Under the pieces are notes generated by a model. It was not told the DNA's origin. It searched no databases and worked only from the letters and a program-made list of their open reading frames with translations. From NCBI RefSeq assembly GCF_000331105.1, contig NC_020054.1, positions 2,921,451 to 2,985,450 of the forward strand: a stretch of DNA of 64,000 bases, read 5' to 3'. The translations under genes were made by a program, and so were the position numbers. Source of the stretch: Fibrella aestuarina BUZ 2. GTDB lineage: Bacteria > Bacteroidota > Bacteroidia > Cytophagales > Spirosomataceae. Positions 1 to 64,000 of the stretch are shown here, one piece after another (position 1 is the first letter of the stretch; every line of letters begins with the position of its first letter).

Positions 1-992
1 ATCTCTTTGGCCCAGTCTACGTTGGGGTAGCGCTCCGCCTCGGCCAGGCTCGCCGGGTTGCGGTATTTCGTCAGAATATCGTAGGGGGTGTAGGTCGCCC
101 AGCCCGCCGATTCGAGGCCCAACTCGTTTTCGATCACCCGGTTACGGATGCTTCTGGCGTCGTAGGAATCATACTTATTCGGCAACGTCGACGGGGCTTT
201 CAGTGTGTAGTCGGCCCGCACGTTGATGTTGGCTTTGCCTTCCTTGCCCCGTTTGGTCGTGATCAGGATCACGCCGTTAGCCCCTTTCACCCCGAACACC
301 GCCGTGGCCGACGCGTCTTTCAACACCGAAATGGTCTCGATTGACGAGATGTCCACGCTGTTCATGGGCCGTTCGATGCCGTCGACCAGAATCAGCGGCG
401 AGCTGTTGTTCCAGGAGCTCAACCCCCGGATCAGGATGCGGGGATCTTCTTCGCCGGGCATCCCCGTACTCGACGTTGTGATCACGCCAGGTACGTTGCC
501 GGTCAGTGCTGACCCGACGCTATACACGCCGCCCGCCCGTTCGAGGACCTTTCCGGTAGTCTGTGAGATCGCCCCAACCACGCTTTGTTTCTTCTGCTGC
601 GCGTACCCCACAACGACCGTTTCGGCCAGGGTAATGTCGCTTCCGGAAAGCACCACTTTGATGCTGCCCCCCTGTTCGACGATCACCTCCTGCGGCTTCG
701 AGCCGAGGTAAGAGACCGTCAGCGTTTGCTTGCCAGTCGGAATCCGGAGCGTAAACTCTCCATTGACATCCGACGTGGTCCCGACGGTCGTGTTCTTGAG
801 GATGACATACGCCCCAAACAGGGGCTTTTGGTTCTCATCCAGCACGACCCCTTTTACCGTTTGTTTGTCCTGTGCAAAAAGGAATTGGGCGCTTAACAAC
901 AGGCATACCCACGCCAGGCAAAATCCCCTGGTTCGGGAAAAACGTAGTCTGCTTTTTATAAACTGGCCTAAGCCGGGTATAATTTTAGTCAT
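1..992 (-). CDS. SusC/RagA-family TonB-linked outer membrane transporter, N-terminal part
   Basis: This is the first 330 codons of an outer-membrane transporter of the SusC/RagA type, which imports oligomers such as glycans together with a SusD lipoprotein and TonB energy. It runs off the left edge, so it is partial. Starting at the ATG at 992 there is a basic N-terminus, a hydrophobic signal segment ending around FLFAQ, then a carboxypeptidase-regulatory-like beta-sandwich (KGVVLDENQKPLFGAYV, GTTSDVNGEFTL) and the TonB plug (ETVVVGYAQQKK; RILIRGLSSWNNSSPLILVDG; VLKDASATAVFG; GVILITTKRGK). Unlike the other SusC proteins here it has no STN domain before the sandwich, so it is probably not a partner of a FecR anti-sigma factor. 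A SusD partner would be expected beyond the left edge. Family assignment is secure; substrate unknown. Confidence 0.93.
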   Translation of the reverse strand, partial: MTKIIPGLGQFIKSRLRFSRTRGFCLAWVCLLLSAQFLFAQDKQTVKGVVLDENQKPLFGAYVILKNTTVGTTSDVNGEFTLRIPTGKQTLTVSYLGSKPQEVIVEQGGSIKVVLSGSDITLAETVVVGYAQQKKQSVVGAISQTTGKVLERAGGVYSVGSALTGNVPGVITTSSTGMPGEEDPRILIRGLSSWNNSSPLILVDGIERPMNSVDISSIETISVLKDASATAVFGVKGANGVILITTKRGKEGKANINVRADYTLKAPSTLPNKYDSYDARSIRNRVIENELGLESAGWATYTPYDILTKYRNPASLAEAERYPNVDWAKE

Positions 993-2434
993 TTCACTTA
1001 TGTTGAGTTACAGGTGCATTAAAAACTCACAAAGTTGATCGGCCTATTCGCCAGGCCTGCGATTTGTATTACGATTACAGAGTAATTGATTGGTTCTTTT
1101 CATGCAGTAGTTTGGGTTTAGAAATGAGCGAGGAGACGGATTAGGATTGCTGTTGTTATTGCTAAAAAATGCTATTGACTAACGACATTATTAGAAGGTA
1201 ATTAAGAAGATTAGGCAGGCGAAACGGCAAAAATAATGTTGACGTTAACGAGCTATTTTATCGGATTTAGATCTGGGTTGACTTGTAGAAATCAACATGA
1301 ATTAGCTGGTTTTCCTACGTAGGTTGTAGCCGGTTTTCCAGGCGGTGTACAAACTTTTTTGCTGCTATATTGGCTGGGTACGTTCGGGGATTGTTACTAC
1401 AGCGAATGGATAAGGTAATGGGTACGAAACGCCCCAGGTTTGGCCCAGGGGCGAATGAATGTGAAGTGCTTTTGTTTAATAAAATCTTACTATTAGCTTA
1501 TCTGACATAGAACTGATTCTGCCGCTTAGCTACAGAGGTCAAAAGTATATTAGTATAGTGCAAAAAGGCCCCGTAGCGTGTTACAGATACAATTGGCTAT
1601 GTTACATGATCATAAAATGCATCGTATGGGGCGCATTTTCCGGGGGATTTGGCAGGTCTTTGTGCCGCATGTTCGGTTTGATCGTGCGTCAGTCTTGTTA
1701 CAAGCCTAAACTGGTTTAACAAATCGGCCTTTTGCTTACCTGTTAGTCAGTCAGACGTTTGTTTAAGAATATCGGTGGTCTGCTTAGACAAAGCATCGCA
1801 TTGGCGCTGCGGATGCGTGCCTATTATGCGGGCTATTAACGACGATAGGAGGCCGTGCTTTTTTACTTCGGTTGCTGTAATTGAGAATAGTTAAAAGCTA
1901 GTTAAGCCTGCTTAACGTGTATTTGCTGCTTAATTTATTGGGCAGCGAGTCACTTAAATTAAGGCAAACTATACTTTGTGGGAAGCGCTGAAAAAGCTAC
2001 TAGTATCCTCTGTAAAGCGGCTGAAAACGGGTATGCTTTTTGTCATGGTGTGCATTTTAATCGTTTGCGGCTCGCGCTAATAGAATCGTATTTTGGATGT
2101 ATGTTATGTTATAGCTATAATGATTAGGGTGCTTTGTGAAGCGCCCTTTTTTAGTAGGTAATGTCTGTCTAAGCGCTTATCCTGTTTGGCTATTGATAAG
2201 CAGTTATTAACAGGGACGATGCCTGGCTATTGCCTGATATAATTGGTTCGTCGTAGAGTGCGGTGCGGGACTAGCTACCAGCCGGAATTGAGTTCAGGTA
2301 CGTTGCCGTTTTTACGGTGGACCATGTGATGCCTCATTAACGTGCCAGCCGGTAGTTACCGCCTCAGGTACGTTCCTAAAGCTGGATGATGAAGAAAAGA
2401 GGTGGGTTATTTTCGCTCTCCTTTAAGCAAAAAA
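993..2434. other. Long gene-free, AT-richer intergenic region
   Basis: About 1.4 kb between two minus-strand transporter operons, with no convincing reading frame on either strand and visibly lower GC than the neighbouring genes. It holds a small inverted repeat (AAAATGC at 1614-1620 and GCATTTT at 1633-1639), a 6-bp GC-rich stem (1430-1435 with 1448-1453), a plus-strand terminator-like hairpin at 2126-2152, and two direct copies of CAGGTACGTT (2295-2304 and 2365-2374). No tRNA-like fold was found. It may carry the promoter of the left-edge transporter and an unannotated RNA. Confidence 0.6.
2126..2152 (+). terminator. Rho-independent terminator-like hairpin with no upstream gene
   Basis: AGGGTGCTT (2126-2134) pairs with AAGCGCCCT (2139-2147), allowing one T-G pair, around a TGTG loop, and is followed directly by a run of six T. 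In this direction (plus) there is no gene upstream, since both flanking genes are on the minus strand. The complementary strand lacks a T run, so it is not simply the end of a minus-strand gene. It may end a small RNA. Confidence 0.55.
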
Positions 2435-2479
2435 AATCGGGGTGAGCACGTCAATGATTCTGACGTGCTCACCCCGATT
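2429..2479 (-). terminator. Strong rho-independent terminator of the first SusCD operon
   Basis: A perfect 19-bp stem (2435-2453 with 2461-2479) with a 7-nt loop, followed on the minus strand by eight T (A run at 2429-2436). It lies 17 bp beyond the stop codon of the SusD gene and should end the transcript of the whole operon. Confidence 0.93.
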
Positions 2480-2495
2480 GTACGTACGAAGTTGG

Positions 2496-4310
2496 TTAGT
2501 ACCCTGGGTTCTGCGGGAACTTAGGCCCGTCCACTACCCGGTCGATCTGGGTTTGAGGAATGGGGCGCAGCATGTGGTAGTCCTTGACATAGGGGGCTGC
2601 CTCCGGGTTCCAGGCCTGCACACGACGCACAAGCGAACGGGTACGAACCAGGTCATGCCAACGCTGCCACTCACCGAACAACTCGCGGCTCCGCTCGTCC
2701 AGAATGAAGTCGACTGTAACGTCGGCCGGGGTGATGGTCATGGCTGTTACCGCAGCGGCGTTCTGAGCAGCCGTGTTGGTCTTTTTGAAGGCTGCCCGTT
2801 GCCGGATGACGTTTAGCAGCGCGGCGGCCCGGGTCGGATCGCCCGCTTTCAGGTATGCTTCGGCGCCAGTCAGGTATACGTCCGCAAACCGGTATAGCAC
2901 AACAGGCCGGGTCGACGGGTCGTTGAAGTTGGCACCACGGCTCGGGTCCATAAACTTCTTCAGCGACGGGAAGATCCCGTTGTTCCACAGGCTGGGCGGT
3001 ACGACGATGCCTTTGAAGGGCCGTGTTCCGACAAACTGCGGTGCACCAGCTACCTCAAAATCGGGCAGCCAGACGGCGGTATCGGCCCCAACGACGGTAG
3101 TGTAACCAATGCCCCGCTTGTTATTGGCCGCCGTAGCGGTGTTGGTCACAGACGTATTGGCGATGTACACCGTCGTGAACGAGTTGGCATAGCGCGAGTC
3201 GACGTTCCGGTTGGTAAAGGCCTGATCGAGGAAATAGCTCTTGCCCGCGTTGGGACCCGTTTTCTGCTTGTCGCTGTTGGGACGCATCCGGACGTAGGGG
3301 CGGCCATACTGCGAATCCCGGATCATACCTGACGTACCGCTGTTAACCAGCGTGCCCGACGCATTGACAAACGAGTTGACACCGCTGTTGTTGGGGTAGT
3401 TCCAGGTCGTAAACCAGGGCGTCAGGTTCTGGGCCGCACCGCCACTGGCGCCGCCACCCACCGTGTAGTAACCAAATTTGGGGTCGTTTACGTGATCGCT
3501 CACAAACATGGTCTCTTTGCCGTAGTCGTTGGCCGGCAAGAACGCATCGCCGTAATCGGCCCACAGGTCGAGGCCATAGGTGCCTTTGTTGGCAATGATA
3601 TCGGCACAGATAGCGGCCGCCTGCGTGAAGTCGGCGGCGGTGTTGTTGAGCCAGCCGCGGGTCAGGTACGCCTTGGCCAGCAGCAGTTGCGCTACGGGTT
3701 TGGTGGCGGCTTTACCCAGGAACGGAGCCGTTGGCGTATTGGGCAGGTCGGCGGCTGCCTCGGTCAGGTCTTTGATAACCTGGGCATACACGTCGGCGGC
3801 TGGCTGGCGCGAGGCCGCCTGCGAAGGAACGGTGATGAACGAGGTGCTCAGCGGTACGTCGCCCCAGGTTTGCACCAGATAGAAATACCAGAACCCCCGC
3901 AGAAACTTGGCCTGCGCCAGGTATTGCTTCCGGGTCGCTTCGGGCAAATCGATGGTAGCGCCATACTGCAGTACGCCATTCAGGGTGTTGATATCCTGGA
4001 AAGCGGTGCCCCATGCCGAACCGAAGTTGCTGCCGTTGAGCCCGTTGTAGGTGTAGGCAGGCCCACCGCCTGAACTGGCACCCTGCACGAAATCATCGGT
4101 ACCGGCCTGCATTTCGACGGTGAAGCCCTCGGTGCCCCACTGAGATCGAATATCGTTGTAGACACCGGCGATACCCCCCAATACGCCCGCCGGGCTATTG
4201 AAGTAGGAAGGCACAATCTGAGATTGTGGTTTTTCTTCCAGGATATTCTCGCAGCCTGACCCCAAAAAAGCCGCAAGGCTAATGGTCAACCAAACTTTTA
4301 TCGTCTTCAT
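2496..4310 (-). CDS. SusD/RagB-family nutrient-binding outer membrane lipoprotein
   Basis: Surface lipoprotein of 604 residues that caps the SusC barrel and captures the substrate. The N-terminus is a lipoprotein signal (MKTIKVWLTISLAAFLGSGC) with the lipidated cysteine at about residue 20. The SusD-like N-terminal region contains the usual helical repeats (FLRGFWYFYLVQTWGDVPL around residues 138-157, AKAYLTRGW around 212-220), and the C-terminal part has the RagB signature (RPVVLYRFADVYLTGAEAYLKAGD, ERSRELFGEWQRWHDLVR) and the common ending PQNPGY. The gene begins 13 bp after the SusC stop and is last in the operon, just before a terminator. Substrate cannot be read from the sequence. Length is normal for the family. 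Confidence 0.95.
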   Translation of the reverse strand: MKTIKVWLTISLAAFLGSGCENILEEKPQSQIVPSYFNSPAGVLGGIAGVYNDIRSQWGTEGFTVEMQAGTDDFVQGASSGGGPAYTYNGLNGSNFGSAWGTAFQDINTLNGVLQYGATIDLPEATRKQYLAQAKFLRGFWYFYLVQTWGDVPLSTSFITVPSQAASRQPAADVYAQVIKDLTEAAADLPNTPTAPFLGKAATKPVAQLLLAKAYLTRGWLNNTAADFTQAAAICADIIANKGTYGLDLWADYGDAFLPANDYGKETMFVSDHVNDPKFGYYTVGGGASGGAAQNLTPWFTTWNYPNNSGVNSFVNASGTLVNSGTSGMIRDSQYGRPYVRMRPNSDKQKTGPNAGKSYFLDQAFTNRNVDSRYANSFTTVYIANTSVTNTATAANNKRGIGYTTVVGADTAVWLPDFEVAGAPQFVGTRPFKGIVVPPSLWNNGIFPSLKKFMDPSRGANFNDPSTRPVVLYRFADVYLTGAEAYLKAGDPTRAAALLNVIRQRAAFKKTNTAAQNAAAVTAMTITPADVTVDFILDERSRELFGEWQRWHDLVRTRSLVRRVQAWNPEAAPYVKDYHMLRPIPQTQIDRVVDGPKFPQNPGY

Positions 4311-4323
4311 GTTGTGTCGAAAA

Positions 4324-7300
4324 TTAGAATTTGAGATTAACGCCGAACGTGAATTGCCGAACTGGCGGGTTGTTCAGGTTGACGGCGATCTGGCGCTCGG
4401 GAGTTCCCCGTTCGCTGGCACCCTGCGGGTTCAGCGTGGCCGAACCGGAGGCGTAACCGTTGCCCTCTGGGTCGATAGCCAGGTTCTGGCTCACCAGCGG
4501 TGAATACAGGATAAGCGGGTTTGTGGCGTTGAAATACACCCGGGCCGAACTGGCACCGATCTTTCTGACCAGTTCATTGCTGAACGTGTAGCCCAGGTTG
4601 ATACTTCTGATCTTAACGAACGAGCCATCATAATAGCCCAGGGTTGAGCCAAACCACTGCACCGCGCCACCCGCATCAGGTGCCGGGAAGGCATTGGTTG
4701 GGTTGGTTTCGGTCCAGTAGTCGGTTTTTACCTGGTTCACCCGACCCTGGTTGTAGAAGGCAAACCCGCCCGATCCGGTCGAGTTACCCGTGAGGTAAGG
4801 CACCACCACTTTCATACCCATCCGGGCGAAGGTGACGATCGACGCGTCGAAGTTCTTAAAGGTGAATCGGTTGGTGAGGCCACCTTCCCACTTCGGCTGG
4901 AAATTGCCCAGGATCTGCCGATCGGCGGGGTCAATTTTACCGTCGCCATTCACGTCCTGCACGCGGATCTGGCCGGGGTACTGCAAGGGTGCAGTTTGTC
5001 GGGCGATGTCGGCCTGATCGGATGTCTGCCAGATGCCGATTTTGTTGTAGTCGTAGATGACCGATAGCGGTTGGCCAACAAACCAGCCGGCGCCGATGTT
5101 CGACTTCTCTTCGGGGGTGGTGAGCTGCGTGATTTTTTCCCGGTTAAAGAAGTAGATCACGTCGGCACTCCAGTTGAAGCCACCAGGCTTTCTGAAGATA
5201 TCGAACGTCAGCGAGGTTTCCAGACCTCGACCTTCCGTCCGGCCCAGGTTCTTCAGCGTCGACCCGGCACCGTTGCTCGGCGGCAGCGGCACCGACAGCA
5301 GGATGTCTTTGGTTTGTTGCAGGTACCAATCGACCGTACCCGTAATCCGGTTGTTCAGGAAGCCAAAGTCGACACCGATGTCAACCTGCGACGTCGACTG
5401 CCAGCCCAGATTGGAAGCGGGCAGGCTGGTTACCGTGTAGGCCAGCTGTTGCCCGGCCGTACCGAGCCCGAAGTTGTAATAACCCGCCGATAAGGCACCC
5501 AGGGTGGCGTAGGCGCCTACGTTCCGGTTGCCCGAGATCCCCCAGCCACCGCGCAGTTTCAAGTTAGACACCACCGGAATGCTCTTCATGAACGGCTCGT
5601 CGATGACGTTCCAGCCAGCACCCACGGCGGGGTAGTTGAAGTAGCGATTGGCCGGCGACAGCGTCGATGAGCCATCCCGGCGCAGGGTGAGGGTCAGCAG
5701 GTAGCGGTCGTTGAAGCTATAGTTGACGCGGCCCATGTACGACAGCAAACCCGTTTCGGCGAAGGAGTTACCGAAGTCGGAGTTGGCCACGGGCTGCCCC
5801 GACGCCAGCGAGAAATTCGACGTCTTGATGTAATCGGCCGGCACCCCCGTCACCGTAAAGCGGCTTTCCAGACGATGGTTCTGGGTGACTTCATATAGCC
5901 CCGTAAAGCCCAGTTTGTGCTTACCAAACGTTTTGTCGTAATACAACAGGTGCTGGAGGTTGATATCCCAGAATTCGGCGTTGCTGATTTCGGCATTCGA
6001 CGACGACTGAACGGTTGCGTTGTTGAAATACGTGAGCGGACCGCCGTAGCCATTGTAGTTCGACTGGCTGAAGTTCAGACCGGCATTGAACCGGTAGCGC
6101 AGGCCGGGCAGAATGGTGAGTTCGCCATACAGGCTGTTGAACGTTCGTATCGACCGGGTACGTCCCAGATACGCGTCTTTCTTCGTGATGATGGTCAGTG
6201 GGCTGATACCGGCGGCGTCGATCGATCCTTCCGAGGGGAACAGGTTCACCGAGCCATCGGCGTTGTAGGGTGCTGCCAGCGGCGTCAGCCGTACCAAACC
6301 ACCCGGGACCCCGCCACCACCGGGCGTATTCGTGTAGGTAAGCGTGTTGAGGGTGTTCAACCCCACGCGGATGCTTTTGCCGATGCGCTGGTCGATGGTA
6401 GCCCGGATGGTATACCGCTCGAATTTCTGGCTGGGGATGATACCCGTTTCGTTGAAGTAACCAAGGCCCATCGAGTACTGCGTGTTTTCAGTACCGCCCT
6501 GCATGCCCAACTGATGGTTGGTGTTGAAGCCGGGTTTGTAGATCAAGCCCTGCCAGTCGGTTGAGACGCCATTAGTCAAGGCTTCCTGCTCTTTGATCGT
6601 CAGCGGGTAGGCGGTGGTGCCGGGCGCCGTCCGGTTATACTTGGCGGCGTCCAGCTTGAACTGCGCATACTCGGGACCATTCATGACATTGTATTTGCCC
6701 ATGATGGACGTGATGCCGTGGTAGCCGTCGTAGGTAAAGACGGGTTTGCCCACTTTGCCGCGCTTGGTCGTGATCAGGATAACCCCGCCCGCCCCGCGCG
6801 ACCCGTAGATCGCCGTGGCCGACGCATCTTTCAGGATTTCCAGGTTGGCAATGTCGTCCGGGTTGATGTCATTCAGGCCGCCGTAGGGGATACCATCTAC
6901 CACGACCAGGGGACCATCCGCGCCATCGCTCGCCGATCCCTGACCGCTGGTAAGCGTACGGTTACCACGGATACGAATCTGGCCCTGCGAACCCGGCGTC
7001 GAGCCGTTACTCACGATCGTTACCCCGGCCGCCCGGCCTTTCAGCTGGTTGATCAGGTTGGGAGCGGGTACTTCTTTCAGGGTCGCTTCGTTCACCGACA
7101 CCACCGAACCGGTAACGTCCCGCTTGCGCTGAACGCCATAACCAACCACCACGACCTCATTGAGGGTTTTGTTGTCGGCCGCCAGGGTGATGTTGATGGT
7201 TGTCTGGTTACCAACCGCCACTTCCTGCGACACGTAGCCGATAAACGAGAACACCAGCACGGTGCCGGGTTGCTCCGGTACCGTCAGGCGGTAGTTGCCG

Positions 7301-7836
7301 TTGGCGTCGGTGGTTGTCCCGCGCACAGTCGATTTGATCTGGATACTCACGCCCGGCAGGCCTTCGCCGTTTTCGCCCACGACCCGGCCTGTCAGTTGAA
7401 TGTCGCGTGCCTGATCGATGCCAGCCCCGGTCTCGACAGACGTCGTCGGCTGGGGTGCTACCGGGAGCGCGGTCACGTTCCGTTTCAGCACGATCTGCTG
7501 CCCAACTACTTCGTAGCTTAGGTTCAGCGGGGTCAGCAGCTGAGTCAGCACGACGTGCAACTGTTCGTTTTTGGCCTGATAGCTTACTTTCCGTTTCGAC
7601 TGGATGATCTCCCGGCTGAAAAGAAACTGCACGTTGGCCTGCTCCTGCAGTCGTTTGATGATTCGTTCAATGTCCTGGTTCTGGACCGAGATCGTCACCC
7701 GCCGGTCGAGCAATTCCTGGGCCTTGCCATCAAAGGCGAGGCCGATATTTACGATACAGAGGGCAAATACGAGCAACAGGCTGGAAATCTTGAGGATCCT
7801 GGCCCAGGAGCTGCCTGCTAATAGAGGGGAATGCAT
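4324..7836 (-). CDS. SusC/RagA-family TonB-linked transporter with STN signalling domain
   Basis: Outer-membrane TonB-dependent transporter, 1170 residues. After a signal segment come an STN domain (about residues 43-117; QELLDRRVTISVQNQDIERI, then KVSYQAKNEQLHVVL), a carboxypeptidase-regulatory-like domain (about 146-230; LTGRVVGENGEGLPGVSIQI), the plug (NEVVVVGYGVQRKRDVTGS; PLVVVDGIPYGGLNDI; LEILKDASATAIYGSRGAGGVILITTKRG) and a large beta-barrel. STN domains pass the substrate-bound signal to a FecR-type anti-sigma factor; a FecR gene and an ECF sigma gene lie just upstream, giving a self-contained sensing circuit. It is followed 13 bp later by its SusD partner. About 200 bp separate it from FecR, with a short stem (TCCCTG/CAGGGA, near 7889-7906) in the leader. 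Confidence 0.96.
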   Translation of the reverse strand: MHSPLLAGSSWARILKISSLLLVFALCIVNIGLAFDGKAQELLDRRVTISVQNQDIERIIKRLQEQANVQFLFSREIIQSKRKVSYQAKNEQLHVVLTQLLTPLNLSYEVVGQQIVLKRNVTALPVAPQPTTSVETGAGIDQARDIQLTGRVVGENGEGLPGVSIQIKSTVRGTTTDANGNYRLTVPEQPGTVLVFSFIGYVSQEVAVGNQTTINITLAADNKTLNEVVVVGYGVQRKRDVTGSVVSVNEATLKEVPAPNLINQLKGRAAGVTIVSNGSTPGSQGQIRIRGNRTLTSGQGSASDGADGPLVVVDGIPYGGLNDINPDDIANLEILKDASATAIYGSRGAGGVILITTKRGKVGKPVFTYDGYHGITSIMGKYNVMNGPEYAQFKLDAAKYNRTAPGTTAYPLTIKEQEALTNGVSTDWQGLIYKPGFNTNHQLGMQGGTENTQYSMGLGYFNETGIIPSQKFERYTIRATIDQRIGKSIRVGLNTLNTLTYTNTPGGGGVPGGLVRLTPLAAPYNADGSVNLFPSEGSIDAAGISPLTIITKKDAYLGRTRSIRTFNSLYGELTILPGLRYRFNAGLNFSQSNYNGYGGPLTYFNNATVQSSSNAEISNAEFWDINLQHLLYYDKTFGKHKLGFTGLYEVTQNHRLESRFTVTGVPADYIKTSNFSLASGQPVANSDFGNSFAETGLLSYMGRVNYSFNDRYLLTLTLRRDGSSTLSPANRYFNYPAVGAGWNVIDEPFMKSIPVVSNLKLRGGWGISGNRNVGAYATLGALSAGYYNFGLGTAGQQLAYTVTSLPASNLGWQSTSQVDIGVDFGFLNNRITGTVDWYLQQTKDILLSVPLPPSNGAGSTLKNLGRTEGRGLETSLTFDIFRKPGGFNWSADVIYFFNREKITQLTTPEEKSNIGAGWFVGQPLSVIYDYNKIGIWQTSDQADIARQTAPLQYPGQIRVQDVNGDGKIDPADRQILGNFQPKWEGGLTNRFTFKNFDASIVTFARMGMKVVVPYLTGNSTGSGGFAFYNQGRVNQVKTDYWTETNPTNAFPAPDAGGAVQWFGSTLGYYDGSFVKIRSINLGYTFSNELVRKIGASSARVYFNATNPLILYSPLVSQNLAIDPEGNGYASGSATLNPQGASERGTPERQIAVNLNNPPVRQFTFGVNLKF

Positions 7837-8039
7837 ATGTTTGTACGTTTTGTTGTTTTTCTTGAGAAGAAAATGACAAAAGAATCCCGCTCCCTGTCTG
7901 GCAGGGAATGTGTTGTGAGAGGCACAGTCGTCGGGAGATTTACGGGCGATGGTGTTGGTAGCACTGTTGCCCGTTTTTTGTAGTCTTAGATAGAGATCAA
8001 GTCATCGCATCGTGTCGTGGTTACAGGTTAACAAAACGA

Positions 8040-9104
8040 TTAATTACAACCCTGGCTCTGAATGACCACCTGATGATCGGTCACGTCAAATGTTGACTCA
8101 ATCGTTAAGCAGATTAATCGAATTTTTTCCCGAAAAGGCACGTCGTCAAGTTGGCCGGTGAACGTGCAGTTTTTCAGCAAGTCGCGATCGTATTCAATGG
8201 GAATGTGATAGCTCGTTTCCAGTTGATCGAATACTGTCGAAACAGGTACGTAGTCGTACGAAAACTGGCGCGTCGTTATTGTAGAAATTTCTTCGTCAGA
8301 TGAACGGTTTTTTTGGGTGATAGCGGGTTTGTTGGTGGGTTTAAGCGTAAGTTCTTGGTTTACGGTTAACGAGACTGGTTTGTCGGGGGCGGCTACGGAC
8401 GCTACCATAACTTTGCCTGTTTTTACTTTCACAAACGCGGTAGATTCTTTCTCGAAGGAACGTACCTGAAAACTGGTGCCGACAACTTTCGTGACGACGT
8501 TGCTGGTGTAAACAATGAAGGGTTTCGACGGATTTTTGGCTACTTCGAAAAAGCCGTCGCCCTGAAAGTAGACCTCCCGAACGGCGGCGTTTGGCCGCTT
8601 TCGGTAACGCAACGTGCTGCCTTCTGCCAGCAGCACCGACGACCCGTCTGGAAGCAGGCTGACCAACGGCTCGCTCGTTTCGTTCGTAACGATCAGCCAT
8701 TCGTCGTCGGGTGCCTGTAGGCCTTGCCGCATGGTTCGGGTCGCCAGCGACCTAAGGTCTGGTAACTGCCACCACGCCAGACAACCTGCCAGCGCTGCCA
8801 CCGCCGCCCAGCGGGCCCATTGCCGGTGCCATAGCGGGCGGATGACCGTGGGCGTATCGAACCGGTTGACGATGGCGTCGGCCTTGGCCTTTACGTCGCT
8901 ATCGGTTAAGGTAACGGGCTGTCCCTGAAGTACTAAGAACGTGGCGACAGCCTGCTCATAAACGTCTCGTTTATCGGGGTGGCGTGTCAGCCAGCTGAGC
9001 CATCGTTCCCGGTCGTCGGGCCTACGTTCGAGCATCCAGACCCGGAAGGCTTCGTCACGTAAAAAATCCTCAACGGTGGAAAGCTCTTCGGATGGGAAGC
9101 TCAT
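8040..9104 (-). CDS. FecR-family anti-sigma factor
   Basis: Inner-membrane anti-sigma factor of 354 residues. The cytoplasmic N-terminal part (DEAFRVWMLERRPDDRERWLSWL) fits the FecR N-terminal domain that holds the sigma factor. A single transmembrane segment lies around residues 94-110 (WARWAAVAALAGCLAWW), followed by the periplasmic FecR domain (LLPDGSSVLLAEGSTLRY, VYFQGDGFFEVAKNPSKPF, VVGTSFQVRSF) and a C-terminal STN-like/DUF4974 domain (YVPVSTVFDQLETSYHIPI; CTFTGQLDDVPFREKIRLI). It sits between its sigma factor (9177-9755) and the STN-bearing SusC, the expected order for cell-surface signalling. Confidence 0.94.
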   Translation of the reverse strand: MSFPSEELSTVEDFLRDEAFRVWMLERRPDDRERWLSWLTRHPDKRDVYEQAVATFLVLQGQPVTLTDSDVKAKADAIVNRFDTPTVIRPLWHRQWARWAAVAALAGCLAWWQLPDLRSLATRTMRQGLQAPDDEWLIVTNETSEPLVSLLPDGSSVLLAEGSTLRYRKRPNAAVREVYFQGDGFFEVAKNPSKPFIVYTSNVVTKVVGTSFQVRSFEKESTAFVKVKTGKVMVASVAAPDKPVSLTVNQELTLKPTNKPAITQKNRSSDEEISTITTRQFSYDYVPVSTVFDQLETSYHIPIEYDRDLLKNCTFTGQLDDVPFREKIRLICLTIESTFDVTDHQVVIQSQGCN

Positions 9105-9176
9105 TGAACTTTGCTACTATTTTCCTAGATAGTATGAAGATAGTAGCCGGGCATACCCTCTCGGGCGCAACTTTTT

Positions 9177-9755
9177 TCAAAAAAAGTGCAAATCCTCGGT
9201 ATTCTGGACCGACCAGCTCTTACGGAGCTTGCCCAGCGCTTTCTGTAAGAAATTGGAGACCGATTGCCGGTTGATATTCATGACCTCGGCAATCTCAGGG
9301 ATCGACAGATTATCATAGAAACGCAGGTATAGCGCTTCGCGCTCCCGGGTGGGTAGCGAAGCCAGTTGGGTCCTGATCGTGCGCGTCACCGAGACCAGCG
9401 ATTCGTGCCGGATCAACAAGGTTTCTGAGTCGGTTACTTCATCGACAGCGTTGTCCCAATCGATCGCTTCGTTGGTGAATCGTTTCTGCTGCCGTAAATG
9501 CTGTAGTATATGATGCCTGAGGGCCTTTAATAAATAATGTTTAACCGATTCGGTCGGGTTGATATGGAAGCGATTTTGCCAGAGTTGCAGGAACAATTCC
9601 TGTATACAATCGTCGATAACGGCTTCGTCGACCATGAATTTAGTACCATAGTGCCTTAGCATGCGATAATAGCGTTCGGCCAACGAGCCCAATGCCTGTT
9701 TATCGCCCGCCCGATATGCTTGCCATAACGTTTGGTCCTGTGGTTGAAAATTCAT
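9177..9755 (-). CDS. ECF-type RNA polymerase sigma-70 factor
   Basis: Sigma factor of 192 residues with region 2 (ALGSLAERYYRMLRHYGTKF, DDCIQELFLQLWQNRFHI) and region 4 (LPTREREALYLRFYDNLSIPEIAEVMNINRQSVSNFLQKAL, a clear helix-turn-helix). It belongs to the Bacteroidota ECF group that pairs with FecR, and is first in the operon sigma - FecR - SusC - SusD. It is clearly different from the three other sigma factors in the window, so it should recognise its own promoters. The ATG at 9755 gives the usual length. Confidence 0.95.
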   Translation of the reverse strand: MNFQPQDQTLWQAYRAGDKQALGSLAERYYRMLRHYGTKFMVDEAVIDDCIQELFLQLWQNRFHINPTESVKHYLLKALRHHILQHLRQQKRFTNEAIDWDNAVDEVTDSETLLIRHESLVSVTRTIRTQLASLPTREREALYLRFYDNLSIPEIAEVMNINRQSVSNFLQKALGKLRKSWSVQNTEDLHFF

Positions 9756-10046
9756 GACTATTCGTAGAAATAATAGCAGCGAAAATAACTGAAATTCTTG
9801 ATTTTAACGGCTATAGCGTCGGGTTTGCCTGCACTGTAGCTGCATAGCCGAACCGGGTGGTTTTACGTAGTGTGATTTGTCGCATTTCAACGCAAAAAAA
9901 GTACTAGGGTGTCGTCACTTTTTTGCATTATGACGCTGCCTTTATGCAGCGCTATACAAGGCTGAACCTGAGGCGTCAGCGGGGGAGGCTGAATGCGTTC
10001 AGGGGTACGTTGCAACGTACCTGAGTCGTGGGCGTTGTTTAGGCAG
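9756..10046. other. Structured intergenic region between NUDIX regulator and sigma factor
   Basis: Contains a 6-bp stem (CGCTGC/GCAGCG, 9935-9952), a longer bulged hairpin (CCTGA...TCAGC with GCTGA...TCAGG, about 9967-10003) and, at 10004-10021, the perfect 18-bp palindrome GGTACGTTGCAACGTACC. These follow the 3' end of the NUDIX regulator gene on the minus strand and precede the sigma gene, so one or more may act in termination or as a binding site. No reading frame is convincing. Confidence 0.5.
10004..10021. repeat. Perfect 18-bp palindrome GGTACGTTGCAACGTACC
   Basis: Two head-to-head copies of GGTACGT, a word that recurs all over this window, form a perfect palindrome 26 bp past the stop codon of the NUDIX regulator. 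It could be a regulator site, part of a terminator structure, or a chance pairing of the frequent word. Confidence 0.6.
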
Positions 10047-10757
10047 CTAGGAGAGGGTGAGTTCAGTGAATTCGGGCAGGAAAGACTGGTAGCCGGTCAG
10101 GTAATCGTGGTACTTCTGTTCATTCAGGCGATAGAGCTGCCCCTTTTTGGTAACGGACGACGGGTCCTTCTCCCCTGTACCCAGTAAGAGTTCAGTCGAT
10201 AGGATACGCCGACTGAAATTGCGCCGGTCGAGCTTTACGTTGTAGATGGCTTCGTAGAGCTTCTGCAACTGAGGAACCGTGAACTTCTCGGGTAGCAACT
10301 CGAACCCGACCGGATACAACGCCGCCTTGTAGCGCAGTTGCCGCAGGGCCGCCTCAACCATCTGATCGTGGTCAAAAATGAGTTCGGGCCGGTTAGCCAG
10401 GTCAATCCAGGAGGCATTGTGGGCTCTGAGGGCGGCCGGATCCTGATCGTCGATATTGACCAGTGAGTAATAAACAACAGACAAGGTGCGCTCGACCGGG
10501 TCGCGGTTAACGGCGCCAAAGGCCTGAAGCTGCTCCAGGTAGTTGGTGTGCAGCCCGGTCAGGGTAAACAGGATGCGGGTAGCGGCATCGTGGAGGTCTT
10601 CGTTCTTGTTGAGGAACCCACCCATCAGCGACCACCGACCAAATTCGGGTTCAAAATTCCGCTTGATGAGCAGCAACTTCAGGGTCTCACCATCAAAACC
10701 GAAGATAATACAGTCCAAAGCAACCAGGATGCGACTACTGTGGTAATAAGCTTCCAT
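10047..10757 (-). CDS. NUDIX-domain transcriptional regulator (NrtR/AraR-like)
   Basis: Protein of 236 residues with an N-terminal NUDIX fold (about 10-140; ALDCIIFGFDGETLKLLLIKR, GRWSLMGGFLNKNEDLHDAA) and a C-terminal winged helix (about 155-225; FTVPQLQKLYEAIYNVKLDRRNFSRRIL). The NUDIX box, normally GX5EX7REUXEEXGU, reads R-I-L-F-T-L-T-G-L in its catalytic half: the metal-binding glutamates are lost, so it should bind a ligand rather than hydrolyse it. Members of this family in Bacteroidota (AraR type) are sugar-responsive regulators; that is family knowledge, and its ligand here is unknown. A promoter with a TGTGT/ACACA inverted repeat over its -7 box lies just upstream, suggesting autoregulation. 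Confidence 0.88.
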   Translation of the reverse strand: MEAYYHSSRILVALDCIIFGFDGETLKLLLIKRNFEPEFGRWSLMGGFLNKNEDLHDAATRILFTLTGLHTNYLEQLQAFGAVNRDPVERTLSVVYYSLVNIDDQDPAALRAHNASWIDLANRPELIFDHDQMVEAALRQLRYKAALYPVGFELLPEKFTVPQLQKLYEAIYNVKLDRRNFSRRILSTELLLGTGEKDPSSVTKKGQLYRLNEQKYHDYLTGYQSFLPEFTELTLS

Positions 10758-10804
10758 AAGCCTTCTAAGCGTTCACTACCGCCTCAACGAGCAGAAATAT
10801 GTGT

Positions 10805-10835
10805 CAAACATACACAATTAAAAAGATATGGCAAA
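10805..10835 (-). promoter_or_regulatory. TTTG-N19-TATGTTTG promoter of the NUDIX regulator, with inverted repeat
   Basis: On the minus strand TTTG (10835-10832) is 19 bp before TATGTTTG (10812-10805), an exact match to the Bacteroidota housekeeping promoter (TTTG, 17-23 bp, TAnnTTTG). Transcription would start about 40 nt before the ATG at 10757. The inverted repeat TGTGT-N7-ACACA (10800-10816) covers the -7 box and is a candidate operator. Confidence 0.78.
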
Positions 10836-11044
10836 ACCAGCAATAAATTTCATTTTTTAGGGCGATGGCTTGCGTTGGCAACAACTGGTAAAGTCTTGCT
10901 AGTGAGGATAGAAGGTGCCCGTTTGCCCACGCAGGCCCGGCTGGCGGAGCCGCTGGCTGACAATGGGTTTACCGCTGCCTTAACCGGTTGCGTTGACGTC
11001 TGCCGATGGCCAAAGACTTAATCGTAAGGTAACAACACGGTAAT

Positions 11045-11073
11045 CTTGACGTGATACTGCCCCGCTAGTTTTG
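11045..11073 (+). promoter_or_regulatory. Promoter of the second sigma/FecR/SusCD operon
   Basis: CTTG (11045-11048), 17 bp, then TAGTTTTG (11066-11073), a good fit to TTTG-N17..23-TAnnTTTG. The predicted start lies about 20 nt before the ATG of the sigma gene at 11100. Confidence 0.65.
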
Positions 11074-11099
11074 CCGCTCCATTAGGTTACCCAGCGGTT

Positions 11100-11690
11100 A
11101 TGAAAAGGGAATTTCTTCCGACAGACGTCAACCTGATCGTTGCTATTCAGTCGGGCGACACGGCGGCTTTTCAGACGCTCTACCGAACATACTGGCGTCC
11201 GCTGTTCAACTTTGCCTGCCAGGCCACACGCGATGTCGACGAGGCCAAAGACCTGCTTCAGGACCTTTTTGCTGACATCTGGCAGAATCGGGCCACCATC
11301 CGGGCCGATACATTCTCGTCGGCTTATCTCTACGCGACCCTGCGCCACAAACTGCTTGATCGAATCCGGAGAGGGTCGGTGCGCTTCGAGTACGCGCAGC
11401 ACATTGCCGCCACCACCAACGACGCAGACCATTCGACCGAGGCCACCATACTGGCCAGCGATTTTTCGGAGCGTCTTCAGCACGAACTGAACGAACTACC
11501 CGACCGGTGCCGACTCATTTTCCAGTTGAGCCGGTTCGACGATCAATCGGTTGACGAGATTGCCAGCCACCTTAGCCTGTCTCCGCAGACCGTCAAAAAC
11601 CAACTGACCACCGCACTACGTCGGTTGCGCACCGGCCTTTACGAATACGCTACGTTTGTGAGCCTGTTGATAGTCAGCGCGTTGGCTTGA
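11100..11690 (+). CDS. ECF-type RNA polymerase sigma-70 factor
   Basis: Sigma factor of 196 residues. Region 2 reads AFQTLYRTYWRPLFNFACQA with DEAKDLLQDLFADIWQNRATI, and region 4 reads LPDRCRLIFQLSRFDDQSV followed by DEIASHLSLSPQTVKNQLTTAL. The ending (YATFVSLLIVSALA) is hydrophobic, common in FecR-paired sigma factors of Bacteroidota. It opens the operon sigma - FecR - SusC - SusD - phosphoesterase, and has its own housekeeping-type promoter just upstream. It is only distantly similar to the sigma gene at 9177-9755 and to the pair at 48984 and 61947. Confidence 0.95.
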   Translation: MKREFLPTDVNLIVAIQSGDTAAFQTLYRTYWRPLFNFACQATRDVDEAKDLLQDLFADIWQNRATIRADTFSSAYLYATLRHKLLDRIRRGSVRFEYAQHIAATTNDADHSTEATILASDFSERLQHELNELPDRCRLIFQLSRFDDQSVDEIASHLSLSPQTVKNQLTTALRRLRTGLYEYATFVSLLIVSALA

Positions 11691-11795
11691 ATGTTTCTTT
11701 TTTTTGAAAAAGTTTTGTGTTCGGCATAGTACCAATCGGTCGTTGGTGCGAATACCAGTCAGACAAGGCCCGGAAGGTCTGGTCGTGACGAACGA

Positions 11796-12833
11796 ATGAA
11801 CCAACAGGAGCGAGAGGCGCACCTCCGCGCGTACTTGAGTGGAAAAGAGACTGCCGACGGCAAAGCCCTGTTCGACAAATGGGCCGATCGGCTCATGCAG
11901 GATCAGCTCTTTCTCGATTCACTGAGTCCTGAACAGCTCAGTCGGTTCGAGGCCGAGATCTGGTCGGGGATCACCCAACGGACCGGCATCAGCAACGAGC
12001 CGCTGGCAGCCCCTGCTCCGTTCAGCCGTCAGCCTGCCGACGACCAGCCACTGCGCGCCCTCGGCCCGCGCTTTTCGTACCGTTACGGCATGGCGGCAGC
12101 GGTTGTCTTGCTGCTACTGGCTGGGTACGTGCTGTGGTGGATGGCAGGGGCCGAGAACCATCGGTCAGACATCGCTTACCGAACTGTATCGGTTCCTGTT
12201 GGTGGGCGAATGATGGTCACCCTGGCCGATGGCTCGCGGATTACGCTCAACGCTAAAAGTACGCTGCGGTACCCTGAACGGCTGACGGGCTCAACCCGGC
12301 AGGTGTTCCTGACAGGTGAGGGTTTCTTTGAGGTAACGCCCGATCCCGCTCATCCCTTCATCGTAACAACCCGCACACTCACGACGACGGTAAAGGGCAC
12401 TTCGTTTAACGTGAATGCCTACGCCGACGACCCCACCGCCGAAGTGACGGTGGTCACCGGGAAAGTAGCCGTGGCGCCGAGCAAAGGCAGGCACAGAGCC
12501 CGGCTGCTGACACCGGGGCAGGCGGTGGCTTACCGGGCCGATATCGATGTATTCACACCGACTGTGCCGATCCGCCCAACTGATGCAACCGCCTGGCAAC
12601 GGGGCACCCTGCTTTTCCAACGTACCCCGCTCAGCGCTGTTGTTCGACAGTTGGAGCGGCAGTTCGACGTGCATATACGGCTGGAAAACAACCAATTGGC
12701 CCGTTGTACGCTTGTCGGTGAGTTTGGCCGCCTGCCGCTCGCCGATATACTGACCGCCTTGTGTCAATCAATCGGAGCAACCTACAACATGAACGGAACG
12801 GAGATCCGGATTCGCGGCAACGGGTGCCGATGA
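11796..12833 (+). CDS. FecR-family anti-sigma factor
   Basis: Anti-sigma factor of 345 residues. A cytoplasmic N-terminal part (REAHLRAYLSGKETADGKALF) is followed by one transmembrane segment around residues 100-118 (AAAVVLLLLAGYVLWWM), the FecR domain (VTLADGSRITLNAKSTLRYP, VFLTGEGFFEVTPDPAHPF, TVKGTSFNVNAYADDPTAEV) and a C-terminal STN-like domain (PLSAVVRQLERQFDVHIRL; CTLVGEFGRLPLADILTAL). It should control the sigma factor encoded upstream and read the STN domain of the SusC encoded downstream. Confidence 0.94.
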   Translation: MNQQEREAHLRAYLSGKETADGKALFDKWADRLMQDQLFLDSLSPEQLSRFEAEIWSGITQRTGISNEPLAAPAPFSRQPADDQPLRALGPRFSYRYGMAAAVVLLLLAGYVLWWMAGAENHRSDIAYRTVSVPVGGRMMVTLADGSRITLNAKSTLRYPERLTGSTRQVFLTGEGFFEVTPDPAHPFIVTTRTLTTTVKGTSFNVNAYADDPTAEVTVVTGKVAVAPSKGRHRARLLTPGQAVAYRADIDVFTPTVPIRPTDATAWQRGTLLFQRTPLSAVVRQLERQFDVHIRLENNQLARCTLVGEFGRLPLADILTALCQSIGATYNMNGTEIRIRGNGCR

Positions 12834-12978
12834 GCGCTCCGCCATAAAAAAGGCCAGATGTGGTACCAGCACACCTGACCCCAAAGAAAACAATCCTCAG
12901 ACAAAGCATACCCCGGCGATGTGAAGCCCGGCGGGGTACGTAGTTGACCATTTTCTTCTTTTTACTCCTCGCAAACCT

Positions 12979-15900
12979 ATGCAAAATTTCGTGCGTACTA
13001 GCGGCCGGCCCCAACGAATCCGGCACGGTGCGTCTCTCGTTCTGCTCTGCCTGCTCGCCACCCTGACGTTGGCAGGCCACTGCTTCGGCCAGCAAACGCT
13101 GCAAACCCGCGTATCACTATCCGCGCAAAACAGCCGCCTTGACGACGTGCTGACGCAACTCGGCACGCAAGCGCAACTCCGCTTTGTGTATTCAGGCAAC
13201 ACGATTGCGGCCGACGACCGGGTGTCGCTTTCGGTTCAGAACCAGCCGCTGAACCAGGTGCTCGATCGCCTGCTGAGCCCCCGCAAACTGGCCTATGCGC
13301 TCGTCGGGCAAAATCAAGTTGTCATCCGGCAGGCTGAGGAACGTACCCAACGCCCGGCCGCTACCGTGACCGGCCGGGTCACCGACGCCAAAACCGGCGA
13401 CGGGATTCCGGGGGTGAACGTGCTGGTGCGGGGTACCCAGCAAGGGACAACGACCGACGTGGACGGCCGGTATTCGCTCAACGTACCCAGCGACCGCAGC
13501 GAACTCAGTTTCTCGTTTGTGGGCTACCTCCCGCAGACCATCCCGATTGGCAACCGCTCGACGATCAACGTGCTGCTGGCCGAAGATGCGCGCAGCCTGA
13601 ACGAAGTGGTCGTAACGGCCCTGGGCATCAAACGGGAAGAAAAAGCGTTGGGCTATGCCACGCAGAAACTCGACGGCAATGCTGTGACCGACGCGCCCGC
13701 TAACAGCGTGGTCAATGCGCTATCGGGGAAAGTGGCGGGCCTGAACCTGACTAAAACCGACGGGCCGATGGGCAGCAGCCGCGTGACGCTGCGGGGCGAA
13801 AGTATTCTGGACCTAAACTCGCCGGGTGCCCTGATCGTGGTGGATGGCGAGCCCATCAGCACGGGGTTTCAGGGGGTAGGCCACGGCGCGTATCTGGGCG
13901 GCGACTCGCCCGTTGACTTTGGCAGCGCCCTGACCGACATCGACCCGAACAACATCGAATCGATCAACGTGCTGAAGGGACCGGCCGCCTCGGCCCTCTA
14001 TGGCTCGCGGGCGGGTAGCGGGGCCATCATCATCACCACCAAAAGCGGCAAACGCGACCAGAAAGGCATCGGCGTGACGCTGAATTCGTACATCAGCGTC
14101 GACGATGTGAACCGCTGGCCTGATTACCAGTATGAATATGGACAAGGAACCGCCGGGCAGAACTACTATTCGTACGGGACGACCGCCGATGGCCCCGGCA
14201 CGCATAACACCAGCTCGGCCTGGGGACCACGCTTCGACGGGCAGTCGTTTTTCCAATACGACTCACCCCGCGATGCCAACGGACTACCCACGGCCCGCAC
14301 ACCCTGGGTGCCCTACAAGGACAACCGCAAAGACTTTTTCCGGAAAGGTATCACGCTGAACAACAACATCTCGATCAGCAACAACGGCGACAAAGGCACG
14401 ACCCGCCTTAGCCTGTCGCACCTGAAAAACGACTGGATTCTGCCGAATACGGGCTATCAGCGCATCAGCGTTGGCTTCTCCAACCAGTCGCAGATTTCGA
14501 CGAACCTGTCGACCAACGTCAAGCTGAATTACTACAACAAGTTCAGCGACAACCTGCCCACGACCGGCTACAACAACCAGTCGATCATGTACTTCCTGGC
14601 CTTCCAGAATCCGAACATCAATCTGGACTGGTACAAGCCTTACTGGGTGCCGGGTCGTGAGGGGATCGAGCAGAGCCACCCGTTCAGTTCACTCATCGAC
14701 AACCCGTACCTGATCGTGAACGAGATGCTGAACAAATCGAATCGGCACAACATCACGGGCAATGTATCGGCTACGTATACCCTTCTGAAAGGACTGGATC
14801 TGACCCTGCACGGCGGCCTCGACGCGGGCTACGAGTTCCGCTCGCAACAGCGGCCCATGAACACCCAGAAGTTTCAGGCGGGGATGTACCGGCAGCAGAA
14901 CGTATTTAACGTCGAGACGAACACCGATTTCCTGCTGCGCTACCAGCTAAAACCTAGCGCCGATTTTCAGGTAACGGCCAACGCGGGCGGCAACGTGCTG
15001 ATTCAGTCGCAGAAATTCACGAACCAACTGGCCGACCGGCTGGTGATTCCGGGCGTGTATAACCTGGCCAACAGTGAGCAACTGCCCCTTACCCGTAGCG
15101 ACCGGGCCGACAAGCAGATCAACAGCCTGTATGGCTTCGTCAACCTGGCCTATAAGAACGTGGCCTTCTTCGACATCACGGGCCGGAACGACTGGAGCAG
15201 CACGCTACCCCGCCAGAACAATTCATTTTTCTACCCGTCTACCACGCTCAGCCTGATCGTGTCGGATATCGTGAAGCTGCCAAGTTGGGTGAGTTATGCC
15301 AAGGTACGTGGGGCCTACGCCAGCGTGGGCTACGATGCCCGGCTGGGTACGTATAACCTCGAAAAAGTGTACGAACCGGGCGTGTTTCCGGGCGAACTGG
15401 AAAATCCGAACATCATCGCCAACCCCAACCTGCGCCCGCAACGCAACAACTCGTGGGAGGCCGGGACCGAGTGGCGGCTGTTCAAGAACCGACTCTCTTT
15501 CGATCTGACGGTGTATCGCCAGCTCACCATCGACCAGATTCTGTATGCCCCCGTCGAATACGCCTCGGGCTACAACTCATCGCTTATCAACATGGGCCGG
15601 GTCGTGAACCGGGGGATCGAGCTGACCCTGACCGGAAGCCCCATCAAGAACGCGCGGGGGTTCAACTGGGACGCCACGCTGAACTGGGCCATGAACCGCA
15701 ACATGGTTGAAGAACTGAACAACGGTACCGGCAGTGTGGTGCTGGCCCGCTACGTCGGCAGCCGTGTCACGCTGGAAGCCCGCGAAGGGCGACCCCTGGG
15801 TGAACTCTACGGGTTGGGTTTCAAGCGGTCGCCGGATGGGCAGATTGTCTATGACAAAACCGGCTACCCCTTGCTGACCGACCAGTTCATCAACCTGGGC

Positions 15901-16446
15901 ACTGCCACGCCCAAATGGCGCGGTGGCCTGGCCAATACGTTCCGGTATCGGGGCCTGAGCCTGTCGGTGCTGATCGATCATCAGCAGGGTGGTCGGGTGT
16001 ATTCGCTGACCAATTCAGTACTGGGCGAGCAGGGTAAAATCACCGCCACGCTACCGGGCCGCTACGATGGGCTAATCGGGCCGGGCGTGACCCAGAACGC
16101 CGACGGCACCTACGTACCCAACACCACAAAAGCCGCCAACATCGTTACGTACTACAGCCGCCTCTATGGCCGCGACAACGTAGAGGCCAACACCTTCGAC
16201 GCCACCTTCACCAAACTGCGCGAAGTGCGGCTTGCCTATACGCTGCCCCCGTCGGTGCTGGGCAAAACGTTCCTGCGCGGCGCCACCATCGGTATCTACG
16301 GCCGTGACCTCTACAACTGGACCAAATTCCCCGGCTTCGATCCCGAAACCTCGACACTCGACAACTCAACCATTACGCCCGGTCTGGAAATCGCGCAGTT
16401 CCCGTCGACTCGTACCATGGGTGCCAATCTGACCGTATCGTTCTAG
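12979..16446 (+). CDS. SusC/RagA-family TonB-linked transporter with STN domain
   Basis: Outer-membrane transporter of 1155 residues with a signal peptide ending near HCFGQQ (about 38), STN domain (about 42-118; TRVSLSAQNSRLDDVLTQL, RVSLSVQNQPLNQVLDRLL), carboxypeptidase-regulatory-like domain (about 127-215; VTGRVTDAKTGDGIPGVNVLV), plug (NEVVVTALGIKREEKALGYA; PGALIVVDGEPISTGFQG; SINVLKGPAASALYGSRAGSGAIIITTKSG) and barrel ending in GANLTVSF. The plug sequence with ALGIKREEKALGY is the SusC subtype usually found with SusD-like_2 partners, which is what follows here. The neighbouring exported phosphoesterase hints at a phosphorylated substrate. Confidence 0.95.
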   Translation: MQNFVRTSGRPQRIRHGASLVLLCLLATLTLAGHCFGQQTLQTRVSLSAQNSRLDDVLTQLGTQAQLRFVYSGNTIAADDRVSLSVQNQPLNQVLDRLLSPRKLAYALVGQNQVVIRQAEERTQRPAATVTGRVTDAKTGDGIPGVNVLVRGTQQGTTTDVDGRYSLNVPSDRSELSFSFVGYLPQTIPIGNRSTINVLLAEDARSLNEVVVTALGIKREEKALGYATQKLDGNAVTDAPANSVVNALSGKVAGLNLTKTDGPMGSSRVTLRGESILDLNSPGALIVVDGEPISTGFQGVGHGAYLGGDSPVDFGSALTDIDPNNIESINVLKGPAASALYGSRAGSGAIIITTKSGKRDQKGIGVTLNSYISVDDVNRWPDYQYEYGQGTAGQNYYSYGTTADGPGTHNTSSAWGPRFDGQSFFQYDSPRDANGLPTARTPWVPYKDNRKDFFRKGITLNNNISISNNGDKGTTRLSLSHLKNDWILPNTGYQRISVGFSNQSQISTNLSTNVKLNYYNKFSDNLPTTGYNNQSIMYFLAFQNPNINLDWYKPYWVPGREGIEQSHPFSSLIDNPYLIVNEMLNKSNRHNITGNVSATYTLLKGLDLTLHGGLDAGYEFRSQQRPMNTQKFQAGMYRQQNVFNVETNTDFLLRYQLKPSADFQVTANAGGNVLIQSQKFTNQLADRLVIPGVYNLANSEQLPLTRSDRADKQINSLYGFVNLAYKNVAFFDITGRNDWSSTLPRQNNSFFYPSTTLSLIVSDIVKLPSWVSYAKVRGAYASVGYDARLGTYNLEKVYEPGVFPGELENPNIIANPNLRPQRNNSWEAGTEWRLFKNRLSFDLTVYRQLTIDQILYAPVEYASGYNSSLINMGRVVNRGIELTLTGSPIKNARGFNWDATLNWAMNRNMVEELNNGTGSVVLARYVGSRVTLEAREGRPLGELYGLGFKRSPDGQIVYDKTGYPLLTDQFINLGTATPKWRGGLANTFRYRGLSLSVLIDHQQGGRVYSLTNSVLGEQGKITATLPGRYDGLIGPGVTQNADGTYVPNTTKAANIVTYYSRLYGRDNVEANTFDATFTKLREVRLAYTLPPSVLGKTFLRGATIGIYGRDLYNWTKFPGFDPETSTLDNSTITPGLEIAQFPSTRTMGANLTVSF

Positions 16447-16464
16447 GCTATTTCGCCATTGATC

Positions 16465-17898
16465 ATGAAAATAAACAAACTACTGGTAGTGAGCGCCTGC
16501 CTGCTGATGGCACTCGGGTGCACCCAATCGATGGATGACCTGCTGCACGACCCGGAAGCCGTAACGACGGCCACCTCGGGCAGCTTTCTGAACACGGCCA
16601 TCCTTAACGGCGTCAACGTAGGGCTGAGCCGCAGCCACCGCCTCAACCACGAACTGATGCAGGTGACGGTCTCACTGACCGATGGACAGTTTCACCGCTA
16701 CGTGCTGATTCCCAGCGAGTCGGATTACCTCTGGAACAACTACTACCTCACGCTCACCAACGTGCAGGATATGTACGACCGTGCCCGGGCGACAAACAAC
16801 CGCAACCACATGGCGGTGGCCATGACGGTGCGGGCCTGGCTCTTTCAAAACCTGACCGACACCTACGGCGATGTGCCTTATTTCCAGGCCCTAAAAGGCT
16901 ACCCCGAGTACCAGATCACGCCGAAGTTCGATCCGCAGGCGCAGATTTACGCCGATCTGGTGGCGAAGCTCGACACGGCCAACGCGCTCTACGACATCAC
17001 GAAACCGTTTTCGCCCGGCACCGACGCCCTCTTTGCGGCCGAGCAGAGCACGACCAACATGGCCAAGTGGAAGCGGTTCACCAACTCACTGCGGCTGCGG
17101 CTGCTGATGCGAGGTGAGGCCAAATCGCCCGAGTTTCAGCAACAGATCCGGACCATGCTGGCCGACCCGACCCGGTATCCGCTGATGACGGCTGTCGACC
17201 AGAGTGCCGCTCTGAAATTTACGGCCGTTACGCCCCTGCTCAATCCCTTCGCCGACGACCGTGACTATGACTTCAACGGCTCAAATGCCTTCGCTGAGTA
17301 TTTCATCAATACCCTCAACAGCTGGCAGGACCCGCGCCTGGCCGTCTGGGCAACGAGCGTGAGCGGCAAGTTTGTGGGCGTACCGAGTGGCTATTCGCTG
17401 GGTGATTCGCCGAAGGTGAGTGCCATCGCGTCGTCGCGGCTCAACAAGACGCTGAAAACGTCGCCGCTGCTGGGCACCATCATGCAATACGCCGAAACCG
17501 AGTTTCTGCTGGCCGAAGCCGCCCTGAAAGGCTACTCGTCGGATTCACCGAAAGACCACTACGAAAAAGGCATCCGGGCGTCGATGGCCTACTGGGGTGC
17601 GACCATGCCGACCGATTTCCTGACGCGTAAGGGTGTCGCCTACAGCGGCACGCTGGAACAGCTCATCACGCAGAAGTACATCAGCCTGTTTTTTACCGAA
17701 ATGCAACAGTGGGCCGAATACCGCCGGACGGGCTTCCCGGTGCTTCCCAAGGGCCCCGGCCTCGAGAACAACGGCCAGCTACCAATGCGCCTGACGTACC
17801 CGCTGTCGGTACAATCGCTCAACAAACAAAGCTACGACGAGGCCACTGCCCGGATCGGGGGCGACAACATCAACGCCAAAATCTGGTGGGCCAAGTAA
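16465..17898 (+). CDS. SusD/RagB-like (SusD_2 type) outer membrane lipoprotein
   Basis: Surface lipoprotein of 477 residues counted from the ATG at 16465, which gives a tidy lipoprotein signal (MKINKLLVVSACLLMALGC, lipid cysteine at residue 19). An in-frame TTG six bases earlier is less likely. Family features include the helical stretch AVAMTVRAWLFQNLTDTYGDVPYFQAL, KRFTNSLRLRLLMR, and ETEFLLAEAALKGY near the C-terminal third. It begins 18 bp after SusC, so the pair is surely co-transcribed and forms the substrate-binding lid. Confidence 0.93.
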   Translation: MKINKLLVVSACLLMALGCTQSMDDLLHDPEAVTTATSGSFLNTAILNGVNVGLSRSHRLNHELMQVTVSLTDGQFHRYVLIPSESDYLWNNYYLTLTNVQDMYDRARATNNRNHMAVAMTVRAWLFQNLTDTYGDVPYFQALKGYPEYQITPKFDPQAQIYADLVAKLDTANALYDITKPFSPGTDALFAAEQSTTNMAKWKRFTNSLRLRLLMRGEAKSPEFQQQIRTMLADPTRYPLMTAVDQSAALKFTAVTPLLNPFADDRDYDFNGSNAFAEYFINTLNSWQDPRLAVWATSVSGKFVGVPSGYSLGDSPKVSAIASSRLNKTLKTSPLLGTIMQYAETEFLLAEAALKGYSSDSPKDHYEKGIRASMAYWGATMPTDFLTRKGVAYSGTLEQLITQKYISLFFTEMQQWAEYRRTGFPVLPKGPGLENNGQLPMRLTYPLSVQSLNKQSYDEATARIGGDNINAKIWWAK

Positions 17899-17905
17899 TA
17901 AAACC

Positions 17906-19387
17906 ATGCTCAATCGACGTACTTTCTTAAAGCAGATCGGCTGGTCCGGGGCGGCACTCTCGTCGGCCCCGGTCGCCATCGCCCAACCCAACGTACCGGC
18001 CGAAGCCGGCACCCGCCTGACCGGTCGGGTGGTATCGGCCGGTAAAGGCCTCGCCAACGTCGCCGTGACGGATGGCTACACCGTGACGAAAACCGACAAG
18101 AACGGGGCGTATCAACTGACCGCCGCGACCGGTGCCGAGTTTGTCTACATCAGCCTGCCCTCGGGCTACGCATTCCCGCACGACAACGGCACGGCGCGTT
18201 TTTTTCAGCCCATCACGGCCAAAACCGGAACTGTCACCGCCAATTTTACGCTGGACAAACTCCCGGTCGACGATACCCGGCATCAGTTTGTGGTCTGGGC
18301 TGACACCCAGATGATTTCCAAAAAAGACGCCGAACAGCTCAAGGCGGAGTCGGCCCCCGATCTGCACGAACTGGTGGCAACGTACCCAGCGGGATCGCTC
18401 TTTCACGGCATTGGCTGCGGCGACCTCGTCTGGGATCATTTTGACCTGTATGCCGACTACAAGGAAGCCATCGGCTCGACCGGGATTCCATTTTTCAACG
18501 TCATTGGGAACCACGATCTTGATCTAGACGCCCGCACCGACGACTACTCAGCCCGGACCTTCAAGCAGCAGTTTGGCCCGACGTATTATTCCTTCAACCG
18601 GGGGCAGGTGCACTATGTGATGCTCGACGACGTGTTCTTCATCGGCACGGCGAAAAAGTACATTGGCTACCTCACCGAAAACCAACTGCACTGGCTCGAA
18701 CAGGACCTGGCTCTGGTAAAACCCGGCTCGACGGTGGTCGTTAGCCTGCACATTCCGACGCAGACGGGTCATGCCCGGCGCAATAAGTTGAAAGATGATG
18801 AACTGGGCGGGTCGGTGTCGAATCGGAACCAGCTGTATCAGTTGCTGAAGCCGTTTAAGACGCACATCATGTCGGGCCACACCCACGTCAACGAGAAGTG
18901 GGAGGCCGACAACGTCATCGAGCACGTGCACGGTACGGTTTGCGGCGCCTGGTGGACGGGCCCCATTTGCAGCGATGGCACGCCCAGCGGCTACGGCGTC
19001 TATGAAGTAGATGGGGGCGACATTCGCTGGTATTACAAATCGACGGGGAAGCCGCGTACGCATCAGGTACGTATCTACGAAAAAGGGCGAGTGAAAGAAG
19101 CGCCCGATCAACTGGCCGTGAACGTTTGGAACTGGGATCCCAAATGGAAAATTGAATGGCTGGAAGATGGCGTACTCAAAGGCCAGTTGGCGCCGCAGGT
19201 GGCGCTCGACCCCTGGGCCGTGGAGTTGTACGCCGGGCCGCAACTACCCAAAAAACACAAGTTTGTCGATCCGACGCTGACCGATCACCTGTTCTTCATC
19301 AGCCCGTCGGCCAACGCCCGGGAAATCACCGTTCGGGCGACCGACCGCTTCGGTACAGTGTACACGGAACGGATGCCACTGGTGTAA
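17906..19387 (+). CDS. Tat-exported calcineurin-like metallophosphoesterase
   Basis: Protein of 493 residues with a Tat-type signal (NRRTFLKQIG at 3-12). Domain order: N-terminal beta-sandwich of the MetallophosN type (about 33-115; LTGRVVSAGKGLANVAVTDG), calcineurin-like catalytic domain (about 125-330) with metal motifs WADTQ, GCGDLVWD, NVIGNHDLD, and SGHTHVNEK, and a C-terminal MetallophosC-like region. The first motif reads D-T rather than the usual D-x-H. Seven bases after SusD, so part of the same operon; it should remove phosphate from the imported substrate or cleave a phosphodiester in the periplasm. Exact substrate unknown. Confidence 0.9.
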   Translation: MLNRRTFLKQIGWSGAALSSAPVAIAQPNVPAEAGTRLTGRVVSAGKGLANVAVTDGYTVTKTDKNGAYQLTAATGAEFVYISLPSGYAFPHDNGTARFFQPITAKTGTVTANFTLDKLPVDDTRHQFVVWADTQMISKKDAEQLKAESAPDLHELVATYPAGSLFHGIGCGDLVWDHFDLYADYKEAIGSTGIPFFNVIGNHDLDLDARTDDYSARTFKQQFGPTYYSFNRGQVHYVMLDDVFFIGTAKKYIGYLTENQLHWLEQDLALVKPGSTVVVSLHIPTQTGHARRNKLKDDELGGSVSNRNQLYQLLKPFKTHIMSGHTHVNEKWEADNVIEHVHGTVCGAWWTGPICSDGTPSGYGVYEVDGGDIRWYYKSTGKPRTHQVRIYEKGRVKEAPDQLAVNVWNWDPKWKIEWLEDGVLKGQLAPQVALDPWAVELYAGPQLPKKHKFVDPTLTDHLFFISPSANAREITVRATDRFGTVYTERMPLV

Positions 19388-19413
19388 GAGCCGTACTGTA
19401 CTGACGCACAACC

Positions 19414-19468
19414 CAGGGTCAGCCGAGGTGATGATATCTATCGCCCTGGCTGACCCTGTTTCCGTTTC
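19414..19468 (+). terminator. Probable terminator of the second SusCD operon
   Basis: An 11-bp perfect stem (CAGGGTCAGCC at 19414-19424 with GGCTGACCCTG at 19448-19458), a 23-nt loop, then a T-rich tail (TTTCCGTTT). It lies 27 bp after the phosphoesterase stop codon. Confidence 0.65.
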
Positions 19469-19684
19469 ATAGGGATGCCACTTGACCCCATGGTATGGCT
19501 CTCGGTGGTGCCGCGACCCTGCGCGCCATGAACTGCCGACGCCGGAGCCGCAGCGGTAGGGCCGCTTCACGATTTGATAACAACGCATCGTTGCCGGATC
19601 GCCCCGGTAGAACGAATTTTGGTGGTTACCCGGTGCCTTCAACGGGAATTCACGACTCAACAGATACAGTTCGTTCCTCAACGT

Positions 19685-20266
19685 ATGCACGCTATCATTG
19701 ACCACCTGATCGAACTGTGTCCACAGGCCTGGACCCGCCAACTGCTCGACATGGGGAGCTACGTGTACCAGCCCGCTGACGCCGACGCGCGCCTCTACCT
19801 GATCGAGAAAGGCCTGGTTAAGATCGGTAGCCTGGGGGCGTCGGGTGAACGAATCCTCTACGACCTGCTGCAACCGGGCGAGCTGTTCGGCGATCTGGAT
19901 TACATCGACGATGCCGAGTTTTTTGAGTTTGCCCAGGCCGCTACGCCGCTGTCGGTGCTGGCGATCGACCGCACCGCGTTCCGGCGGGCCGTTCGCCTGG
20001 ACCCCGTGCTGGCCGACTGGTTTCAGCAAACGCTCGTCCGGCGCTGGCATCGGGCCGAAACGAGGCTGCTGCATCGAAGCAGCGTACCCGTCGATGGGCG
20101 CATTCGTTTCCTGGAAGAGCAGTACTCGGCCCGAGTTACCGATGCCCACTATCACCTGCACCGCCCCTTCGATCTGCTCTCGTTGCAGGAGGTGGGTGAT
20201 CTTGTTGGGGCCACGCGGCAAACCGTTTCGCGCAAGCTGAAGCACCGACTGGTGCTGGCGATGTGA
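19685..20266 (+). CDS. Crp/Fnr-family transcriptional regulator
   Basis: Regulator of 193 residues from the ATG at 19685. An upstream in-frame TTG at 19574 would add 37 residues without resemblance to the family, so I prefer the ATG. An N-terminal cyclic-nucleotide-binding-like beta-roll (about 20-125; ARLYLIEKGLVKIGSLGASGERILYDLLQPGELFGDLDYI) is followed by a Crp-type helix-turn-helix (DLLSLQEVGDLVGATRQTVSRKLKH near the C-terminus). It has no cysteine cluster for an iron-sulphur centre. In Bacteroidota many such proteins respond to unknown signals. It lies just before a TonB receptor gene that it may control. Confidence 0.9.
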   Translation: MHAIIDHLIELCPQAWTRQLLDMGSYVYQPADADARLYLIEKGLVKIGSLGASGERILYDLLQPGELFGDLDYIDDAEFFEFAQAATPLSVLAIDRTAFRRAVRLDPVLADWFQQTLVRRWHRAETRLLHRSSVPVDGRIRFLEEQYSARVTDAHYHLHRPFDLLSLQEVGDLVGATRQTVSRKLKHRLVLAM

Positions 20267-20417
20267 CGAAAATCGTGGCGGTGCTGTTACCCCAAGTTTA
20301 CCAACAGGCCGCCCTTTTTTACTGCTTTATTAAGAATGGCCGGGGTGTTAAAATGTAACAGCTGCGGCGAGGAGGGCAGGGGGAGATTTGTGGCTTCAGT
20401 ACATCCGATTCCATGTC

Positions 20418-23400
20418 ATGAACCAACAGTCTCCTTTCTTTTTTACCTCCGTCAGGTACGTTGCCGCCCTGTTTGCGCTGCTGCTGACAAGCATCGCCTG
20501 GGGGCAGGCAACCGACGCCACCGTGACGGGTACCGTCCGCGATAAGGCCGGCCAAGTACTACCGGGCGTTACGGTGCAGCTTCGCAACGAAGCGACCGGG
20601 TTTAAAACCGGCACAGCGACGGGTGCCGACGGCCGGTTCTCGATGCAGCAGCTGCCGCTGGGCGGGCCGTATACGATCACGTTTTCGTACGTCGGCTACA
20701 CGCCCCAGAGTCAGACCGGTTACCAGCTCAATCAAGCCGACCGCGTCACCGTCAACGCGACGATGAGCGAAACCGACCAGCAATTGCAGGAAGTGGTCGT
20801 GGCAGCCAGCAGCCTGAAAAACCGGACCGACCGGCTGGGGGCTTCGACCGCCATTACCGCCGACAACATCGCCAAGCTGCCCGTATTCAACCGCAGCTTC
20901 ACCAACCTGCTGGCTCTGTCGCCGCTGAGCAACGGCACCAGCATTGGCGGGCAACTCGCCTCCTCCACCAACTTCCTTATCGACGGAGCCAGTGCGCGGA
21001 ATAACCTGACGAGCGGGGCGCTGGGCAGCGGGCCTTTTTCGCTCTCGCTCGAAGCCATCCGCGAGTTTGAGATCGTCGCCAATGAGTACGACGTTACGAA
21101 AGGGCGGCAAGGCGGCGGTACGGTCAGCGCGGTGACCAAATCGGGCACCAACACCGTGACCGGCACCGCTTTTACGTATTATAATGCCGACGGCCTGTCG
21201 AGCCCGCGCGATATTCGGGGCAATGTCCGTACGGCCAATTTTACCCGCTTTCAGTACGGGTTTTCGTTGGGCGGACCGATCATCAAAGACAAACTGCACT
21301 ACTTCGTGGCGCTCGACCGGCAAACCGAATCGGCTCCGTTTTACATCGCCGATATCCGCACCGACGCTGATGCCAACGCGCTGGGTATCAGCAAGGCGGT
21401 GCTCGACAGTGTGATTACGATTGGTCGCCAAAAATACGGCCTGAGCAACACGCAGCAGGTGGGCGAATTCAGCCGCGAGACGGTGGCCAATACGCTGTTT
21501 ACTCGCCTCGACTGGCAGTTGAATGCCAAGCACACGCTGACGCTGCGCAACAATTTCAGCAACTGGAACAACCCCAACAGCAACAACGACAACTCGTCGA
21601 TCAACCTGTTTGAGGTGTATGGCGGGTTCAAATCGCTGGAAAACAGCACGCTGCTCTCGCTTCGGTCCACGTTTAAGCCAACGCTGATCAACGAACTGAA
21701 GGTGCAGTATCAGACCGCGACGCGCAACTACGAGGCCAACAGCCAGCTTCCCTCGGCCAACATTCCCCGGGCTATTGTCACGGTCAACTCGATACTGCCA
21801 AACGGGCGCAACTCGAGTACGTCGGTGCAGTTGGGCGGGCAGCGGTTCACGCCGGAGCGCAACCTCGAAAACCAGCTTCAACTGGTCAACACACTATATC
21901 TGAACAAGGACCGCTACAACGTTACGTTTGGTACCGATAACACGCTAACGTACCTGGATACGTACATTTCCAACGAGCAGAACGGTCGGTTTATCTTCAA
22001 CAACATGCGCGATTTTGCCAACCTGAACCCCTCGCGCTACGCCCGCGAAGTGCCCATCAACGGCATTCCGTCGGTGCAGCAGTACGTGCTGAACGCGTCG
22101 CTGTTTGGGCAGGTCCAGTTTAAACCTCGGGCCGACATGGACCTACAGGCGGGTCTGCGCTGGGACCTGACGAGCTACCTGACCAAAGGCGACTACAACT
22201 CGGTTGTTGAGCGCGAGCTTGGCCTGCGTACCGACGCCAACCCGACCGACTGGAACAACATTCAGCCTCGCGTGCAATTGACCTGGAACCCCGGCAACAA
22301 AAACCGCGACATCATCCGGGTAGGGGCGGGGGCATTCTCGGCCTATGTCATCAACTACGCGCAGGTGAACAACATCCAGAACAGCGGCACCAAAGTAGCG
22401 TCGATCGACGTGACGCGCCCGACTAACGCCAGCCAGCCGAATCTGGTGCCGCGGCCGGATTTTGTGTCGTACCGCAACGACCCCAGCACGGCACCGGGTA
22501 TTCCCGCCGGAGCCAGCTATGTGTCGACGATCAACCTGAACGATCCGAACTTCCAGGTGCCGACGATCTACAAAGCCAACGTGTCGTACAACCACTTCTT
22601 CAGCGACAACGTGCGGATCGGGGCCAACCTGCTCTACGCGAAAACGGTCAACAACTACGTCTATCTTGATCGGAATCTGGTCGATCAGCCGTATTTCACG
22701 CTGGCCAACGAAGCCAACCGGGGCGTATTCGTACCGGCCAATACGATTGCCACCAACAGCGGGCAGACCAACAACGTGCTGGGCCGTAAGACGCAGGCCG
22801 TGGGCCGGACGCTGATGCTCACCAACGGCGCGAAACTACAAACGCTGACGTTTGTGCTCGACGGGGAAATTCGCCTGCCGCGCAATGGGTCGCTGGCCTT
22901 CAGCTATACCTGGAACGACGCCCGCGATAATACGTCGTACAACGGCAACGTGGCCAATACGTCGACGTTCCGGCCCATCAAGAGCGACCCGCGCGACCTG
23001 TCTGACATCAACTATTCTGACAATCAGTTCCGGCATAAGCTGGTCGCCTTCGGGTCGTCACCGTCGGTAGCGGGGATCGTGCTGAGCGTGCGGTTTACGG
23101 GTATGGGTGGTTCGCGCTACTCGCTGGTGGTTGACGGCGATATCAACGGCGATTTTGTGGGTGGCCCCGGTACCGACAACGACCTCGCCTTTGTATTCGA
23201 CCCCAACAACCCCGAAGTGCCGCAAAGCATCCGGACGTCGATGCAGAAGGTGCTCGACAACCCCGACAACCTGGCTGCTGGCGCGATCCGCAACAGCATC
23301 GGCAAAATCTTCGACCGGAACGGCGGCGAAAACGGCTTCTACGGCACCTTCGATGTGCGGCTGGCCAAGACGTTCCGTACGTTCAACAAACAGCAACTGG

Positions 23401-23657
23401 CCCTCAGTGTCGACGTGTTCAATTTCGCCAACCTGCTCGGTCAGGTACTCGACGGGGTTACCACCCGCGGTGCCGAAGCGACCTCACGGCGCAACTGGGG
23501 CGGCAACTTTAACCTGGTCAACCAGACGCTGCTGACGCCCACGGGCTTCAACGCCACCACGCGGCAGTACACTTACCGCGTCAACGAAAACGTGGGTACT
23601 ACCCAGAAACAGGGCACGCCCTATTCGGTACAGCTAGGGGCCCGGTATTCGTTCTAG
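20418..23657 (+). CDS. Oar-like TonB-dependent receptor with carboxypeptidase-regulatory domain
   Basis: Outer-membrane receptor of 1079 residues from the ATG at 20418 (ten codons of a longer open frame upstream are dismissed). Signal peptide to about residue 28 (SIAWGQ), a carboxypeptidase-regulatory-like domain (about 33-120; VTGTVRDKAGQVLPGVTVQL), a degenerate plug (LQEVVVAASSLKNRTDRLGAST; NFLIDGASARNNLTSGALGS; EYDVTKGRQGGGTVSAVTKSG) and a barrel ending QLGARYSF. The plug wording and lack of a SusD partner fit the Oar-like group rather than SusC. It is transcribed alone and followed by a large palindromic terminator. Ligand unknown; Oar-type receptors are linked to protein export or surface functions in some species. 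Confidence 0.9.
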   Translation: MNQQSPFFFTSVRYVAALFALLLTSIAWGQATDATVTGTVRDKAGQVLPGVTVQLRNEATGFKTGTATGADGRFSMQQLPLGGPYTITFSYVGYTPQSQTGYQLNQADRVTVNATMSETDQQLQEVVVAASSLKNRTDRLGASTAITADNIAKLPVFNRSFTNLLALSPLSNGTSIGGQLASSTNFLIDGASARNNLTSGALGSGPFSLSLEAIREFEIVANEYDVTKGRQGGGTVSAVTKSGTNTVTGTAFTYYNADGLSSPRDIRGNVRTANFTRFQYGFSLGGPIIKDKLHYFVALDRQTESAPFYIADIRTDADANALGISKAVLDSVITIGRQKYGLSNTQQVGEFSRETVANTLFTRLDWQLNAKHTLTLRNNFSNWNNPNSNNDNSSINLFEVYGGFKSLENSTLLSLRSTFKPTLINELKVQYQTATRNYEANSQLPSANIPRAIVTVNSILPNGRNSSTSVQLGGQRFTPERNLENQLQLVNTLYLNKDRYNVTFGTDNTLTYLDTYISNEQNGRFIFNNMRDFANLNPSRYAREVPINGIPSVQQYVLNASLFGQVQFKPRADMDLQAGLRWDLTSYLTKGDYNSVVERELGLRTDANPTDWNNIQPRVQLTWNPGNKNRDIIRVGAGAFSAYVINYAQVNNIQNSGTKVASIDVTRPTNASQPNLVPRPDFVSYRNDPSTAPGIPAGASYVSTINLNDPNFQVPTIYKANVSYNHFFSDNVRIGANLLYAKTVNNYVYLDRNLVDQPYFTLANEANRGVFVPANTIATNSGQTNNVLGRKTQAVGRTLMLTNGAKLQTLTFVLDGEIRLPRNGSLAFSYTWNDARDNTSYNGNVANTSTFRPIKSDPRDLSDINYSDNQFRHKLVAFGSSPSVAGIVLSVRFTGMGGSRYSLVVDGDINGDFVGGPGTDNDLAFVFDPNNPEVPQSIRTSMQKVLDNPDNLAAGAIRNSIGKIFDRNGGENGFYGTFDVRLAKTFRTFNKQQLALSVDVFNFANLLGQVLDGVTTRGAEATSRRNWGGNFNLVNQTLLTPTGFNATTRQYTYRVNENVGTTQKQGTPYSVQLGARYSF

Positions 23658-23679
23658 TGAATACGTAAAGGTATGGCCC

Positions 23680-23732
23680 AACGGCCGCTACGGAATAAGC
23701 TTATTCCGTAGCGGCCGTTTGTGTTTGTTGCT
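23680..23732 (+). terminator. 40-bp perfect palindrome acting as terminator
   Basis: Positions 23680-23719 form a perfect palindrome with 20-bp arms centred on AAGCTT, followed by TTTGTGTTTGTT. It lies 22 bp after the stop codon of the TonB receptor gene. As RNA it would fold into a very stable hairpin; as DNA it could extrude a cruciform. Confidence 0.8.
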
Positions 23733-23892
23733 AAGAAGTAGACGAAGGGCATTGCATAACCCACACAAGTGGTCTGGTGATGACCAACAGAGGGGGGCGA
23801 TGGTAAAGACCCTCTTAAAGAGTTATAGTAGAAAGGTTGGTCCGGAACAAGCTAAAGTTGACGGCCTGATAAGCTCAATTAAATCACAGCGA

Positions 23893-25071
23893 TCAGTTGC
23901 CTAAAACGTCTTTGAGCTTCTCATCCAACTGACTGTCGTTTCCACCATTGTACCGACCAACGATAACTCCTTTGGGGTCGATTAAGACCTTAGTCGGAAA
24001 CGAATCGACGGCATACTTTCTGGCAATGCTCTTCTGACTACCAACCACCCTGTCTCCTTTCATCTCTGTATCCAGAATGTGTTTCCAAACGCCAATGCTA
24101 TCTTTTTCAATGGCTGTTCGCCAGGCTACAGGCTTATCCTCGCAGGCAATACCAATAAACTCGATTCCTTTCTGGCGATAGGCCTGATACAGCTTCCGCA
24201 AATGCGGGTTGCCAGCCCGGCAGGGAGCGCACCAGCTACCCCAAAAATCCAGTAATACGTAGCGGCCTTTGTAATCAGCTAGCCGGATTGGGTGTCCACT
24301 TGCGTCGATGGCCGAAAAATCAGCCGCTATGGTTCCAACGGCCGTATTGGCTTGGTCAAGCATGGTGATTTTTTCCGCGATACGCTGTCCAATAAGGCTC
24401 TCCTGAATGTTGGGATTCAAACGACCATAGAGCCGACGAACGGAATCAACGGGCCAGGTCGATTTAAAAAAGTCCAGTTCATAAGCGCTGGCCCAGGAAT
24501 TAGGATTATCCTCTATAAAACGATAACTGACCAACCGCTTGGCCACAGCGTTGGCTACAATTGCCTGATTGATCGAATCTTGCTGGCTCTGTCGGCTATC
24601 GCCATCGCCGGTTTGGGGACTCTGCTTGGCCAGTTGGGCTGAACGTTCCCGAAGCGAAAAGTACTGTTTCAGGTATGGCGCGTGAAGTGCAGTTAACCGA
24701 TTGAACTCATCGTGGGTTTTCGACCCCTTCAGGGTGAGGCTTCTAAATTGATTGTGGACTGCCTTTACCTGCATGGTGGTCGGCTCCAGGAAAATCAGGG
24801 CAATATTCAGATTCTCTTCATCAGGAATGATCGTCCGATTGGTCTTGATAAGAGCTTTGGTGGGTTGGCTCAGTTGTCCTGTGAATATAAAGGCGCCTTG
24901 GGTGATCTGAGCGCTATCGAGCTTTTCTTCACCAGTACGGTCGACGTACTTCAGATAGATCCATTTAGCCGGTGACTGATCGAGCCGCCCGTGAAGGACA
25001 AATGGGGTCGTTTGCGCTGAGGCACTTAGCGTCAAGAGAAGCAACCCAACTCCAATACTCTTTTTCATCAT
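23893..25071 (-). CDS. TlpA/ResA-like thiol-disulfide oxidoreductase with DUF4369 domain
   Basis: Exported thioredoxin-like protein of 392 residues. Signal peptide (MMKKSIGVGLLLLTLSASAQ), N-terminal DUF4369-type beta domain (about 24-120; FVLHGRLDQSPAKWIYLKYV), a helical linker, then a C-terminal AhpC/TSA-thioredoxin domain (about 253-392) with the redox motif WCAPC (WGSWCAPCRAGNPHL) and the cis-proline segment DSFPTKVLID. It probably keeps periplasmic cysteines reduced or takes part in cytochrome maturation. It is a single gene, with lower GC than its neighbours and a C10 homopolymer 53 bp before the start, which could make its expression variable. Confidence 0.92.
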   Translation of the reverse strand: MMKKSIGVGLLLLTLSASAQTTPFVLHGRLDQSPAKWIYLKYVDRTGEEKLDSAQITQGAFIFTGQLSQPTKALIKTNRTIIPDEENLNIALIFLEPTTMQVKAVHNQFRSLTLKGSKTHDEFNRLTALHAPYLKQYFSLRERSAQLAKQSPQTGDGDSRQSQQDSINQAIVANAVAKRLVSYRFIEDNPNSWASAYELDFFKSTWPVDSVRRLYGRLNPNIQESLIGQRIAEKITMLDQANTAVGTIAADFSAIDASGHPIRLADYKGRYVLLDFWGSWCAPCRAGNPHLRKLYQAYRQKGIEFIGIACEDKPVAWRTAIEKDSIGVWKHILDTEMKGDRVVGSQKSIARKYAVDSFPTKVLIDPKGVIVGRYNGGNDSQLDEKLKDVLGN

Positions 25072-25123
25072 GGCAGGTAGTAAGGTTGATCAGGGAGTTT
25101 GAGCCGAGCGTGCCGAAAAGATG

Positions 25124-25133
25124 CCCCCCCCCC
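25124..25133. repeat. C10 homopolymer tract
   Basis: Ten consecutive C on the plus strand (G on the coding strand of the thioredoxin-like gene), 53 bp before its ATG, within the likely promoter or leader. Such tracts change length by slippage and can switch expression. Confidence 0.85.
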
Positions 25134-25711
25134 AATATGTAAGTCGTCTATTTTGTTTTAAAAGCAAACAGACTTGTTTATTTAACTTGTATCGACATGG
25201 CTTTGCGGTGCGAGGTCAACCAAGTTATTCTTATGCACGGCAGTTGCTCCATGATTAAATTAGAACCCCGTCGTTGTATTGCATAGCTATATAGGCTAAA
25301 GGTGACAACAAAAACCCTTGCTGAGTAAGTGGTTTGAGCCCAGTAGCAGATGGGTATTGCGTTGGAGAAGTATATAGATCGGGCGGAAAAGGAATTTACG
25401 TGAAAGTAGCCGCCCACTTCGTTTTCATCACGTTCTATTTTGTGGCGTGATGCCACTTACGATTTGCTCCTCAAGCGAACAGCAGGCAGCCGTCAACGCA
25501 GCCGGAGGTGCCCAGTAAGCCGCGGGGGCGTACAAGAATGCAACAGACTGAGCTAAGCCAGCTGTAGCGCCCCGCTCAGCTGCAAACTGTTATCACGGCA
25601 ACAATGACCGATATGTGCCGAGGCTACCTTGGTCCCCAGTTGCAGGATATCAAGCAGTCGAGCGAAAACGGAATTACTCTGATACATACAAGAAGTTAAG
25701 CTTGCCAAACA

Positions 25712-25740
25712 GGGAAAAAGTAGAAACTGCCCTGTTTTAC
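25712..25740 (+). promoter_or_regulatory. ECF-type promoter motif upstream of GH38
   Basis: GGGAAAA (25712-25718), exactly 13 bp, CTGTTTTAC (25732-25740). Same architecture as the motifs before GH10, GH28, FecR and SusC. It ends 79 bp before the GH38 ATG at 25820. Confidence 0.7.
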
Positions 25741-25819
25741 AAACGCATACCTAGGGCGGGTAACGCTGAGATAGTATTCGATCCGAAATCTGCAAACAGC
25801 TACAGCTCCAGTGAACTTC

Positions 25820-28486
25820 ATGAAAAAAAGGTACCTGTTTCTTCTGTTAATGGTGGCTTGTTCAGCATTAGAGGCTCAGCCTGTCAACCGTCTATACATC
25901 GCCAACGACGACCATACCGATTACATGTGGACGGCGAATGAAGCCACGTATGACTCGGCGTTTGTGCACATGCTCGACTTCTACCTGCACCAGATCGACT
26001 CGACCCGCAATAGCCCCGCCGACTTTCAGGCGCGCTTCAACTGCGACGGGAGCTACTGGCTGCGGGCATACCAGAAGTTCCGCTCGCCAGCCCAGTTCGG
26101 TCGGCTGATCGCTGCCATCAAATCAGGGCATATCAGCAGCCCGCTCAATACGCTGGTAAACACCTACGGCGCACAACCGACGGAAGCCGTACTGCGCGGG
26201 ATGTATTACGCCGGTAGTCTGGAACGTACCCATAGCCTTCGGTTCAGACTGGCGCAGACGATGGAAAACAACACCATCCCGCTGGGTCTGAGCGCACTCT
26301 GGGCAGGGTCGGGCGCTAAATACAGCTATAAGGGCATTGGTGGTTACGGCAGTCAGATGACCTACGAATACCGCGACAACCGCCGCCACCAACTCTACCG
26401 CTACGCCGGTCTCGACGGGTCGGGCGTGCTGATGAAATGGTATACGTACAACGAAAAAACAGCCGCCCCGCTCGGGGGCTATGCCGAATGCCGACTGTTT
26501 CCGAAAAAGAGGCCTGCGGGTGTCAGTCAGACCGAAGAAATCAGCCGGGTTATTGCCAAACTGGATGCCTTGTGCGACACGGTCTCCCCCACATCAACGT
26601 ACCCGTTCAGGGTAGCGGGGGCGTTTGGCTACGGCTGGGACGATCTGGAAACGTACGTCTCAAACCCGTTTATCCAGGCCGCCCGCAACGCCACCAACGC
26701 CACTCGAAAAGTACGGGTATCGAACGAAGAAGATTTCTTTGACGACGTAGCCCGCAGCTACCCCAACCTCGCGGCCGAATCGGTAAGCTACGGCAACGAA
26801 TGGGACCTGTACTGTGCGTCGATGAACGAAACCACCGCGCGGGTACGTCGGTCGACCGAGAAGCTGCGGGCGGCAGAGGCGCTTGCCTCACTGGTGGCGC
26901 TAAAGAACCCCGGTTTCGCCCGTCAGCTTACCCCCGCCCGAGACCTGGCCTGGGAGTCATTTGGGATGTACTGGGAACACAACTGGACCGCCGACGGGCC
27001 CGTGAAACAGCCGGTCCGGGCCACCTGGCAAAACAAGATTCAGCGACAGATCACCAGCTACGTCGATTCACTGTTCAGGCGCTCCGTCGACGCGTTGGGT
27101 GCTCAACTCAAACGAGCAGCGAATCCACGATTCTTCGTCTTCAACCCCCTTGGCTGGACCCGTACCGACGTTGCCGATCTGGCTTACACAGGTACGTACC
27201 CGGTTCGGATCATCGATGCGTCGACGAAGCAGGAAGTAGCCAGTCAGCTAATCACCAAAGGCGGGCGTCGGTTTTTGCGCATCTGGGCCGAAAACATCCC
27301 GTCGGTTGGCTACAAAGTGTTTGAGCTAACGCCCGGAACGCCCGCCACCCGGCCTGTCGCCGCGACGGTTTCGGGCGAGTACATCACCAACAGCGATTAC
27401 CGACTGCGGCTCAGCCCATCGGGCGCTATTACGGACATTCAGGATCGTAAGGCCAACGGGCGACAACTGGTAAAGCCCCTCGACGGCAAATACGCGAACG
27501 ATCTGGGCGTGGGGGACGTCAACGCGGGCAGTCCCGTCGTTGCCGAAAACGTGGGGCCGGTGTCGGTCACGCTGAAAGCGGTTTCGCCGCTTCCCATACC
27601 CCACACGGTGCGGGTAACCCTGTTTGTCAGCGGCCGCAACGCCGGAGCGGGTCCGTCCCGCATCGAGATCGAAGACAGCCTTCAGGCCAATTTCAAAGAC
27701 GTAAAAACGTGGACCTTTTCGTTCAGCCTGACCAACCCGACAACGCACCACGAAGAGCTGGGCGCTATTCTGACGGCCAAAAAGGAGACGCAGGGGGGGC
27801 ACTACGCCGCCCAGAACGCCCGACTCGACTGGCAAACGTTCAACCACTTTGCTGACCTGAGCGAACCTACGTACGGTCGGGCCGCGTACGGTCGGGCCGC
27901 GTACGGGATTACGCTCTCCAACGTCGATTGCAGCTTCTTCAAGCTTGGCCAGAGCACTATCGATTCCCTGTGGGGTAGCTCGCCACAACTTCATGCACTG
28001 GCCGGGGGGCAGGTCGATACCAAGCGCGAAGACAAAGGCGCGTTGGGTATTCGGGGACAAAACGGCGAAACGGGCTTTCTGTACCAATTCGCACTCACTA
28101 CCCATGCAAGCAGTTTTGACCCGGTCAACGCGTTGAGATTTTCGCTCGAACATCAGAACCCACTCGTGACCGGGCTCGTCACCGGCACGGCAGACACGTA
28201 CCCAGCCCTAACGTTTTCGCTGTTAAAAATCAGCGACCCCAAAGTGCTACTCTGGGGCGTAAAACCCAGCGAAGACGGCATCGGGCAGGGGCTGATTACC
28301 CGCCTCTGGAACGTACCCGGACAGGCCACCACCGCCCGGCTGACGGCATCCAGCCCGATCGGTAAGGCCTGGCAAACGTCGCATATCGAAACCAATGAAC
28401 GCCTGTTAACACCAACAGGCAGGCAGTTGCAGCTCCGGTTCAGGCCAACGCAACTCAATACGTATCGTCTCCTGCTCACAAACTGA
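25820..28486 (+). CDS. Glycoside hydrolase family 38-like protein (alpha-mannosidase-like)
   Basis: Exported hydrolase of 888 residues from the ATG at 25820; a GTG nine bases earlier is possible. Signal peptide to about ALEAQ (residue 20). The N-terminal domain has the GH38 start motif as NDDHTDYMW (about 28-36), in which HxD-x-x-W is kept but the first histidine of the family's HxHxD is Asp. The C-terminal half (about 430-880) has the beta-rich GH38C character (FFVFNPLGWTRTDVADL; VTLFVSGRNAGAGPSRIEIE). Residues about 685-696 contain a duplicated pentapeptide (YGRAA twice). It starts the unit GH38 - ROK - permease - SIS (7-bp gap, 11-bp overlap, 12-bp gap), so the released sugar is probably imported, phosphorylated and isomerised by those products. 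Confidence 0.85.
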   Translation: MKKRYLFLLLMVACSALEAQPVNRLYIANDDHTDYMWTANEATYDSAFVHMLDFYLHQIDSTRNSPADFQARFNCDGSYWLRAYQKFRSPAQFGRLIAAIKSGHISSPLNTLVNTYGAQPTEAVLRGMYYAGSLERTHSLRFRLAQTMENNTIPLGLSALWAGSGAKYSYKGIGGYGSQMTYEYRDNRRHQLYRYAGLDGSGVLMKWYTYNEKTAAPLGGYAECRLFPKKRPAGVSQTEEISRVIAKLDALCDTVSPTSTYPFRVAGAFGYGWDDLETYVSNPFIQAARNATNATRKVRVSNEEDFFDDVARSYPNLAAESVSYGNEWDLYCASMNETTARVRRSTEKLRAAEALASLVALKNPGFARQLTPARDLAWESFGMYWEHNWTADGPVKQPVRATWQNKIQRQITSYVDSLFRRSVDALGAQLKRAANPRFFVFNPLGWTRTDVADLAYTGTYPVRIIDASTKQEVASQLITKGGRRFLRIWAENIPSVGYKVFELTPGTPATRPVAATVSGEYITNSDYRLRLSPSGAITDIQDRKANGRQLVKPLDGKYANDLGVGDVNAGSPVVAENVGPVSVTLKAVSPLPIPHTVRVTLFVSGRNAGAGPSRIEIEDSLQANFKDVKTWTFSFSLTNPTTHHEELGAILTAKKETQGGHYAAQNARLDWQTFNHFADLSEPTYGRAAYGRAAYGITLSNVDCSFFKLGQSTIDSLWGSSPQLHALAGGQVDTKREDKGALGIRGQNGETGFLYQFALTTHASSFDPVNALRFSLEHQNPLVTGLVTGTADTYPALTFSLLKISDPKVLLWGVKPSEDGIGQGLITRLWNVPGQATTARLTASSPIGKAWQTSHIETNERLLTPTGRQLQLRFRPTQLNTYRLLLTN
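27872..27906 (+). repeat. 15-bp in-frame tandem repeat in GH38
   Basis: The unit TACGGTCGGGCCGCG occurs twice in a row (27872-27886, 27887-27901) followed by a partial third copy (TACGG), encoding repeated Tyr-Gly-Arg-Ala-Ala. One of four 15-bp in-frame repeats in this window. Confidence 0.9.
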
Positions 28487-28493
28487 TTGACTC

Positions 28494-29444
28494 TTGAAAA
28501 CACTGGCGATCGGTATAGACATTGGGGGCACCCGGACAAAAATCGGGCTGGTCGACCTGGCCAGCGGTGTGGTCGACGCCATGCTCGTTACGCCCACCGA
28601 AACCAAAAACGGGGAGCAGTTTCTGCAACGGATCGGTACTGCCATCAGCCAGCTCAAAGACAAAGCCATTGCCGAACTTACCCAACTGGCGGGGGTGGGC
28701 ATCGGTGTGCCGGGCTTTGTGTTTGCCAACGGTGTCGTAGACTCCACGTACGGCTTTCTCGAATTCATGGAGGATTATCCGCTAGCCAGCTATATTCAGG
28801 AGCGACACGGGCTGCCCTGTTTGCTCGACAACGACGCCCGCGTGGTTGCACTGGGCGAGGCGACATTTGGCCAGGGGGAGAGGTTTAGCCGTGTTTTGGT
28901 CTTAACGCTGGGCACGGGCCTTGGGCTGGGTCTTACGGTCGATGGCAGGCTCGATGGTCCGCTGCCCTATGCTCACATGGGCGGCCACCTGACCATCACC
29001 ACCAACGATACGGTTTGCTACTGTGGCAAAACGGGCTGTCTGGAGTCGCTGGTATCATCGGCCGGTCTGCTGCGTATCGCGAACCGGCTGGGCTGGTCGC
29101 CGGAGCAGGCGGGTTTGCCACCAACGGCCGAGACGATTTTCAACCAGAAAAAAGCGGGCAATCCTCTCGCTGGGGCCATTGTGGACGAGTACATCGGCTA
29201 CCTGCAAACGGGGATCGACAACTACGTAAACCTATATGCCCCCGACATCATAGTGCTGGGAGGCGGCATGGCCAAGGGCCTTACGGGCGAAACCGACAGG
29301 CTGCACAACGCCCGTTTACTGAGCCCATACAAAGCGTATAAAACCCGCGTGACCATTTCTGACCTGGAAGAGAAGGCGGGCATTGTGGGCAGTGCCCTGC
29401 TGTTTAAACCCGAACGACTAGCCCCCTTACCCAATGAAAGCTAA
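28494..29444 (+). CDS. ROK-family sugar kinase
   Basis: Protein of 316 residues starting at a TTG at 28494; no ATG lies close, and the next Met would cut the ATP-binding motif. N-terminal phosphate motif IGIDIGGTRTKIGLVD, sugar-binding stretch LDNDARVVALGEA with catalytic Asp, second phosphate motif LTLGTGLGLGL, and the ROK zinc site (HMGGHLTI followed by CYCGKTGCLES) intact. C-terminal adenosine motif DIIVLGGGM. It should phosphorylate a hexose or N-acetylated hexose in the cytoplasm. Starts 7 bp after GH38 and overlaps the following permease by 11 bp. Confidence 0.92.
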   Translation: MKTLAIGIDIGGTRTKIGLVDLASGVVDAMLVTPTETKNGEQFLQRIGTAISQLKDKAIAELTQLAGVGIGVPGFVFANGVVDSTYGFLEFMEDYPLASYIQERHGLPCLLDNDARVVALGEATFGQGERFSRVLVLTLGTGLGLGLTVDGRLDGPLPYAHMGGHLTITTNDTVCYCGKTGCLESLVSSAGLLRIANRLGWSPEQAGLPPTAETIFNQKKAGNPLAGAIVDEYIGYLQTGIDNYVNLYAPDIIVLGGGMAKGLTGETDRLHNARLLSPYKAYKTRVTISDLEEKAGIVGSALLFKPERLAPLPNES

Positions 29445-30381
29445 ACCTGACAACTGGATTGTCTATTCAATAGCGGCAGCGTTTTTCTGGGGAACCTGGG
29501 GCGTGGTGGCCAAGCTTATTTCCGATCAGGTCAGCCCGTTTACCAATCACCTGCTGTTTAGCATCGGTATGCTGTTTACGCTGCCACTGATTCTTAACAA
29601 GGTCAAACGTACCCAGCCCAACCGGAAAGGGATCATTTGGGGACTGGTGGCAGGTGTGCTCGCTGTGATTGGCAATGTGGCGGTTTACCAGTCGTTTACG
29701 GCGGGCGGTTTAGCTGCCATTGTCATCCCCGTTACAAACCTCTACCCCCTGGTCACGATCGGCATCGCCCTGCTGGTGTTCAAGGAAAAACTGAACTGGA
29801 TCAACGCAATCGGTATCCTGCTGGCCATTCCTGCGGTGCTGTTGCTATCGGGCGAATCGCTGCTGTTCGATGACCCGGCGGCCTTCTTCCAAACCATCGG
29901 CCTCAATGCCGGAGCCGACCGTCGGTGGCTGCTCTATGCACTCGTTGCCCTATTTTTCTGGGGCGTGTTCAGCGCCGCCCAGAAAGAAACGACCAATCAT
30001 ATCTCGGCCGAATGGTCGTACGTCAGCTTCATCGTCTCGTCGGTGGGTATTGCGCTGCTGTTCATGGCGTTTGGCCTCGTCGATCTCGGGCTGTCGGCTA
30101 AAACGCTGGGCCTCGGTTCGCTGGCGGGTATGCTCAATGGGCTGGGCGTTTTGGCTAGTTTTGCCGCCTACAGCGCTGAAGGAAAAGCCTCGAAAGTAAC
30201 CACTATTGCCGGTACCCTTCAGCCCGTTTTTACCATTGGACTGGCCCTTGTTTTTCTGAATGAGCACCTGTCGCTCATCGAGTCGCTGGGCATTGGGCTG
30301 GCCATAGTGGGTGCCCTGACGCTATCGTACGAGACGCCTAAACCACAGCCCGAACCCCTTGAAAACGCATCAATGCAATAG
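29434..30381 (+). CDS. EamA/DMT-superfamily permease
   Basis: Integral membrane protein of 315 residues with about ten hydrophobic helices in two EamA-type halves (WIVYSIAAAFFWGTWGVVAKL near the start; LLYALVALFFWGVFSAAQKET at about residue 165). The repeated FFWG-x-W/F motifs show the internal duplication. By context (between a kinase and a sugar isomerase, after an exported glycosidase) it is the likely inner-membrane carrier for the released sugar. Substrate not readable. The start overlaps the end of the ROK gene. Confidence 0.88.
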   Translation: MKAKPDNWIVYSIAAAFFWGTWGVVAKLISDQVSPFTNHLLFSIGMLFTLPLILNKVKRTQPNRKGIIWGLVAGVLAVIGNVAVYQSFTAGGLAAIVIPVTNLYPLVTIGIALLVFKEKLNWINAIGILLAIPAVLLLSGESLLFDDPAAFFQTIGLNAGADRRWLLYALVALFFWGVFSAAQKETTNHISAEWSYVSFIVSSVGIALLFMAFGLVDLGLSAKTLGLGSLAGMLNGLGVLASFAAYSAEGKASKVTTIAGTLQPVFTIGLALVFLNEHLSLIESLGIGLAIVGALTLSYETPKPQPEPLENASMQ

Positions 30382-30393
30382 CTTTGTTTGGAG

Positions 30394-31311
30394 ATGAACC
30401 CTGTACTGAACGAAATTTTAGAGATACCCGCCCGCGCCATCGACGCGTTGAACACGCCGGTTGACGCCTTGCCGCTGCACGTAACGTACCTGGGCATGGG
30501 CTCGTCGTACTTCGCGCCGCTGGCCTTCAAGTACATAGGCGTGCCCATCAACCCGGAGCTAGCCTCGGAGTACTATTATTATCTGGCGAAGGGTAAAAAA
30601 GTGCCGCTGGCCGTGCTGCTGTCGCAGTCGGGGCGCAGCAGTGAGGTGCTGTGGTGCCGCGAGCTGTTCGAGCAGTATGTGGCAGTGTCCAACTACACTG
30701 ACAGCGACCTGTGTACAGCCCCCAACGTAGCGCGTGTCGTGCCTATTGGGGCGGGCGACGAGCATTATTCCTCCTCAAAAACCTACGTAAACACGCTCTT
30801 GACCCTGTTTAAAGGGTTTGGTTTTGACCCCCAATCAGCGGTGGCGTTGCTGGCCGACCGGTTTGAGCAGTACCGGCAGCAGGGCCAACAGCTCGCCGAT
30901 CAGCTACTGGCCGTGCGCAATCAGTACCCCATTCACGGCATGTACGTGACGGGCAGCGGGCCCAACATCGGTACGGCCTACGAGGCGGCGCTGATCTTGA
31001 GCGAAAGCACGAAGCTGAATTTTCACGGCCTGCCCATGGCGCAGTACGACCACGGCCCCAAAGAAACCGCCCAGAACAGTATCGTCATCCAGATCCTGAC
31101 GAAAGGACCGGCTTACGAACGTACCCGGCGCCTGTCGGAGACGATCGCGAAAGCGGGGGCGCATGTATTTACGGTCGAGACCGACGTTGAGGAGCCCTTT
31201 TCGGTCCTGCATACCATCGTGCCGTTCAACTTCGCGGCTTACTACATGGCCGAAAAACTGGGCATCGGCGAAACATTTGTGGTCGGCGGTAAAGTCACGG
31301 AAGCCGACTAA
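30394..31311 (+). CDS. SIS-domain sugar isomerase/deglycase
   Basis: Protein of 305 residues from the ATG at 30394 (a TTG six bases upstream is less likely). Two SIS domains as in the C-terminal half of GlmS and in FrlB/AgaS-type proteins: first domain THVTYLGMGSS-like start with VLLSQSGRSSEVL, second with GMYVTGSGPNIGTAYEAALILSES and the conserved catalytic-type stretch GLPMAQYDHGPKE. It would act on a phosphorylated amino or keto sugar made by the ROK kinase. Last gene of the GH38 unit, ending 3 bp from the convergent GntR gene. Confidence 0.88.
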   Translation: MNPVLNEILEIPARAIDALNTPVDALPLHVTYLGMGSSYFAPLAFKYIGVPINPELASEYYYYLAKGKKVPLAVLLSQSGRSSEVLWCRELFEQYVAVSNYTDSDLCTAPNVARVVPIGAGDEHYSSSKTYVNTLLTLFKGFGFDPQSAVALLADRFEQYRQQGQQLADQLLAVRNQYPIHGMYVTGSGPNIGTAYEAALILSESTKLNFHGLPMAQYDHGPKETAQNSIVIQILTKGPAYERTRRLSETIAKAGAHVFTVETDVEEPFSVLHTIVPFNFAAYYMAEKLGIGETFVVGGKVTEAD

Positions 31312-31314
31312 CCG

Positions 31315-32064
31315 TCAAAAGCGCCCCTGCAACAGAAATTGGTCGGTACGGGCGAAGAGGAGCGAGAAAAAGCTGAAATCGCTCTTGTTGGTATCGACCC
31401 GTTTTTCGAGCCGTAGGACCGGGCTACCGGGGGCCACCTGTAGTCGCTCGGCTATAGCCAGGCTGGCAGGAAGCGCCTGAATTTTCTGCTCGCCGCCCGT
31501 AACGACGAGTCCGTATTTTGTCCGCAGCAGGTCAAAAAACGAACGGTTCTCCATCCGTTGACGGGCCAGATTGGGTACGTACCGATTCGGCAGGATCAGC
31601 TTTTCAGAAAAGACTGGCGTGCCATCAACCGACCGCAACCGTTCCAGACAATAGTAGGTTGTGTCGGGCTGTTCACCGGCAGGAAAAAACAGCATATCGT
31701 CTGGAAACGGACAAAGCGTGGGTTTGGCCAGGATCGTCGTTGTGATCAGGTCGGCTGGCAGGTCATCGGGTGCTGCGGATTTGTCATCGGCCTGCACCGT
31801 ATGCGTTTTCAACGACATGACGCCCAGCCCAATCGGAATCGACTGCACTATGCTTCCTTTCCCCTGATGTTTTTTGATGTAGCCCTCCTGCACCAGCAGC
31901 GACAGCGCCTGCCGAATCGTCGGTTGCGTCAGTCGGTACTGTTGCTGAAGCACACTTTCGGAAGGCAATAAATCTCCCGCTTTGAACACGCCCCGGATAA
32001 TATCCTGCCGGAGCGCTTCATACAGATGCTGGTATTGGGGAATGCGATTCGGTTGGTCAGCCAT
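31315..32064 (-). CDS. GntR-family (HutC/UTRA subgroup) transcriptional regulator
   Basis: Regulator of 249 residues: N-terminal winged helix (about 10-78; YQHLYEALRQDIIRGVFKAGDLLPSE, LTQPTIRQALSLLVQEGYI) and C-terminal UTRA ligand domain (about 100-245; FFPAGEQPDTTYYCLERLRSVDG, ENRSFFDLLRTKYGL). UTRA domains bind phosphorylated sugars or related small ligands. It is divergent from the SDR operon and convergent with the GH38 operon. A perfect palindrome in the shared upstream region is the likely operator, so I expect it to repress the SDR operon and itself until its sugar phosphate appears. Confidence 0.93.
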   Translation of the reverse strand: MADQPNRIPQYQHLYEALRQDIIRGVFKAGDLLPSESVLQQQYRLTQPTIRQALSLLVQEGYIKKHQGKGSIVQSIPIGLGVMSLKTHTVQADDKSAAPDDLPADLITTTILAKPTLCPFPDDMLFFPAGEQPDTTYYCLERLRSVDGTPVFSEKLILPNRYVPNLARQRMENRSFFDLLRTKYGLVVTGGEQKIQALPASLAIAERLQVAPGSPVLRLEKRVDTNKSDFSFFSLLFARTDQFLLQGRF

Positions 32065-32104
32065 AGTGTCGGTAAAGATACACGCTGGCTAATAGTGCTG
32101 TAAA

Positions 32105-32192
32105 CTTATAAGACTATGTAGTAAAACTTGATATTTATCCTTCTCACAATCAAATTTTTAATTAATTTTTCTACAACTTATTATAATAAGTT
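32105..32192. promoter_or_regulatory. Candidate GntR operator region with 18-bp palindrome
   Basis: AACTTATTATAATAAGTT (32175-32192) is a perfect 18-bp palindrome with the CTTAT/ATAAG half sites typical of GntR-type operators, 54 bp before the SDR start. A shorter relative, CTTATAAG, lies at 32105-32112. The sequence right after the palindrome (AAGTTTTG) is one base away from a TAnnTTTG -7 box, so binding would block RNA polymerase. Confidence 0.72.
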
Positions 32193-32246
32193 TTGTGTTT
32201 ATTCATGGCTGTCTAGTACATTCGATTTCAGAATTGAAGAGAGCGT

Positions 32247-33035
32247 ATGAGTCAGTGGTTAACGGATAAACGGATCGTCGTTATTGGCGGCACAACGGGC
32301 CTGGGGCTTTCGGCGGCCAAAGCGTTTGTAAACGAAGGGGCGCAGGTAGTGGTAGTGGGGCGTAATCCCGAACACTGTGCTGAGGCCGAACGGCTGCTCA
32401 ATGGGAAGGGGCTGGCCATTACCGGAGACGCCACCGACCCCCAAACGGCGGTAAAAGCCATCAACCTCTGCCAGTCAATTTTCGGCGGTTTCGATGGGCT
32501 TTACCACGTAGCGGGCGGCAGTGGGCGGCGCTTCGGCGACGGGCCGTTGCACGAGCTGACGCTCGACGGATGGAACTATACGTTCTCCCTGAACCTGACC
32601 TCGCTCATGCTGTCGAATCAGGCGGCAATTCAGGCGTTTATGGCGCAGGGAACCGGCGGGAGCATTCTGAATATGGGCTCGGTGCTGGGTTACTCGCCAT
32701 CGCCGGCTTATTTCGCCACACACGCCTACGCCGCCACCAAATCGGCCGTGATCGGCTTTACAAAGTCGATAGCCGCCTATTACGCCAAAGACAACATCCG
32801 CGTAAACGTGCTCGCCCCGGCGCTGGTGGAAACACCCATGGCGCAGCGGGCCGCTCAGGACGATACCATCCTGTCGTTTATCCAGACCAAACAACCGCTG
32901 GCAGGCGGGCGCATTGGCCAACCCGCCGACCTCGACGGCGCGGCGGTCTACTTTCTCTCCGACGCCTCAGCCTTTGCCACCGGTCAGATCCTGTCGGTCG
33001 ACGGAGGCTGGAGCGTCAGCGAAGGGCAGTTGTAA
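32247..33035 (+). CDS. Short-chain dehydrogenase/reductase
   Basis: SDR of 262 residues with the NAD(P)-binding motif GGTTGLG (residues 14-20), the NAG-equivalent VAGG, the active-site Ser in MGSVLGYSP and the YxxxK pair (YAATKSAVIG, about 163-171), and the closing VDGGW. Oxidises a hydroxyl or reduces a ketone, probably on a sugar or sugar acid in the cytoplasm. First gene of a long plus-strand operon and the direct target of the divergent GntR regulator. Substrate unknown. Confidence 0.93.
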   Translation: MSQWLTDKRIVVIGGTTGLGLSAAKAFVNEGAQVVVVGRNPEHCAEAERLLNGKGLAITGDATDPQTAVKAINLCQSIFGGFDGLYHVAGGSGRRFGDGPLHELTLDGWNYTFSLNLTSLMLSNQAAIQAFMAQGTGGSILNMGSVLGYSPSPAYFATHAYAATKSAVIGFTKSIAAYYAKDNIRVNVLAPALVETPMAQRAAQDDTILSFIQTKQPLAGGRIGQPADLDGAAVYFLSDASAFATGQILSVDGGWSVSEGQL

Positions 33036-33093
33036 GTGCTAGCCCTAACCGATTCGTGTCCCGCAATCAATCACTGATAAACCCACAACCAAC

Positions 33094-33990
33094 TTGAGTC
33101 AGGCAATAGGCATCGATTTAGGCGGAACCCGGATCAAAGGTGTCCTGATCGACCCGGCTACGGGCGCGGTCATCCATCAATTGGTTACCCCAACCGGTGA
33201 CGAAAATGGGGCAAACTGGCAGTCGGCCGTCGCCGAAACCGCACAGGCGCTGACCCGCCAGGCAACCGAGCCTATTCAGGGCATTGGCCTGTCGGCACCG
33301 GGCCTGCCCACGCCCGACAACCGGGCCATTGCCTGCATGCCGGGTCGCCTTCAGGGGCTGGAAGGGCTCGACTGGTCGGCCTATCTGGGTAGGCCCGTCC
33401 GGGTACTCAACGATGCCCACGCCGCCCTGATGGCCGAAGCCCGCTTTGGGGCACTGGCAGGCAGTCAGCACGGGCTGATGCTGACCCTCGGAACGGGCGT
33501 CGGGGGCGGGCTACTACTCAACGGACAGCTCTACCAGGGTTTCTACCAGATGGCGGGGCATCTGGGCCACATCACCGTCAACGCCGATAGCAGCCAACCC
33601 GACATTACCAACGTACCCGGCAGTCTGGAAGATGCCATCGGCAACGTGACGGTTGGCAGACGCTCGTTTGGCCGCTACCACAGCACCCACGAGCTGGTGG
33701 CCGGGTATCAGCAGGGCGAACCGCTGGCAGCACTCGTCTGGCTGACGTCCATTCGCCATCTGGCCGTAGCAATTGCCTCACTGGCCAATGCGTTTTCGCC
33801 CGAAGTGGTGGTACTGGGCGGCGGCATCATGCAGGCCGACACGGCCCTGCTGACACCGCTCGAAACCTTTATAGACTTATTTGAATGGCGACCCGCCGGT
33901 AAAAAAACGATCATCCGAAAAGCCCACTTCGACGATTGGTCCGGTGCCATCGGTGCGGCTGCTTTTCTACCCCACGAACAAACCATATGA
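33094..33990 (+). CDS. ROK-family kinase lacking the zinc motif
   Basis: Protein of 298 residues starting at TTG 33094. It has IGIDLGGTRIKGVLID, the catalytic-type stretch VLNDAHAALMAEARFG, LTLGTGVGGGLLL and VVVLGGGIM. The histidine of the zinc site is kept (MAGHLGHITVN), but the CxCGxxGCxE cysteines of typical ROK proteins are absent (replaced around SQPDITNVPGSLED). ROK members without the zinc cluster exist, so it may still be a kinase. Its last four bases overlap the start of the SIS gene (ATGA), showing translational coupling. Confidence 0.88.
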   Translation: MSQAIGIDLGGTRIKGVLIDPATGAVIHQLVTPTGDENGANWQSAVAETAQALTRQATEPIQGIGLSAPGLPTPDNRAIACMPGRLQGLEGLDWSAYLGRPVRVLNDAHAALMAEARFGALAGSQHGLMLTLGTGVGGGLLLNGQLYQGFYQMAGHLGHITVNADSSQPDITNVPGSLEDAIGNVTVGRRSFGRYHSTHELVAGYQQGEPLAALVWLTSIRHLAVAIASLANAFSPEVVVLGGGIMQADTALLTPLETFIDLFEWRPAGKKTIIRKAHFDDWSGAIGAAAFLPHEQTI

Positions 33991-34814
33991 ACCCTACAAT
34001 CGAGTACATTAACCGCTCCCGCGCCCTGCTGACGACCATCGAACAGCAGGCCGACGCCATTCAGCAAGCCGCTCAGTGGTTCAGTCAGACCATCCTGGCC
34101 GGGCGCATGGTGCACCTCTTCGGCAGCGGCCACAGCCGGATCATGGTGGAAGAAATGTGGCCGCGCTATGGCTCGTTCCCCGGTTTCAACCCCATCGTCG
34201 AGCTGTCGCTTTCGTTCCATAACCTCGTGGTCGGGGCCAACGGACAGCGGCAGGCCATGTTCCTGGAGAACGTACCTGGCCTCGCCGACCGCATTCTGCG
34301 CAACTTCGATCTCTCAGAACAGGACAGCGCGCTGGTCATCTCGTCGAGCGGCTGCAACGTGGTGCCGATCGAAATGGCTGAGCTGTTTCAGCAGCGCGGC
34401 ATTCGGGTGGTAGCGCTCATCACCAAAGAACATGCCGAAGCCAGCACCAGCAAACGGCAGGACGGCAAAAAACTGAGCGACTTCGCCGACCTCATCCTCG
34501 ATACGGGCGCTCCCGTTGGCGACGCCATGCTGACGATTCCGGGGCTGGATACGCCCGTGGCACCTGGTTCGACGGTTGGCGGTGCCGTGCTGGTCAACTG
34601 CATCAAGGCCGAAGTAGCCCGACTGTTGACCGAAGCCGGACATCCTCCTACCGTACTGTCGGCGGGGAATGTCGTTGGCACGGAACGGGCCGTATCCCTC
34701 TTCGAGAGCGCCTACGATGAACACGCCCACCGGCTGGCCAAACTGTATGAACGCGTGGGTGTGCCCTCGTATGTAAGTGAGTCAACCGAGAGCGTCAGTC
34801 AGCAGCAACCATGA
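33987..34814 (+). CDS. SIS-domain protein (UPF0309-like sugar isomerase)
   Basis: Protein of 275 residues from the ATG at 33987, which overlaps the ROK stop codon (ATGA); longer open frames upstream lie inside the ROK gene. SIS domain with phosphosugar motif HLFGSGHSRIMVEEM (about 42-56), SALVISSSGCNVVPIEMA and a serine/threonine-rich loop. MurQ and UPF0309 proteins are the nearest relatives I can recognise. Together with the ROK kinase it points to a phosphorylated amino sugar or an ether-linked sugar as intermediate. It overlaps the next gene by 4 bp. Confidence 0.85.
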   Translation: MNPTIEYINRSRALLTTIEQQADAIQQAAQWFSQTILAGRMVHLFGSGHSRIMVEEMWPRYGSFPGFNPIVELSLSFHNLVVGANGQRQAMFLENVPGLADRILRNFDLSEQDSALVISSSGCNVVPIEMAELFQQRGIRVVALITKEHAEASTSKRQDGKKLSDFADLILDTGAPVGDAMLTIPGLDTPVAPGSTVGGAVLVNCIKAEVARLLTEAGHPPTVLSAGNVVGTERAVSLFESAYDEHAHRLAKLYERVGVPSYVSESTESVSQQQP

Positions 34815-35707
34815 TGGATCGCCGTCAATTTCTGGGAACGGCGGCGGGTTCGCTGGCCCTTGCTCAGCACGCGTCGTTTGCCGACGTACCCGCGCCGACT
34901 CGCAAACCGGTGCTGGGTGCGCATGTGTGGGTATTCTCTTCCGAACTGCCGAATTACGACTGCTTCCCGGTCATCGATCAGGTGTTTGCCGACATCAGCT
35001 ACGCTGGTTTCGAGGCCGTTGAACTGATGCACGTAGCCCTGGAACATCCTGATTCTGTTGCCAAAATCGGCGACCTGATTGGGCGAACGGGCGTATCGCT
35101 GATGGGTGCCTCGCTTGGGCAGCCCATGTGGGACAAAAGCAAACAGGCCGAAAACGTCGACAAAGCGGGCAGGGTCATCGAACGCATTGCTCAGTTGAAA
35201 GGCCGGGTGCTCGGTCTATCCTTGGGCGATGCCCGCCGCAAAAAGACGCCCGACGAGTTCGACGTACAGGCCGATACGCTGCAAAAAATTCAGGCTATTT
35301 GTGCCCAGTACAAGGTGGTGCCTAACCTGCACAACCACACTTACGAAGTTGCCGATGGCCTGTTCGACCTTCAGAATACGCTGCAACGTGTGCCCGATAG
35401 CAAGCTGGGGCCGGACCTCGACTGGCTGTTTCAGGCCAAAGTCGACGTACCTACGTTCCTGAAAACCTACGCCGATAAACTGGTCTACATGCACCTCCGC
35501 GACCACCGCTGGACGGGCGTCTGGTCGGAAGCTCTGGGCGAGGGCATCATGGATTGGGGCGGCATTGCCCGTCAGCTCAAACAGCTTGGCTACGCGGGTG
35601 ACCTCACCGTTGAGCTGGCTTTTCCGGCCGGTTTCAAACCGACCCGACCCATTCGTGAGAGTCTGAAGATGAGCCGGGCCGTGATAAAAAAGAACTTCGG
35701 CATTTAG
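34811..35707 (+). CDS. Tat-exported xylose-isomerase-like TIM-barrel protein (sugar epimerase/isomerase family)
   Basis: Protein of 298 residues with a Tat signal (DRRQFLGTAAGSLALAQ) and an AP-endonuclease-2/xylose isomerase-like TIM barrel. Likely metal ligands are seen in EAVELMHVALE, NLHNHTYEV (about 172-180), GPDLDWLFQAKVD and VYMHLRDHRW, with the C-terminal VELAF. Location in the periplasm separates it from the cytoplasmic kinases of the same operon. Such exported barrels often act on oxidised (keto) sugars in Bacteroidota and related phyla, an inference here. Start overlaps the previous stop (ATGA). Confidence 0.87.
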   Translation: MMDRRQFLGTAAGSLALAQHASFADVPAPTRKPVLGAHVWVFSSELPNYDCFPVIDQVFADISYAGFEAVELMHVALEHPDSVAKIGDLIGRTGVSLMGASLGQPMWDKSKQAENVDKAGRVIERIAQLKGRVLGLSLGDARRKKTPDEFDVQADTLQKIQAICAQYKVVPNLHNHTYEVADGLFDLQNTLQRVPDSKLGPDLDWLFQAKVDVPTFLKTYADKLVYMHLRDHRWTGVWSEALGEGIMDWGGIARQLKQLGYAGDLTVELAFPAGFKPTRPIRESLKMSRAVIKKNFGI

Positions 35708-35708
35708 T

Positions 35709-37106
35709 ATGGCTTCGCTACTCAATCATCAATTGGTGCCGCTGCTGGCCGAGGTCGATATACTGGTTATCGGCGCGGGGTCGGCGGGTTGCGTGGCGGC
35801 GCTCGCGGCAGCCGGGCAAGGCACAGGGTTGTCGGTGATGCTGGTGGAACGTTACGGCTTTCCGGGCGGCACCTCCACCCAGATGCTCGACACGTTCTAC
35901 GGCTTTTTTACCCCCGGCAACGTACCCCGAAAAATCGTGGGCGGCTGGCCTGATCGGGTCGTCGATGCACTCGACCGGACCGGCGATATCTTCCTGCGCC
36001 CGAACACCTACGGGGCCGGTACCGGTGTGAACTACAACCCCGAACGCCTGAAACTCGTCTGGGACCAACTCATTCAGCAGCAGGGTATTCGGTACCTGCT
36101 CCACACGACGCTCATCGACGTGGCCCTCGAAAGCGACCGGTATATCTGTGTCTTCTGGAATAAAGGCGGTATGCATAAAGTACTGGCCCGCCGGGTGATC
36201 GACGCCTCGGGCGATGCTGATTTCTGCCATCTGGCGGGCTTTGCCTATGAACTGGCCGGTGAACACGAACCCGCCCAGAGTATGACGACCACCTTCCGAA
36301 TGAGCAATGTCGAGCTGGACGAGTACGAACAGGCGGGCGGGAAGAAGATGCTGGCGCGCCGGATGCAGGAGGCCGTGACGACCGGGCGGCATCCGCTCCC
36401 CCGGAAAGAAGGGTCGGCCCACGAGATGAACGCCCAAAAGTGTATCTCGACGGTGGCCGTGAAAGTGGCGGGGCTGTCGGCGCTCAACGCCGAGGAGCTG
36501 ACCAAAGCCGAAGTCGAAGGACGGCGGCAGGCGTTTGTTTACGAAGCGTTCTTTCGGAGTGAAGTGCCTGGTTTTGCGCAGTCGAACATCATCGGGCTAT
36601 CGCACCAGATCGGCGTTCGCGAAACCCGGCGCGTCTATGGCGAGCATCGCCTGACCAAAGACGAATGCCTGGCGGGACGGCTCCCCGACGACCGTATTTT
36701 TCTGTGCGGCGCCCCAATCGAAGACCACCGGCAGGGGGCCGACGGGCAGGATGAAACCTACTGGGAATACATTCCGGGGCCGGGCGTGTACGGTGTTCCC
36801 TACGGCACCATCGTACCCAAAGGAAGCCAGACGGTCTGGGTCGTTGGACGCTGTTTTTCGGCCACCCACGATGCCCACGCGTCGTGCCGGTCGATGGCGC
36901 AAACCATGTCGATGGGGCAGGCGGCCGGGCTGGCAGCGGTGCAATCCATTCAGCAAGACGAAGCAGCCAACACATTAACTGTTAGTCAGTTGCAGCAGAC
37001 GCTTCGCACGCTTGGGGCGGTGCTGGACGTACCTGATGCCGTAGCCGATAACTCGCGGCATGGCTGGAAAAACAACGTACCTGAGTGGCTGAAAAGCCAC
37101 TCGTAA
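35709..37106 (+). CDS. FAD-dependent oxidoreductase
   Basis: Protein of 465 residues with a dinucleotide-binding motif near the start (ILVIGAGSAGCVAALAAA, GAGSAG) and ERYGFPGGTSTQ for FAD contact, of the FAD_oxidored (PF12831-like) type. The C-terminal part has GVYGVPYGTIVPKG and VVGRCFSATHDAHASCRSMAQTMSMGQAAGLAA, which closes the FAD site. No signal peptide is apparent. It begins 1 bp after the TIM-barrel gene, so the two are tightly coupled. In many catabolic clusters this family oxidises sugars, polyols or sugar acids; the substrate here is unknown. Confidence 0.88.
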   Translation: MASLLNHQLVPLLAEVDILVIGAGSAGCVAALAAAGQGTGLSVMLVERYGFPGGTSTQMLDTFYGFFTPGNVPRKIVGGWPDRVVDALDRTGDIFLRPNTYGAGTGVNYNPERLKLVWDQLIQQQGIRYLLHTTLIDVALESDRYICVFWNKGGMHKVLARRVIDASGDADFCHLAGFAYELAGEHEPAQSMTTTFRMSNVELDEYEQAGGKKMLARRMQEAVTTGRHPLPRKEGSAHEMNAQKCISTVAVKVAGLSALNAEELTKAEVEGRRQAFVYEAFFRSEVPGFAQSNIIGLSHQIGVRETRRVYGEHRLTKDECLAGRLPDDRIFLCGAPIEDHRQGADGQDETYWEYIPGPGVYGVPYGTIVPKGSQTVWVVGRCFSATHDAHASCRSMAQTMSMGQAAGLAAVQSIQQDEAANTLTVSQLQQTLRTLGAVLDVPDAVADNSRHGWKNNVPEWLKSHS

Positions 37107-37117
37107 ACCGCCTGCCT

Positions 37118-38074
37118 ATGTCGTTTATCCGAACCGTTTTGGGTGATATTCCCCCCGCTCAGGCAGGCATCACCTACGCGCACGAGCATATCGTCATTGA
37201 GGAGAGCTTTCCCACGCTGGCGAACCCGGATTTCCGGCTCAACAACGTCGATAAGATTGCGGCGGAACTGACCGAGGTCTATCAGGCGGGCGGGCGAACG
37301 ATGGTCGATACTATGCCCGCCAATTGCGGACGAAACGTGCTGAAACTGGCCGAGGTGTCGCGCCGGTCGGGCATTCAGATCGTGGTGCCCACGGGTATTC
37401 ACCTGGAGCAGTATTACCCGGCGAGCCACTGGCGCTATCAGTACTCGGAAGATCAGTTGACCCGGCTGTTTATCGCCGACGTGGAAGAAGGTATCGACCG
37501 CTACGACTACAATGGCCCTTTGGTTGACCGGACCGGGCACAAAGCGGGTATGATCAAACTGGCCACCGGCGATGACCCGATCACGGCGCATCAGGCGCTG
37601 ATCTTCCGGGCCGTCGTAAACACCCATCGGGCCACGGGCGTACCCATTCTCACGCACACCAATGCAGGCCTGCACGCGCTGGCTCAGGCCGAACGGTTCG
37701 CCGAGCTCGGGGCCGACCTCCGCCACGTGGTCATCTCGCACGTCGACCGGCACAAAGACATTGGCTATCACCGCGCGGTATTGCAAACCGGCGTTCGGGT
37801 CGAGTTCGATAGTGCGTTCCGCTGGAAAGCGGGCGAACCAAACTGGACCTACACGCTGCTGGAAACGCTGCTCCCCAACTTTCCCGATCAGATCACCGCC
37901 GGGATGGATGCCGCCCGAAATACCTACTGGCGTTCGTACGGCGGCGCACCCGGACTAACGTACCTGATGACCACCTTCCGCGACGAACTTACCCGCCGTG
38001 GACTGGAAAGCTACTGGCATCGCCTGATGGTCGACAACCCAACGGCGCTGTACACCTTCTGCCAACCGCACTGA
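37118..38074 (+). CDS. Phosphotriesterase-family metal-dependent hydrolase (lactonase-like)
   Basis: Protein of 318 residues from the ATG at 37118; 11 upstream in-frame codons overlap the previous gene and are not needed. All metal ligands of the family are visible: the HxH pair in TYAHEHIVIEE, the lysine that is carboxylated in AGMIKLATG, His in ILTHTNAG, His in VISHVDRH and Asp in TAGMDAAR. Bacterial phosphotriesterase homologues are mostly lactonases, and a dehydrogenase (SDR or FAD enzyme) in the same operon could make a sugar lactone for it. Starts 11 bp after the FAD enzyme gene. Confidence 0.88.
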   Translation: MSFIRTVLGDIPPAQAGITYAHEHIVIEESFPTLANPDFRLNNVDKIAAELTEVYQAGGRTMVDTMPANCGRNVLKLAEVSRRSGIQIVVPTGIHLEQYYPASHWRYQYSEDQLTRLFIADVEEGIDRYDYNGPLVDRTGHKAGMIKLATGDDPITAHQALIFRAVVNTHRATGVPILTHTNAGLHALAQAERFAELGADLRHVVISHVDRHKDIGYHRAVLQTGVRVEFDSAFRWKAGEPNWTYTLLETLLPNFPDQITAGMDAARNTYWRSYGGAPGLTYLMTTFRDELTRRGLESYWHRLMVDNPTALYTFCQPH

Positions 38075-38102
38075 TTTTTTGCCCTCATCTCTTACCTAAA
38101 CC

Positions 38103-39521
38103 ATGCAATCAAGACGACAATTTCTTCGCCAATTGGGCGGTACGACGGCGTTGCTGGCAGGCAGCGAAACGCTGGCCAATGCCGCATCGCGGGGGCTGTA
38201 CGCTGGCTCCACTCACCTGCTGACGCCCCTTGCCCCGCGTTCGGCTGCCGACACGATCAACATCGGCCTCATCGGTGCGGGTATCATCGGGCACTACGAC
38301 CTGAACTGCATCCTGAAAGTGCCGGGTACGAAGGTGGTGGCCGTGGCCGATCTCTACCAGCCGCGTCTTGTCCGGGCCAAAGAGGTATGGGGCAACGACC
38401 TATTTACGACCCGCGATTACCGGGAAGTGCTGGCCCGCAAAGACGTCGATGCCGTACTGATCTGTGTACCCGACCATTGGCACGACCGGATCTCGATCGA
38501 CGCACTCCGGGCCGGTAAGCACGTTTACTGCGAAAAGCCGATGGTTCACCATATCGACGAAGGAAAGGCGGTGATCGATGCGCACAAAAAATCGGGAAAG
38601 GTCTTCCAGGTAGGCAGTCAACGGGCGAGTAGTGCGGCTGTTCTGGAAGCGAAGAAGCGCTACGAAGCCGGTGATATTGGCGAACTGACGTCGGTAGAGA
38701 CGTTTCTGGACCGGACCGATGCGCTGGGTGCCTGGCAATATACGATGCCGCCCAACCTCGACCCGAAGGATGTAGATTGGGACCGGTTTCTGGGCGATGC
38801 GCCGAAGCGCCCCTTTCAGGCCGAACGGTTCTTCCGCTGGCGCAACTATACCGACTATGGCACCGGCGTGGCGGGCGACCTCTTCGTCCACCTCATCACC
38901 GGCCTGCACACCATTACGGGCTCGCAGGGGCCAACCCGCATTTTCGCGCTGGGCGACCTGAACTTCTGGAAAGACGGCCGCGACGCCTACGATCTGGTCA
39001 CGGCCATCATGGACTACCCCAAGACCGACAAAAATCCGTCGTTCCAGTTTACCACGCGGGTCAATCTGGCCACCGGGGCGGGGGGCGACATTCATACGCG
39101 GCTGGTGGGCACAGAGGGCGTGATCGACATTGGCTGGAACTCGTTCGTGATGAACCGGCTCAAGCGGCCCAACGCGCCCATGTACAGCACCGGCTACGAT
39201 GCGCTCTTCACGTACCCAAAGGCGATGCAGGAGGAGTTCATCCGGCAATACGAGCAGAAATATCCGGCCGACCAGTTTTCCCGCACCATTAAAAACGAAC
39301 CGGCCGTTGCTTTCAACACACCTGCCGGCTACGATGACCGGCTCGATCACATGATTGTTTTCGTCAACGCCATTCGCGCAAACGACCCGTCGATGATTAC
39401 CGAAGACGCTGAGTTTGGGCTACGGGCGGCGGCACCTTCGCTGGCGGCCAATATGAGCGCCAAACAGCGAAACGTAATAAACTGGGACCCAGTCGCCATG
39501 AAACTGATCAAAACCACTTGA
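38103..39521 (+). CDS. Tat-exported Gfo/Idh/MocA-family oxidoreductase
   Basis: Protein of 472 residues with a Tat signal (SRRQFLRQLGGTTALLAGS), a Rossmann domain (about 52-175; INIGLIGAGIIGHYD, the EKP motif in HVYCEKPMVHH) and a C-terminal beta-sheet domain (ARHIFALGDLNFW-type region and VNLATGAGGDIHTRLVGTEG). Exported members use a tightly bound NAD(P) and often oxidise glycosides at C3 or open glycosidic bonds through a keto intermediate. It is followed 1 bp later by a cytoplasmic member of the same family. Confidence 0.92.
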   Translation: MQSRRQFLRQLGGTTALLAGSETLANAASRGLYAGSTHLLTPLAPRSAADTINIGLIGAGIIGHYDLNCILKVPGTKVVAVADLYQPRLVRAKEVWGNDLFTTRDYREVLARKDVDAVLICVPDHWHDRISIDALRAGKHVYCEKPMVHHIDEGKAVIDAHKKSGKVFQVGSQRASSAAVLEAKKRYEAGDIGELTSVETFLDRTDALGAWQYTMPPNLDPKDVDWDRFLGDAPKRPFQAERFFRWRNYTDYGTGVAGDLFVHLITGLHTITGSQGPTRIFALGDLNFWKDGRDAYDLVTAIMDYPKTDKNPSFQFTTRVNLATGAGGDIHTRLVGTEGVIDIGWNSFVMNRLKRPNAPMYSTGYDALFTYPKAMQEEFIRQYEQKYPADQFSRTIKNEPAVAFNTPAGYDDRLDHMIVFVNAIRANDPSMITEDAEFGLRAAAPSLAANMSAKQRNVINWDPVAMKLIKTT

Positions 39522-39522
39522 T

Positions 39523-40722
39523 ATGCAACAGATTGCCATGCTAGGCGGCGGCTTCATCGGCCGCTTCTACGCCGAATCGCTCCACGGTCAGCGCAGCCGC
39601 GACCGCGTCATTGCCATCTACGCCCGCCGCGAGGAAACCGCGCAGAAATTTGCCACTGACTACGGCTGCACCATCTGGTCGACCGATATGGAGGCGGTCA
39701 TCGCCCATCCCGACGTGACGATGGTGTGCGTGGCCCTACCCAACAACCTGCACGCCATTGCCGTTGAACTGTGTGCCAAACACAAAAAGAACGTGGTTTG
39801 CACCAAACCGTTGGGCCGCACTGCCGAGGAAGCCCTGCACATGATGCAACTGGTAGAAGAGGCCGGAATTTTTGGTGGGTATCTGGAAGATCTGTGTTAC
39901 TCGCCCAAGTTCCTGAAAGCCCTGGAAACCGTCAAGAATGGGGCACTGGGCCGAATCCTGTGGGCCAAATCCCGCGAGGCGCACCCTGGGCCGCACTCCA
40001 ACTGGTTCTGGGACAAAGAGCAGGCGGGCGGCGGCTGCATGCTTGACCTAGGTTGCCACTGCGTGGAAATTGCCCGCAGCTTTATCGGTAAAGATGTTCG
40101 ACCGGTCGAGGTCATGTGCTGGGCCGCCACGCAGGTGAAGCCCATCGATGCCGAAGACCACGCCATTGCGCTGGTCAAATACGAAAACGGCGCCATCGGT
40201 CAGTTCGAGGTGAGCTGGGTATTCCGGGGAGGCATGGACCTGCGCGACGAGGTCATGGGCACCGAAGGCACCATCTGGATCAACAACTTTCTGCGCACCG
40301 GCTTCGAAATGTACTCTTCGGGTAAAGGTGCAGACTATGTGGCCGAAAAAGCCGAAGCGAATTCGGGCTGGCTATTCCCGGTTGGTGATGAAGTGAACGA
40401 CCTGGGCTACAACCACATGTTTACCGACATGTTCAGCGCCTGCGAGGAAGGCCGCGAACCCGCCGAAACGTTCTACGATGGGTACGTCGTCAACGCCATC
40501 CTCGACGCGGCCTATAAGTCGGCCGAAACGAAGCAGTGGGAGCCGGTGCAACTGCCCGTCTGGCGCGGACAGGAAGGCCTCACCCAGGAGAAAACCCTGA
40601 CCGACTACGACGCCGACCATTACCTGATCAAGGAGGAAATTACGCACGATGGCCGTCATAAGCTGATTCTGAAGGAAAAAGCAGGCGGTAAGATCGTGGA
40701 AAGAGACCTGCCGGTCAGTTGA
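39523..40722 (+). CDS. Cytoplasmic Gfo/Idh/MocA-family oxidoreductase
   Basis: Protein of 399 residues without a signal peptide. NAD-binding motif [11 protein letters not shown] at the start, the family EKP motif reads TKP ([10 protein letters not shown]), and the catalytic HD-type region is [21 protein letters not shown]. The last 60 residues form an unusual charged extension ([19 protein letters not shown]). It is probably the inside counterpart that reduces or oxidises the imported sugar. Directly follows the exported paralogue; the two share the family but not obvious close identity. Confidence 0.9.
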
Positions 40723-40752
40723 GACGCCCCCACAAATCGACGCCACAAAGCC

Positions 40753-40781
40753 GGGAAAAAAGCGGGCTGCGTCCGTTTGTC
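40753..40781 (+). promoter_or_regulatory. ECF-type promoter motif upstream of GH10
   Basis: GGGAAAA (40753-40759), 13 bp, CCGTTTGTC (40773-40781), differing at two positions from CTGTTTnAC. Ends 27 bp before the GH10 ATG and lies in an 86-bp gap, suggesting that GH10 can be transcribed apart from the upstream operon. Confidence 0.68.
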
Positions 40782-40808
40782 AGCTAAACCTCTTTACAAC
40801 CGTACCTG

Positions 40809-42278
40809 ATGCACCCCATCGCTCTACATGACCCGGCACCTGGCCTTACTGTCAGGCTGCGCTTACAGCTGACCGCCACCTGCGTTTTGCTTACTTCGTT
40901 GACTACCAGCTTATTGGCGCAGCCGACTGGTAAGCGCATCGACGAACAGGCTGCGGCGGCCAGGGTTGGGCATGATTCGTTGGGGGCCGAACGTACCCGC
41001 ATCGAGGCCGAGTACCTGGCAAAGGCTACGGCCAACATCGAAAAATACCGGAAAGGCGACGCCCGTTTGTCGTTTGTCGATGCGACGGGTAAGCCCGTTC
41101 GGAATGTGCTGGTCACGGTGAATCAGGTATCGCAGGATTTCCTATTCGGCAATCTGGTCTTTGAACTGGGTGGTTTTGCGCCTAAAGAGCCCTACAAAGT
41201 CGACCTGTTCAAAGAGCGGTTCAAAGCCCTGTTTAATATGGCTGTTTTGCCGTTCTACTGGGGGCGCTACGAACCGACACCGGGTATGCCCGAGTGGCAG
41301 CGCAATCAGGACGCCCTCGACTGGTGCCTGGCCAATGGCATTACGACCAAAGGCCATACGCTGGGCTGGACATCTCCGTCCGGTACCCCAACATGGCTGT
41401 TGCAGCTTTCGCCCGAGGTAGCCACGGATGTGTATAAAGCCCGGATCATGAACAACGTGCTGGGTTTCAAAGGGAAGATCAATATCTGGGACGTAGTGAA
41501 CGAGCCGGTCAACACCGTGCCCTGGGAAGTTGCCCTGAAAGACACCGCCAACACCAACGACTTCCGGTACAATGTCAACAACGTACCCGTCGAGGCCATT
41601 ACACCCTGGGTCGAGCAGTCGTTTAAGTGGGCCTACGCAGCAAACCCCGACGGCAACTACATTCTGAACGAGTACTTTACGCTAGCCATTCCGAAGGTCA
41701 GGGAGCGCTTTTACCAGTTGCTGAAGGCCCTGAAGAGCCGAAATGCCCCCATCAGTGGCATTGGCATTCAGGGCCACGAACCGCGCGAAATGTGGTTCTC
41801 GCCGGTGGAAGTGTACAAGACCTTTGATCTCTATCAGGAATTTGGTCTGCCGATCCACATCACCGAGCTGATTCCGCAATCGTCGGGGAAGCCGATCAAA
41901 GGCTGGCGCACCGGCACCTGGACGGAAGAGGCCCAAGCCGAATTTGCCCGTCAGTTTTATACCCTGGCCTACGGTCACCCGGCCATTGCGTCGATCAACT
42001 GGTGGGGGTTGTCTGACCGGAGTATCTGGCTGAAGGGCGGCGGGTTGCTCGATGAGGCGTACAACCCCAAGCCCGTGTACAACGTGCTGATGAAGCTCAT
42101 CAAAGACGAGTGGATGACAAAAAATGTCAAGCTGGTTTCGTCCAAAAAAGGCGAAACAACGTTTCGGGGTTTCTTTGGGAAGTACCAGTTACTCGTCACC
42201 AAACCCGACGGCAGTCAGCAAACGATTGACGTTCACCTGCGCGAAAAACCGGATAATCAGTGGACGTTCACCCTTTAA
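40809..42278 (+). CDS. Glycoside hydrolase family 10 (endo-1,4-beta-xylanase-like)
   Basis: Exported protein of 489 residues; the long basic N-terminus with hydrophobic core ends near LLAQ (residue 37). The GH10 TIM barrel covers about residues 110-410: FYWGRYEPTPG, TKGHTLGWTSPSGTPTWL, the acid/base Glu in IWDVVNEPVNTVPW, and the nucleophile Glu in LPIHITELIPQSS. SINWWGLSDRSIW is the conserved tryptophan-rich strand. A C-terminal tail (VKLVSSKKGETTFRGFFGKY) resembles a small beta domain. It should cut xylan-type or related beta-1,4 chains. Followed by GMC and TIM-barrel genes. Confidence 0.93.
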   Translation: MHPIALHDPAPGLTVRLRLQLTATCVLLTSLTTSLLAQPTGKRIDEQAAAARVGHDSLGAERTRIEAEYLAKATANIEKYRKGDARLSFVDATGKPVRNVLVTVNQVSQDFLFGNLVFELGGFAPKEPYKVDLFKERFKALFNMAVLPFYWGRYEPTPGMPEWQRNQDALDWCLANGITTKGHTLGWTSPSGTPTWLLQLSPEVATDVYKARIMNNVLGFKGKINIWDVVNEPVNTVPWEVALKDTANTNDFRYNVNNVPVEAITPWVEQSFKWAYAANPDGNYILNEYFTLAIPKVRERFYQLLKALKSRNAPISGIGIQGHEPREMWFSPVEVYKTFDLYQEFGLPIHITELIPQSSGKPIKGWRTGTWTEEAQAEFARQFYTLAYGHPAIASINWWGLSDRSIWLKGGGLLDEAYNPKPVYNVLMKLIKDEWMTKNVKLVSSKKGETTFRGFFGKYQLLVTKPDGSQQTIDVHLREKPDNQWTFTL

Positions 42279-42344
42279 CCTGCCCAACACCAATCAGCCT
42301 GCAACGTGCTGGGTGAAGGGGCGATCACTAAACCAACAGAAAGC

Positions 42345-44051
42345 ATGGCAAAGTTGACGACGTACGACGCGATTGTGATTGGCTCGGGTATCAGCGGTGG
42401 CTGGGCGGCCAAAGAGTTGACCCAAAAGGGTTTACGCACGCTGGTGCTGGAGCGCGGCCGACCGGTCGAGCACGTCAAAGACTATCCAACTACGCTGTCG
42501 AGCCCCTGGGAGATGACCCACCGGGGCCGTTATCCGCTCGATGTGCTGGCTCAAAGTCCCACGCAGGCCAAAGTCAGCTACGCCTTCAACGAATATTCGG
42601 GACGGTTTTTTGTAAAAGATACCGACCACCCATACCAGCAAACCAAGCCTTTCGACTGGATTCGGGGGTATCAGGTGGGCGGTAAATCGCTGAGCTGGGC
42701 GCGGTGGACTCAGCGCTGGGCACCGTTCAACTTTGAAGATAACCTGAAAGACGGACACGGCGTCGACTGGCCCATTCGCTACGACGATCTGGCCCCCTGG
42801 TATAGCTACGTCGAAAAGTTTGCGGGTATCAGCGGGAATAAAGACGGGCTGTCGACGCTGCCCGATGGTGAGTTTCTGCCGCCCTTCGAGATGAATTGCA
42901 TCGAGAAAAGCGTGCGCGACGCCTGGAAAAAGCAGTACGCCGCCCGCCACCTGATCATCAGCCGAACGGCCAACCTCAGCAAAGCCCAGCCCGTTCATCT
43001 GGCGCTGGGCCGGGCCGACTGCCAGTCGCGCAACTGGTGCGGACGCGGGTGTTTGTACGGCGCTTATTTCAGCAGTAACTCGGCGACCCTGCCCGCTGCC
43101 GCTAAAACCGGGAAGCTTACCATCCGCCCGTTCTCGATCGTTCACTCGATTATCTACGACGAGACAAAGGGCAAAGCAACGGGCGTCCGGGTGATCGATA
43201 CCAACACGAAGGAGATGACCGAGTACTATGCCAAGGTTATTTTCGTCAATGCCGCTACGCTCAACTCCACGCTGATTCTGCTCAACTCCACCTCAAGCCG
43301 GTTTCCAAACGGGCTGGGCAACGATAGCGGCGCACTCGGCCACTACCTGATGGACCACAATTACCGGGGCCGGGTCAGTGGTGTTTACGAAGGCACCGAC
43401 CTGAACGACAGCTATTATTACGGGCGACGCCCCACAGGTACGTATGTGCCCCGCTTTCGGAACGTACTGGCCGATACGCAGCGTGATTTCGTCAGGGGCT
43501 ACGCCTATGCCTGCGGTGGCGGCCGAGCCGGTTGGGAACGGGGTGGTTGGACCGATGGCTTCGGTGCCGATTTCAAAGAGAAGCTGACGCAGCCGGGCGG
43601 CTGGTCATTTAGTATGACGGCGATGGGCGAAATGCTGCCCCGGTACGAAAACCACGTCAAGCTGAATACCGACAAAAAAGATCAGTGGGGCATGCCGACC
43701 CTCGACATCGACTGCGCCTGGGGCGAAAACGAAGACCGAATGACGCGCGATGCCATTGAGCAGGCCAAAGCGATGATGGAAGCGGCGGGCATCCGGGTTA
43801 CGGTGGCTATCGACAACAAACAGCCGCCCGGCCTGGCGATCCACGAAATGGGCACCGCCCGCATGGGGCGCGACCCCAAAACGTCGGTGCTGAACAAGTG
43901 GAATCAGGTTCACGCGGTCAAGAATGTATTCGTTACCGACGGGGCGAGTATGGCGTCGTCGGCTTGCCAGAACCCCTCGCTGACCTATATGGCCCTGACG
44001 GCCCGCGCCGCCAATTATGCCGTTCGGCAACTCAAAGCAGGTACGTTGTAA
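42345..44051 (+). CDS. GMC-family FAD oxidoreductase
   Basis: Protein of 568 residues from the ATG at 42345; a GTG 39 bases upstream only adds an unconserved stretch. FAD motif IVIGSGISGGWAAKEL near the start, LVLERG, WARWTQRW region, and the C-terminal GMC signature (LAIHEMGTARMGRDP; VTDGASMASSACQNPSLTYMALTARAA). A cysteine-rich insert (ADCQSRNWCGRGCLYGAY) suggests an iron-sulphur or structural cluster as in the soluble sugar dehydrogenases. No signal peptide. It probably oxidises a sugar hydroxyl to a keto group. Followed 6 bp later by a TIM-barrel epimerase. Confidence 0.91.
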   Translation: MAKLTTYDAIVIGSGISGGWAAKELTQKGLRTLVLERGRPVEHVKDYPTTLSSPWEMTHRGRYPLDVLAQSPTQAKVSYAFNEYSGRFFVKDTDHPYQQTKPFDWIRGYQVGGKSLSWARWTQRWAPFNFEDNLKDGHGVDWPIRYDDLAPWYSYVEKFAGISGNKDGLSTLPDGEFLPPFEMNCIEKSVRDAWKKQYAARHLIISRTANLSKAQPVHLALGRADCQSRNWCGRGCLYGAYFSSNSATLPAAAKTGKLTIRPFSIVHSIIYDETKGKATGVRVIDTNTKEMTEYYAKVIFVNAATLNSTLILLNSTSSRFPNGLGNDSGALGHYLMDHNYRGRVSGVYEGTDLNDSYYYGRRPTGTYVPRFRNVLADTQRDFVRGYAYACGGGRAGWERGGWTDGFGADFKEKLTQPGGWSFSMTAMGEMLPRYENHVKLNTDKKDQWGMPTLDIDCAWGENEDRMTRDAIEQAKAMMEAAGIRVTVAIDNKQPPGLAIHEMGTARMGRDPKTSVLNKWNQVHAVKNVFVTDGASMASSACQNPSLTYMALTARAANYAVRQLKAGTL

Positions 44052-44057
44052 GCGCTT

Positions 44058-44864
44058 ATGACGATCAAATTTTTCGCGCCCGAGTGGGGCAACACCTTAC
44101 CCTTTGCTACGTTCTGCCAAAACGTGAAAGCCGCTGGCTATGACGGGGTCGAGATGGCGCTGCCACTCGATCCGGCCAAAAAGCAGGCCGTGCTGGGTAC
44201 GTTGCACGAGTACGGCCTCGAACTGATCGGACAGTACTGGCAATCGTTCGAGACGGATTTGGCCGAACACATGCGCAACTATGAAACATACCTGCGCAAC
44301 CTGATCGAGGCCCGGCCCGTGCTGGTGAATTGCCAAACAGGCAAAGACTTTTTCAGCCCGGAACAGAACCGGCAATTGTTCGCGCTGGCCGCCCAAATCT
44401 CGGCCGAAACCGGCGTGAAGATCATCCACGAAACGCATCGAGGCAAATCACTCTTTGCCGCTCATGTCACACAGCACTTCCTGACCAGCCTCCCCGACCT
44501 GCGGCTCTGTCTGGATATATCGCACTGGTGTACGGTGCATGAATCGCTGCTCGCCGATCAGCCCGAAGCCGTGGCGCTGGCCATTGCCCATACCGACCAC
44601 ATTCACAGCCGGGTGGGGCATCCCGAAGGGCCACAGGTGAACGACCCGCGTGCCCCGGAATGGGAAACAACGCTCAACACGTACCTCGCCTGGTGGGATC
44701 GGGTCGTCGAACAGCATCGAGCGGCGGGCACGCAGTTGACGATCAACACCGAGTTTGGCCCCACGCCCTACATGCCCACGCAGCCCTATTCGCAGGAGCC
44801 GCTGGCCAGTCAGTGGGAGGTCAACGTCTTCATGCTGAACCTGTTGAAAGCCCGCTATGCCTGA
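44058..44864 (+). CDS. Cytoplasmic sugar phosphate isomerase/epimerase-family TIM barrel
   Basis: Protein of 268 residues without a signal peptide. Xylose isomerase-like barrel: ligands in GYDGVEMALP, VKIIHETHRGKSL (about 122-134), LCLDISHWCTV, HTDHIHSRVGHPEG and LTINTEFGPTPY. Paired with the GMC enzyme (6-bp gap), which suggests that it works on the oxidised product. Its gene ends 6 bp from the convergent AraC gene. Confidence 0.88.
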   Translation: MTIKFFAPEWGNTLPFATFCQNVKAAGYDGVEMALPLDPAKKQAVLGTLHEYGLELIGQYWQSFETDLAEHMRNYETYLRNLIEARPVLVNCQTGKDFFSPEQNRQLFALAAQISAETGVKIIHETHRGKSLFAAHVTQHFLTSLPDLRLCLDISHWCTVHESLLADQPEAVALAIAHTDHIHSRVGHPEGPQVNDPRAPEWETTLNTYLAWWDRVVEQHRAAGTQLTINTEFGPTPYMPTQPYSQEPLASQWEVNVFMLNLLKARYA

Positions 44865-44870
44865 GCCCGT

Positions 44871-45779
44871 TCAGCCGCGCTGAATGCCTTCGCTCTTTCG
44901 GTAGTCGACCGGCGAGACGCCCATCTGCTTTTTGAATAACCGCGAAAAGTAAAACGGATCGTCGATGCCTAGCTGCGAGGCCACTTCGTTGATGCGCAGG
45001 TTGCTGAAGTGGAGCAGTTGGCAGGCCTTCTGAATGCGCAGGTGGTTGAAGTATTCAATGGGTGCGTAGCCGGTATCCTGCTTGAATTTCCGGCAAAAAA
45101 ACGAGGTCGATAAATGGACCGACTGGGCAATATTATCCAGTGTAACCGACCTCGACAGATTTTGCTGCATAAAAATAATGGCCTGGCTTGTGGGACTCGT
45201 GGGTACGTTGCTCGGTAACGCTTTCTGAAAATCGTCGGGCCGGATAAACGACGCCAAGAAAAAAGGCAGCGTCAGGTTGGCATACAGCAGGTTCGAGGTG
45301 CCGTAGCCCGACAGAAACGTATCAAAAATGCGGTCGAACAACCGGATGCGCTCGTCGGAATACGGCACCCGAATGGTGGGCTGCCCTTCGTTCCGGTGAT
45401 CCAGCAGGGCGCTTATTGACTCCTGACACCGGCTCCCGCTAAAATGAAACCAGTAAATCGTCCACGGATTGGCCGCATCGGCCCCATACGAGTGGGCTAC
45501 ACCCGGTGCGATCAGCACCACTTCACCCGCCTGCACGATACGCCGCCCGGTGGGCAGTTGTAGCCACCCCTGCCCGTCGGTGCAATACAGCAGAATCACC
45601 TGCGAGATACCCACCGGCCGCTGGTAGTAGTGATGTAACGCTTTCGGATAAAAGCCCATGCGGGTGATAAACAGGCTGTTGACCAACGGCATGGTGCGGC
45701 ATTTATCCACGGTCTGCTTCGGAACCTCGATAATTCGCTCACCGGCAAAACCCCGGCTTTTTCGCGCTAACGTACCCAT
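44871..45779 (-). CDS. AraC-family transcriptional regulator
   Basis: Regulator of 302 residues from the ATG at 45779. An upstream in-frame TTG at 45809 would lie inside the -7 box of the promoter described below, so the ATG is chosen. N-terminal cupin ligand domain (about 30-150; GQGWLQLPTGRRIVQAGEVVLIAPGVAHSY) and C-terminal double helix-turn-helix (about 200-298; VTLDNIAQSVHLSTSFFCRKFK, INEVASQLGIDDPFYFSRLFKK). It is divergent from the GH36 - PhyH - sigma operon and is the likely local activator of it. Confidence 0.93.
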   Translation of the reverse strand: MGTLARKSRGFAGERIIEVPKQTVDKCRTMPLVNSLFITRMGFYPKALHHYYQRPVGISQVILLYCTDGQGWLQLPTGRRIVQAGEVVLIAPGVAHSYGADAANPWTIYWFHFSGSRCQESISALLDHRNEGQPTIRVPYSDERIRLFDRIFDTFLSGYGTSNLLYANLTLPFFLASFIRPDDFQKALPSNVPTSPTSQAIIFMQQNLSRSVTLDNIAQSVHLSTSFFCRKFKQDTGYAPIEYFNHLRIQKACQLLHFSNLRINEVASQLGIDDPFYFSRLFKKQMGVSPVDYRKSEGIQRG

Positions 45780-45806
45780 TTGATGTGAGCTGTCTGTCAG
45801 AAGTAT

Positions 45807-45836
45807 CAAAGATAAGATAGTCTATGCTTTGGCCAA
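45807..45836 (-). promoter_or_regulatory. Promoter of the AraC regulator
   Basis: On the minus strand TTG (45836-45834), 19 bp, then TATCTTTG (45814-45807), a good match to the Bacteroidota promoter. Predicted start about 20 nt before the ATG at 45779, which rules out the TTG at 45809 as start codon. In the same region, AGTTTT-GT-AAAACT (45869-45882) is a short inverted repeat nearer the GH36 side. Confidence 0.68.
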
Positions 45837-45937
45837 TATACTTCATCTGCTCAGCCTTGGAATAAGTGAGTTTTGTAAAACTAAAATGCAATTGACGGAT
45901 ACGTTCTTCCGGCCGTCGGTTACCAGCAGTTCCAGCC

Positions 45938-48091
45938 ATGCAGACCCGTTTCCGCTTCGTATTTCTGCCTTGTCTAGTTTTCCTGTTGATGTTGGCGACA
46001 ACGGGCTGGTCGCACCCGCCGGGCCACTCGACCAACCCGCCGTTTGCCACCTGGACGGCTACGGAACTGCGGCTGAGCAACGGGCTTGTGGAGCGAATCA
46101 TCAAACTCCCTACGGCATCGTCAGGTACGTTCCTGACCACCACCTACAAGCCGGTAGCGGGCGAGTTCAGGTACTTCACCAAAACGAACGCCGATTTCCG
46201 GTTTGAACTCAACGACCGAGTCTACACGGGTTCCGACAACTGGAAACTGATCACCATTCGGCCGAGCACCGATGCCCGGCAGGGCGACGGGGCCGCCGTA
46301 ACGCTACGAAGCCAGGACGGTAGCGCTGAGGTCACGCTCCAGTTTTTGCTTTACCCGGACCAGCCCGTCATTCGTAAAAGCCTGACGGTGAAGAACCTGA
46401 GCAGCGAGCCGGTTCGCCTCGAATCCGTTGACGTAGAGAAGTTTACGGTAACGCCCTATTACGCCACCACGTTTAGCTGGATCTGTCACGATTACGGCCG
46501 CCGCCGGTCGATTGGCCCGTACGATGGTAACTTCCAGGACGCCCTGCTGACGGTGCATAACAGCGATTGGGCGCAGGGCATCGTGGTGGGCAACGAGGCC
46601 GCCGGGGTGGTCAAACATACGTCGGTGTTCTGGGATGAACCCGCCATTATCAGTGGCCTGACGCACAAAACAGCCCGCTTCCCGTTTCGGAAATACCTCA
46701 AACAAGGCGAGTCATTCACTACGCCGCAGGTCTTCACGATCGTCTACAACAACCACAAAGACCCGGACGAGGTGCTGAATACGGCCGTGCCCGATTTTGT
46801 GCGCAAACACATGGGCATTCGGCTGTCGGAGCTGGCGCAGAAGCCCACCTTTGTCTACAATACCTGGGTGCCGTTCCGCAAGGACATCAACGAGAAACTG
46901 GTGATGGAGCTGGCCAAAGCCGCCGCCGACGCCGGGATGAAGGAGTTCATCATCGATGATGGGTGGGCCGACAATTACGGCGACTGGATCATCGACAAAA
47001 AGAAGTTTCCCAACGGCCTGAAACCCGTTTTCGACTACATCAAATCGCTGGGGATGAAGCCCGGCCTCTGGGTCAGCGTGGGCAGCGCGTCGCCCGACAG
47101 CAAGGTGTATCAGGCGCACCCGGAGTGGTTTGTGCTCGACGACAAGCAGCAACCGGCCAACCTGCACGAAGACGACCTGAAGATGCGCACCGCCTGCTTT
47201 GGCACCGAATGGCGCAATTACATCAAAGACGTGCTGCTGAAACTAGCCCTCGACTACGGCCTGGAATACCTCAAGCTTGATTTTACGGTCGTGACGAGTA
47301 CGTACCGATTTGGCAATAAAGTAACCGGCTGCTACGCGACCAACCACAAAGGACACGCCGACCACCACGAGTCGTTGTCGAGCAATTACGAGGCTGTCTG
47401 GCAACTGTTCGACGAACTGCACGCCGCCAAGCCTTCCCTGTTTATCGACTGCACGTTTGAGACGATGGGCGGCCTGCAACTGATCGACTACGCCTTACTC
47501 AAACATGCCGAGGGCGACTGGCTCTCGAATTTCTACGGCCCGCCCGACGCCAACGTAGACCTGCGCGTGCGGAACATGGCCTGGTGGCGCTCGCCCGCCA
47601 TACCCGCCACGGCCCTGGTGATCGGTAACCCCGAGATGCAGGATGCCGGCTGGGAAATGCACATCAAATCGCTGGCCGGTGCGCTGCCGATCATGCTGGG
47701 TGACCCCCGAAAACTGTCGCCCGCTGACCTGAAAAAATACCGCGCCTACGCCGACTGGCTACAGGCGATGGAAAACAGGCATCAGATCATGACCTACCGG
47801 CAGGATCTGCCCGGTTTCGGCGAGCCGAAAGAGGGTCTGTGGGACGGCTTTCAGCGCATCAACACTGACACGAAAAAAGGCGGCATCGTCGGCGTTTTCC
47901 GGCACAACGCCCCGGAGGCCAACCGCCTGGTGACGGTGCAGCAACTCGACCCGGCCAAACGCTATCAGGTCAGGGATATGGCTGGCCGCGTCGTGACGAC
48001 GATGACCGGTCAGGCCCTTCACGAAACCGGTTTCCCCGTTACGTTGCCCGGCCCATACGGCGGAGCCCTTTATGAGATCATTGCCCAATAA
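45938..48091 (+). CDS. Glycoside hydrolase family 36-like (alpha-galactosidase-like)
   Basis: Exported protein of 717 residues with signal peptide (to about GWSHP, residue 25). An N-terminal beta-supersandwich (about 40-280; LRLSNGLVERIIKLP) precedes the catalytic TIM barrel (about 300-600): TFVYNTWVPFRKDINEK, EFIIDDGWADNYGDWI, the nucleophile-type Asp in GLEYLKLDFTVV, and SLFIDCTFETMGG. A C-terminal beta domain closes the chain. It should release terminal alpha-linked galactose or a related sugar. It starts the operon GH36 - PhyH - sigma, facing the AraC regulator. Confidence 0.88.
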   Translation: MQTRFRFVFLPCLVFLLMLATTGWSHPPGHSTNPPFATWTATELRLSNGLVERIIKLPTASSGTFLTTTYKPVAGEFRYFTKTNADFRFELNDRVYTGSDNWKLITIRPSTDARQGDGAAVTLRSQDGSAEVTLQFLLYPDQPVIRKSLTVKNLSSEPVRLESVDVEKFTVTPYYATTFSWICHDYGRRRSIGPYDGNFQDALLTVHNSDWAQGIVVGNEAAGVVKHTSVFWDEPAIISGLTHKTARFPFRKYLKQGESFTTPQVFTIVYNNHKDPDEVLNTAVPDFVRKHMGIRLSELAQKPTFVYNTWVPFRKDINEKLVMELAKAAADAGMKEFIIDDGWADNYGDWIIDKKKFPNGLKPVFDYIKSLGMKPGLWVSVGSASPDSKVYQAHPEWFVLDDKQQPANLHEDDLKMRTACFGTEWRNYIKDVLLKLALDYGLEYLKLDFTVVTSTYRFGNKVTGCYATNHKGHADHHESLSSNYEAVWQLFDELHAAKPSLFIDCTFETMGGLQLIDYALLKHAEGDWLSNFYGPPDANVDLRVRNMAWWRSPAIPATALVIGNPEMQDAGWEMHIKSLAGALPIMLGDPRKLSPADLKKYRAYADWLQAMENRHQIMTYRQDLPGFGEPKEGLWDGFQRINTDTKKGGIVGVFRHNAPEANRLVTVQQLDPAKRYQVRDMAGRVVTTMTGQALHETGFPVTLPGPYGGALYEIIAQ

Positions 48092-48126
48092 ACAATCTGT
48101 CTTTCAACCGATTAACGCTAACCACA

Positions 48127-48975
48127 ATGACAAACGCAGCCCTTACTCCCGAGCAAATCAAGCATTTCAACGAAGACGGCTACCTGATCATCAAGGGCTT
48201 TCTGAATGCCGACGAAGTGGAGAAACTCTACACGGTAGCCATCGAAGACAGCGCCGTAAGCCAGCATGCTATCAACGTAAACGACAGCAGCGGCAAACGG
48301 AGCAAGCTGTCGCTCTGGTACAAACCCGGCAACGATGTGTTTGGCCTGCTCACCCGCAGTCAGCAACTGGTCGATTCGGTGGATAAACTGCTGGACCGCA
48401 ATGCCGATGGAAGTCAGGCTGGCGTGTGTCATTTTCACTCGAAACTGATGCAGAAAGAGCCGCGTGTGGGCGGAGCCTGGGAGTGGCATCAGGACTACGG
48501 CTACTGGTATAAAAACGAGTTTCTGCTGCCCGATCAGATGATGTCGGTGATGGTGGCAATTACCGATGCCAATCAGGAAAATGGCTGTTTGCAGGTGATC
48601 AAAGGCTCGCACAAAATGGGCCGGGTGGAGCATGGTTTTGCCGGCGAGCAGGTAGGTGCCTCGCAACGGTACGTCGATCTGGCGCTGAAAACGATGGAAC
48701 TCGTTTACGTGGAGTTGAAGGCGGGCGATGTGCTGTTTTTCCACAGCAATATTCTCCACCGCTCCGAAGCCAACCTGTCCGACAAAGCCCGCTGGTCGAT
48801 CATTTCGTGCTACAACCGCCAGTCGAACATAGGCTACAACGAATCGTCGTCGTCATCGTCGAGCATAACGCCCATCGACGTGGTGCCCAATGACGCCCTG
48901 CTGACCTGGGAGGCGGCAAGCCTGGCCGATGAAGCCGATTTTCTGCTCAAAGAGGCCGACGTAGCCCTCAAATAG
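48127..48975 (+). CDS. Phytanoyl-CoA dioxygenase (PhyH)-family protein
   Basis: Fe(II)/2-oxoglutarate-dependent oxygenase-like protein of 282 residues. Iron-binding HxD in WEWHQDYGYW (about 118-127) and distal His in FFHSNILHRSEANLSDKAR (about 200-218), with Arg for 2-oxoglutarate close by. A serine run (SSSSSSS, from TCG repeats at 48844-48864) lies near residue 240. In Bacteroidota glycan clusters such proteins are common, but their substrates are mostly unknown. It lies 35 bp after GH36 and 8 bp before the sigma gene. Confidence 0.9.
   Translation: MTNAALTPEQIKHFNEDGYLIIKGFLNADEVEKLYTVAIEDSAVSQHAINVNDSSGKRSKLSLWYKPGNDVFGLLTRSQQLVDSVDKLLDRNADGSQAGVCHFHSKLMQKEPRVGGAWEWHQDYGYWYKNEFLLPDQMMSVMVAITDANQENGCLQVIKGSHKMGRVEHGFAGEQVGASQRYVDLALKTMELVYVELKAGDVLFFHSNILHRSEANLSDKARWSIISCYNRQSNIGYNESSSSSSSITPIDVVPNDALLTWEAASLADEADFLLKEADVALK
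48844..48864 (+). repeat. TCG trinucleotide repeat encoding polyserine
   Basis: Seven serine codons in a row, six of them TCG or TCA, inside the PhyH gene. A slip of three bases would only change the number of serines. Confidence 0.8.
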
Positions 48976-48983
48976 GCCAGCCG

Positions 48984-49601
48984 ATGAAAGCCCACCTGAC
49001 CCAGTCCGAACACATCGCCCTCTGGAATACCTTCCGGAGTGGCCAACCCGACGCCTTTTCAACGTTGTATTCGCTGTTCTCGGCCGACCTGTACCGCTAC
49101 GGCTACAACCTGGTTCGGAACCGGCAGGTGGTGGAAGATTGTCTGCACGAACTGTTTCTGCACCTGCACGAAAACCGCAGCCGACTTGGACCGACCGACA
49201 ATATCCGGTTTTACCTGTACCGCTCACTCCGTCGCCGGTTGCTCGACACCGTGGGCCGATTGGCACGGCATGGTTCCGATGAATACCTCTTTACTGATGC
49301 GGCGTTTACGATTCAGCCTCACGAGCACGTACTTATTGAAAGCGAACTGGCCGAACGGCAGAAAGCACTGGTCACCCTGGCCTTGAATCAACTTCCCAGG
49401 CGGCAGAAAGAGATTCTCTACCTCGTGTACATGAAGGGGCTAACGTACCCACAGGCCGCTGAGGTAATGGCGATCTCCCTGAAAAGCGTGTATAACACGA
49501 TCAACATCGCGCTGATGGCTATGCGTAGGTACGTTCGGCAGTCGGTCGAAACGAGTGGGGCGCTGCTGAGTTTAATCGGCTGGTTGGTAGCCATCAGTTG
49601 A
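48984..49601 (+). CDS. ECF-type sigma factor without adjacent FecR
   Basis: Sigma factor of 205 residues. Residues 34-78 (from ADLYRYGYN to NIRFYL, region 2) are identical to the same residues of the sigma factor at 61947, and region 4 (LPRRQKEILYLVYMKGLTYP, AAEVMAISLKSVYNTINIAL) is nearly so, so both should read the same promoters. Unlike its twin it has no FecR gene next to it: it lies 8 bp after PhyH and is followed by GH28. A copy of the GGGAAAA-N13-CTGTTT motif lies 20 bp after its stop codon. It may be held by the FecR at 62640 or act free of an anti-sigma factor. Confidence 0.94.
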   Translation: MKAHLTQSEHIALWNTFRSGQPDAFSTLYSLFSADLYRYGYNLVRNRQVVEDCLHELFLHLHENRSRLGPTDNIRFYLYRSLRRRLLDTVGRLARHGSDEYLFTDAAFTIQPHEHVLIESELAERQKALVTLALNQLPRRQKEILYLVYMKGLTYPQAAEVMAISLKSVYNTINIALMAMRRYVRQSVETSGALLSLIGWLVAIS

Positions 49602-49621
49602 GAACTAGCAGCGAGGAAACC

Positions 49622-49650
49622 GGGAAAACGGAGACGCCGGTCTGTTTCAC
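49622..49650 (+). promoter_or_regulatory. ECF-type promoter motif upstream of GH28
   Basis: GGGAAAA (49622-49628), 13 bp, CTGTTTCAC (49642-49650). It ends only 4 bp before the ATG of GH28 at 49655, so the transcript would be nearly leaderless, or the true start codon is the second Met or further in. Confidence 0.7.
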
Positions 49651-49654
49651 AGGC

Positions 49655-51172
49655 ATGATGTGCCCGCTGCTGACTCTAAACCGGAAACCCCTGCTCGTCT
49701 TTGTCTGTCTCTCACTGATGGCTACCTCTGTTTTGGGTCAGTCGTATTCCATACGCGACTTTGGGGCCAAAACGGATAGCACGTTTCTGAACACAAAAGC
49801 GATTCAGAAAGCCATTGATAAATGCCACGCCAACGGCGGGGGCGAAGTGGTGGTACCGGCGGGTACGTTCTACACGGGGACTATTTTCCTGAAATCGAAC
49901 GTCTATTTGCACCTGATGCCCGGCGCGGTGTTGCAGGGCAGCTATAACCCCGCCGATTACCCTGAACACGACATTCTGGCGGCGAAGAAATTTGGCACCA
50001 TTACGCACAATGGCCTGTACCTGACCTACATGAAGGCGCTGGTCATTGCCGACAAGGCCACGCATACCGGCATCATCGGGCTGGGTACGTTGCGCGGGCC
50101 GGGTGAGGGCAAGGCGTTTCAACTGGGGCTGAACAAAGACGGCAAGCCCAAAAACATCTTCTTTATCGGCTGTCAGGATGTGCTGCTGGAAGGCATCCGC
50201 ATCCTGAACTCGGCACAAATTACGGTCTCGATCTCGGGTTGTGAACGCGTGACGATCAACCGAATCTACCTGCATAGCTGGGTGAACTGGAACTGCGACG
50301 GGCTGGACATCGACGGGAAGGATGTCATCATTGCCAACTCCATCATCGACTCGGAAGACGACGCGCTTTGCTTCAAAAGTGAGTACCTGGCGAAGTTCTG
50401 TGAAAACATAACGGTCACCAACTGCGTGCTGTCGAGCATCTGCAACGGCATCAAATTCGGCACCGGCTCACGCTCGGGTTTTCGGAATATCACCGTCACC
50501 AACTGCATCATCAAGAAAAGCGATGTGAACGCATTTCGCCATTGGGACATGCCGCCGAGCGTGGTGTACAAGCCCGAAGAGACGAGTGTCAACTGCGGCA
50601 TCGTGATTCTGGGTGTCGATGGCGGCCTCGTGGAGAACATCAACATCTCCGACATTGTGATGACCGATGTGCTGAGTCCAATCTTTATCCGGGTAGGCAA
50701 ACGCTTCGTGAATCCGGAGCAGAAACCGTCGGTGATGCGGCACATCAACATCCAGAATATCCGGGCCGAAACGCGCAGTATCATCCCAAGCATCATTGCC
50801 GGCCTGGAAGAAAGCCCCGCCGAAGACATCCGGCTGTCGAACATTCGGATTGCCATCCCGATACGCGTTTCAGCCGATTCGCTCCAAACGATCCCCGCCG
50901 TCATTCCTGAAAGCATAAAAGGCTATCCCGAAAACCGGGTGACGTTTGGGACTAAGCTGCCCGCCAGCGCTTTTTATATCAAGCACGCGAAAAATCTGAC
51001 CCTCAGCGACATAACAATTACCCAGAGTCAGCCCGATGCCCGCTCCGCCTTTTACCTGGATGATGTGGTTGGGATGAAACTCCGAACCGTAACGATCGAC
51101 AACAAGAAGCTGGTGAAAAGCGAGGCCATGCTGGTGCACAAGAAAAGTGAGCAGATTGAACTGATCGACTAA
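49655..51172 (+). CDS. Glycoside hydrolase family 28 (polygalacturonase-like)
   Basis: Exported protein of 505 residues from the ATG at 49655 (or the next Met). An in-frame TTG at 49598 lies before the promoter motif and is rejected. Signal peptide to about SVLGQS (residue 29). It is a right-handed parallel beta-helix: SIRDFGAKTDSTFLNTKAIQ at the start, catalytic region NWNCDGLDIDG and DSEDDALCFKSE with the paired Asp, and NGIKFGTGSRSGFRNIT where polygalacturonases have their histidine. The changed last motif suggests an exo-acting or rhamnogalacturonan-type enzyme. It follows the sigma gene and has its own ECF-type promoter. Confidence 0.9.
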   Translation: MMCPLLTLNRKPLLVFVCLSLMATSVLGQSYSIRDFGAKTDSTFLNTKAIQKAIDKCHANGGGEVVVPAGTFYTGTIFLKSNVYLHLMPGAVLQGSYNPADYPEHDILAAKKFGTITHNGLYLTYMKALVIADKATHTGIIGLGTLRGPGEGKAFQLGLNKDGKPKNIFFIGCQDVLLEGIRILNSAQITVSISGCERVTINRIYLHSWVNWNCDGLDIDGKDVIIANSIIDSEDDALCFKSEYLAKFCENITVTNCVLSSICNGIKFGTGSRSGFRNITVTNCIIKKSDVNAFRHWDMPPSVVYKPEETSVNCGIVILGVDGGLVENINISDIVMTDVLSPIFIRVGKRFVNPEQKPSVMRHINIQNIRAETRSIIPSIIAGLEESPAEDIRLSNIRIAIPIRVSADSLQTIPAVIPESIKGYPENRVTFGTKLPASAFYIKHAKNLTLSDITITQSQPDARSAFYLDDVVGMKLRTVTIDNKKLVKSEAMLVHKKSEQIELID

Positions 51173-51255
51173 TTAGTTCTAAACCAACCACGGCATTGCG
51201 CACCTGTAAGGCTGATGCTCAGGCTACAAATCGAACCGCGACAATCCATCAACAC

Positions 51256-52557
51256 ATGCCTTTACCTTCACAAACCCGTCGGGATTTTCTGCAACAGGCA
51301 GGGCTGCTGAGTGCGTCAATGCTGGCCGCCCGCATGGGGCTGGCTGTAGGCCGGAAAACAAATCCGGTGATTCTGCTGCGCTCGGGCTGGCAAATCGAGA
51401 ACATTGGCGACGTGGCGCACACGCCGGGCTTTCTGGCTTTGATGGAGACGTACCTGCCCGGCGCACGCGCCATTTTCTGGCCCCACTATGCCGTGCTGCC
51501 GCAGTCGGAAATTGACATGCTCAGGCTCCGTTTTCCGCGTTTGCAGATCGTGCGCGGAAAGATCGTCGACGGGAAACCCGACAACCCGGAGTTAGAAAAA
51601 GCCTTTGCCGAGGCCGATCTGTTTGTCCACAATTCCGGGCCTGCTATGATCGGCTGGGCCGAAGCCGAAGCGTTTAAAAAACTGACCGGCAAGCCGTTTG
51701 GCGTGTTCGGCGTTACCTACGGACTCTACGGCAAACAGGAACGCGCCACCCTGCCCAAAGCTGATTTCATCTACTTCCGCGATTCGGTATCGCTGGCATT
51801 GGCCAAACAGGACGGCATCACCGCGCCCATCATGGCGTTCGGGCCCGATGCGGCTTTCGCTACCGATGTCGTCAACCGGGAAGCAGCCGCCCGCTATCTG
51901 AAAGCCAATAACCTGAAGCCGGGTAAATTCGTCGTGTGCATTCCCAAACAGCGCCACACCCCGTCCTGGCTGCACAAAGCCAAAAACCGGCCCATCGACC
52001 CCGACCGGCAGGCCCGCAACGAAGCGATGAAAGAGCACGATCATGCGCCGATGCGGGAGGCCATCATCGCCATTGTCCGGCAAACGGATTGCAAAGTCCT
52101 GATCGGGCATGAAGACGAAACCGAATTGCCCATCGGCAAGGAATGGCTGCTCGACAAGCTACCCGACGACGTTAAGAAGGGCGTCGTCTGGCGCAGCGAG
52201 CCCTGGCTGCTGGAGGAAGCGCTGGGCATTTACCGGCAGTCGGCGGGCTATTTTGGCCATGAGCAACACACACCGATTATGTGCATCGGCAGCGGTATTC
52301 CCGCCATTCTGGGCCGCTGGGAAGAGCAAAGCAGCAAAGGGTTTATGTGGAAGGACATCGGCCTGTCCGACTGGCTCTTCGACTTCGACCGCGAGGAAGA
52401 CATCAGGCGATACGTACCCACGGTGCTGGCGATGGTTCAAAAACCGCAGGAGGCCAAAGCATACGCCCGGCAGGCACAGACGTTGGTTCAGCGCAACCAG
52501 AAGGACGGCTTTCAGACCGTTATCAATACCCTGAACAAAGCTCCAAAACAAGGGTAA
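51256..52557 (+). CDS. Tat-exported polysaccharide pyruvyl transferase-family protein
   Basis: Protein of 433 residues from the ATG at 51256; 20 upstream in-frame codons are not family-like. It has a Tat signal (TRRDFLQQAGLLSASMLAAR). The rest fits the polysaccharide pyruvyl transferase fold: LLRSGWQIENIGDVAHTPGFL, LFVHNSGPAMIGWAEAEAF, FGVTYGLYG, DFIYFRDSVSLALAKQ and YFGHEQHTPIMCIGSGIPAI. Export is odd, since the known enzymes use phosphoenolpyruvate in the cytoplasm; the family also has members of unknown function in glycan clusters. It may act on periplasmic pyruvylated or uronic glycans. Follows GH28 by 83 bp. Confidence 0.82.
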   Translation: MPLPSQTRRDFLQQAGLLSASMLAARMGLAVGRKTNPVILLRSGWQIENIGDVAHTPGFLALMETYLPGARAIFWPHYAVLPQSEIDMLRLRFPRLQIVRGKIVDGKPDNPELEKAFAEADLFVHNSGPAMIGWAEAEAFKKLTGKPFGVFGVTYGLYGKQERATLPKADFIYFRDSVSLALAKQDGITAPIMAFGPDAAFATDVVNREAAARYLKANNLKPGKFVVCIPKQRHTPSWLHKAKNRPIDPDRQARNEAMKEHDHAPMREAIIAIVRQTDCKVLIGHEDETELPIGKEWLLDKLPDDVKKGVVWRSEPWLLEEALGIYRQSAGYFGHEQHTPIMCIGSGIPAILGRWEEQSSKGFMWKDIGLSDWLFDFDREEDIRRYVPTVLAMVQKPQEAKAYARQAQTLVQRNQKDGFQTVINTLNKAPKQG

Positions 52558-52648
52558 GCACAGGTACCGCCACCCCACTGCCCCCCTCAGTCAACACGTA
52601 CGTTAATCCCTCTCCTGCTCCGTAAAAGGTAGCCAAACCGACTACTTT

Positions 52649-54016
52649 ATGAATCGATTATTCTTCGCCTTCCTGCTACTCCTCCCGCTCCTGACCTCAG
52701 CGACCACCTGGCACGTATCGGGTAAGGGCAACGACACCAACGATGGAAAAACCCCCGCCACAGCCTTTCGTAGTTTGCAAAAAGCCGCCGACCTGGTACA
52801 GCCCGGCGACGTGGTGCTGGTGGGTGATGGCCACTACACAAATACTGATAAAAGCAATGGCAGCGCTGTTCTCAACATCACCCGCTCAGGTACGTCGGCC
52901 GCCTGGATTACCTGGAAAGCCCGGCCCGGCGAGCACCCCGAAGTGCATCCGGTGGGCTGGTGCGGCATCCAGATTTCGGGCTCTTACCACATCATCGACG
53001 GCCTGACCGTGATCGGCAATAACGATTCGATTGTGCTGCTGAAAGCGCAGGAAGACGCCAAAAAAACTACGCCCGACCCGTACTTCAACACCAACGGCAT
53101 TTTCTTCAACGGCCGCAACAACAAGCCCGATCAGAAGCCCCATCACCTCATCGTTCGCAACTGCGTGGTGGCCAAGTGTGCAGGGGGTGGCATTGTCGGC
53201 ATCGAGATGGACTACCTGACGGTCGAAGATTGCAAGGTGTACGAAAACGCCTGGTTTATGCGCTACGGCGGCTCGGGCATTACCACGCTCAACAACTGGG
53301 CCTACGACGATGCACCGGGCTACCACATTATCATTCAGCGCAATTTTGTCTGGAACAACAAAACGCTGGTGCCCTGGGAGAAAATCGGCAAGCTGAGCGA
53401 CGGCAACGGTATTATTCTCGACGTAACGGATCAAGAAACGCAGGGCGGCGCAACCAACCCCAATGCCGACGCCGTGGTTGCGCCAGCGGGAAGCCAGACC
53501 GCTACGCAAGCTGCCGCCCCGCCTAAGCCCAAACGGCCGGAATGGAAAGGCCGCGCCCTGATCGCCAACAATGTAAGCTGCTACAACGGCGGGTCGGGCA
53601 TCCACACCTTCCGCACCAAGCACGTCGATATCATCAACAACACGACCTACTGGAACGGGGGCATTGTGGGCTATCAGGAATTGTTTCCCAACCGGTCGGA
53701 AGACGTGGTGATTATGAACAATATCATTGTGCCGCGCCCCGGTGGACAGGTCACCTCCAACAACCGGAACACCAACATTCGCTGGGATTACAACGTGTAC
53801 CCAGCCGCGCAAACCGTTTTTGTCGGGCCAAACGACATTGTGGCCGATCCCGCGTTCGTCGATGCACAGTTCGACCCGACGAAGGGCAATTTCCGGCTGG
53901 CGAAGGGGAGCCGCGCCCTCAACTCCGGTACCGCCGACGTAGCCCAGCCTACCGATATCCTCGGCAAGAACCGCCCGAAAGGGGGTGGTCGCGACCGGGG
54001 TGCTTTTGAGCAATAA
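52649..54016 (+). CDS. Exported right-handed beta-helix protein (pectate lyase-like)
   Basis: Protein of 455 residues with a signal peptide (MNRLFFAFLLLLPLLTSATT). The start THVSGKGNDTNDGKTPATAF-like (WHVSGKGNDTNDGKT, residues 21-35) followed by SLQKAADLVQPGDVVLVGDG is the usual beginning of DUF1565/parallel beta-helix proteins. Helix turns repeat through about residue 400 (HHLIVRNCVVAKCAGGGI, LTVEDCKVYENAW, VDIINNTTYWNGG, VVIMNNIIV). A proline/alanine-rich insert lies near residues 265-290. The end (DILGKNRPKGGGRDRGAFEQ) is common in secreted beta-helix proteins. Probably a polysaccharide lyase or binder for pectin-type glycans, fitting the adjacent GH28. Confidence 0.85.
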   Translation: MNRLFFAFLLLLPLLTSATTWHVSGKGNDTNDGKTPATAFRSLQKAADLVQPGDVVLVGDGHYTNTDKSNGSAVLNITRSGTSAAWITWKARPGEHPEVHPVGWCGIQISGSYHIIDGLTVIGNNDSIVLLKAQEDAKKTTPDPYFNTNGIFFNGRNNKPDQKPHHLIVRNCVVAKCAGGGIVGIEMDYLTVEDCKVYENAWFMRYGGSGITTLNNWAYDDAPGYHIIIQRNFVWNNKTLVPWEKIGKLSDGNGIILDVTDQETQGGATNPNADAVVAPAGSQTATQAAAPPKPKRPEWKGRALIANNVSCYNGGSGIHTFRTKHVDIINNTTYWNGGIVGYQELFPNRSEDVVIMNNIIVPRPGGQVTSNNRNTNIRWDYNVYPAAQTVFVGPNDIVADPAFVDAQFDPTKGNFRLAKGSRALNSGTADVAQPTDILGKNRPKGGGRDRGAFEQ

Positions 54017-54229
54017 GTCGCGCTTGCTGTTTGGGCCAATCGTGCAGTAGCTGGTAGCTGACGGGGCCAAATTTGATGGCGTCGGCTTCCGGGGGCATTG
54101 CCGGTATAGGATGGCTCCCGACGATACGATTACCTTCAGCACCCCGCTTTCAACGGCTTCAACAGGTGGGGTCAATGGGAGGGTGTCTACTACGCATCAA
54201 GCGCCTTGTTGGTTGATGAGGTCCGGAAC

Positions 54230-55066
54230 ATGGAACCAGAGGAAAAACCTTTTATCGGTTTGGCAAATGCCCTACTTTCGATGATGCAAGAGCTTCCAGC
54301 CGCTTATTTATACATATGGCCCGGTCAGTTTTTGTTTGTGGGCCGGGCATTGGATACGCACATCCACGATCACCACGCCGTTCAGATGGTGATTAGTTTG
54401 GATACGCCTTTTCGGATGCGGTTAGCCGATGGGGCCTGGCAAACACAAATGGCGGTGCTTATTGACTCCGACCAGCCCCATGAATGTCTGGCCGACGACA
54501 GCACGATCCTGTTTCTTAATCTGGACCCTGAATCCAAAACGGCCAGACAACTACGTACCCAGTATTTGGCAGCGGCTGGCCATTTTGTGTTGCCCGATGC
54601 GCTCGTGACTTCTTTAGTTCAATCAGTTATACCTCTACTGGCCCACGAGAAAGGATGCCAGGGGGTTGCAGCCGTACTTCAATCGTTCTACGAGTTGTTG
54701 ATAGATACCGACGAACCCGTCGGCATCGACGAGCGGATTCGGGTGGTGCAGCAGCGGCTGGCGCAATCGTTGCAGGCGGCTATATCGCTGGCCGAATTGG
54801 CCGATGAAGCTTGCCTGTCAGAAGGTCGACTCGTGCATTTGTTCAAGGAGCAGGTCGGCATTCCGATTCGCAAATACCTGCTCTGGCAACGATTGTTACA
54901 GGCCATTGGTCAAATCACGCAGGGCCGCAACCTGACGCAGGCGGCCCATGAAGCAGGCTTTGCCGACTCCGCCCATTTCAGCCGGAATTTTACCCGCATG
55001 TTTGGCCTGAGTCCATCCCTAATCACTAAAAACAGCCAGTTCGTTCAAGCCCGGATTTGCCGCTGA
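54230..55066 (+). CDS. AraC-family transcriptional regulator
   Basis: Regulator of 278 residues from the ATG at 54230; a TTG 24 bases upstream is less likely. N-terminal cupin-like part (FLFVGRALDTHIHDHHAVQMVISLD) and a C-terminal AraC helix-turn-helix pair (LAELADEACLSEGRLVHLFKE, LTQAAHEAGFADSAHFSRNFTR, MFGLSPSLI). It lies 41 bp before an exported MBL-fold hydrolase gene and may control it. The 213 bp upstream contain no clear promoter. Confidence 0.9.
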   Translation: MEPEEKPFIGLANALLSMMQELPAAYLYIWPGQFLFVGRALDTHIHDHHAVQMVISLDTPFRMRLADGAWQTQMAVLIDSDQPHECLADDSTILFLNLDPESKTARQLRTQYLAAAGHFVLPDALVTSLVQSVIPLLAHEKGCQGVAAVLQSFYELLIDTDEPVGIDERIRVVQQRLAQSLQAAISLAELADEACLSEGRLVHLFKEQVGIPIRKYLLWQRLLQAIGQITQGRNLTQAAHEAGFADSAHFSRNFTRMFGLSPSLITKNSQFVQARICR

Positions 55067-55107
55067 ACTGACCTTTGTCCTGGTCTTCAACATAAACAGA
55101 CAAGGCA

Positions 55108-56136
55108 ATGGAACGTCGTGAATTCATTCAGCAAAGTGGCCGCCTCATGGCCGCAGGGGCAATTATCAATCATCTGGCAACGCCCGCACTAGCGCGGACC
55201 TCTCCCGTTACCGATTCGGCAGCACCGCACCGCAACACTATCCCCGACTTTTCGGGTGCCCTGGTCTACACGACCACCGTACAGAAAAACGGACAATCCG
55301 TGCGTATTCACGCCATCAGTACAGGAACCGTGGCCGTTACGCGCGCCTTTCGCCGGGAGAGAGGCGGCGATTTATTACGTAAAGTCAATATTCTGATCGA
55401 CAGCCACTTCACGGAGTTTATGCCCGTGTGGGTGTGGGTCATTGAGCACCCGGAAGGGGTTATTGTGGTGGATACAGGCGAAAATGCCGATGTCCTGAAC
55501 CCAGATTATTTCGATCAGGTAGGCATGCTTGATCGGTACATCAACCACAAAACCATCCGGTTCGGCATCACCCGCGAGCAGGAAATCGACCGCCAGCTGG
55601 CTAGCCTAGGTATCGAACCCAACCGCATCCGGTCGGTGGTCATGACACACCTGCACCTGGACCATACCGATGGAATTCGGCATTTCCCTAAAACCGAAAT
55701 TGTAGTAGCTCGGCCGGAATTTTTGCATCCCTACAACAACCTGCCCGAGCTTTACCCCAGTTGGTTCAAGCCCCGTCTGGTCGATTATAAAACCGATAGC
55801 GTAGACAGTTTCGGGAAGGCGGTGGCCCTGACCGATGCGGGCGACATACTGCTGGTGGCTACGCCGGGGCACACACACCACCATAGCTCAGTGTTGTTTC
55901 AGGCCGATGATGCGCATTACCTGTTTGCCGGCGACACCTCTTACGACCAGTCGCAGCTACTCAGGGGCGAGTTGGCGGGGGTCAATGCCAACCAGAAGCA
56001 GACGCGCCAGACCTACGAAGTCATTCAGGACTATGCCACCCGGCATCCGCTGGTGTACTTACCTTCGCACGATGCTGACGCAGCCAATCGACTCGTCAAT
56101 CGACACGTTCTTTTACAGCCGGGTATCAGCTCATAG
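55108..56136 (+). CDS. Tat-exported MBL-fold metallo-hydrolase (lactonase-like)
   Basis: Protein of 342 residues with a Tat-type signal (ERREFIQQSGRLMAAGAI). Metallo-beta-lactamase fold with all metal motifs: THLHLDHTDG (HxHxDH, about 180-189), GHTHHHSS, AGDTSYD and a final SHD. The arrangement (FRRERGGDLLRKVNILID; VWVWVIEHPEGVIVVDTGE) is like N-acyl homoserine lactonases of the AttM/AiiA type. It could cleave lactones in the periplasm, either quorum signals or sugar lactones. Lies after an AraC regulator gene. Confidence 0.88.
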   Translation: MERREFIQQSGRLMAAGAIINHLATPALARTSPVTDSAAPHRNTIPDFSGALVYTTTVQKNGQSVRIHAISTGTVAVTRAFRRERGGDLLRKVNILIDSHFTEFMPVWVWVIEHPEGVIVVDTGENADVLNPDYFDQVGMLDRYINHKTIRFGITREQEIDRQLASLGIEPNRIRSVVMTHLHLDHTDGIRHFPKTEIVVARPEFLHPYNNLPELYPSWFKPRLVDYKTDSVDSFGKAVALTDAGDILLVATPGHTHHHSSVLFQADDAHYLFAGDTSYDQSQLLRGELAGVNANQKQTRQTYEVIQDYATRHPLVYLPSHDADAANRLVNRHVLLQPGISS

Positions 56137-56286
56137 CTGGGTAATCCGCGTAAAAGGCCCGGCATCGGTGGATCGGACAATTCGTCACGTAGCTCGTTTT
56201 ATCAATTAAATTGACGAGACAAAGGCCGAATGGCTCAAGATTCAGCTCTCGACTGTCTGGGTACGTCCCTGAAGTAGCCTAACCAG

Positions 56287-57822
56287 CTACCCCACTACTG
56301 CTTTCGCCCAGAGCGCCAAATCCAGATTACGCAGCAGTTGATAATCAGCCGGGTTACCCCTGAACGTGCTGATTTGGACGAGCGCGCCGGGGGGTAGTTT
56401 TCCTTTCAGCCATTGTCTGATCAGCGTCAGCACGAGCTGTTCGCCAGCCGGTATTGCGCCGCTGGTGGTCAGTTTTCGCGCTACCGAACGGAGCGCATAG
56501 CTGAGGTAGTCGGCGTTGCCAAGACGGGCGTGGAGTAGTAGATTCATGAGTCGGCTCTGCGTGTACAACGTACGGGTGAGCGACCGGGCGGGGCGGGCCA
56601 AGACCCGGTTCAGGTGTTGCAGCGCCGCCGACAACCGACCCAGGCCTAGATCGAGCCGCACCAGCAGCAGATCAAACTCGGTTCGGGTTGGCAGGGCCAG
56701 TTGGGTCAGCCCGCGCTCGAACGACGCAGCATCGGTCAGGTACGTACCCAGCAGAGTGGCCGCTTCGGCAAACCGCCGCTGATCGACCAAAAGCAGCAGC
56801 GAATGGTACAACACCAGAGAGGGCACTGTGCGGTTCAGGCCCTGCACCGGCGTGTCGATGAGCCGGAGCCGGTCGATGAAGAATGGCATATCGTCGTAGC
56901 GTTCCAGCACCCGAAGATCGGCCAGAATACCTTCCAGGAGCTGGACATAATAGAGCGGCTGCTCGGCCCAAAGGGCGGTGTTGCTTTGAAAAAGCTGGTC
57001 CAGCTCCCGGTAAACGCGCAGGCTACCCGCTACGTCGCCAATCATGCGAAAGTAGGCCGACTGGAAATGCAGGTGCTGCTGCTGCATGGCGAACGACCGG
57101 GTCGCGCCAGACCGGGTCGCGTTAGACCGGGTCGCGTTAGACCGGGTCGGGACCGACGTACCCGTACGGTCGGTTCTGTTCTGGCGGTTCAGCAACTGAT
57201 ATTCCTCCAGCAGCAGGTCGTTTAGCCGAAGGGTGTCGGCCGGGTTACCTACCATACCTTGGGTTCGATAACGCATCAGCAGCGTTTCGTAGAGGGCGGC
57301 ATGGTTCATGGCCGTCTGGGTACGTTCCGTTTGCTGGCGAATCAGCGCATGTTGCTTCGCCAGCGTGGCTTCGTCGACGCCGTCGAACTGCCAGCGTACC
57401 CACTGTTCCACCTGCTGGCGGGCAGCCAGCACCGCATAAAGCCCCCGTTCGTGTTGCTCAGCCAGGGTGCGTACTTTTTCCAGTTGCTCCTGACTGAACT
57501 GAACCAGCCCCCGCTCGTACAGGATCTGACTATCGTGCAGCAACTGACCAATGCGCACGTCGATGCGTTTGTCCTGCTCAAACTGCCGCAGGCTTTGCAT
57601 CACCACCCGATAGAGGTATTTCCGGGCCGGTTCGAGCGTGACGCCGGGAAACGCCAGGGCCAGATCGGCCGTCAGGGCGTCGCCGGGCGTATCGTGCCGC
57701 AGCAGACAGTAGAAGAGGCGCAGGAAACCCCTGGTCGCGTCTGAACTGGCCTCCATCCGAACGTAACGTTTCTCGGATTTGGTCAGGGAATGAACCAGTT
57801 GATGCAGTATGTCGATCGTCAT
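56287..57822 (-). CDS. Uncharacterised helical-repeat (TPR-like) protein
   Basis: Protein of 511 residues with no signal peptide and no recognised domain. Predicted to be almost wholly alpha-helical, with repeating patterns of about 34-40 residues (LQFSQEQLEKVRTLAEQHERG, ADTLRLNDLLLEEYQLLNRQ, FAEAATLLGTYLTDAASFERG), as in tetratricopeptide-like proteins. Residues about 225-245 contain a tandem pentapeptide (TRSNA-type) encoded by a 15-bp repeat. It is a single gene between convergent and divergent neighbours. It starts MTIDILHQLVHSLTKSEKRYV, which I have no family name for. Function unknown. Confidence 0.7.
   Translation of the reverse strand: MTIDILHQLVHSLTKSEKRYVRMEASSDATRGFLRLFYCLLRHDTPGDALTADLALAFPGVTLEPARKYLYRVVMQSLRQFEQDKRIDVRIGQLLHDSQILYERGLVQFSQEQLEKVRTLAEQHERGLYAVLAARQQVEQWVRWQFDGVDEATLAKQHALIRQQTERTQTAMNHAALYETLLMRYRTQGMVGNPADTLRLNDLLLEEYQLLNRQNRTDRTGTSVPTRSNATRSNATRSGATRSFAMQQQHLHFQSAYFRMIGDVAGSLRVYRELDQLFQSNTALWAEQPLYYVQLLEGILADLRVLERYDDMPFFIDRLRLIDTPVQGLNRTVPSLVLYHSLLLLVDQRRFAEAATLLGTYLTDAASFERGLTQLALPTRTEFDLLLVRLDLGLGRLSAALQHLNRVLARPARSLTRTLYTQSRLMNLLLHARLGNADYLSYALRSVARKLTTSGAIPAGEQLVLTLIRQWLKGKLPPGALVQISTFRGNPADYQLLRNLDLALWAKAVVG
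57096..57150. repeat. 15-bp in-frame tandem repeat in the helical-repeat protein gene
   Basis: ACCGGGTCGCGCCAG (57096-57110), then ACCGGGTCGCGTTAG twice (57111-57125, 57126-57140), then a partial copy ACCGGGTCGG (57141-57150). Read on the minus strand this encodes repeated Thr-Arg-Ser-Asn-Ala. A change in copy number keeps the frame. Confidence 0.93.
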
Positions 57823-57929
57823 TTAGAAATAGCTATAACCGTACAATATATAGCCAGTTTAAACGCAATAAAGGCATTTTTAAGTCATACCTCCTTGACA
57901 AGGAATAGCTGTAATCGAAAAAATAGGAC

Positions 57930-57959
57930 TTTGCTAGGTGCAAGTTTTCCATAGGTTTG
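57930..57959 (+). promoter_or_regulatory. Promoter of the ribokinase operon
   Basis: TTTG (57930-57933), 18 bp, TAGGTTTG (57952-57959), an exact fit to the Bacteroidota promoter. Predicted start near 57966, about 19 nt before the ATG at 57985, and too close to the TTG at 57970 for that codon to be favoured. Confidence 0.8.
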
Positions 57960-57984
57960 TTCAACTACGTTGTATTCGCGATCT

Positions 57985-58959
57985 ATGCCTGCTTCTGTTT
58001 GTGTAATCGGTAGTTCAAACACCGATATGGTCATCAAGGCCGAAAAACTACCTGCTCCCGGCGAAACGGTTATTGGGGGTACATTCCTAATGAACCCCGG
58101 CGGGAAAGGGGCCAATCAGGCCGTTGCCGCCGCCCGTCTGGCAACGGCGGGGGTATCGGCCGGTACGTTCACGCCGCCTACGTCCGTCACGTTTGTCGCC
58201 AATGTGGGCAACGACGTGTTTGGTCGGCAGGCGCTTCAACAGTTTGAGCGGGAAGGTATTCAGGGTGACTTCATCACGACCGATGCCGACGAGCCGTCGG
58301 GCGTGGCGCTGATCGGCGTCGATAGCCGGGGCGAAAACTGCATCATGGTCGCATCGGGGGCCAACGCCCGACTGGGCCGGGAGCAGGTATCGGTGGCGCT
58401 AACTTCGATCACGGATACGGATAACACTGTCGTTTTGCTTCAGCTCGAAACGCCCATCGCAACTGTCGATCACGCGGTGCGCGAGAGTCACGCACGGGGT
58501 ATGCGCGTGGTGCTCAATCCCGCTCCGGCACAGGGGCTCGACCCTGCCATGCTGGCCTGTGTGTATGTGATCACGCCCAACGAAACCGAAGCCGAGCTGC
58601 TTACCGGTATCCGCGTCACCGACGAAGTAACCGCCCAACAGGCCGCCCAGCACCTGCACGAAGCGGGCGTGCCGAAGGTGGTGATCACACTCGGCTCACG
58701 CGGTGCTTACATCTCCGATTCGACGGGCGACCTGGCCCCGGTGCTGGTGGCTGCCCCACCCGTGACGGCCGTGGATACAACGGCGGCTGGCGACTGCTTC
58801 AACGGGGCGCTGGCCGTAGCCCTGGCCGAAGGGCGCAGCCTGGTCGACGCCGTATCGTTTGCCTGCAAAGCCGCGTCGATCTCCGTCACCCGCATGGGGG
58901 CTCAGGCCTCACTACCGCACCGACACGAAGTTGATACTCTGCCTTTACTGACCGTTTAA
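57985..58959 (+). CDS. rbsK: Ribokinase (PfkB family)
   Basis: Protein of 324 residues from the ATG at 57985. PfkB-family features: GSSNTDMVIKAEKLPAPGETV at the start, the sugar-binding NPGGKGANQAVAAARL (about 38-53), monovalent-ion and ATP site VITLGSRGAY, and the anion hole/catalytic Asp in DTTAAGDCFNGALAVAL. These match ribokinase better than other PfkB kinases. It converts ribose to ribose 5-phosphate in the cytoplasm. It leads an operon with an exported ADP-ribosylglycohydrolase-like protein and a sugar permease, consistent with ribose salvage. Confidence 0.92.
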   Translation: MPASVCVIGSSNTDMVIKAEKLPAPGETVIGGTFLMNPGGKGANQAVAAARLATAGVSAGTFTPPTSVTFVANVGNDVFGRQALQQFEREGIQGDFITTDADEPSGVALIGVDSRGENCIMVASGANARLGREQVSVALTSITDTDNTVVLLQLETPIATVDHAVRESHARGMRVVLNPAPAQGLDPAMLACVYVITPNETEAELLTGIRVTDEVTAQQAAQHLHEAGVPKVVITLGSRGAYISDSTGDLAPVLVAAPPVTAVDTTAAGDCFNGALAVALAEGRSLVDAVSFACKAASISVTRMGAQASLPHRHEVDTLPLLTV

Positions 58960-58982
58960 TCCGTCAATAACCCCTTACGACC

Positions 58983-60614
58983 ATGAAAACGCTTAACTAC
59001 GTGCTGGTTCCACTCCTTGCCCTGATGGCGTTTGGACCAGCCCCAAAGCCCAAAAAACCGGCCACCGGGATGCCGGCCACTGGACTGTCGGCCACCGGAT
59101 TGCCTGCCACCGTCACCATGACGAAAGCGGCCTTGCAGGACAAAATCAAAGGAGGCTGGGCGGGGCAGGTGATCGGCTGCACCTTTGGCGGGCCAACCGA
59201 GTTCAAATTCAACGGGACCATGATGAACGACTATCAGCCCATTCCCTGGTACGATGGCTACATCAAGAAGACGATGGTTGAGAACGTGGGCCTCTACGAC
59301 GACCTGTACATGGACCTGACGTTTGTGGATGTGTTCGAGAAAAAAGGCCTCGACGCACCCGTCAGCGAACATGCCAACGCCTTTGCCAACGCAGGCTACA
59401 TGCTCTGGCACGCTAACCAGGTCGGCCGGTACAATATCCTGAACGGCATGAAAGCCCCCGAATCGGGCCACTGGCTCAACAATCCTCACGCCGACGACAT
59501 TGATTTTCAGATCGAAGCGGACTTTTCGGGCCTGATGGCTCCCGGAATGCCCAACACGGCCGTTCAGATTGGCGACCCGATTGGCCATATCATGAACTCG
59601 GGCGATGGCTGGTACGGGGGCGTCTACGTGGGGGCTATGTATTCGCTGGCGTTCGTGTCCAACGATGTCAACTACGTGGTGCGCGAGGGCTTGAAGGCCA
59701 TTCCGGCGCAGAGTACCTTCTACCAGTGTATTGCCGACGTGATCAAGTGGCACGACCTCTACCCGACCGACTGGAAACGTACCTGGCTGGAGATTCAGCG
59801 CAAATGGGCCGATGAGGTCGGTTGCCCCGACGGTGTGTTTGCCCCTTACAACATCGACGCTAAAATCAATTCGGCCTACATCGTGCTCGGCCTGCTCTAC
59901 GGACAGGGCGATTACACCAAAACGATGCAGATCAGCACCCGCGCCGGGCAGGATTCCGACTGCAACCCCTCGTCGGCAGGGGGTATTCTGGGCACCATGC
60001 TGGGCTATGACAAGATACCAGCCTACTGGAAGCAGGGCCTGGCTGAAGCTGAAGATATCGACTTCAAATACACGACCATGTCGCTCAACGATGTGTACGG
60101 CATTGGTATGAAGCACGCGCTACAGGTAGTTGAGCGCAACGGCGGCAAGGTGAGCGGCAACAACGTGACCATTGCCGTGCAAACGCCCAAAGCCGTACGG
60201 CTGGAACAGAATTTCACCGGCCATTACCCAACCGAAAAACGGGCGGTGAATAAAGACCTGGTTGGGCCGCATCAGGCTGGGCCGCATCCGGCCGGAGACG
60301 AGTATACGGCTACGTTTGAGGGGATCGGTTTCATTCTCAGCGGCGAGGCTCGGCCCAAAGCGCAGGGCAATCAGTACGATTACGAGAGCAACTACACGGG
60401 TCAGCTAGAGGTGTATGTCGACGACAAAAAGATCGAAACGGCCAACCTACCGGCCAGTTTCACCCGCCGCCGCTACGATATGACCTGGAAATACCAACTG
60501 GCACCGGGGAAGCATACGCTCCGGGTGAAATTGCTGAATCCGGATCCGGATTATCCCGTTCGCATCCGTACCCTGTTCGTCTTCGGCGATAAGCCCATCT
60601 TGGCCAAATATTAA
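58983..60614 (+). CDS. Exported ADP-ribosylglycohydrolase-family protein
   Basis: Protein of 543 residues with an N-terminal signal segment (MKTLNYVLVPLLALMAFGPA) and a repetitive ATGMP/ATGLS/ATGLP linker (residues about 27-44). The ADP-ribosylglycohydrolase-like domain covers about 45-390: KIKGGWAGQVIGCTFGGPTEF, DDLYMDLTFVDVFE, SGDGWYGGVYVGAMYSLAF and the metal-type motif TRAGQDSDCNPSSAGGILGTMLG. A C-terminal beta-sandwich (about 420-540) has a second short repeat (VGPHQ/AGPHP). The usual partners of this family are magnesium ions and N- or O-linked ADP-ribose, but exported forms are uncharacterised. It lies 23 bp after ribokinase. Confidence 0.87.
   Translation: MKTLNYVLVPLLALMAFGPAPKPKKPATGMPATGLSATGLPATVTMTKAALQDKIKGGWAGQVIGCTFGGPTEFKFNGTMMNDYQPIPWYDGYIKKTMVENVGLYDDLYMDLTFVDVFEKKGLDAPVSEHANAFANAGYMLWHANQVGRYNILNGMKAPESGHWLNNPHADDIDFQIEADFSGLMAPGMPNTAVQIGDPIGHIMNSGDGWYGGVYVGAMYSLAFVSNDVNYVVREGLKAIPAQSTFYQCIADVIKWHDLYPTDWKRTWLEIQRKWADEVGCPDGVFAPYNIDAKINSAYIVLGLLYGQGDYTKTMQISTRAGQDSDCNPSSAGGILGTMLGYDKIPAYWKQGLAEAEDIDFKYTTMSLNDVYGIGMKHALQVVERNGGKVSGNNVTIAVQTPKAVRLEQNFTGHYPTEKRAVNKDLVGPHQAGPHPAGDEYTATFEGIGFILSGEARPKAQGNQYDYESNYTGQLEVYVDDKKIETANLPASFTRRRYDMTWKYQLAPGKHTLRVKLLNPDPDYPVRIRTLFVFGDKPILAKY
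59061..59117 (+). repeat. 15-bp imperfect tandem repeat encoding ATGxP pentapeptides
   Basis: Units GCCACCGGGATGCCG (59061-59075), GCCACTGGACTGTCG (59076-59090), GCCACCGGATTGCCT (59091-59105) and partial GCCACCGTCACC. They form a short linker right after the signal segment. Confidence 0.9.
60262..60291 (+). repeat. 15-bp tandem repeat encoding GPH pentapeptides
   Basis: GTTGGGCCGCATCAG (60262-60276) and GCTGGGCCGCATCCG (60277-60291) in the C-terminal part of the ADP-ribosylglycohydrolase-like gene. Confidence 0.88.
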
Positions 60615-60629
60615 CCGTTGAAAATGGGA

Positions 60630-60851
60630 ACCGCAGCGTTCCGCGTCCGGCGGCGGACCGTGCGGATTGAAGAAATTTAAGGGATGCTCGCGGATTTTTA
60701 GATTAACGGGATTAGCTCTGCGTTGCTCTTCGTCCGCTTCAATCAAAAAGCTGTGAGCATCCGTTCGATCCGCCTAATCCGCGTGCTATCATCTCCGTGA
60801 CCATCCCTTAAATCCGCTCAATCCGCGTTTCATTATCTCCGCTAAAATCCC
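60630..60851. repeat. Intergenic repeat-like element with inverted and direct repeats
   Basis: Most of the gap between the ADP-ribosylglycohydrolase-like gene and the permease. It contains a perfect 12-bp inverted repeat (ATTTAAGGGATG at 60675-60686, CATCCCTTAAAT at 60802-60813), a 40-bp imperfect direct repeat (60768-60807 and 60812-60851, about 30 of 40 bases equal) built of AATCCGC words, and a small hairpin (GGAAC/GTTCC). The make-up is unlike a leader and looks like a dispersed, possibly mobile, intergenic element. It ends 10 bp before the permease ATG. Confidence 0.6.
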
Positions 60852-60861
60852 CTTCACCTTT

Positions 60862-61872
60862 ATGTTTATCATCGAGTCATACACGACCGCCGTGCTTTTT
60901 TGTATCGTCACGATGCTCTGCTGGGGGTCGTGGGCCAACACTCAGAAGTTGGCCGCGGGCAGCTGGCGTTTCGAATTGTTCTACTGGGATTATGTGCTGG
61001 GTATCGTGGCGCTGGCATTACTATCAGCGTTCACGCTGGGCAGCATCGGCGAGGGGGGGCGCTCGTTTATCGCCGATGTGCAACAGGCCAGTACGGCCAA
61101 TATTGGTTCGGCCATTTGGGGTGGTGTGCTGTTCAACGCGGCTAATATCCTGCTGGGGGCCGCTATTGCTATTGCCGGTATGTCGGTTGCGTTTCCGGTC
61201 GGTATCGGGCTGGCGCTGGTCATTGGCGTGGTGGTCAACTACCTCAACGCACCCGTCGGAAACGCGGGTCTGCTGTTTGGCGGTATGGCCTTGATCGTCG
61301 TGGCCATTCTGCTCAACGCGTTTGCCTACCGCCGAACGGCAACCGGCGGCACGGGGCTGTCGACCAAAGGTTTGCTGCTGTCGGTGGTGGCGGGTTGTCT
61401 GATGGGTTTGTTCTACGGGTACGTTGCCCAGGCGATGTTTCCGAATTTCGACGTACCTGAGCCGGGTAAACTCAGCCCCTACACGGCGGTGGTCTTTTTC
61501 GCGTTGGGTATTCTGGTCAGCAACCTGCTGTTCAACAGCCTGTTGATGTGGCGTCCCTTCATAGGTACGTCGGTGAGTTATGCCGACTATTTCCGGGGCA
61601 GCGGCCGCGATCACCTGACGGGCGTGCTGGGCGGTATGATCTGGTGCCTGGGCATGTCGTTCAGCATTCTGGCCTCCGACAAAGCCGGGCCAGCCATTAG
61701 CTACGGCCTGGGGCAGGGCGCTACGGTCGTGGCCGCCATCTGGGGTATTTATGTCTGGAAAGAGTTCGGCGGAGCGGCCCGTGCCGCGGCGCCCAAAGGC
61801 GTAGGTACGTTGCTGAACGGCATGTTGCTCTGTTACATCATCGGAATCGGTCTTCTGATTGTAGCGCGCTGA
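60862..61872 (+). CDS. GRP/RbsU-type sugar permease (DMT superfamily)
   Basis: Integral membrane protein of 336 residues with about ten hydrophobic segments (for example ESYTTAVLFCIVTMLCWGSW; IGIGLALVIGVVVNYL; VSFAILASDKAG-type region; GQGATVVAAIWGIYVW). The CWGSWANTQKL start and VWKEF near the end are typical of the glucose/ribose porter family. Placed after ribokinase and an exported ADP-ribosylglycohydrolase-like enzyme, it probably brings the freed ribose or riboside into the cell. Confidence 0.85.
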   Translation: MFIIESYTTAVLFCIVTMLCWGSWANTQKLAAGSWRFELFYWDYVLGIVALALLSAFTLGSIGEGGRSFIADVQQASTANIGSAIWGGVLFNAANILLGAAIAIAGMSVAFPVGIGLALVIGVVVNYLNAPVGNAGLLFGGMALIVVAILLNAFAYRRTATGGTGLSTKGLLLSVVAGCLMGLFYGYVAQAMFPNFDVPEPGKLSPYTAVVFFALGILVSNLLFNSLLMWRPFIGTSVSYADYFRGSGRDHLTGVLGGMIWCLGMSFSILASDKAGPAISYGLGQGATVVAAIWGIYVWKEFGGAARAAAPKGVGTLLNGMLLCYIIGIGLLIVAR

Positions 61873-61946
61873 TAACCAATCGGTAATTGTCCGGTAAATG
61901 CCCGAAACAGCTCCGTTTCCTTAATCTCGTTCAGACCAGTCCGTGC

Positions 61947-62573
61947 ATGGCTCCTCAACTCACTGCCGCTCAACATACACAGCTCTGGAACGCCTTTCGG
62001 GAGGGCGATCGGGCCGCGTTTGCCCGGTTATACGACCTGTTTGCGGCCGACCTGTACCGCTACGGCTATAACCTGGTGCGCAACCGGCAGGTGGTGGAAG
62101 ATTGCCTGCACGAACTGTTCCTGCACCTGCACGAAAACCGCAGTCGACTTGGACCGACCGATAACATCCGCTTTTACCTGTTCCGTGCCCTGCGTCGGCG
62201 GCTGCTGGATACGGTGGGTCGGTTCAATAAGCTCGACTCGGCCGACTACCTGTTTGATGAGGCCCAGTTTTTGATTCAGCCCCACGAGACAGCCCTGATT
62301 GCGGAAGAGTTGATGGATCATCAAAAACGAATCCTGATCGATGAATTGAACCGACTCCCTAAACGCCAGAAAGAGATTTTGTACCTGGTGTACATGAAGG
62401 AGATGAGCTACCCGCAGGCGGCCGAGGTGATGGGCATTACCCTGAAGAGCGTGTACAATACCCTCAACGTTTCCCTGGCGGCGTTGCGGGCTACGATGCA
62501 GCAGGCGTTGCAACTAAAAGGGGCATTGGTGAGCCTGGCGAGCCTGCTTACGGGTTACTTCGCAAATAATTAA
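61947..62573 (+). CDS. ECF-type sigma factor paired with FecR (61.9 kb)
   Basis: Sigma factor of 208 residues from the ATG at 61947; 20 codons upstream are discarded. Region 2 (residues 34-78) is identical to that of the sigma factor at 48984, and DNA identity there is also high, with only scattered synonymous differences, so the two are recent duplicates or are kept alike by gene conversion. Region 4 reads LPKRQKEILYLVYMKEMSYP then AAEVMGITLKSVYNTLNVSL. It is followed by the ECF-type promoter motif, FecR and SusC. Confidence 0.95.
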   Translation: MAPQLTAAQHTQLWNAFREGDRAAFARLYDLFAADLYRYGYNLVRNRQVVEDCLHELFLHLHENRSRLGPTDNIRFYLFRALRRRLLDTVGRFNKLDSADYLFDEAQFLIQPHETALIAEELMDHQKRILIDELNRLPKRQKEILYLVYMKEMSYPQAAEVMGITLKSVYNTLNVSLAALRATMQQALQLKGALVSLASLLTGYFANN

Positions 62574-62586
62574 TTGGCCCGAAGAC

Positions 62587-62615
62587 GGGAAAAACTAAGT
62601 TAAGTCCTGTTTAAC
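62587..62615 (+). promoter_or_regulatory. ECF-type promoter motif upstream of FecR
   Basis: GGGAAAA (62587-62593), 13 bp, CTGTTTAAC (62607-62615), starting 14 bp after the sigma stop codon and ending 24 bp before the FecR ATG. Confidence 0.7.
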
Positions 62616-62639
62616 GAGTACCACCCTGATGCCTGTGCA

Positions 62640-63611
62640 ATGCCATACGCCACATTTACTGTCGACGACTTCTGCAACGATCCTTACTTCATCCAATGGG
62701 TAGTACACCCAACCGATGAATCGAATCAGTTCTGGCAGGCGTTTATGGTGGACTATCCGCACAAGAGGGAGACGGTTCAACAGGCAATCGACTTCGTCAA
62801 AACGATTCAGTTTCAGGAAATCGAGCCGTCTGAACTCGATCTGGCGCGGTTGAAGCAGCGTATCTGGGCCGACATCGACCAACCCGTGCGCGTGGTGCAG
62901 TGGTATCGGCGGCCGGGCTGGCTGGCAGCGGCCATGGTGCTGATTACGCTGGCCAGCCTTGGCTGGTGGACCTACCAGGCGACGCCAACCCACCAGACGG
63001 CCTACGGAGAAACAAAGGAGCTTAAACTGGCCGATGGCTCGACGGTCACGCTCAATGCCAACTCCTCGCTCAAAGAAGGGGATAACCTCGCCGATGCGGC
63101 CGTTCGGGAAGTGTGGCTCAGCGGCGAAGCCTATTTCAGCATCGCTAAACGCAAGGGAGCCAAGTTTATCGTCCACACGGCTGACGCGGCCGTGGAAGTG
63201 CTGGGCACGGAATTCAACGTAAACACCCGGCGGAAGCAGACCAATGTTGTCTTGCTCGAAGGCAAGGTGCAGCTCACCACCGCCGATCAGCCCGCCGTGG
63301 TGATGAAACCCGGCGACATGGCGACCGTGTTGCCCCAGCGCCGACAGATTCAGCTTAAAAAAGTGGTACCCGAAGCCTATGAGGCCTGGCGAGAAGCCTA
63401 CCTCGTGCTGGATGGAAAAAGCCTGCCGGAGATCATCAGCACCCTGGAAGATACCTTCGGCGTCACCATCACGCTGAACAATGAGCGGTTGGCTGGCAAG
63501 ACGCTCAGCGGCAAACTGCGCACCAAAGTGGCCGACGATTGCATCGAGGATCTGGCCATCATTCTGGAGGCCGACGTTAAAAAAACGGGGGATACGTACC
63601 TGTTCGAGTAA
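62640..63611 (+). CDS. FecR-family anti-sigma factor (62.6 kb)
   Basis: Anti-sigma factor of 323 residues. Cytoplasmic part (FIQWVVHPTDESNQFWQAFM; FQEIEPSELDLARLKQRIW), transmembrane segment around residues 98-115 (WLAAAMVLITLASLGWW), FecR domain (ELKLADGSTVTLNANSSLKE, VWLSGEAYFSIAKRKGAKF, VEVLGTEFNVNTRRKQT) and a C-terminal STN-like domain (LPEIISTLEDTFGVTITLN; KTLSGKLRTKVADDCIEDL). It should control the sigma factor at 61947 and possibly its twin at 48984. Confidence 0.94.
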   Translation: MPYATFTVDDFCNDPYFIQWVVHPTDESNQFWQAFMVDYPHKRETVQQAIDFVKTIQFQEIEPSELDLARLKQRIWADIDQPVRVVQWYRRPGWLAAAMVLITLASLGWWTYQATPTHQTAYGETKELKLADGSTVTLNANSSLKEGDNLADAAVREVWLSGEAYFSIAKRKGAKFIVHTADAAVEVLGTEFNVNTRRKQTNVVLLEGKVQLTTADQPAVVMKPGDMATVLPQRRQIQLKKVVPEAYEAWREAYLVLDGKSLPEIISTLEDTFGVTITLNNERLAGKTLSGKLRTKVADDCIEDLAIILEADVKKTGDTYLFE

Positions 63612-63668
63612 CCAGCGTCAGACAGTCGAAAGATTTAAAAATTAACCGGAAATAATCATAGAAAAAAC

Positions 63669-63697
63669 GGGAAAAGGGCCAACCCCGTCTGTTTGAC
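63669..63697 (+). promoter_or_regulatory. ECF-type promoter motif upstream of SusC
   Basis: GGGAAAA (63669-63675), 13 bp, CTGTTTGAC (63689-63697), in the FecR-SusC gap, ending 42 bp before the SusC ATG. The central part can also fold weakly (ACGGG with CCCGT), which is a less likely reading given the four other copies. Confidence 0.72.
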
Positions 63698-63739
63698 TAC
63701 CAATTACAGCCTAGTCAATCACACGTTTCCCGTTTAACT

Positions 63740-64000
63740 ATGAAACGACATATCCTTTTTTACACGCTGGTACTCGGGTTAGTCTGGTTCAGCGGAATGC
63801 CGGATGCCGCCGCTCAGGTAACACTGGCCTCAATCAGGCAGGCAACAGACGGTGTAAAAGGGCAGGGAACCGGTACGAGCCTGCTGGTGCTGCTCAAAAA
63901 GCTGGAACTGATTCACAAAACCAGTTTCGTCTACCAGAAAGAGCTACTGGAGCATAAAACGTTTTCGGGGCCGTTCAACGAAACCGACAAACTAGAGCAG
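63740..64000 (+). CDS. SusC-family TonB-linked transporter with STN domain, N-terminal part
   Basis: First 87 codons of a transporter cut by the right edge. ATG at 63740; signal peptide (MKRHILFYTLVLGLVWFSG, cleavage near DAAAQ), then the start of an STN domain (LLVLLKKLELIHKTSFVYQK and HKTFSGPFNETDKLEQ). By position after sigma and FecR it is the signal-receiving transporter of this locus, with a SusD gene expected beyond the edge. An ECF-type promoter lies 42 bp upstream. Confidence 0.88.
   Translation, partial: MKRHILFYTLVLGLVWFSGMPDAAAQVTLASIRQATDGVKGQGTGTSLLVLLKKLELIHKTSFVYQKELLEHKTFSGPFNETDKLEQ

Follow-up and report, generated by a model that had tools for sequence, protein, structure and literature searches.

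We analyzed a 64,000-nucleotide stretch of the Fibrella aestuarina BUZ 2 genome (the window). Its right edge holds genes for an ECF sigma factor, a FecR-type regulator, and the start of a SusC-like transporter; a second sigma gene and genes for glycoside hydrolases lie to the left. In the list below, "exact" refers to the two-box pattern described after it, and scores are from a matrix built on sites in other genomes.

25712..25740, + strand: predicted ECF promoter of the GH38-like operon; -35 box GGGAAAA, N13, -10 box CTGTTTTAC; exact; score 26.8
25811..31311, + strand: probable operon (from Pfam and spacing) of a GH38-like protein (25811/25820-28486), a ROK kinase, an EamA transporter, and a 307-aa protein
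40753..40781, + strand: predicted promoter variant of the GH10 operon; GGGAAAA, N13, CCGTTTGTC; score 21.6
40809..44864, + strand: probable operon (from Pfam and spacing) of a GH10 enzyme, a GMC oxidoreductase, and a xylose-isomerase-like TIM barrel protein
48984..49601, + strand: ECF sigma factor paralogue 2, without an adjacent FecR; Sigma70_r2 and r4; 66% identical to the sigma factor at 61947
49622..49650, + strand: predicted ECF promoter of the GH28 gene; GGGAAAA, N13, CTGTTTCAC; exact; score 26.0
49655..51172, + strand: GH28 rhamnogalacturonidase/polygalacturonase-like enzyme (Glyco_hydro_28)
61947..62573, + strand: ECF sigma factor 1 (from Pfam), the proposed reader of the motif, whose subfamily tracks the motif
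62587..62615, + strand: predicted ECF promoter of fecR, between sigma and fecR; GGGAAAA, N13, CTGTTTAAC; exact
62640..63611, + strand: FecR-type anti-sigma factor / regulator, with FecR and FecR_C domains
63669..63697, + strand: predicted ECF promoter of the SusC/SusD operon; GGGAAAA, N13, CTGTTTGAC; exact
63740..64000, + strand: start of a SusC-like TonB-dependent transporter (1162 aa) that runs past the window; TIGR04056 OMP_RagA_SusC, 934 bits; N-terminal FecR_C-like domain

The first-pass annotation proposed that a pair of sigma factors, at 48984 and 61947, controls these genes. Both are ECF sigma factors, but there are three close paralogues rather than two: a third lies 17.5 kb to the right of the window. 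All three contain Sigma70 regions 2 and 4 only (PF04542 and PF08281/PF04545), which is the domain content of a group IV sigma70 (ECF) factor. They lie within 33 kb, are 65-68% identical, and share fully identical residues 41-60 and a near-identical segment of region 4, (T/S)LKSVYNT. Two of the three lack a FecR. A weak sign suggests that gene conversion may have occurred among them.

The product of the FecR gene matches PF04773 (72.4 bits) and PF16344 (34.6 bits), both above the cut-off, as a FecR-type regulator should. The SusC-like protein has a match to the FecR_C signalling domain at residues 46-110 (PF16344, 29.5 bits vs. a cut-off of 24.4), which makes the earlier idea that SusC acts as the sensor plausible. 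STN, the classical N-terminal signalling domain of transducing TonB-dependent transporters, was not reported for this protein, and is present in the window's two other SusC-type proteins. The gene next to SusC contains SusD_RagB and SusD-like_3, so the pair has the makeup of a SusC/SusD polysaccharide utilization locus.

Among the enzymes, a single weak Pfam domain underlies the earlier GH38 label, and a sequence comparison with solved structures gave no match for this GH38-like protein. The best NCBIfam match for the GH28 enzyme is NF049898 (rhamnogalacturonidase), at 244.8 bits, which is below the cut-off of 500. The extents of the GH38-like and GH10 operons are probable, given gene spacing, and plant glycan is no more than a reasonable guess for the substrate class.

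All five promoter-like sites are on the + strand. GGGAAAA-N13-CTGTTTNAC matched exactly at four of them (25712, 49622, 62587, and 63669); the GH10 site at 40753 is a variant with CCGTTTGTC as its second box, or two mismatches to the original pattern. Thus, the five-copy motif that had been reported stands as to coordinates, strand, and 13-bp spacing, but just four copies are exact. The information is concentrated in the two boxes, the preceding C, and the A-tract, while the spacers are unrelated to each other and carry little information, as the first reading had it. Its count of GGGAAAA words on the plus strand (six, five of them with the second box) is also correct; three more are on the minus strand of the window. 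The sites had all been placed in gaps between genes. By a simple longest-ORF gene call, this is true of four of the five, but 49622 lies inside a mechanical ORF (49598-51172) with a TTG start. Yet this site is upstream of an ATG at 49655, which is the likelier start of the GH28 gene. Because merely 4 bases separate the promoter box from this ATG, the GH28 mRNA is possibly leaderless.

Two other candidate elements were considered. An inverted repeat, AAACAGGG/CCCTGTTT, flanks the GH38 site and might have been an operator, but (read by eye) it is not repeated at the other sites. With the matrix from other genomes, there was no site of at least 9 bits before the sigma genes, and a look-alike before the sigma gene at 61947 (GGTAAAT-N13-CCGTTT, at 61893-61918) is too weak to be taken as a sign of autoregulation.

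If up to one mismatch is allowed, GGGAAAW-N13-CYGTTTNAC occurs five times in the window, as compared to a mean of 0.04 (and at most 1) in 100 shuffles. A scan of the whole 6.94-Mb genome, which the first-pass annotation had suggested, turned up 12 such places, and the window's sites are five of them. These five lie within 38 kb (binomial 4e-9, calculated once the cluster was already known). At two mismatches, there are 61 places in the genome vs. 49 for the reversed pattern, which is little excess, so the motif is informative only when it is near-exact. When a matrix was built from 19 sites in other genomes, which were themselves chosen for likeness to the pattern, the window's sites were the top five in 137 kb, with scores of 21.6-28.8. 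The next score was 16.3 (at C2:3012215); we did not count this site, which falls in an ORF (3011004-3012485). By a crude stop-to-stop test, six of the seven other near-exact places in the genome overlap an open frame, but this test fails to discriminate because four of the five window sites overlap some open frame too. We left aside one near-exact site (C2:1052529), which precedes a protein of 126 aa containing a cytochrome-like CxxCH.

We consider it extremely unlikely that chance, or the recent copying of one sequence, explains the five copies. The word does occur by chance: the genome has two exact matches to GGGAAAA-N13-CTGTTT outside of the window, both within long ORFs. But far fewer matches are expected in the window than were found; copying of one promoter is rejected because the spacers differ; and the positions are conserved over several genera, including before fecR and susC. 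For the GH10 site alone, a chance origin is conceivable.

As a reverse test, we used only the five window sites to build a matrix and applied it to the 19 relatives that have the module (a sigma factor with at least 51% identity, FecR, and SusC together). All 19 have a site 51-75 bp before SusC (scores 16.7-27.2). In 14 of the 19, a site with a score of at least 15.8 also lies within 170 bp after sigma, and a sigma-fecR site of this kind is shared by different genera. The other five have no good site between sigma and fecR (scores of at most 11.4). The position of the motif beside sigma orthologues is thus conserved. The sites before enzyme genes turn over between genomes, and most orthologues lack a site: a site with a score above 20 precedes 3 of 28 homologues of the GH38-like gene, 1 of 10 for GH28, and 1 of 5 for GH10. 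The GH38-like orthologues with a site are those of relatives G187, G213, and G215. In G187, the GH38-like operon has the same gene order behind its site, the GH10 orthologue is preceded by an exact site, and a second GH28 homologue stands behind that GH10 site.

The motif is also specific to one sigma subfamily. Among 30 other ECF loci from six genomes of the family, none had a score above 13.1, as compared to at least 16.7 for 19 of 21 target loci, and none of 15 FecR-SusC gaps beside other sigma factors had a score above 10.1. The sorting of the family's genomes into sigma-positive and sigma-negative hinges on an E cut-off of 1e-45, with at most 14 candidates scored per genome. On this split, the exact pattern is present in 19 of the 23 sigma-positive genomes and in 15 of the 199 others (Fisher 9e-15); the Fisher and rank values overstate the significance because related genomes are not independent. 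Four sigma-positive genomes are without the exact pattern: the sites of G084 and G218 are degenerate, and G053 and G201 lack a FecR in the stretch. By a hand count, sigma-positive genomes have 39 exact sites vs. 4 for the reversed pattern, and sigma-negative genomes have 15 vs. 27. The 15 therefore resemble background; of the 14 of these that we placed (G209 was left out), 11 overlap an open frame of at least 120 codons by the same weak stop-to-stop test, and 3 do not. Among the 39 in sigma-positive genomes, some (such as G092 C71 and C76, and G155 C7) are distant from the sigma locus and may be chance matches.

Overall, comparison establishes the predicted sites and shows that they are limited to this sigma subfamily and hold a constant position ahead of SusC and, in many cases, of FecR. 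A -35/-10 pair at a fixed spacing, upstream in the sigma factor's own locus and confined to its subfamily, is what one expects of an ECF-dependent promoter. Judging from sequence, the five sites are very probably promoters, with -35 (C)GGGAAAW and -10 CYGTTTNAC placed 13 bp apart, of an ECF-sigma/FecR/SusC regulon; their reader would be the sigma factor at 61947, perhaps along with its close paralogues. The original proposal of a shared ECF-type promoter that links glycosidase genes to the sigma/FecR/SusC locus is supported by the genome scan, by the position beside sigma orthologues, and by the specificity. Alternatively, the boxes might be the site of an ordinary activator (AraC-type or hybrid two-component, for example) that co-occurs with the sigma locus. 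The window encodes an AraC-type protein (54206-55066) and a GntR protein (31315-32064), and a pair of fixed half-sites can likewise be the target of an activator. But the two boxes do not repeat each other, in either direct or inverted orientation; their layout, spacing, and distance to the gene are those of -35/-10 elements; and the sites track the sigma subfamily, with a sigma-fecR site that recurs across genera. We view this alternative as improbable.

If the sites are ECF promoters, we infer the contact with the sigma factor, the start sites, the flow of the signal, the operon extents, and the glycan, as follows. SusC would bind its glycan, and its N-terminal FecR_C-like domain would signal to FecR in the inner membrane. 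FecR would then release or activate the sigma factor, and RNA polymerase with this sigma factor would start transcription at the five sites. The products would be FecR (feedback), SusC/SusD (uptake), and the enzymes of three operons whose first genes are the GH38-like, GH10, and GH28 genes.

As a refinement of this model rather than an alternative to it, all three sigma paralogues might read the same code and share or compete for one FecR. Their similarity to each other, the site directly after the orphan sigma gene at 48984, and the presence of sigma copies without FecR (in the stretch) in nine relatives (in three of which, G053, G201, and G215, the stretch holds no copy linked to a FecR) all point this way. 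But of the 12 such copies in relatives, only 1 is closely followed by a clear site (another is marginal, at 14.0), the third paralogue in this genome has no site just downstream by the window-site matrix, and similar DNA-contacting regions do not prove common targets. We think this refinement is a real possibility, although we lean slightly against it.

This type of control system is already known, and the Fibrella set is a new and unusually well supported example. It resembles the Bacteroidetes systems in which an ECF sigma factor and a FecR-type anti-sigma factor govern SusC/SusD polysaccharide utilization loci (PMC3878776, PMC11501099), with sigma, FecR with FecR_C, SusD, and glycoside hydrolases in one locus and a SusC with a putative N-terminal signalling-type domain. 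Unlike in those loci, the promoter code in Fibrella is readable, and it stands before fecR, susC, and three enzyme operons in scattered positions; Fibrella also has two extra sigma paralogues without FecR. Surface signalling by FecIRA of E. coli (PMC9249621) likewise has a sigma factor, a FecR-type regulator, a TonB-dependent transducer, and a sigma-dependent promoter before the transporter; the transducer role and this promoter are putative in Fibrella. But it controls ferric citrate genes instead of glycan genes, and in Fibrella predicted sigma-type promoters also stand in the sigma-fecR gap and ahead of separate enzyme operons. SigW-1 of B. thetaiotaomicron is an ECF sigma factor that activates SusC/D and enzyme genes (PUL59), and the promoters assigned to it have TGTT near -10 (PMC12596196); unlike in Fibrella, SigW-1 is far from its target locus and its motif was not statistically significant in that paper. 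The SM6 promoters of Flavobacterium psychrophilum (PMC9723704) have an anti-sigma/ECF gene pair among their targets, but these targets are not glycan genes, and several encode components of type IX secretion. As of 2020, no motif was known for any ECF sigma factor of B. thetaiotaomicron, according to PMC7366714. We did not find the Fibrella motif in the titles and abstract openings of the papers listed, and it may nonetheless be published.

Genomes of Bacteroidota can encode dozens of ECF sigma factors, with 50 in B. thetaiotaomicron, almost half of them in polysaccharide loci (PMC12596196), and the promoters that they read are mostly unknown. Predicting these promoters without start-site data was termed challenging (PMC3878776). 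Here, the promoter code was fixed by comparison alone, with controls from within the family, and it predicts a regulon of five operons. More broadly, we tentatively suggest, with more doubt than confidence, that each ECF/FecR/SusC sigma subfamily in the Bacteroidota has its own promoter code, which could be read from the fecR-susC gap across relatives without start-site data, and that in the subfamily studied here, one FecR/SusC sensor gates a few sigma paralogues that can stand in for one another and that activate scattered enzyme operons via the same code. What is useful is the promoter code that can be read: it allows the direct design of reporters, and it offers a recipe for other ECF subfamilies.

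The first-pass annotation described one layout, GGGAAAA and a second box (CTGTTTnAC) separated by 13 bp, at five places in the window. Four sites match GGGAAAA-N13-CTGTTTNAC exactly (25712, 49622, 62587 and 63669, all on the plus strand). The fifth, at 40753, keeps the 13-bp spacing, but its second box is a variant (GGGAAAA-N13-CCGTTTGTC). If we allow up to one mismatch to GGGAAAW-N13-CYGTTTNAC, the matches in the window are exactly these five sites (shuffles averaged 0.04, n = 100), and the entire genome (6.94 Mb) contains 12, including these five. With two mismatches, there are 61 matches genome-wide versus 49 for the reversed pattern, so these are largely background. We also built a matrix from 19 sites, none from this genome, which were picked among matches to the motif pattern. 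The five window sites were its top-ranked sites in 137 kb, with scores of 21.6-28.8 (next best: 16.3).

All five sites were said to lie in gaps. By a longest-ORF gene call, this is true of four, but the site at 49622 is within a TTG-started ORF for the GH28 gene (GH: glycoside hydrolase family), upstream of its likely ATG. A cruder stop-to-stop test did not discriminate: 4 of 5 window sites overlapped an open frame, as did 6 of the 7 other places in the genome. The relevant genes are:

4324-9755, minus strand: ECF sigma/FecR/TonB-receptor set, genuine (read from 9755 to 4324)
11100-16446, plus strand: another genuine ECF sigma/FecR/TonB-receptor set (the "second system")
25811 or 25820 to 28486, plus strand: GH38-like gene, labeled from a weak C-terminal domain alone (PF17677, 25.8 bits, cut-off 22)
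33094-40722 and 42306-44051: run of ROK kinase, TIM-barrel, FAD and GMC oxidoreductases, and Gfo/Idh/MocA proteins
40809-42278, plus strand: GH10 gene, clearly assigned
48984-49601, plus strand: ECF sigma paralogue without FecR
49655-51172, plus strand: GH28 gene; the nearest model is rhamnogalacturonidase, with a match below that model's cut-off
61947-62573, plus strand: ECF sigma, the candidate reader of the motif
62640-63611, plus strand: FecR gene
63740 onward, plus strand: SusC gene (1162 aa)
3002989-3003543 of the contig, minus strand: third sigma paralogue, 17.5 kb right of the window

Only 4 bases separate the GH28 site from ATG 49655, so if this is the correct start, the mRNA may be leaderless. 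The run that flanks the GH10 gene is conserved in two relatives (G210 and G181, 77-93% identity); it may be an oxidative (3-keto) sugar route.

To see if the motif keeps its position near sigma orthologues, we built a matrix solely from the five window sites and allowed only the 13-bp spacer. Among 22 sigma-bearing relatives, 19 have FecR and SusC behind a sigma copy, and G053, G201 and G215 lack FecR, in the stretch examined. All 19 have a site in the fecR-susC gap (scores of 16.7 to 27.2), 51 to 75 bp upstream of the estimated SusC start. Within the first 170 bp after sigma, before fecR, sites with scores of at least 15.8 are present in 14 of these 19 relatives, and the best score in the other five is at most 11.4. 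Just 1.1% of random 170-bp windows from these loci reach 15, even with the true sites included.

Other sigma loci served as controls. Using the second system's sigma (11100) as the query against six genomes from the family, we obtained 107 matches and scored 30 loci (24 with a detectable FecR); the maximum within 1500 bp downstream was 13.1. In the same comparison, 19 of 21 target loci reached at least 16.7 (the misses are G053 and G201; G215, the 22nd, is clipped by a contig end and was excluded). For 15 FecR-SusC gaps of other sigmas, the maximum was 10.1. (We tried 24 stretches and dropped 9 with no SusC in reach; 14 of the gaps belong to loci whose sigmas have 29-39% identity, and the last is that of the second system.) Within the window, the motif was not found in the sets at 9755-4324 and 11100-16446.

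Relatives of sigma 61947 (E of 1e-45 or better) are present in 23 of 222 genomes from the family, counting its own. In a second collection, relatives with at least 54% identity include, among those named, Spirosoma, Dyadobacter, Rhabdobacter, Telluribacter and two MAGs. The exact motif (GGGAAAW-N13-CYGTTTNAC) is in 34 of the 222 genomes: 19 of 23 sigma-positive genomes and 15 of 199 sigma-negative genomes (P = 9e-15, Fisher exact test, uncorrected for kinship). By hand count, the sigma-positive genomes have 39 sites versus 4 for the reversed pattern, and the sigma-negative genomes have 15 versus 27. Some of the 39, far from sigma, may be chance matches. Judging from this distribution, the motif belongs to a single sigma subfamily, that of sigma 61947.

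The three sigma paralogues are 65-68% identical to each other. Nine relatives have 12 FecR-less sigma copies (within the stretch examined); just downstream, there is one clear site (G210, 22.8) and one marginal site (G185, 14.0). In this genome, the orphan sigma at 48984 is followed by a site, and the third paralogue has none. Where the sigmas at 48984 and 61947 have the same residue, the codon is also the same at 14-17 of 19-20 positions in windows that span residues 31-80, and at 2/9 to 12/17 elsewhere. This is a weak hint of gene conversion, and it rests mainly on residues 51-80, because over residues 31-60 the third paralogue shows a similar resemblance.

From 17 distinct SusC-type and 12 distinct FecR-type sites, including this genome's (FecR-type sites were admitted only at scores of at least 15.8), the full consensus is an A-tract, C, GGGAAAW, N13, CYGTTTNAC. 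There is little information in the spacer, as the first-pass annotation had noted. ACGTTT or TCGTTT replaces CTGTTT in some of the FecR-type sites, which makes GTTTNAC the firmer core of the second box. Base 27 of the 29-bp site (the free base before AC) is G in 12/17 SusC promoters and A in 9/12 fecR promoters, across genera (hand count), as if the two were tuned differently.

The layout fits the -35/-10 elements of an ECF promoter. PMC9723704 (F. psychrophilum) and PMC12596196 (B. thetaiotaomicron) describe ECF-type promoters with CGT and TGTT boxes near -10. ECF promoters in these bacteria were hard to predict or unknown, according to PMC3878776 and PMC7366714. We did not find the motif in the titles and abstract openings of the literature searched; the main ECF classification paper lies outside that coverage, so we do not claim priority.

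Residues 46-110 of SusC match FecR_C (PF16344), the same type of domain as at the C-terminus of FecR itself. (The window's two other SusC-type proteins have STN instead.) Beyond the window, the genes after SusC encode a SusD, then a protein carrying a TonB-receptor plug domain, then another SusD. By analogy to known systems (PMC3878776, PMC11501099), we infer that SusC would capture a glycan, its FecR_C-like domain would pass the signal to FecR, and the sigma would act at all five window sites. Since one site lies between sigma and fecR, sigma activity is predicted to raise FecR, which would provide feedback. The system as such is of a known kind.

Sites upstream of the glycosidase genes recur in some relatives. 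In G187, a site precedes the GH38-like orthologue (76% identity), with the same three genes following, and another precedes the GH10 orthologue (80%), with the GH28 orthologue (84%) immediately after it. There are also sites before the GH38-like gene in G213 and G215 and before GH28 in G210. But most homologues lack a site: scores above 20 were found upstream of 3 of 28 GH38-like, 1 of 10 GH28 and 1 of 5 GH10 homologues (omitting our genome, two fragmentary matches in G213 and two GH38-like homologues that were not fetched). Of the 28 GH38-like homologues, 22 are only 46-67% identical; of the six with at least 72% identity, three have a site, and one of the three without (G205) is sigma-negative. 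Because sites upstream of the enzyme homologues are uneven, the sensor genes are the conserved core, which enzyme operons join or leave.
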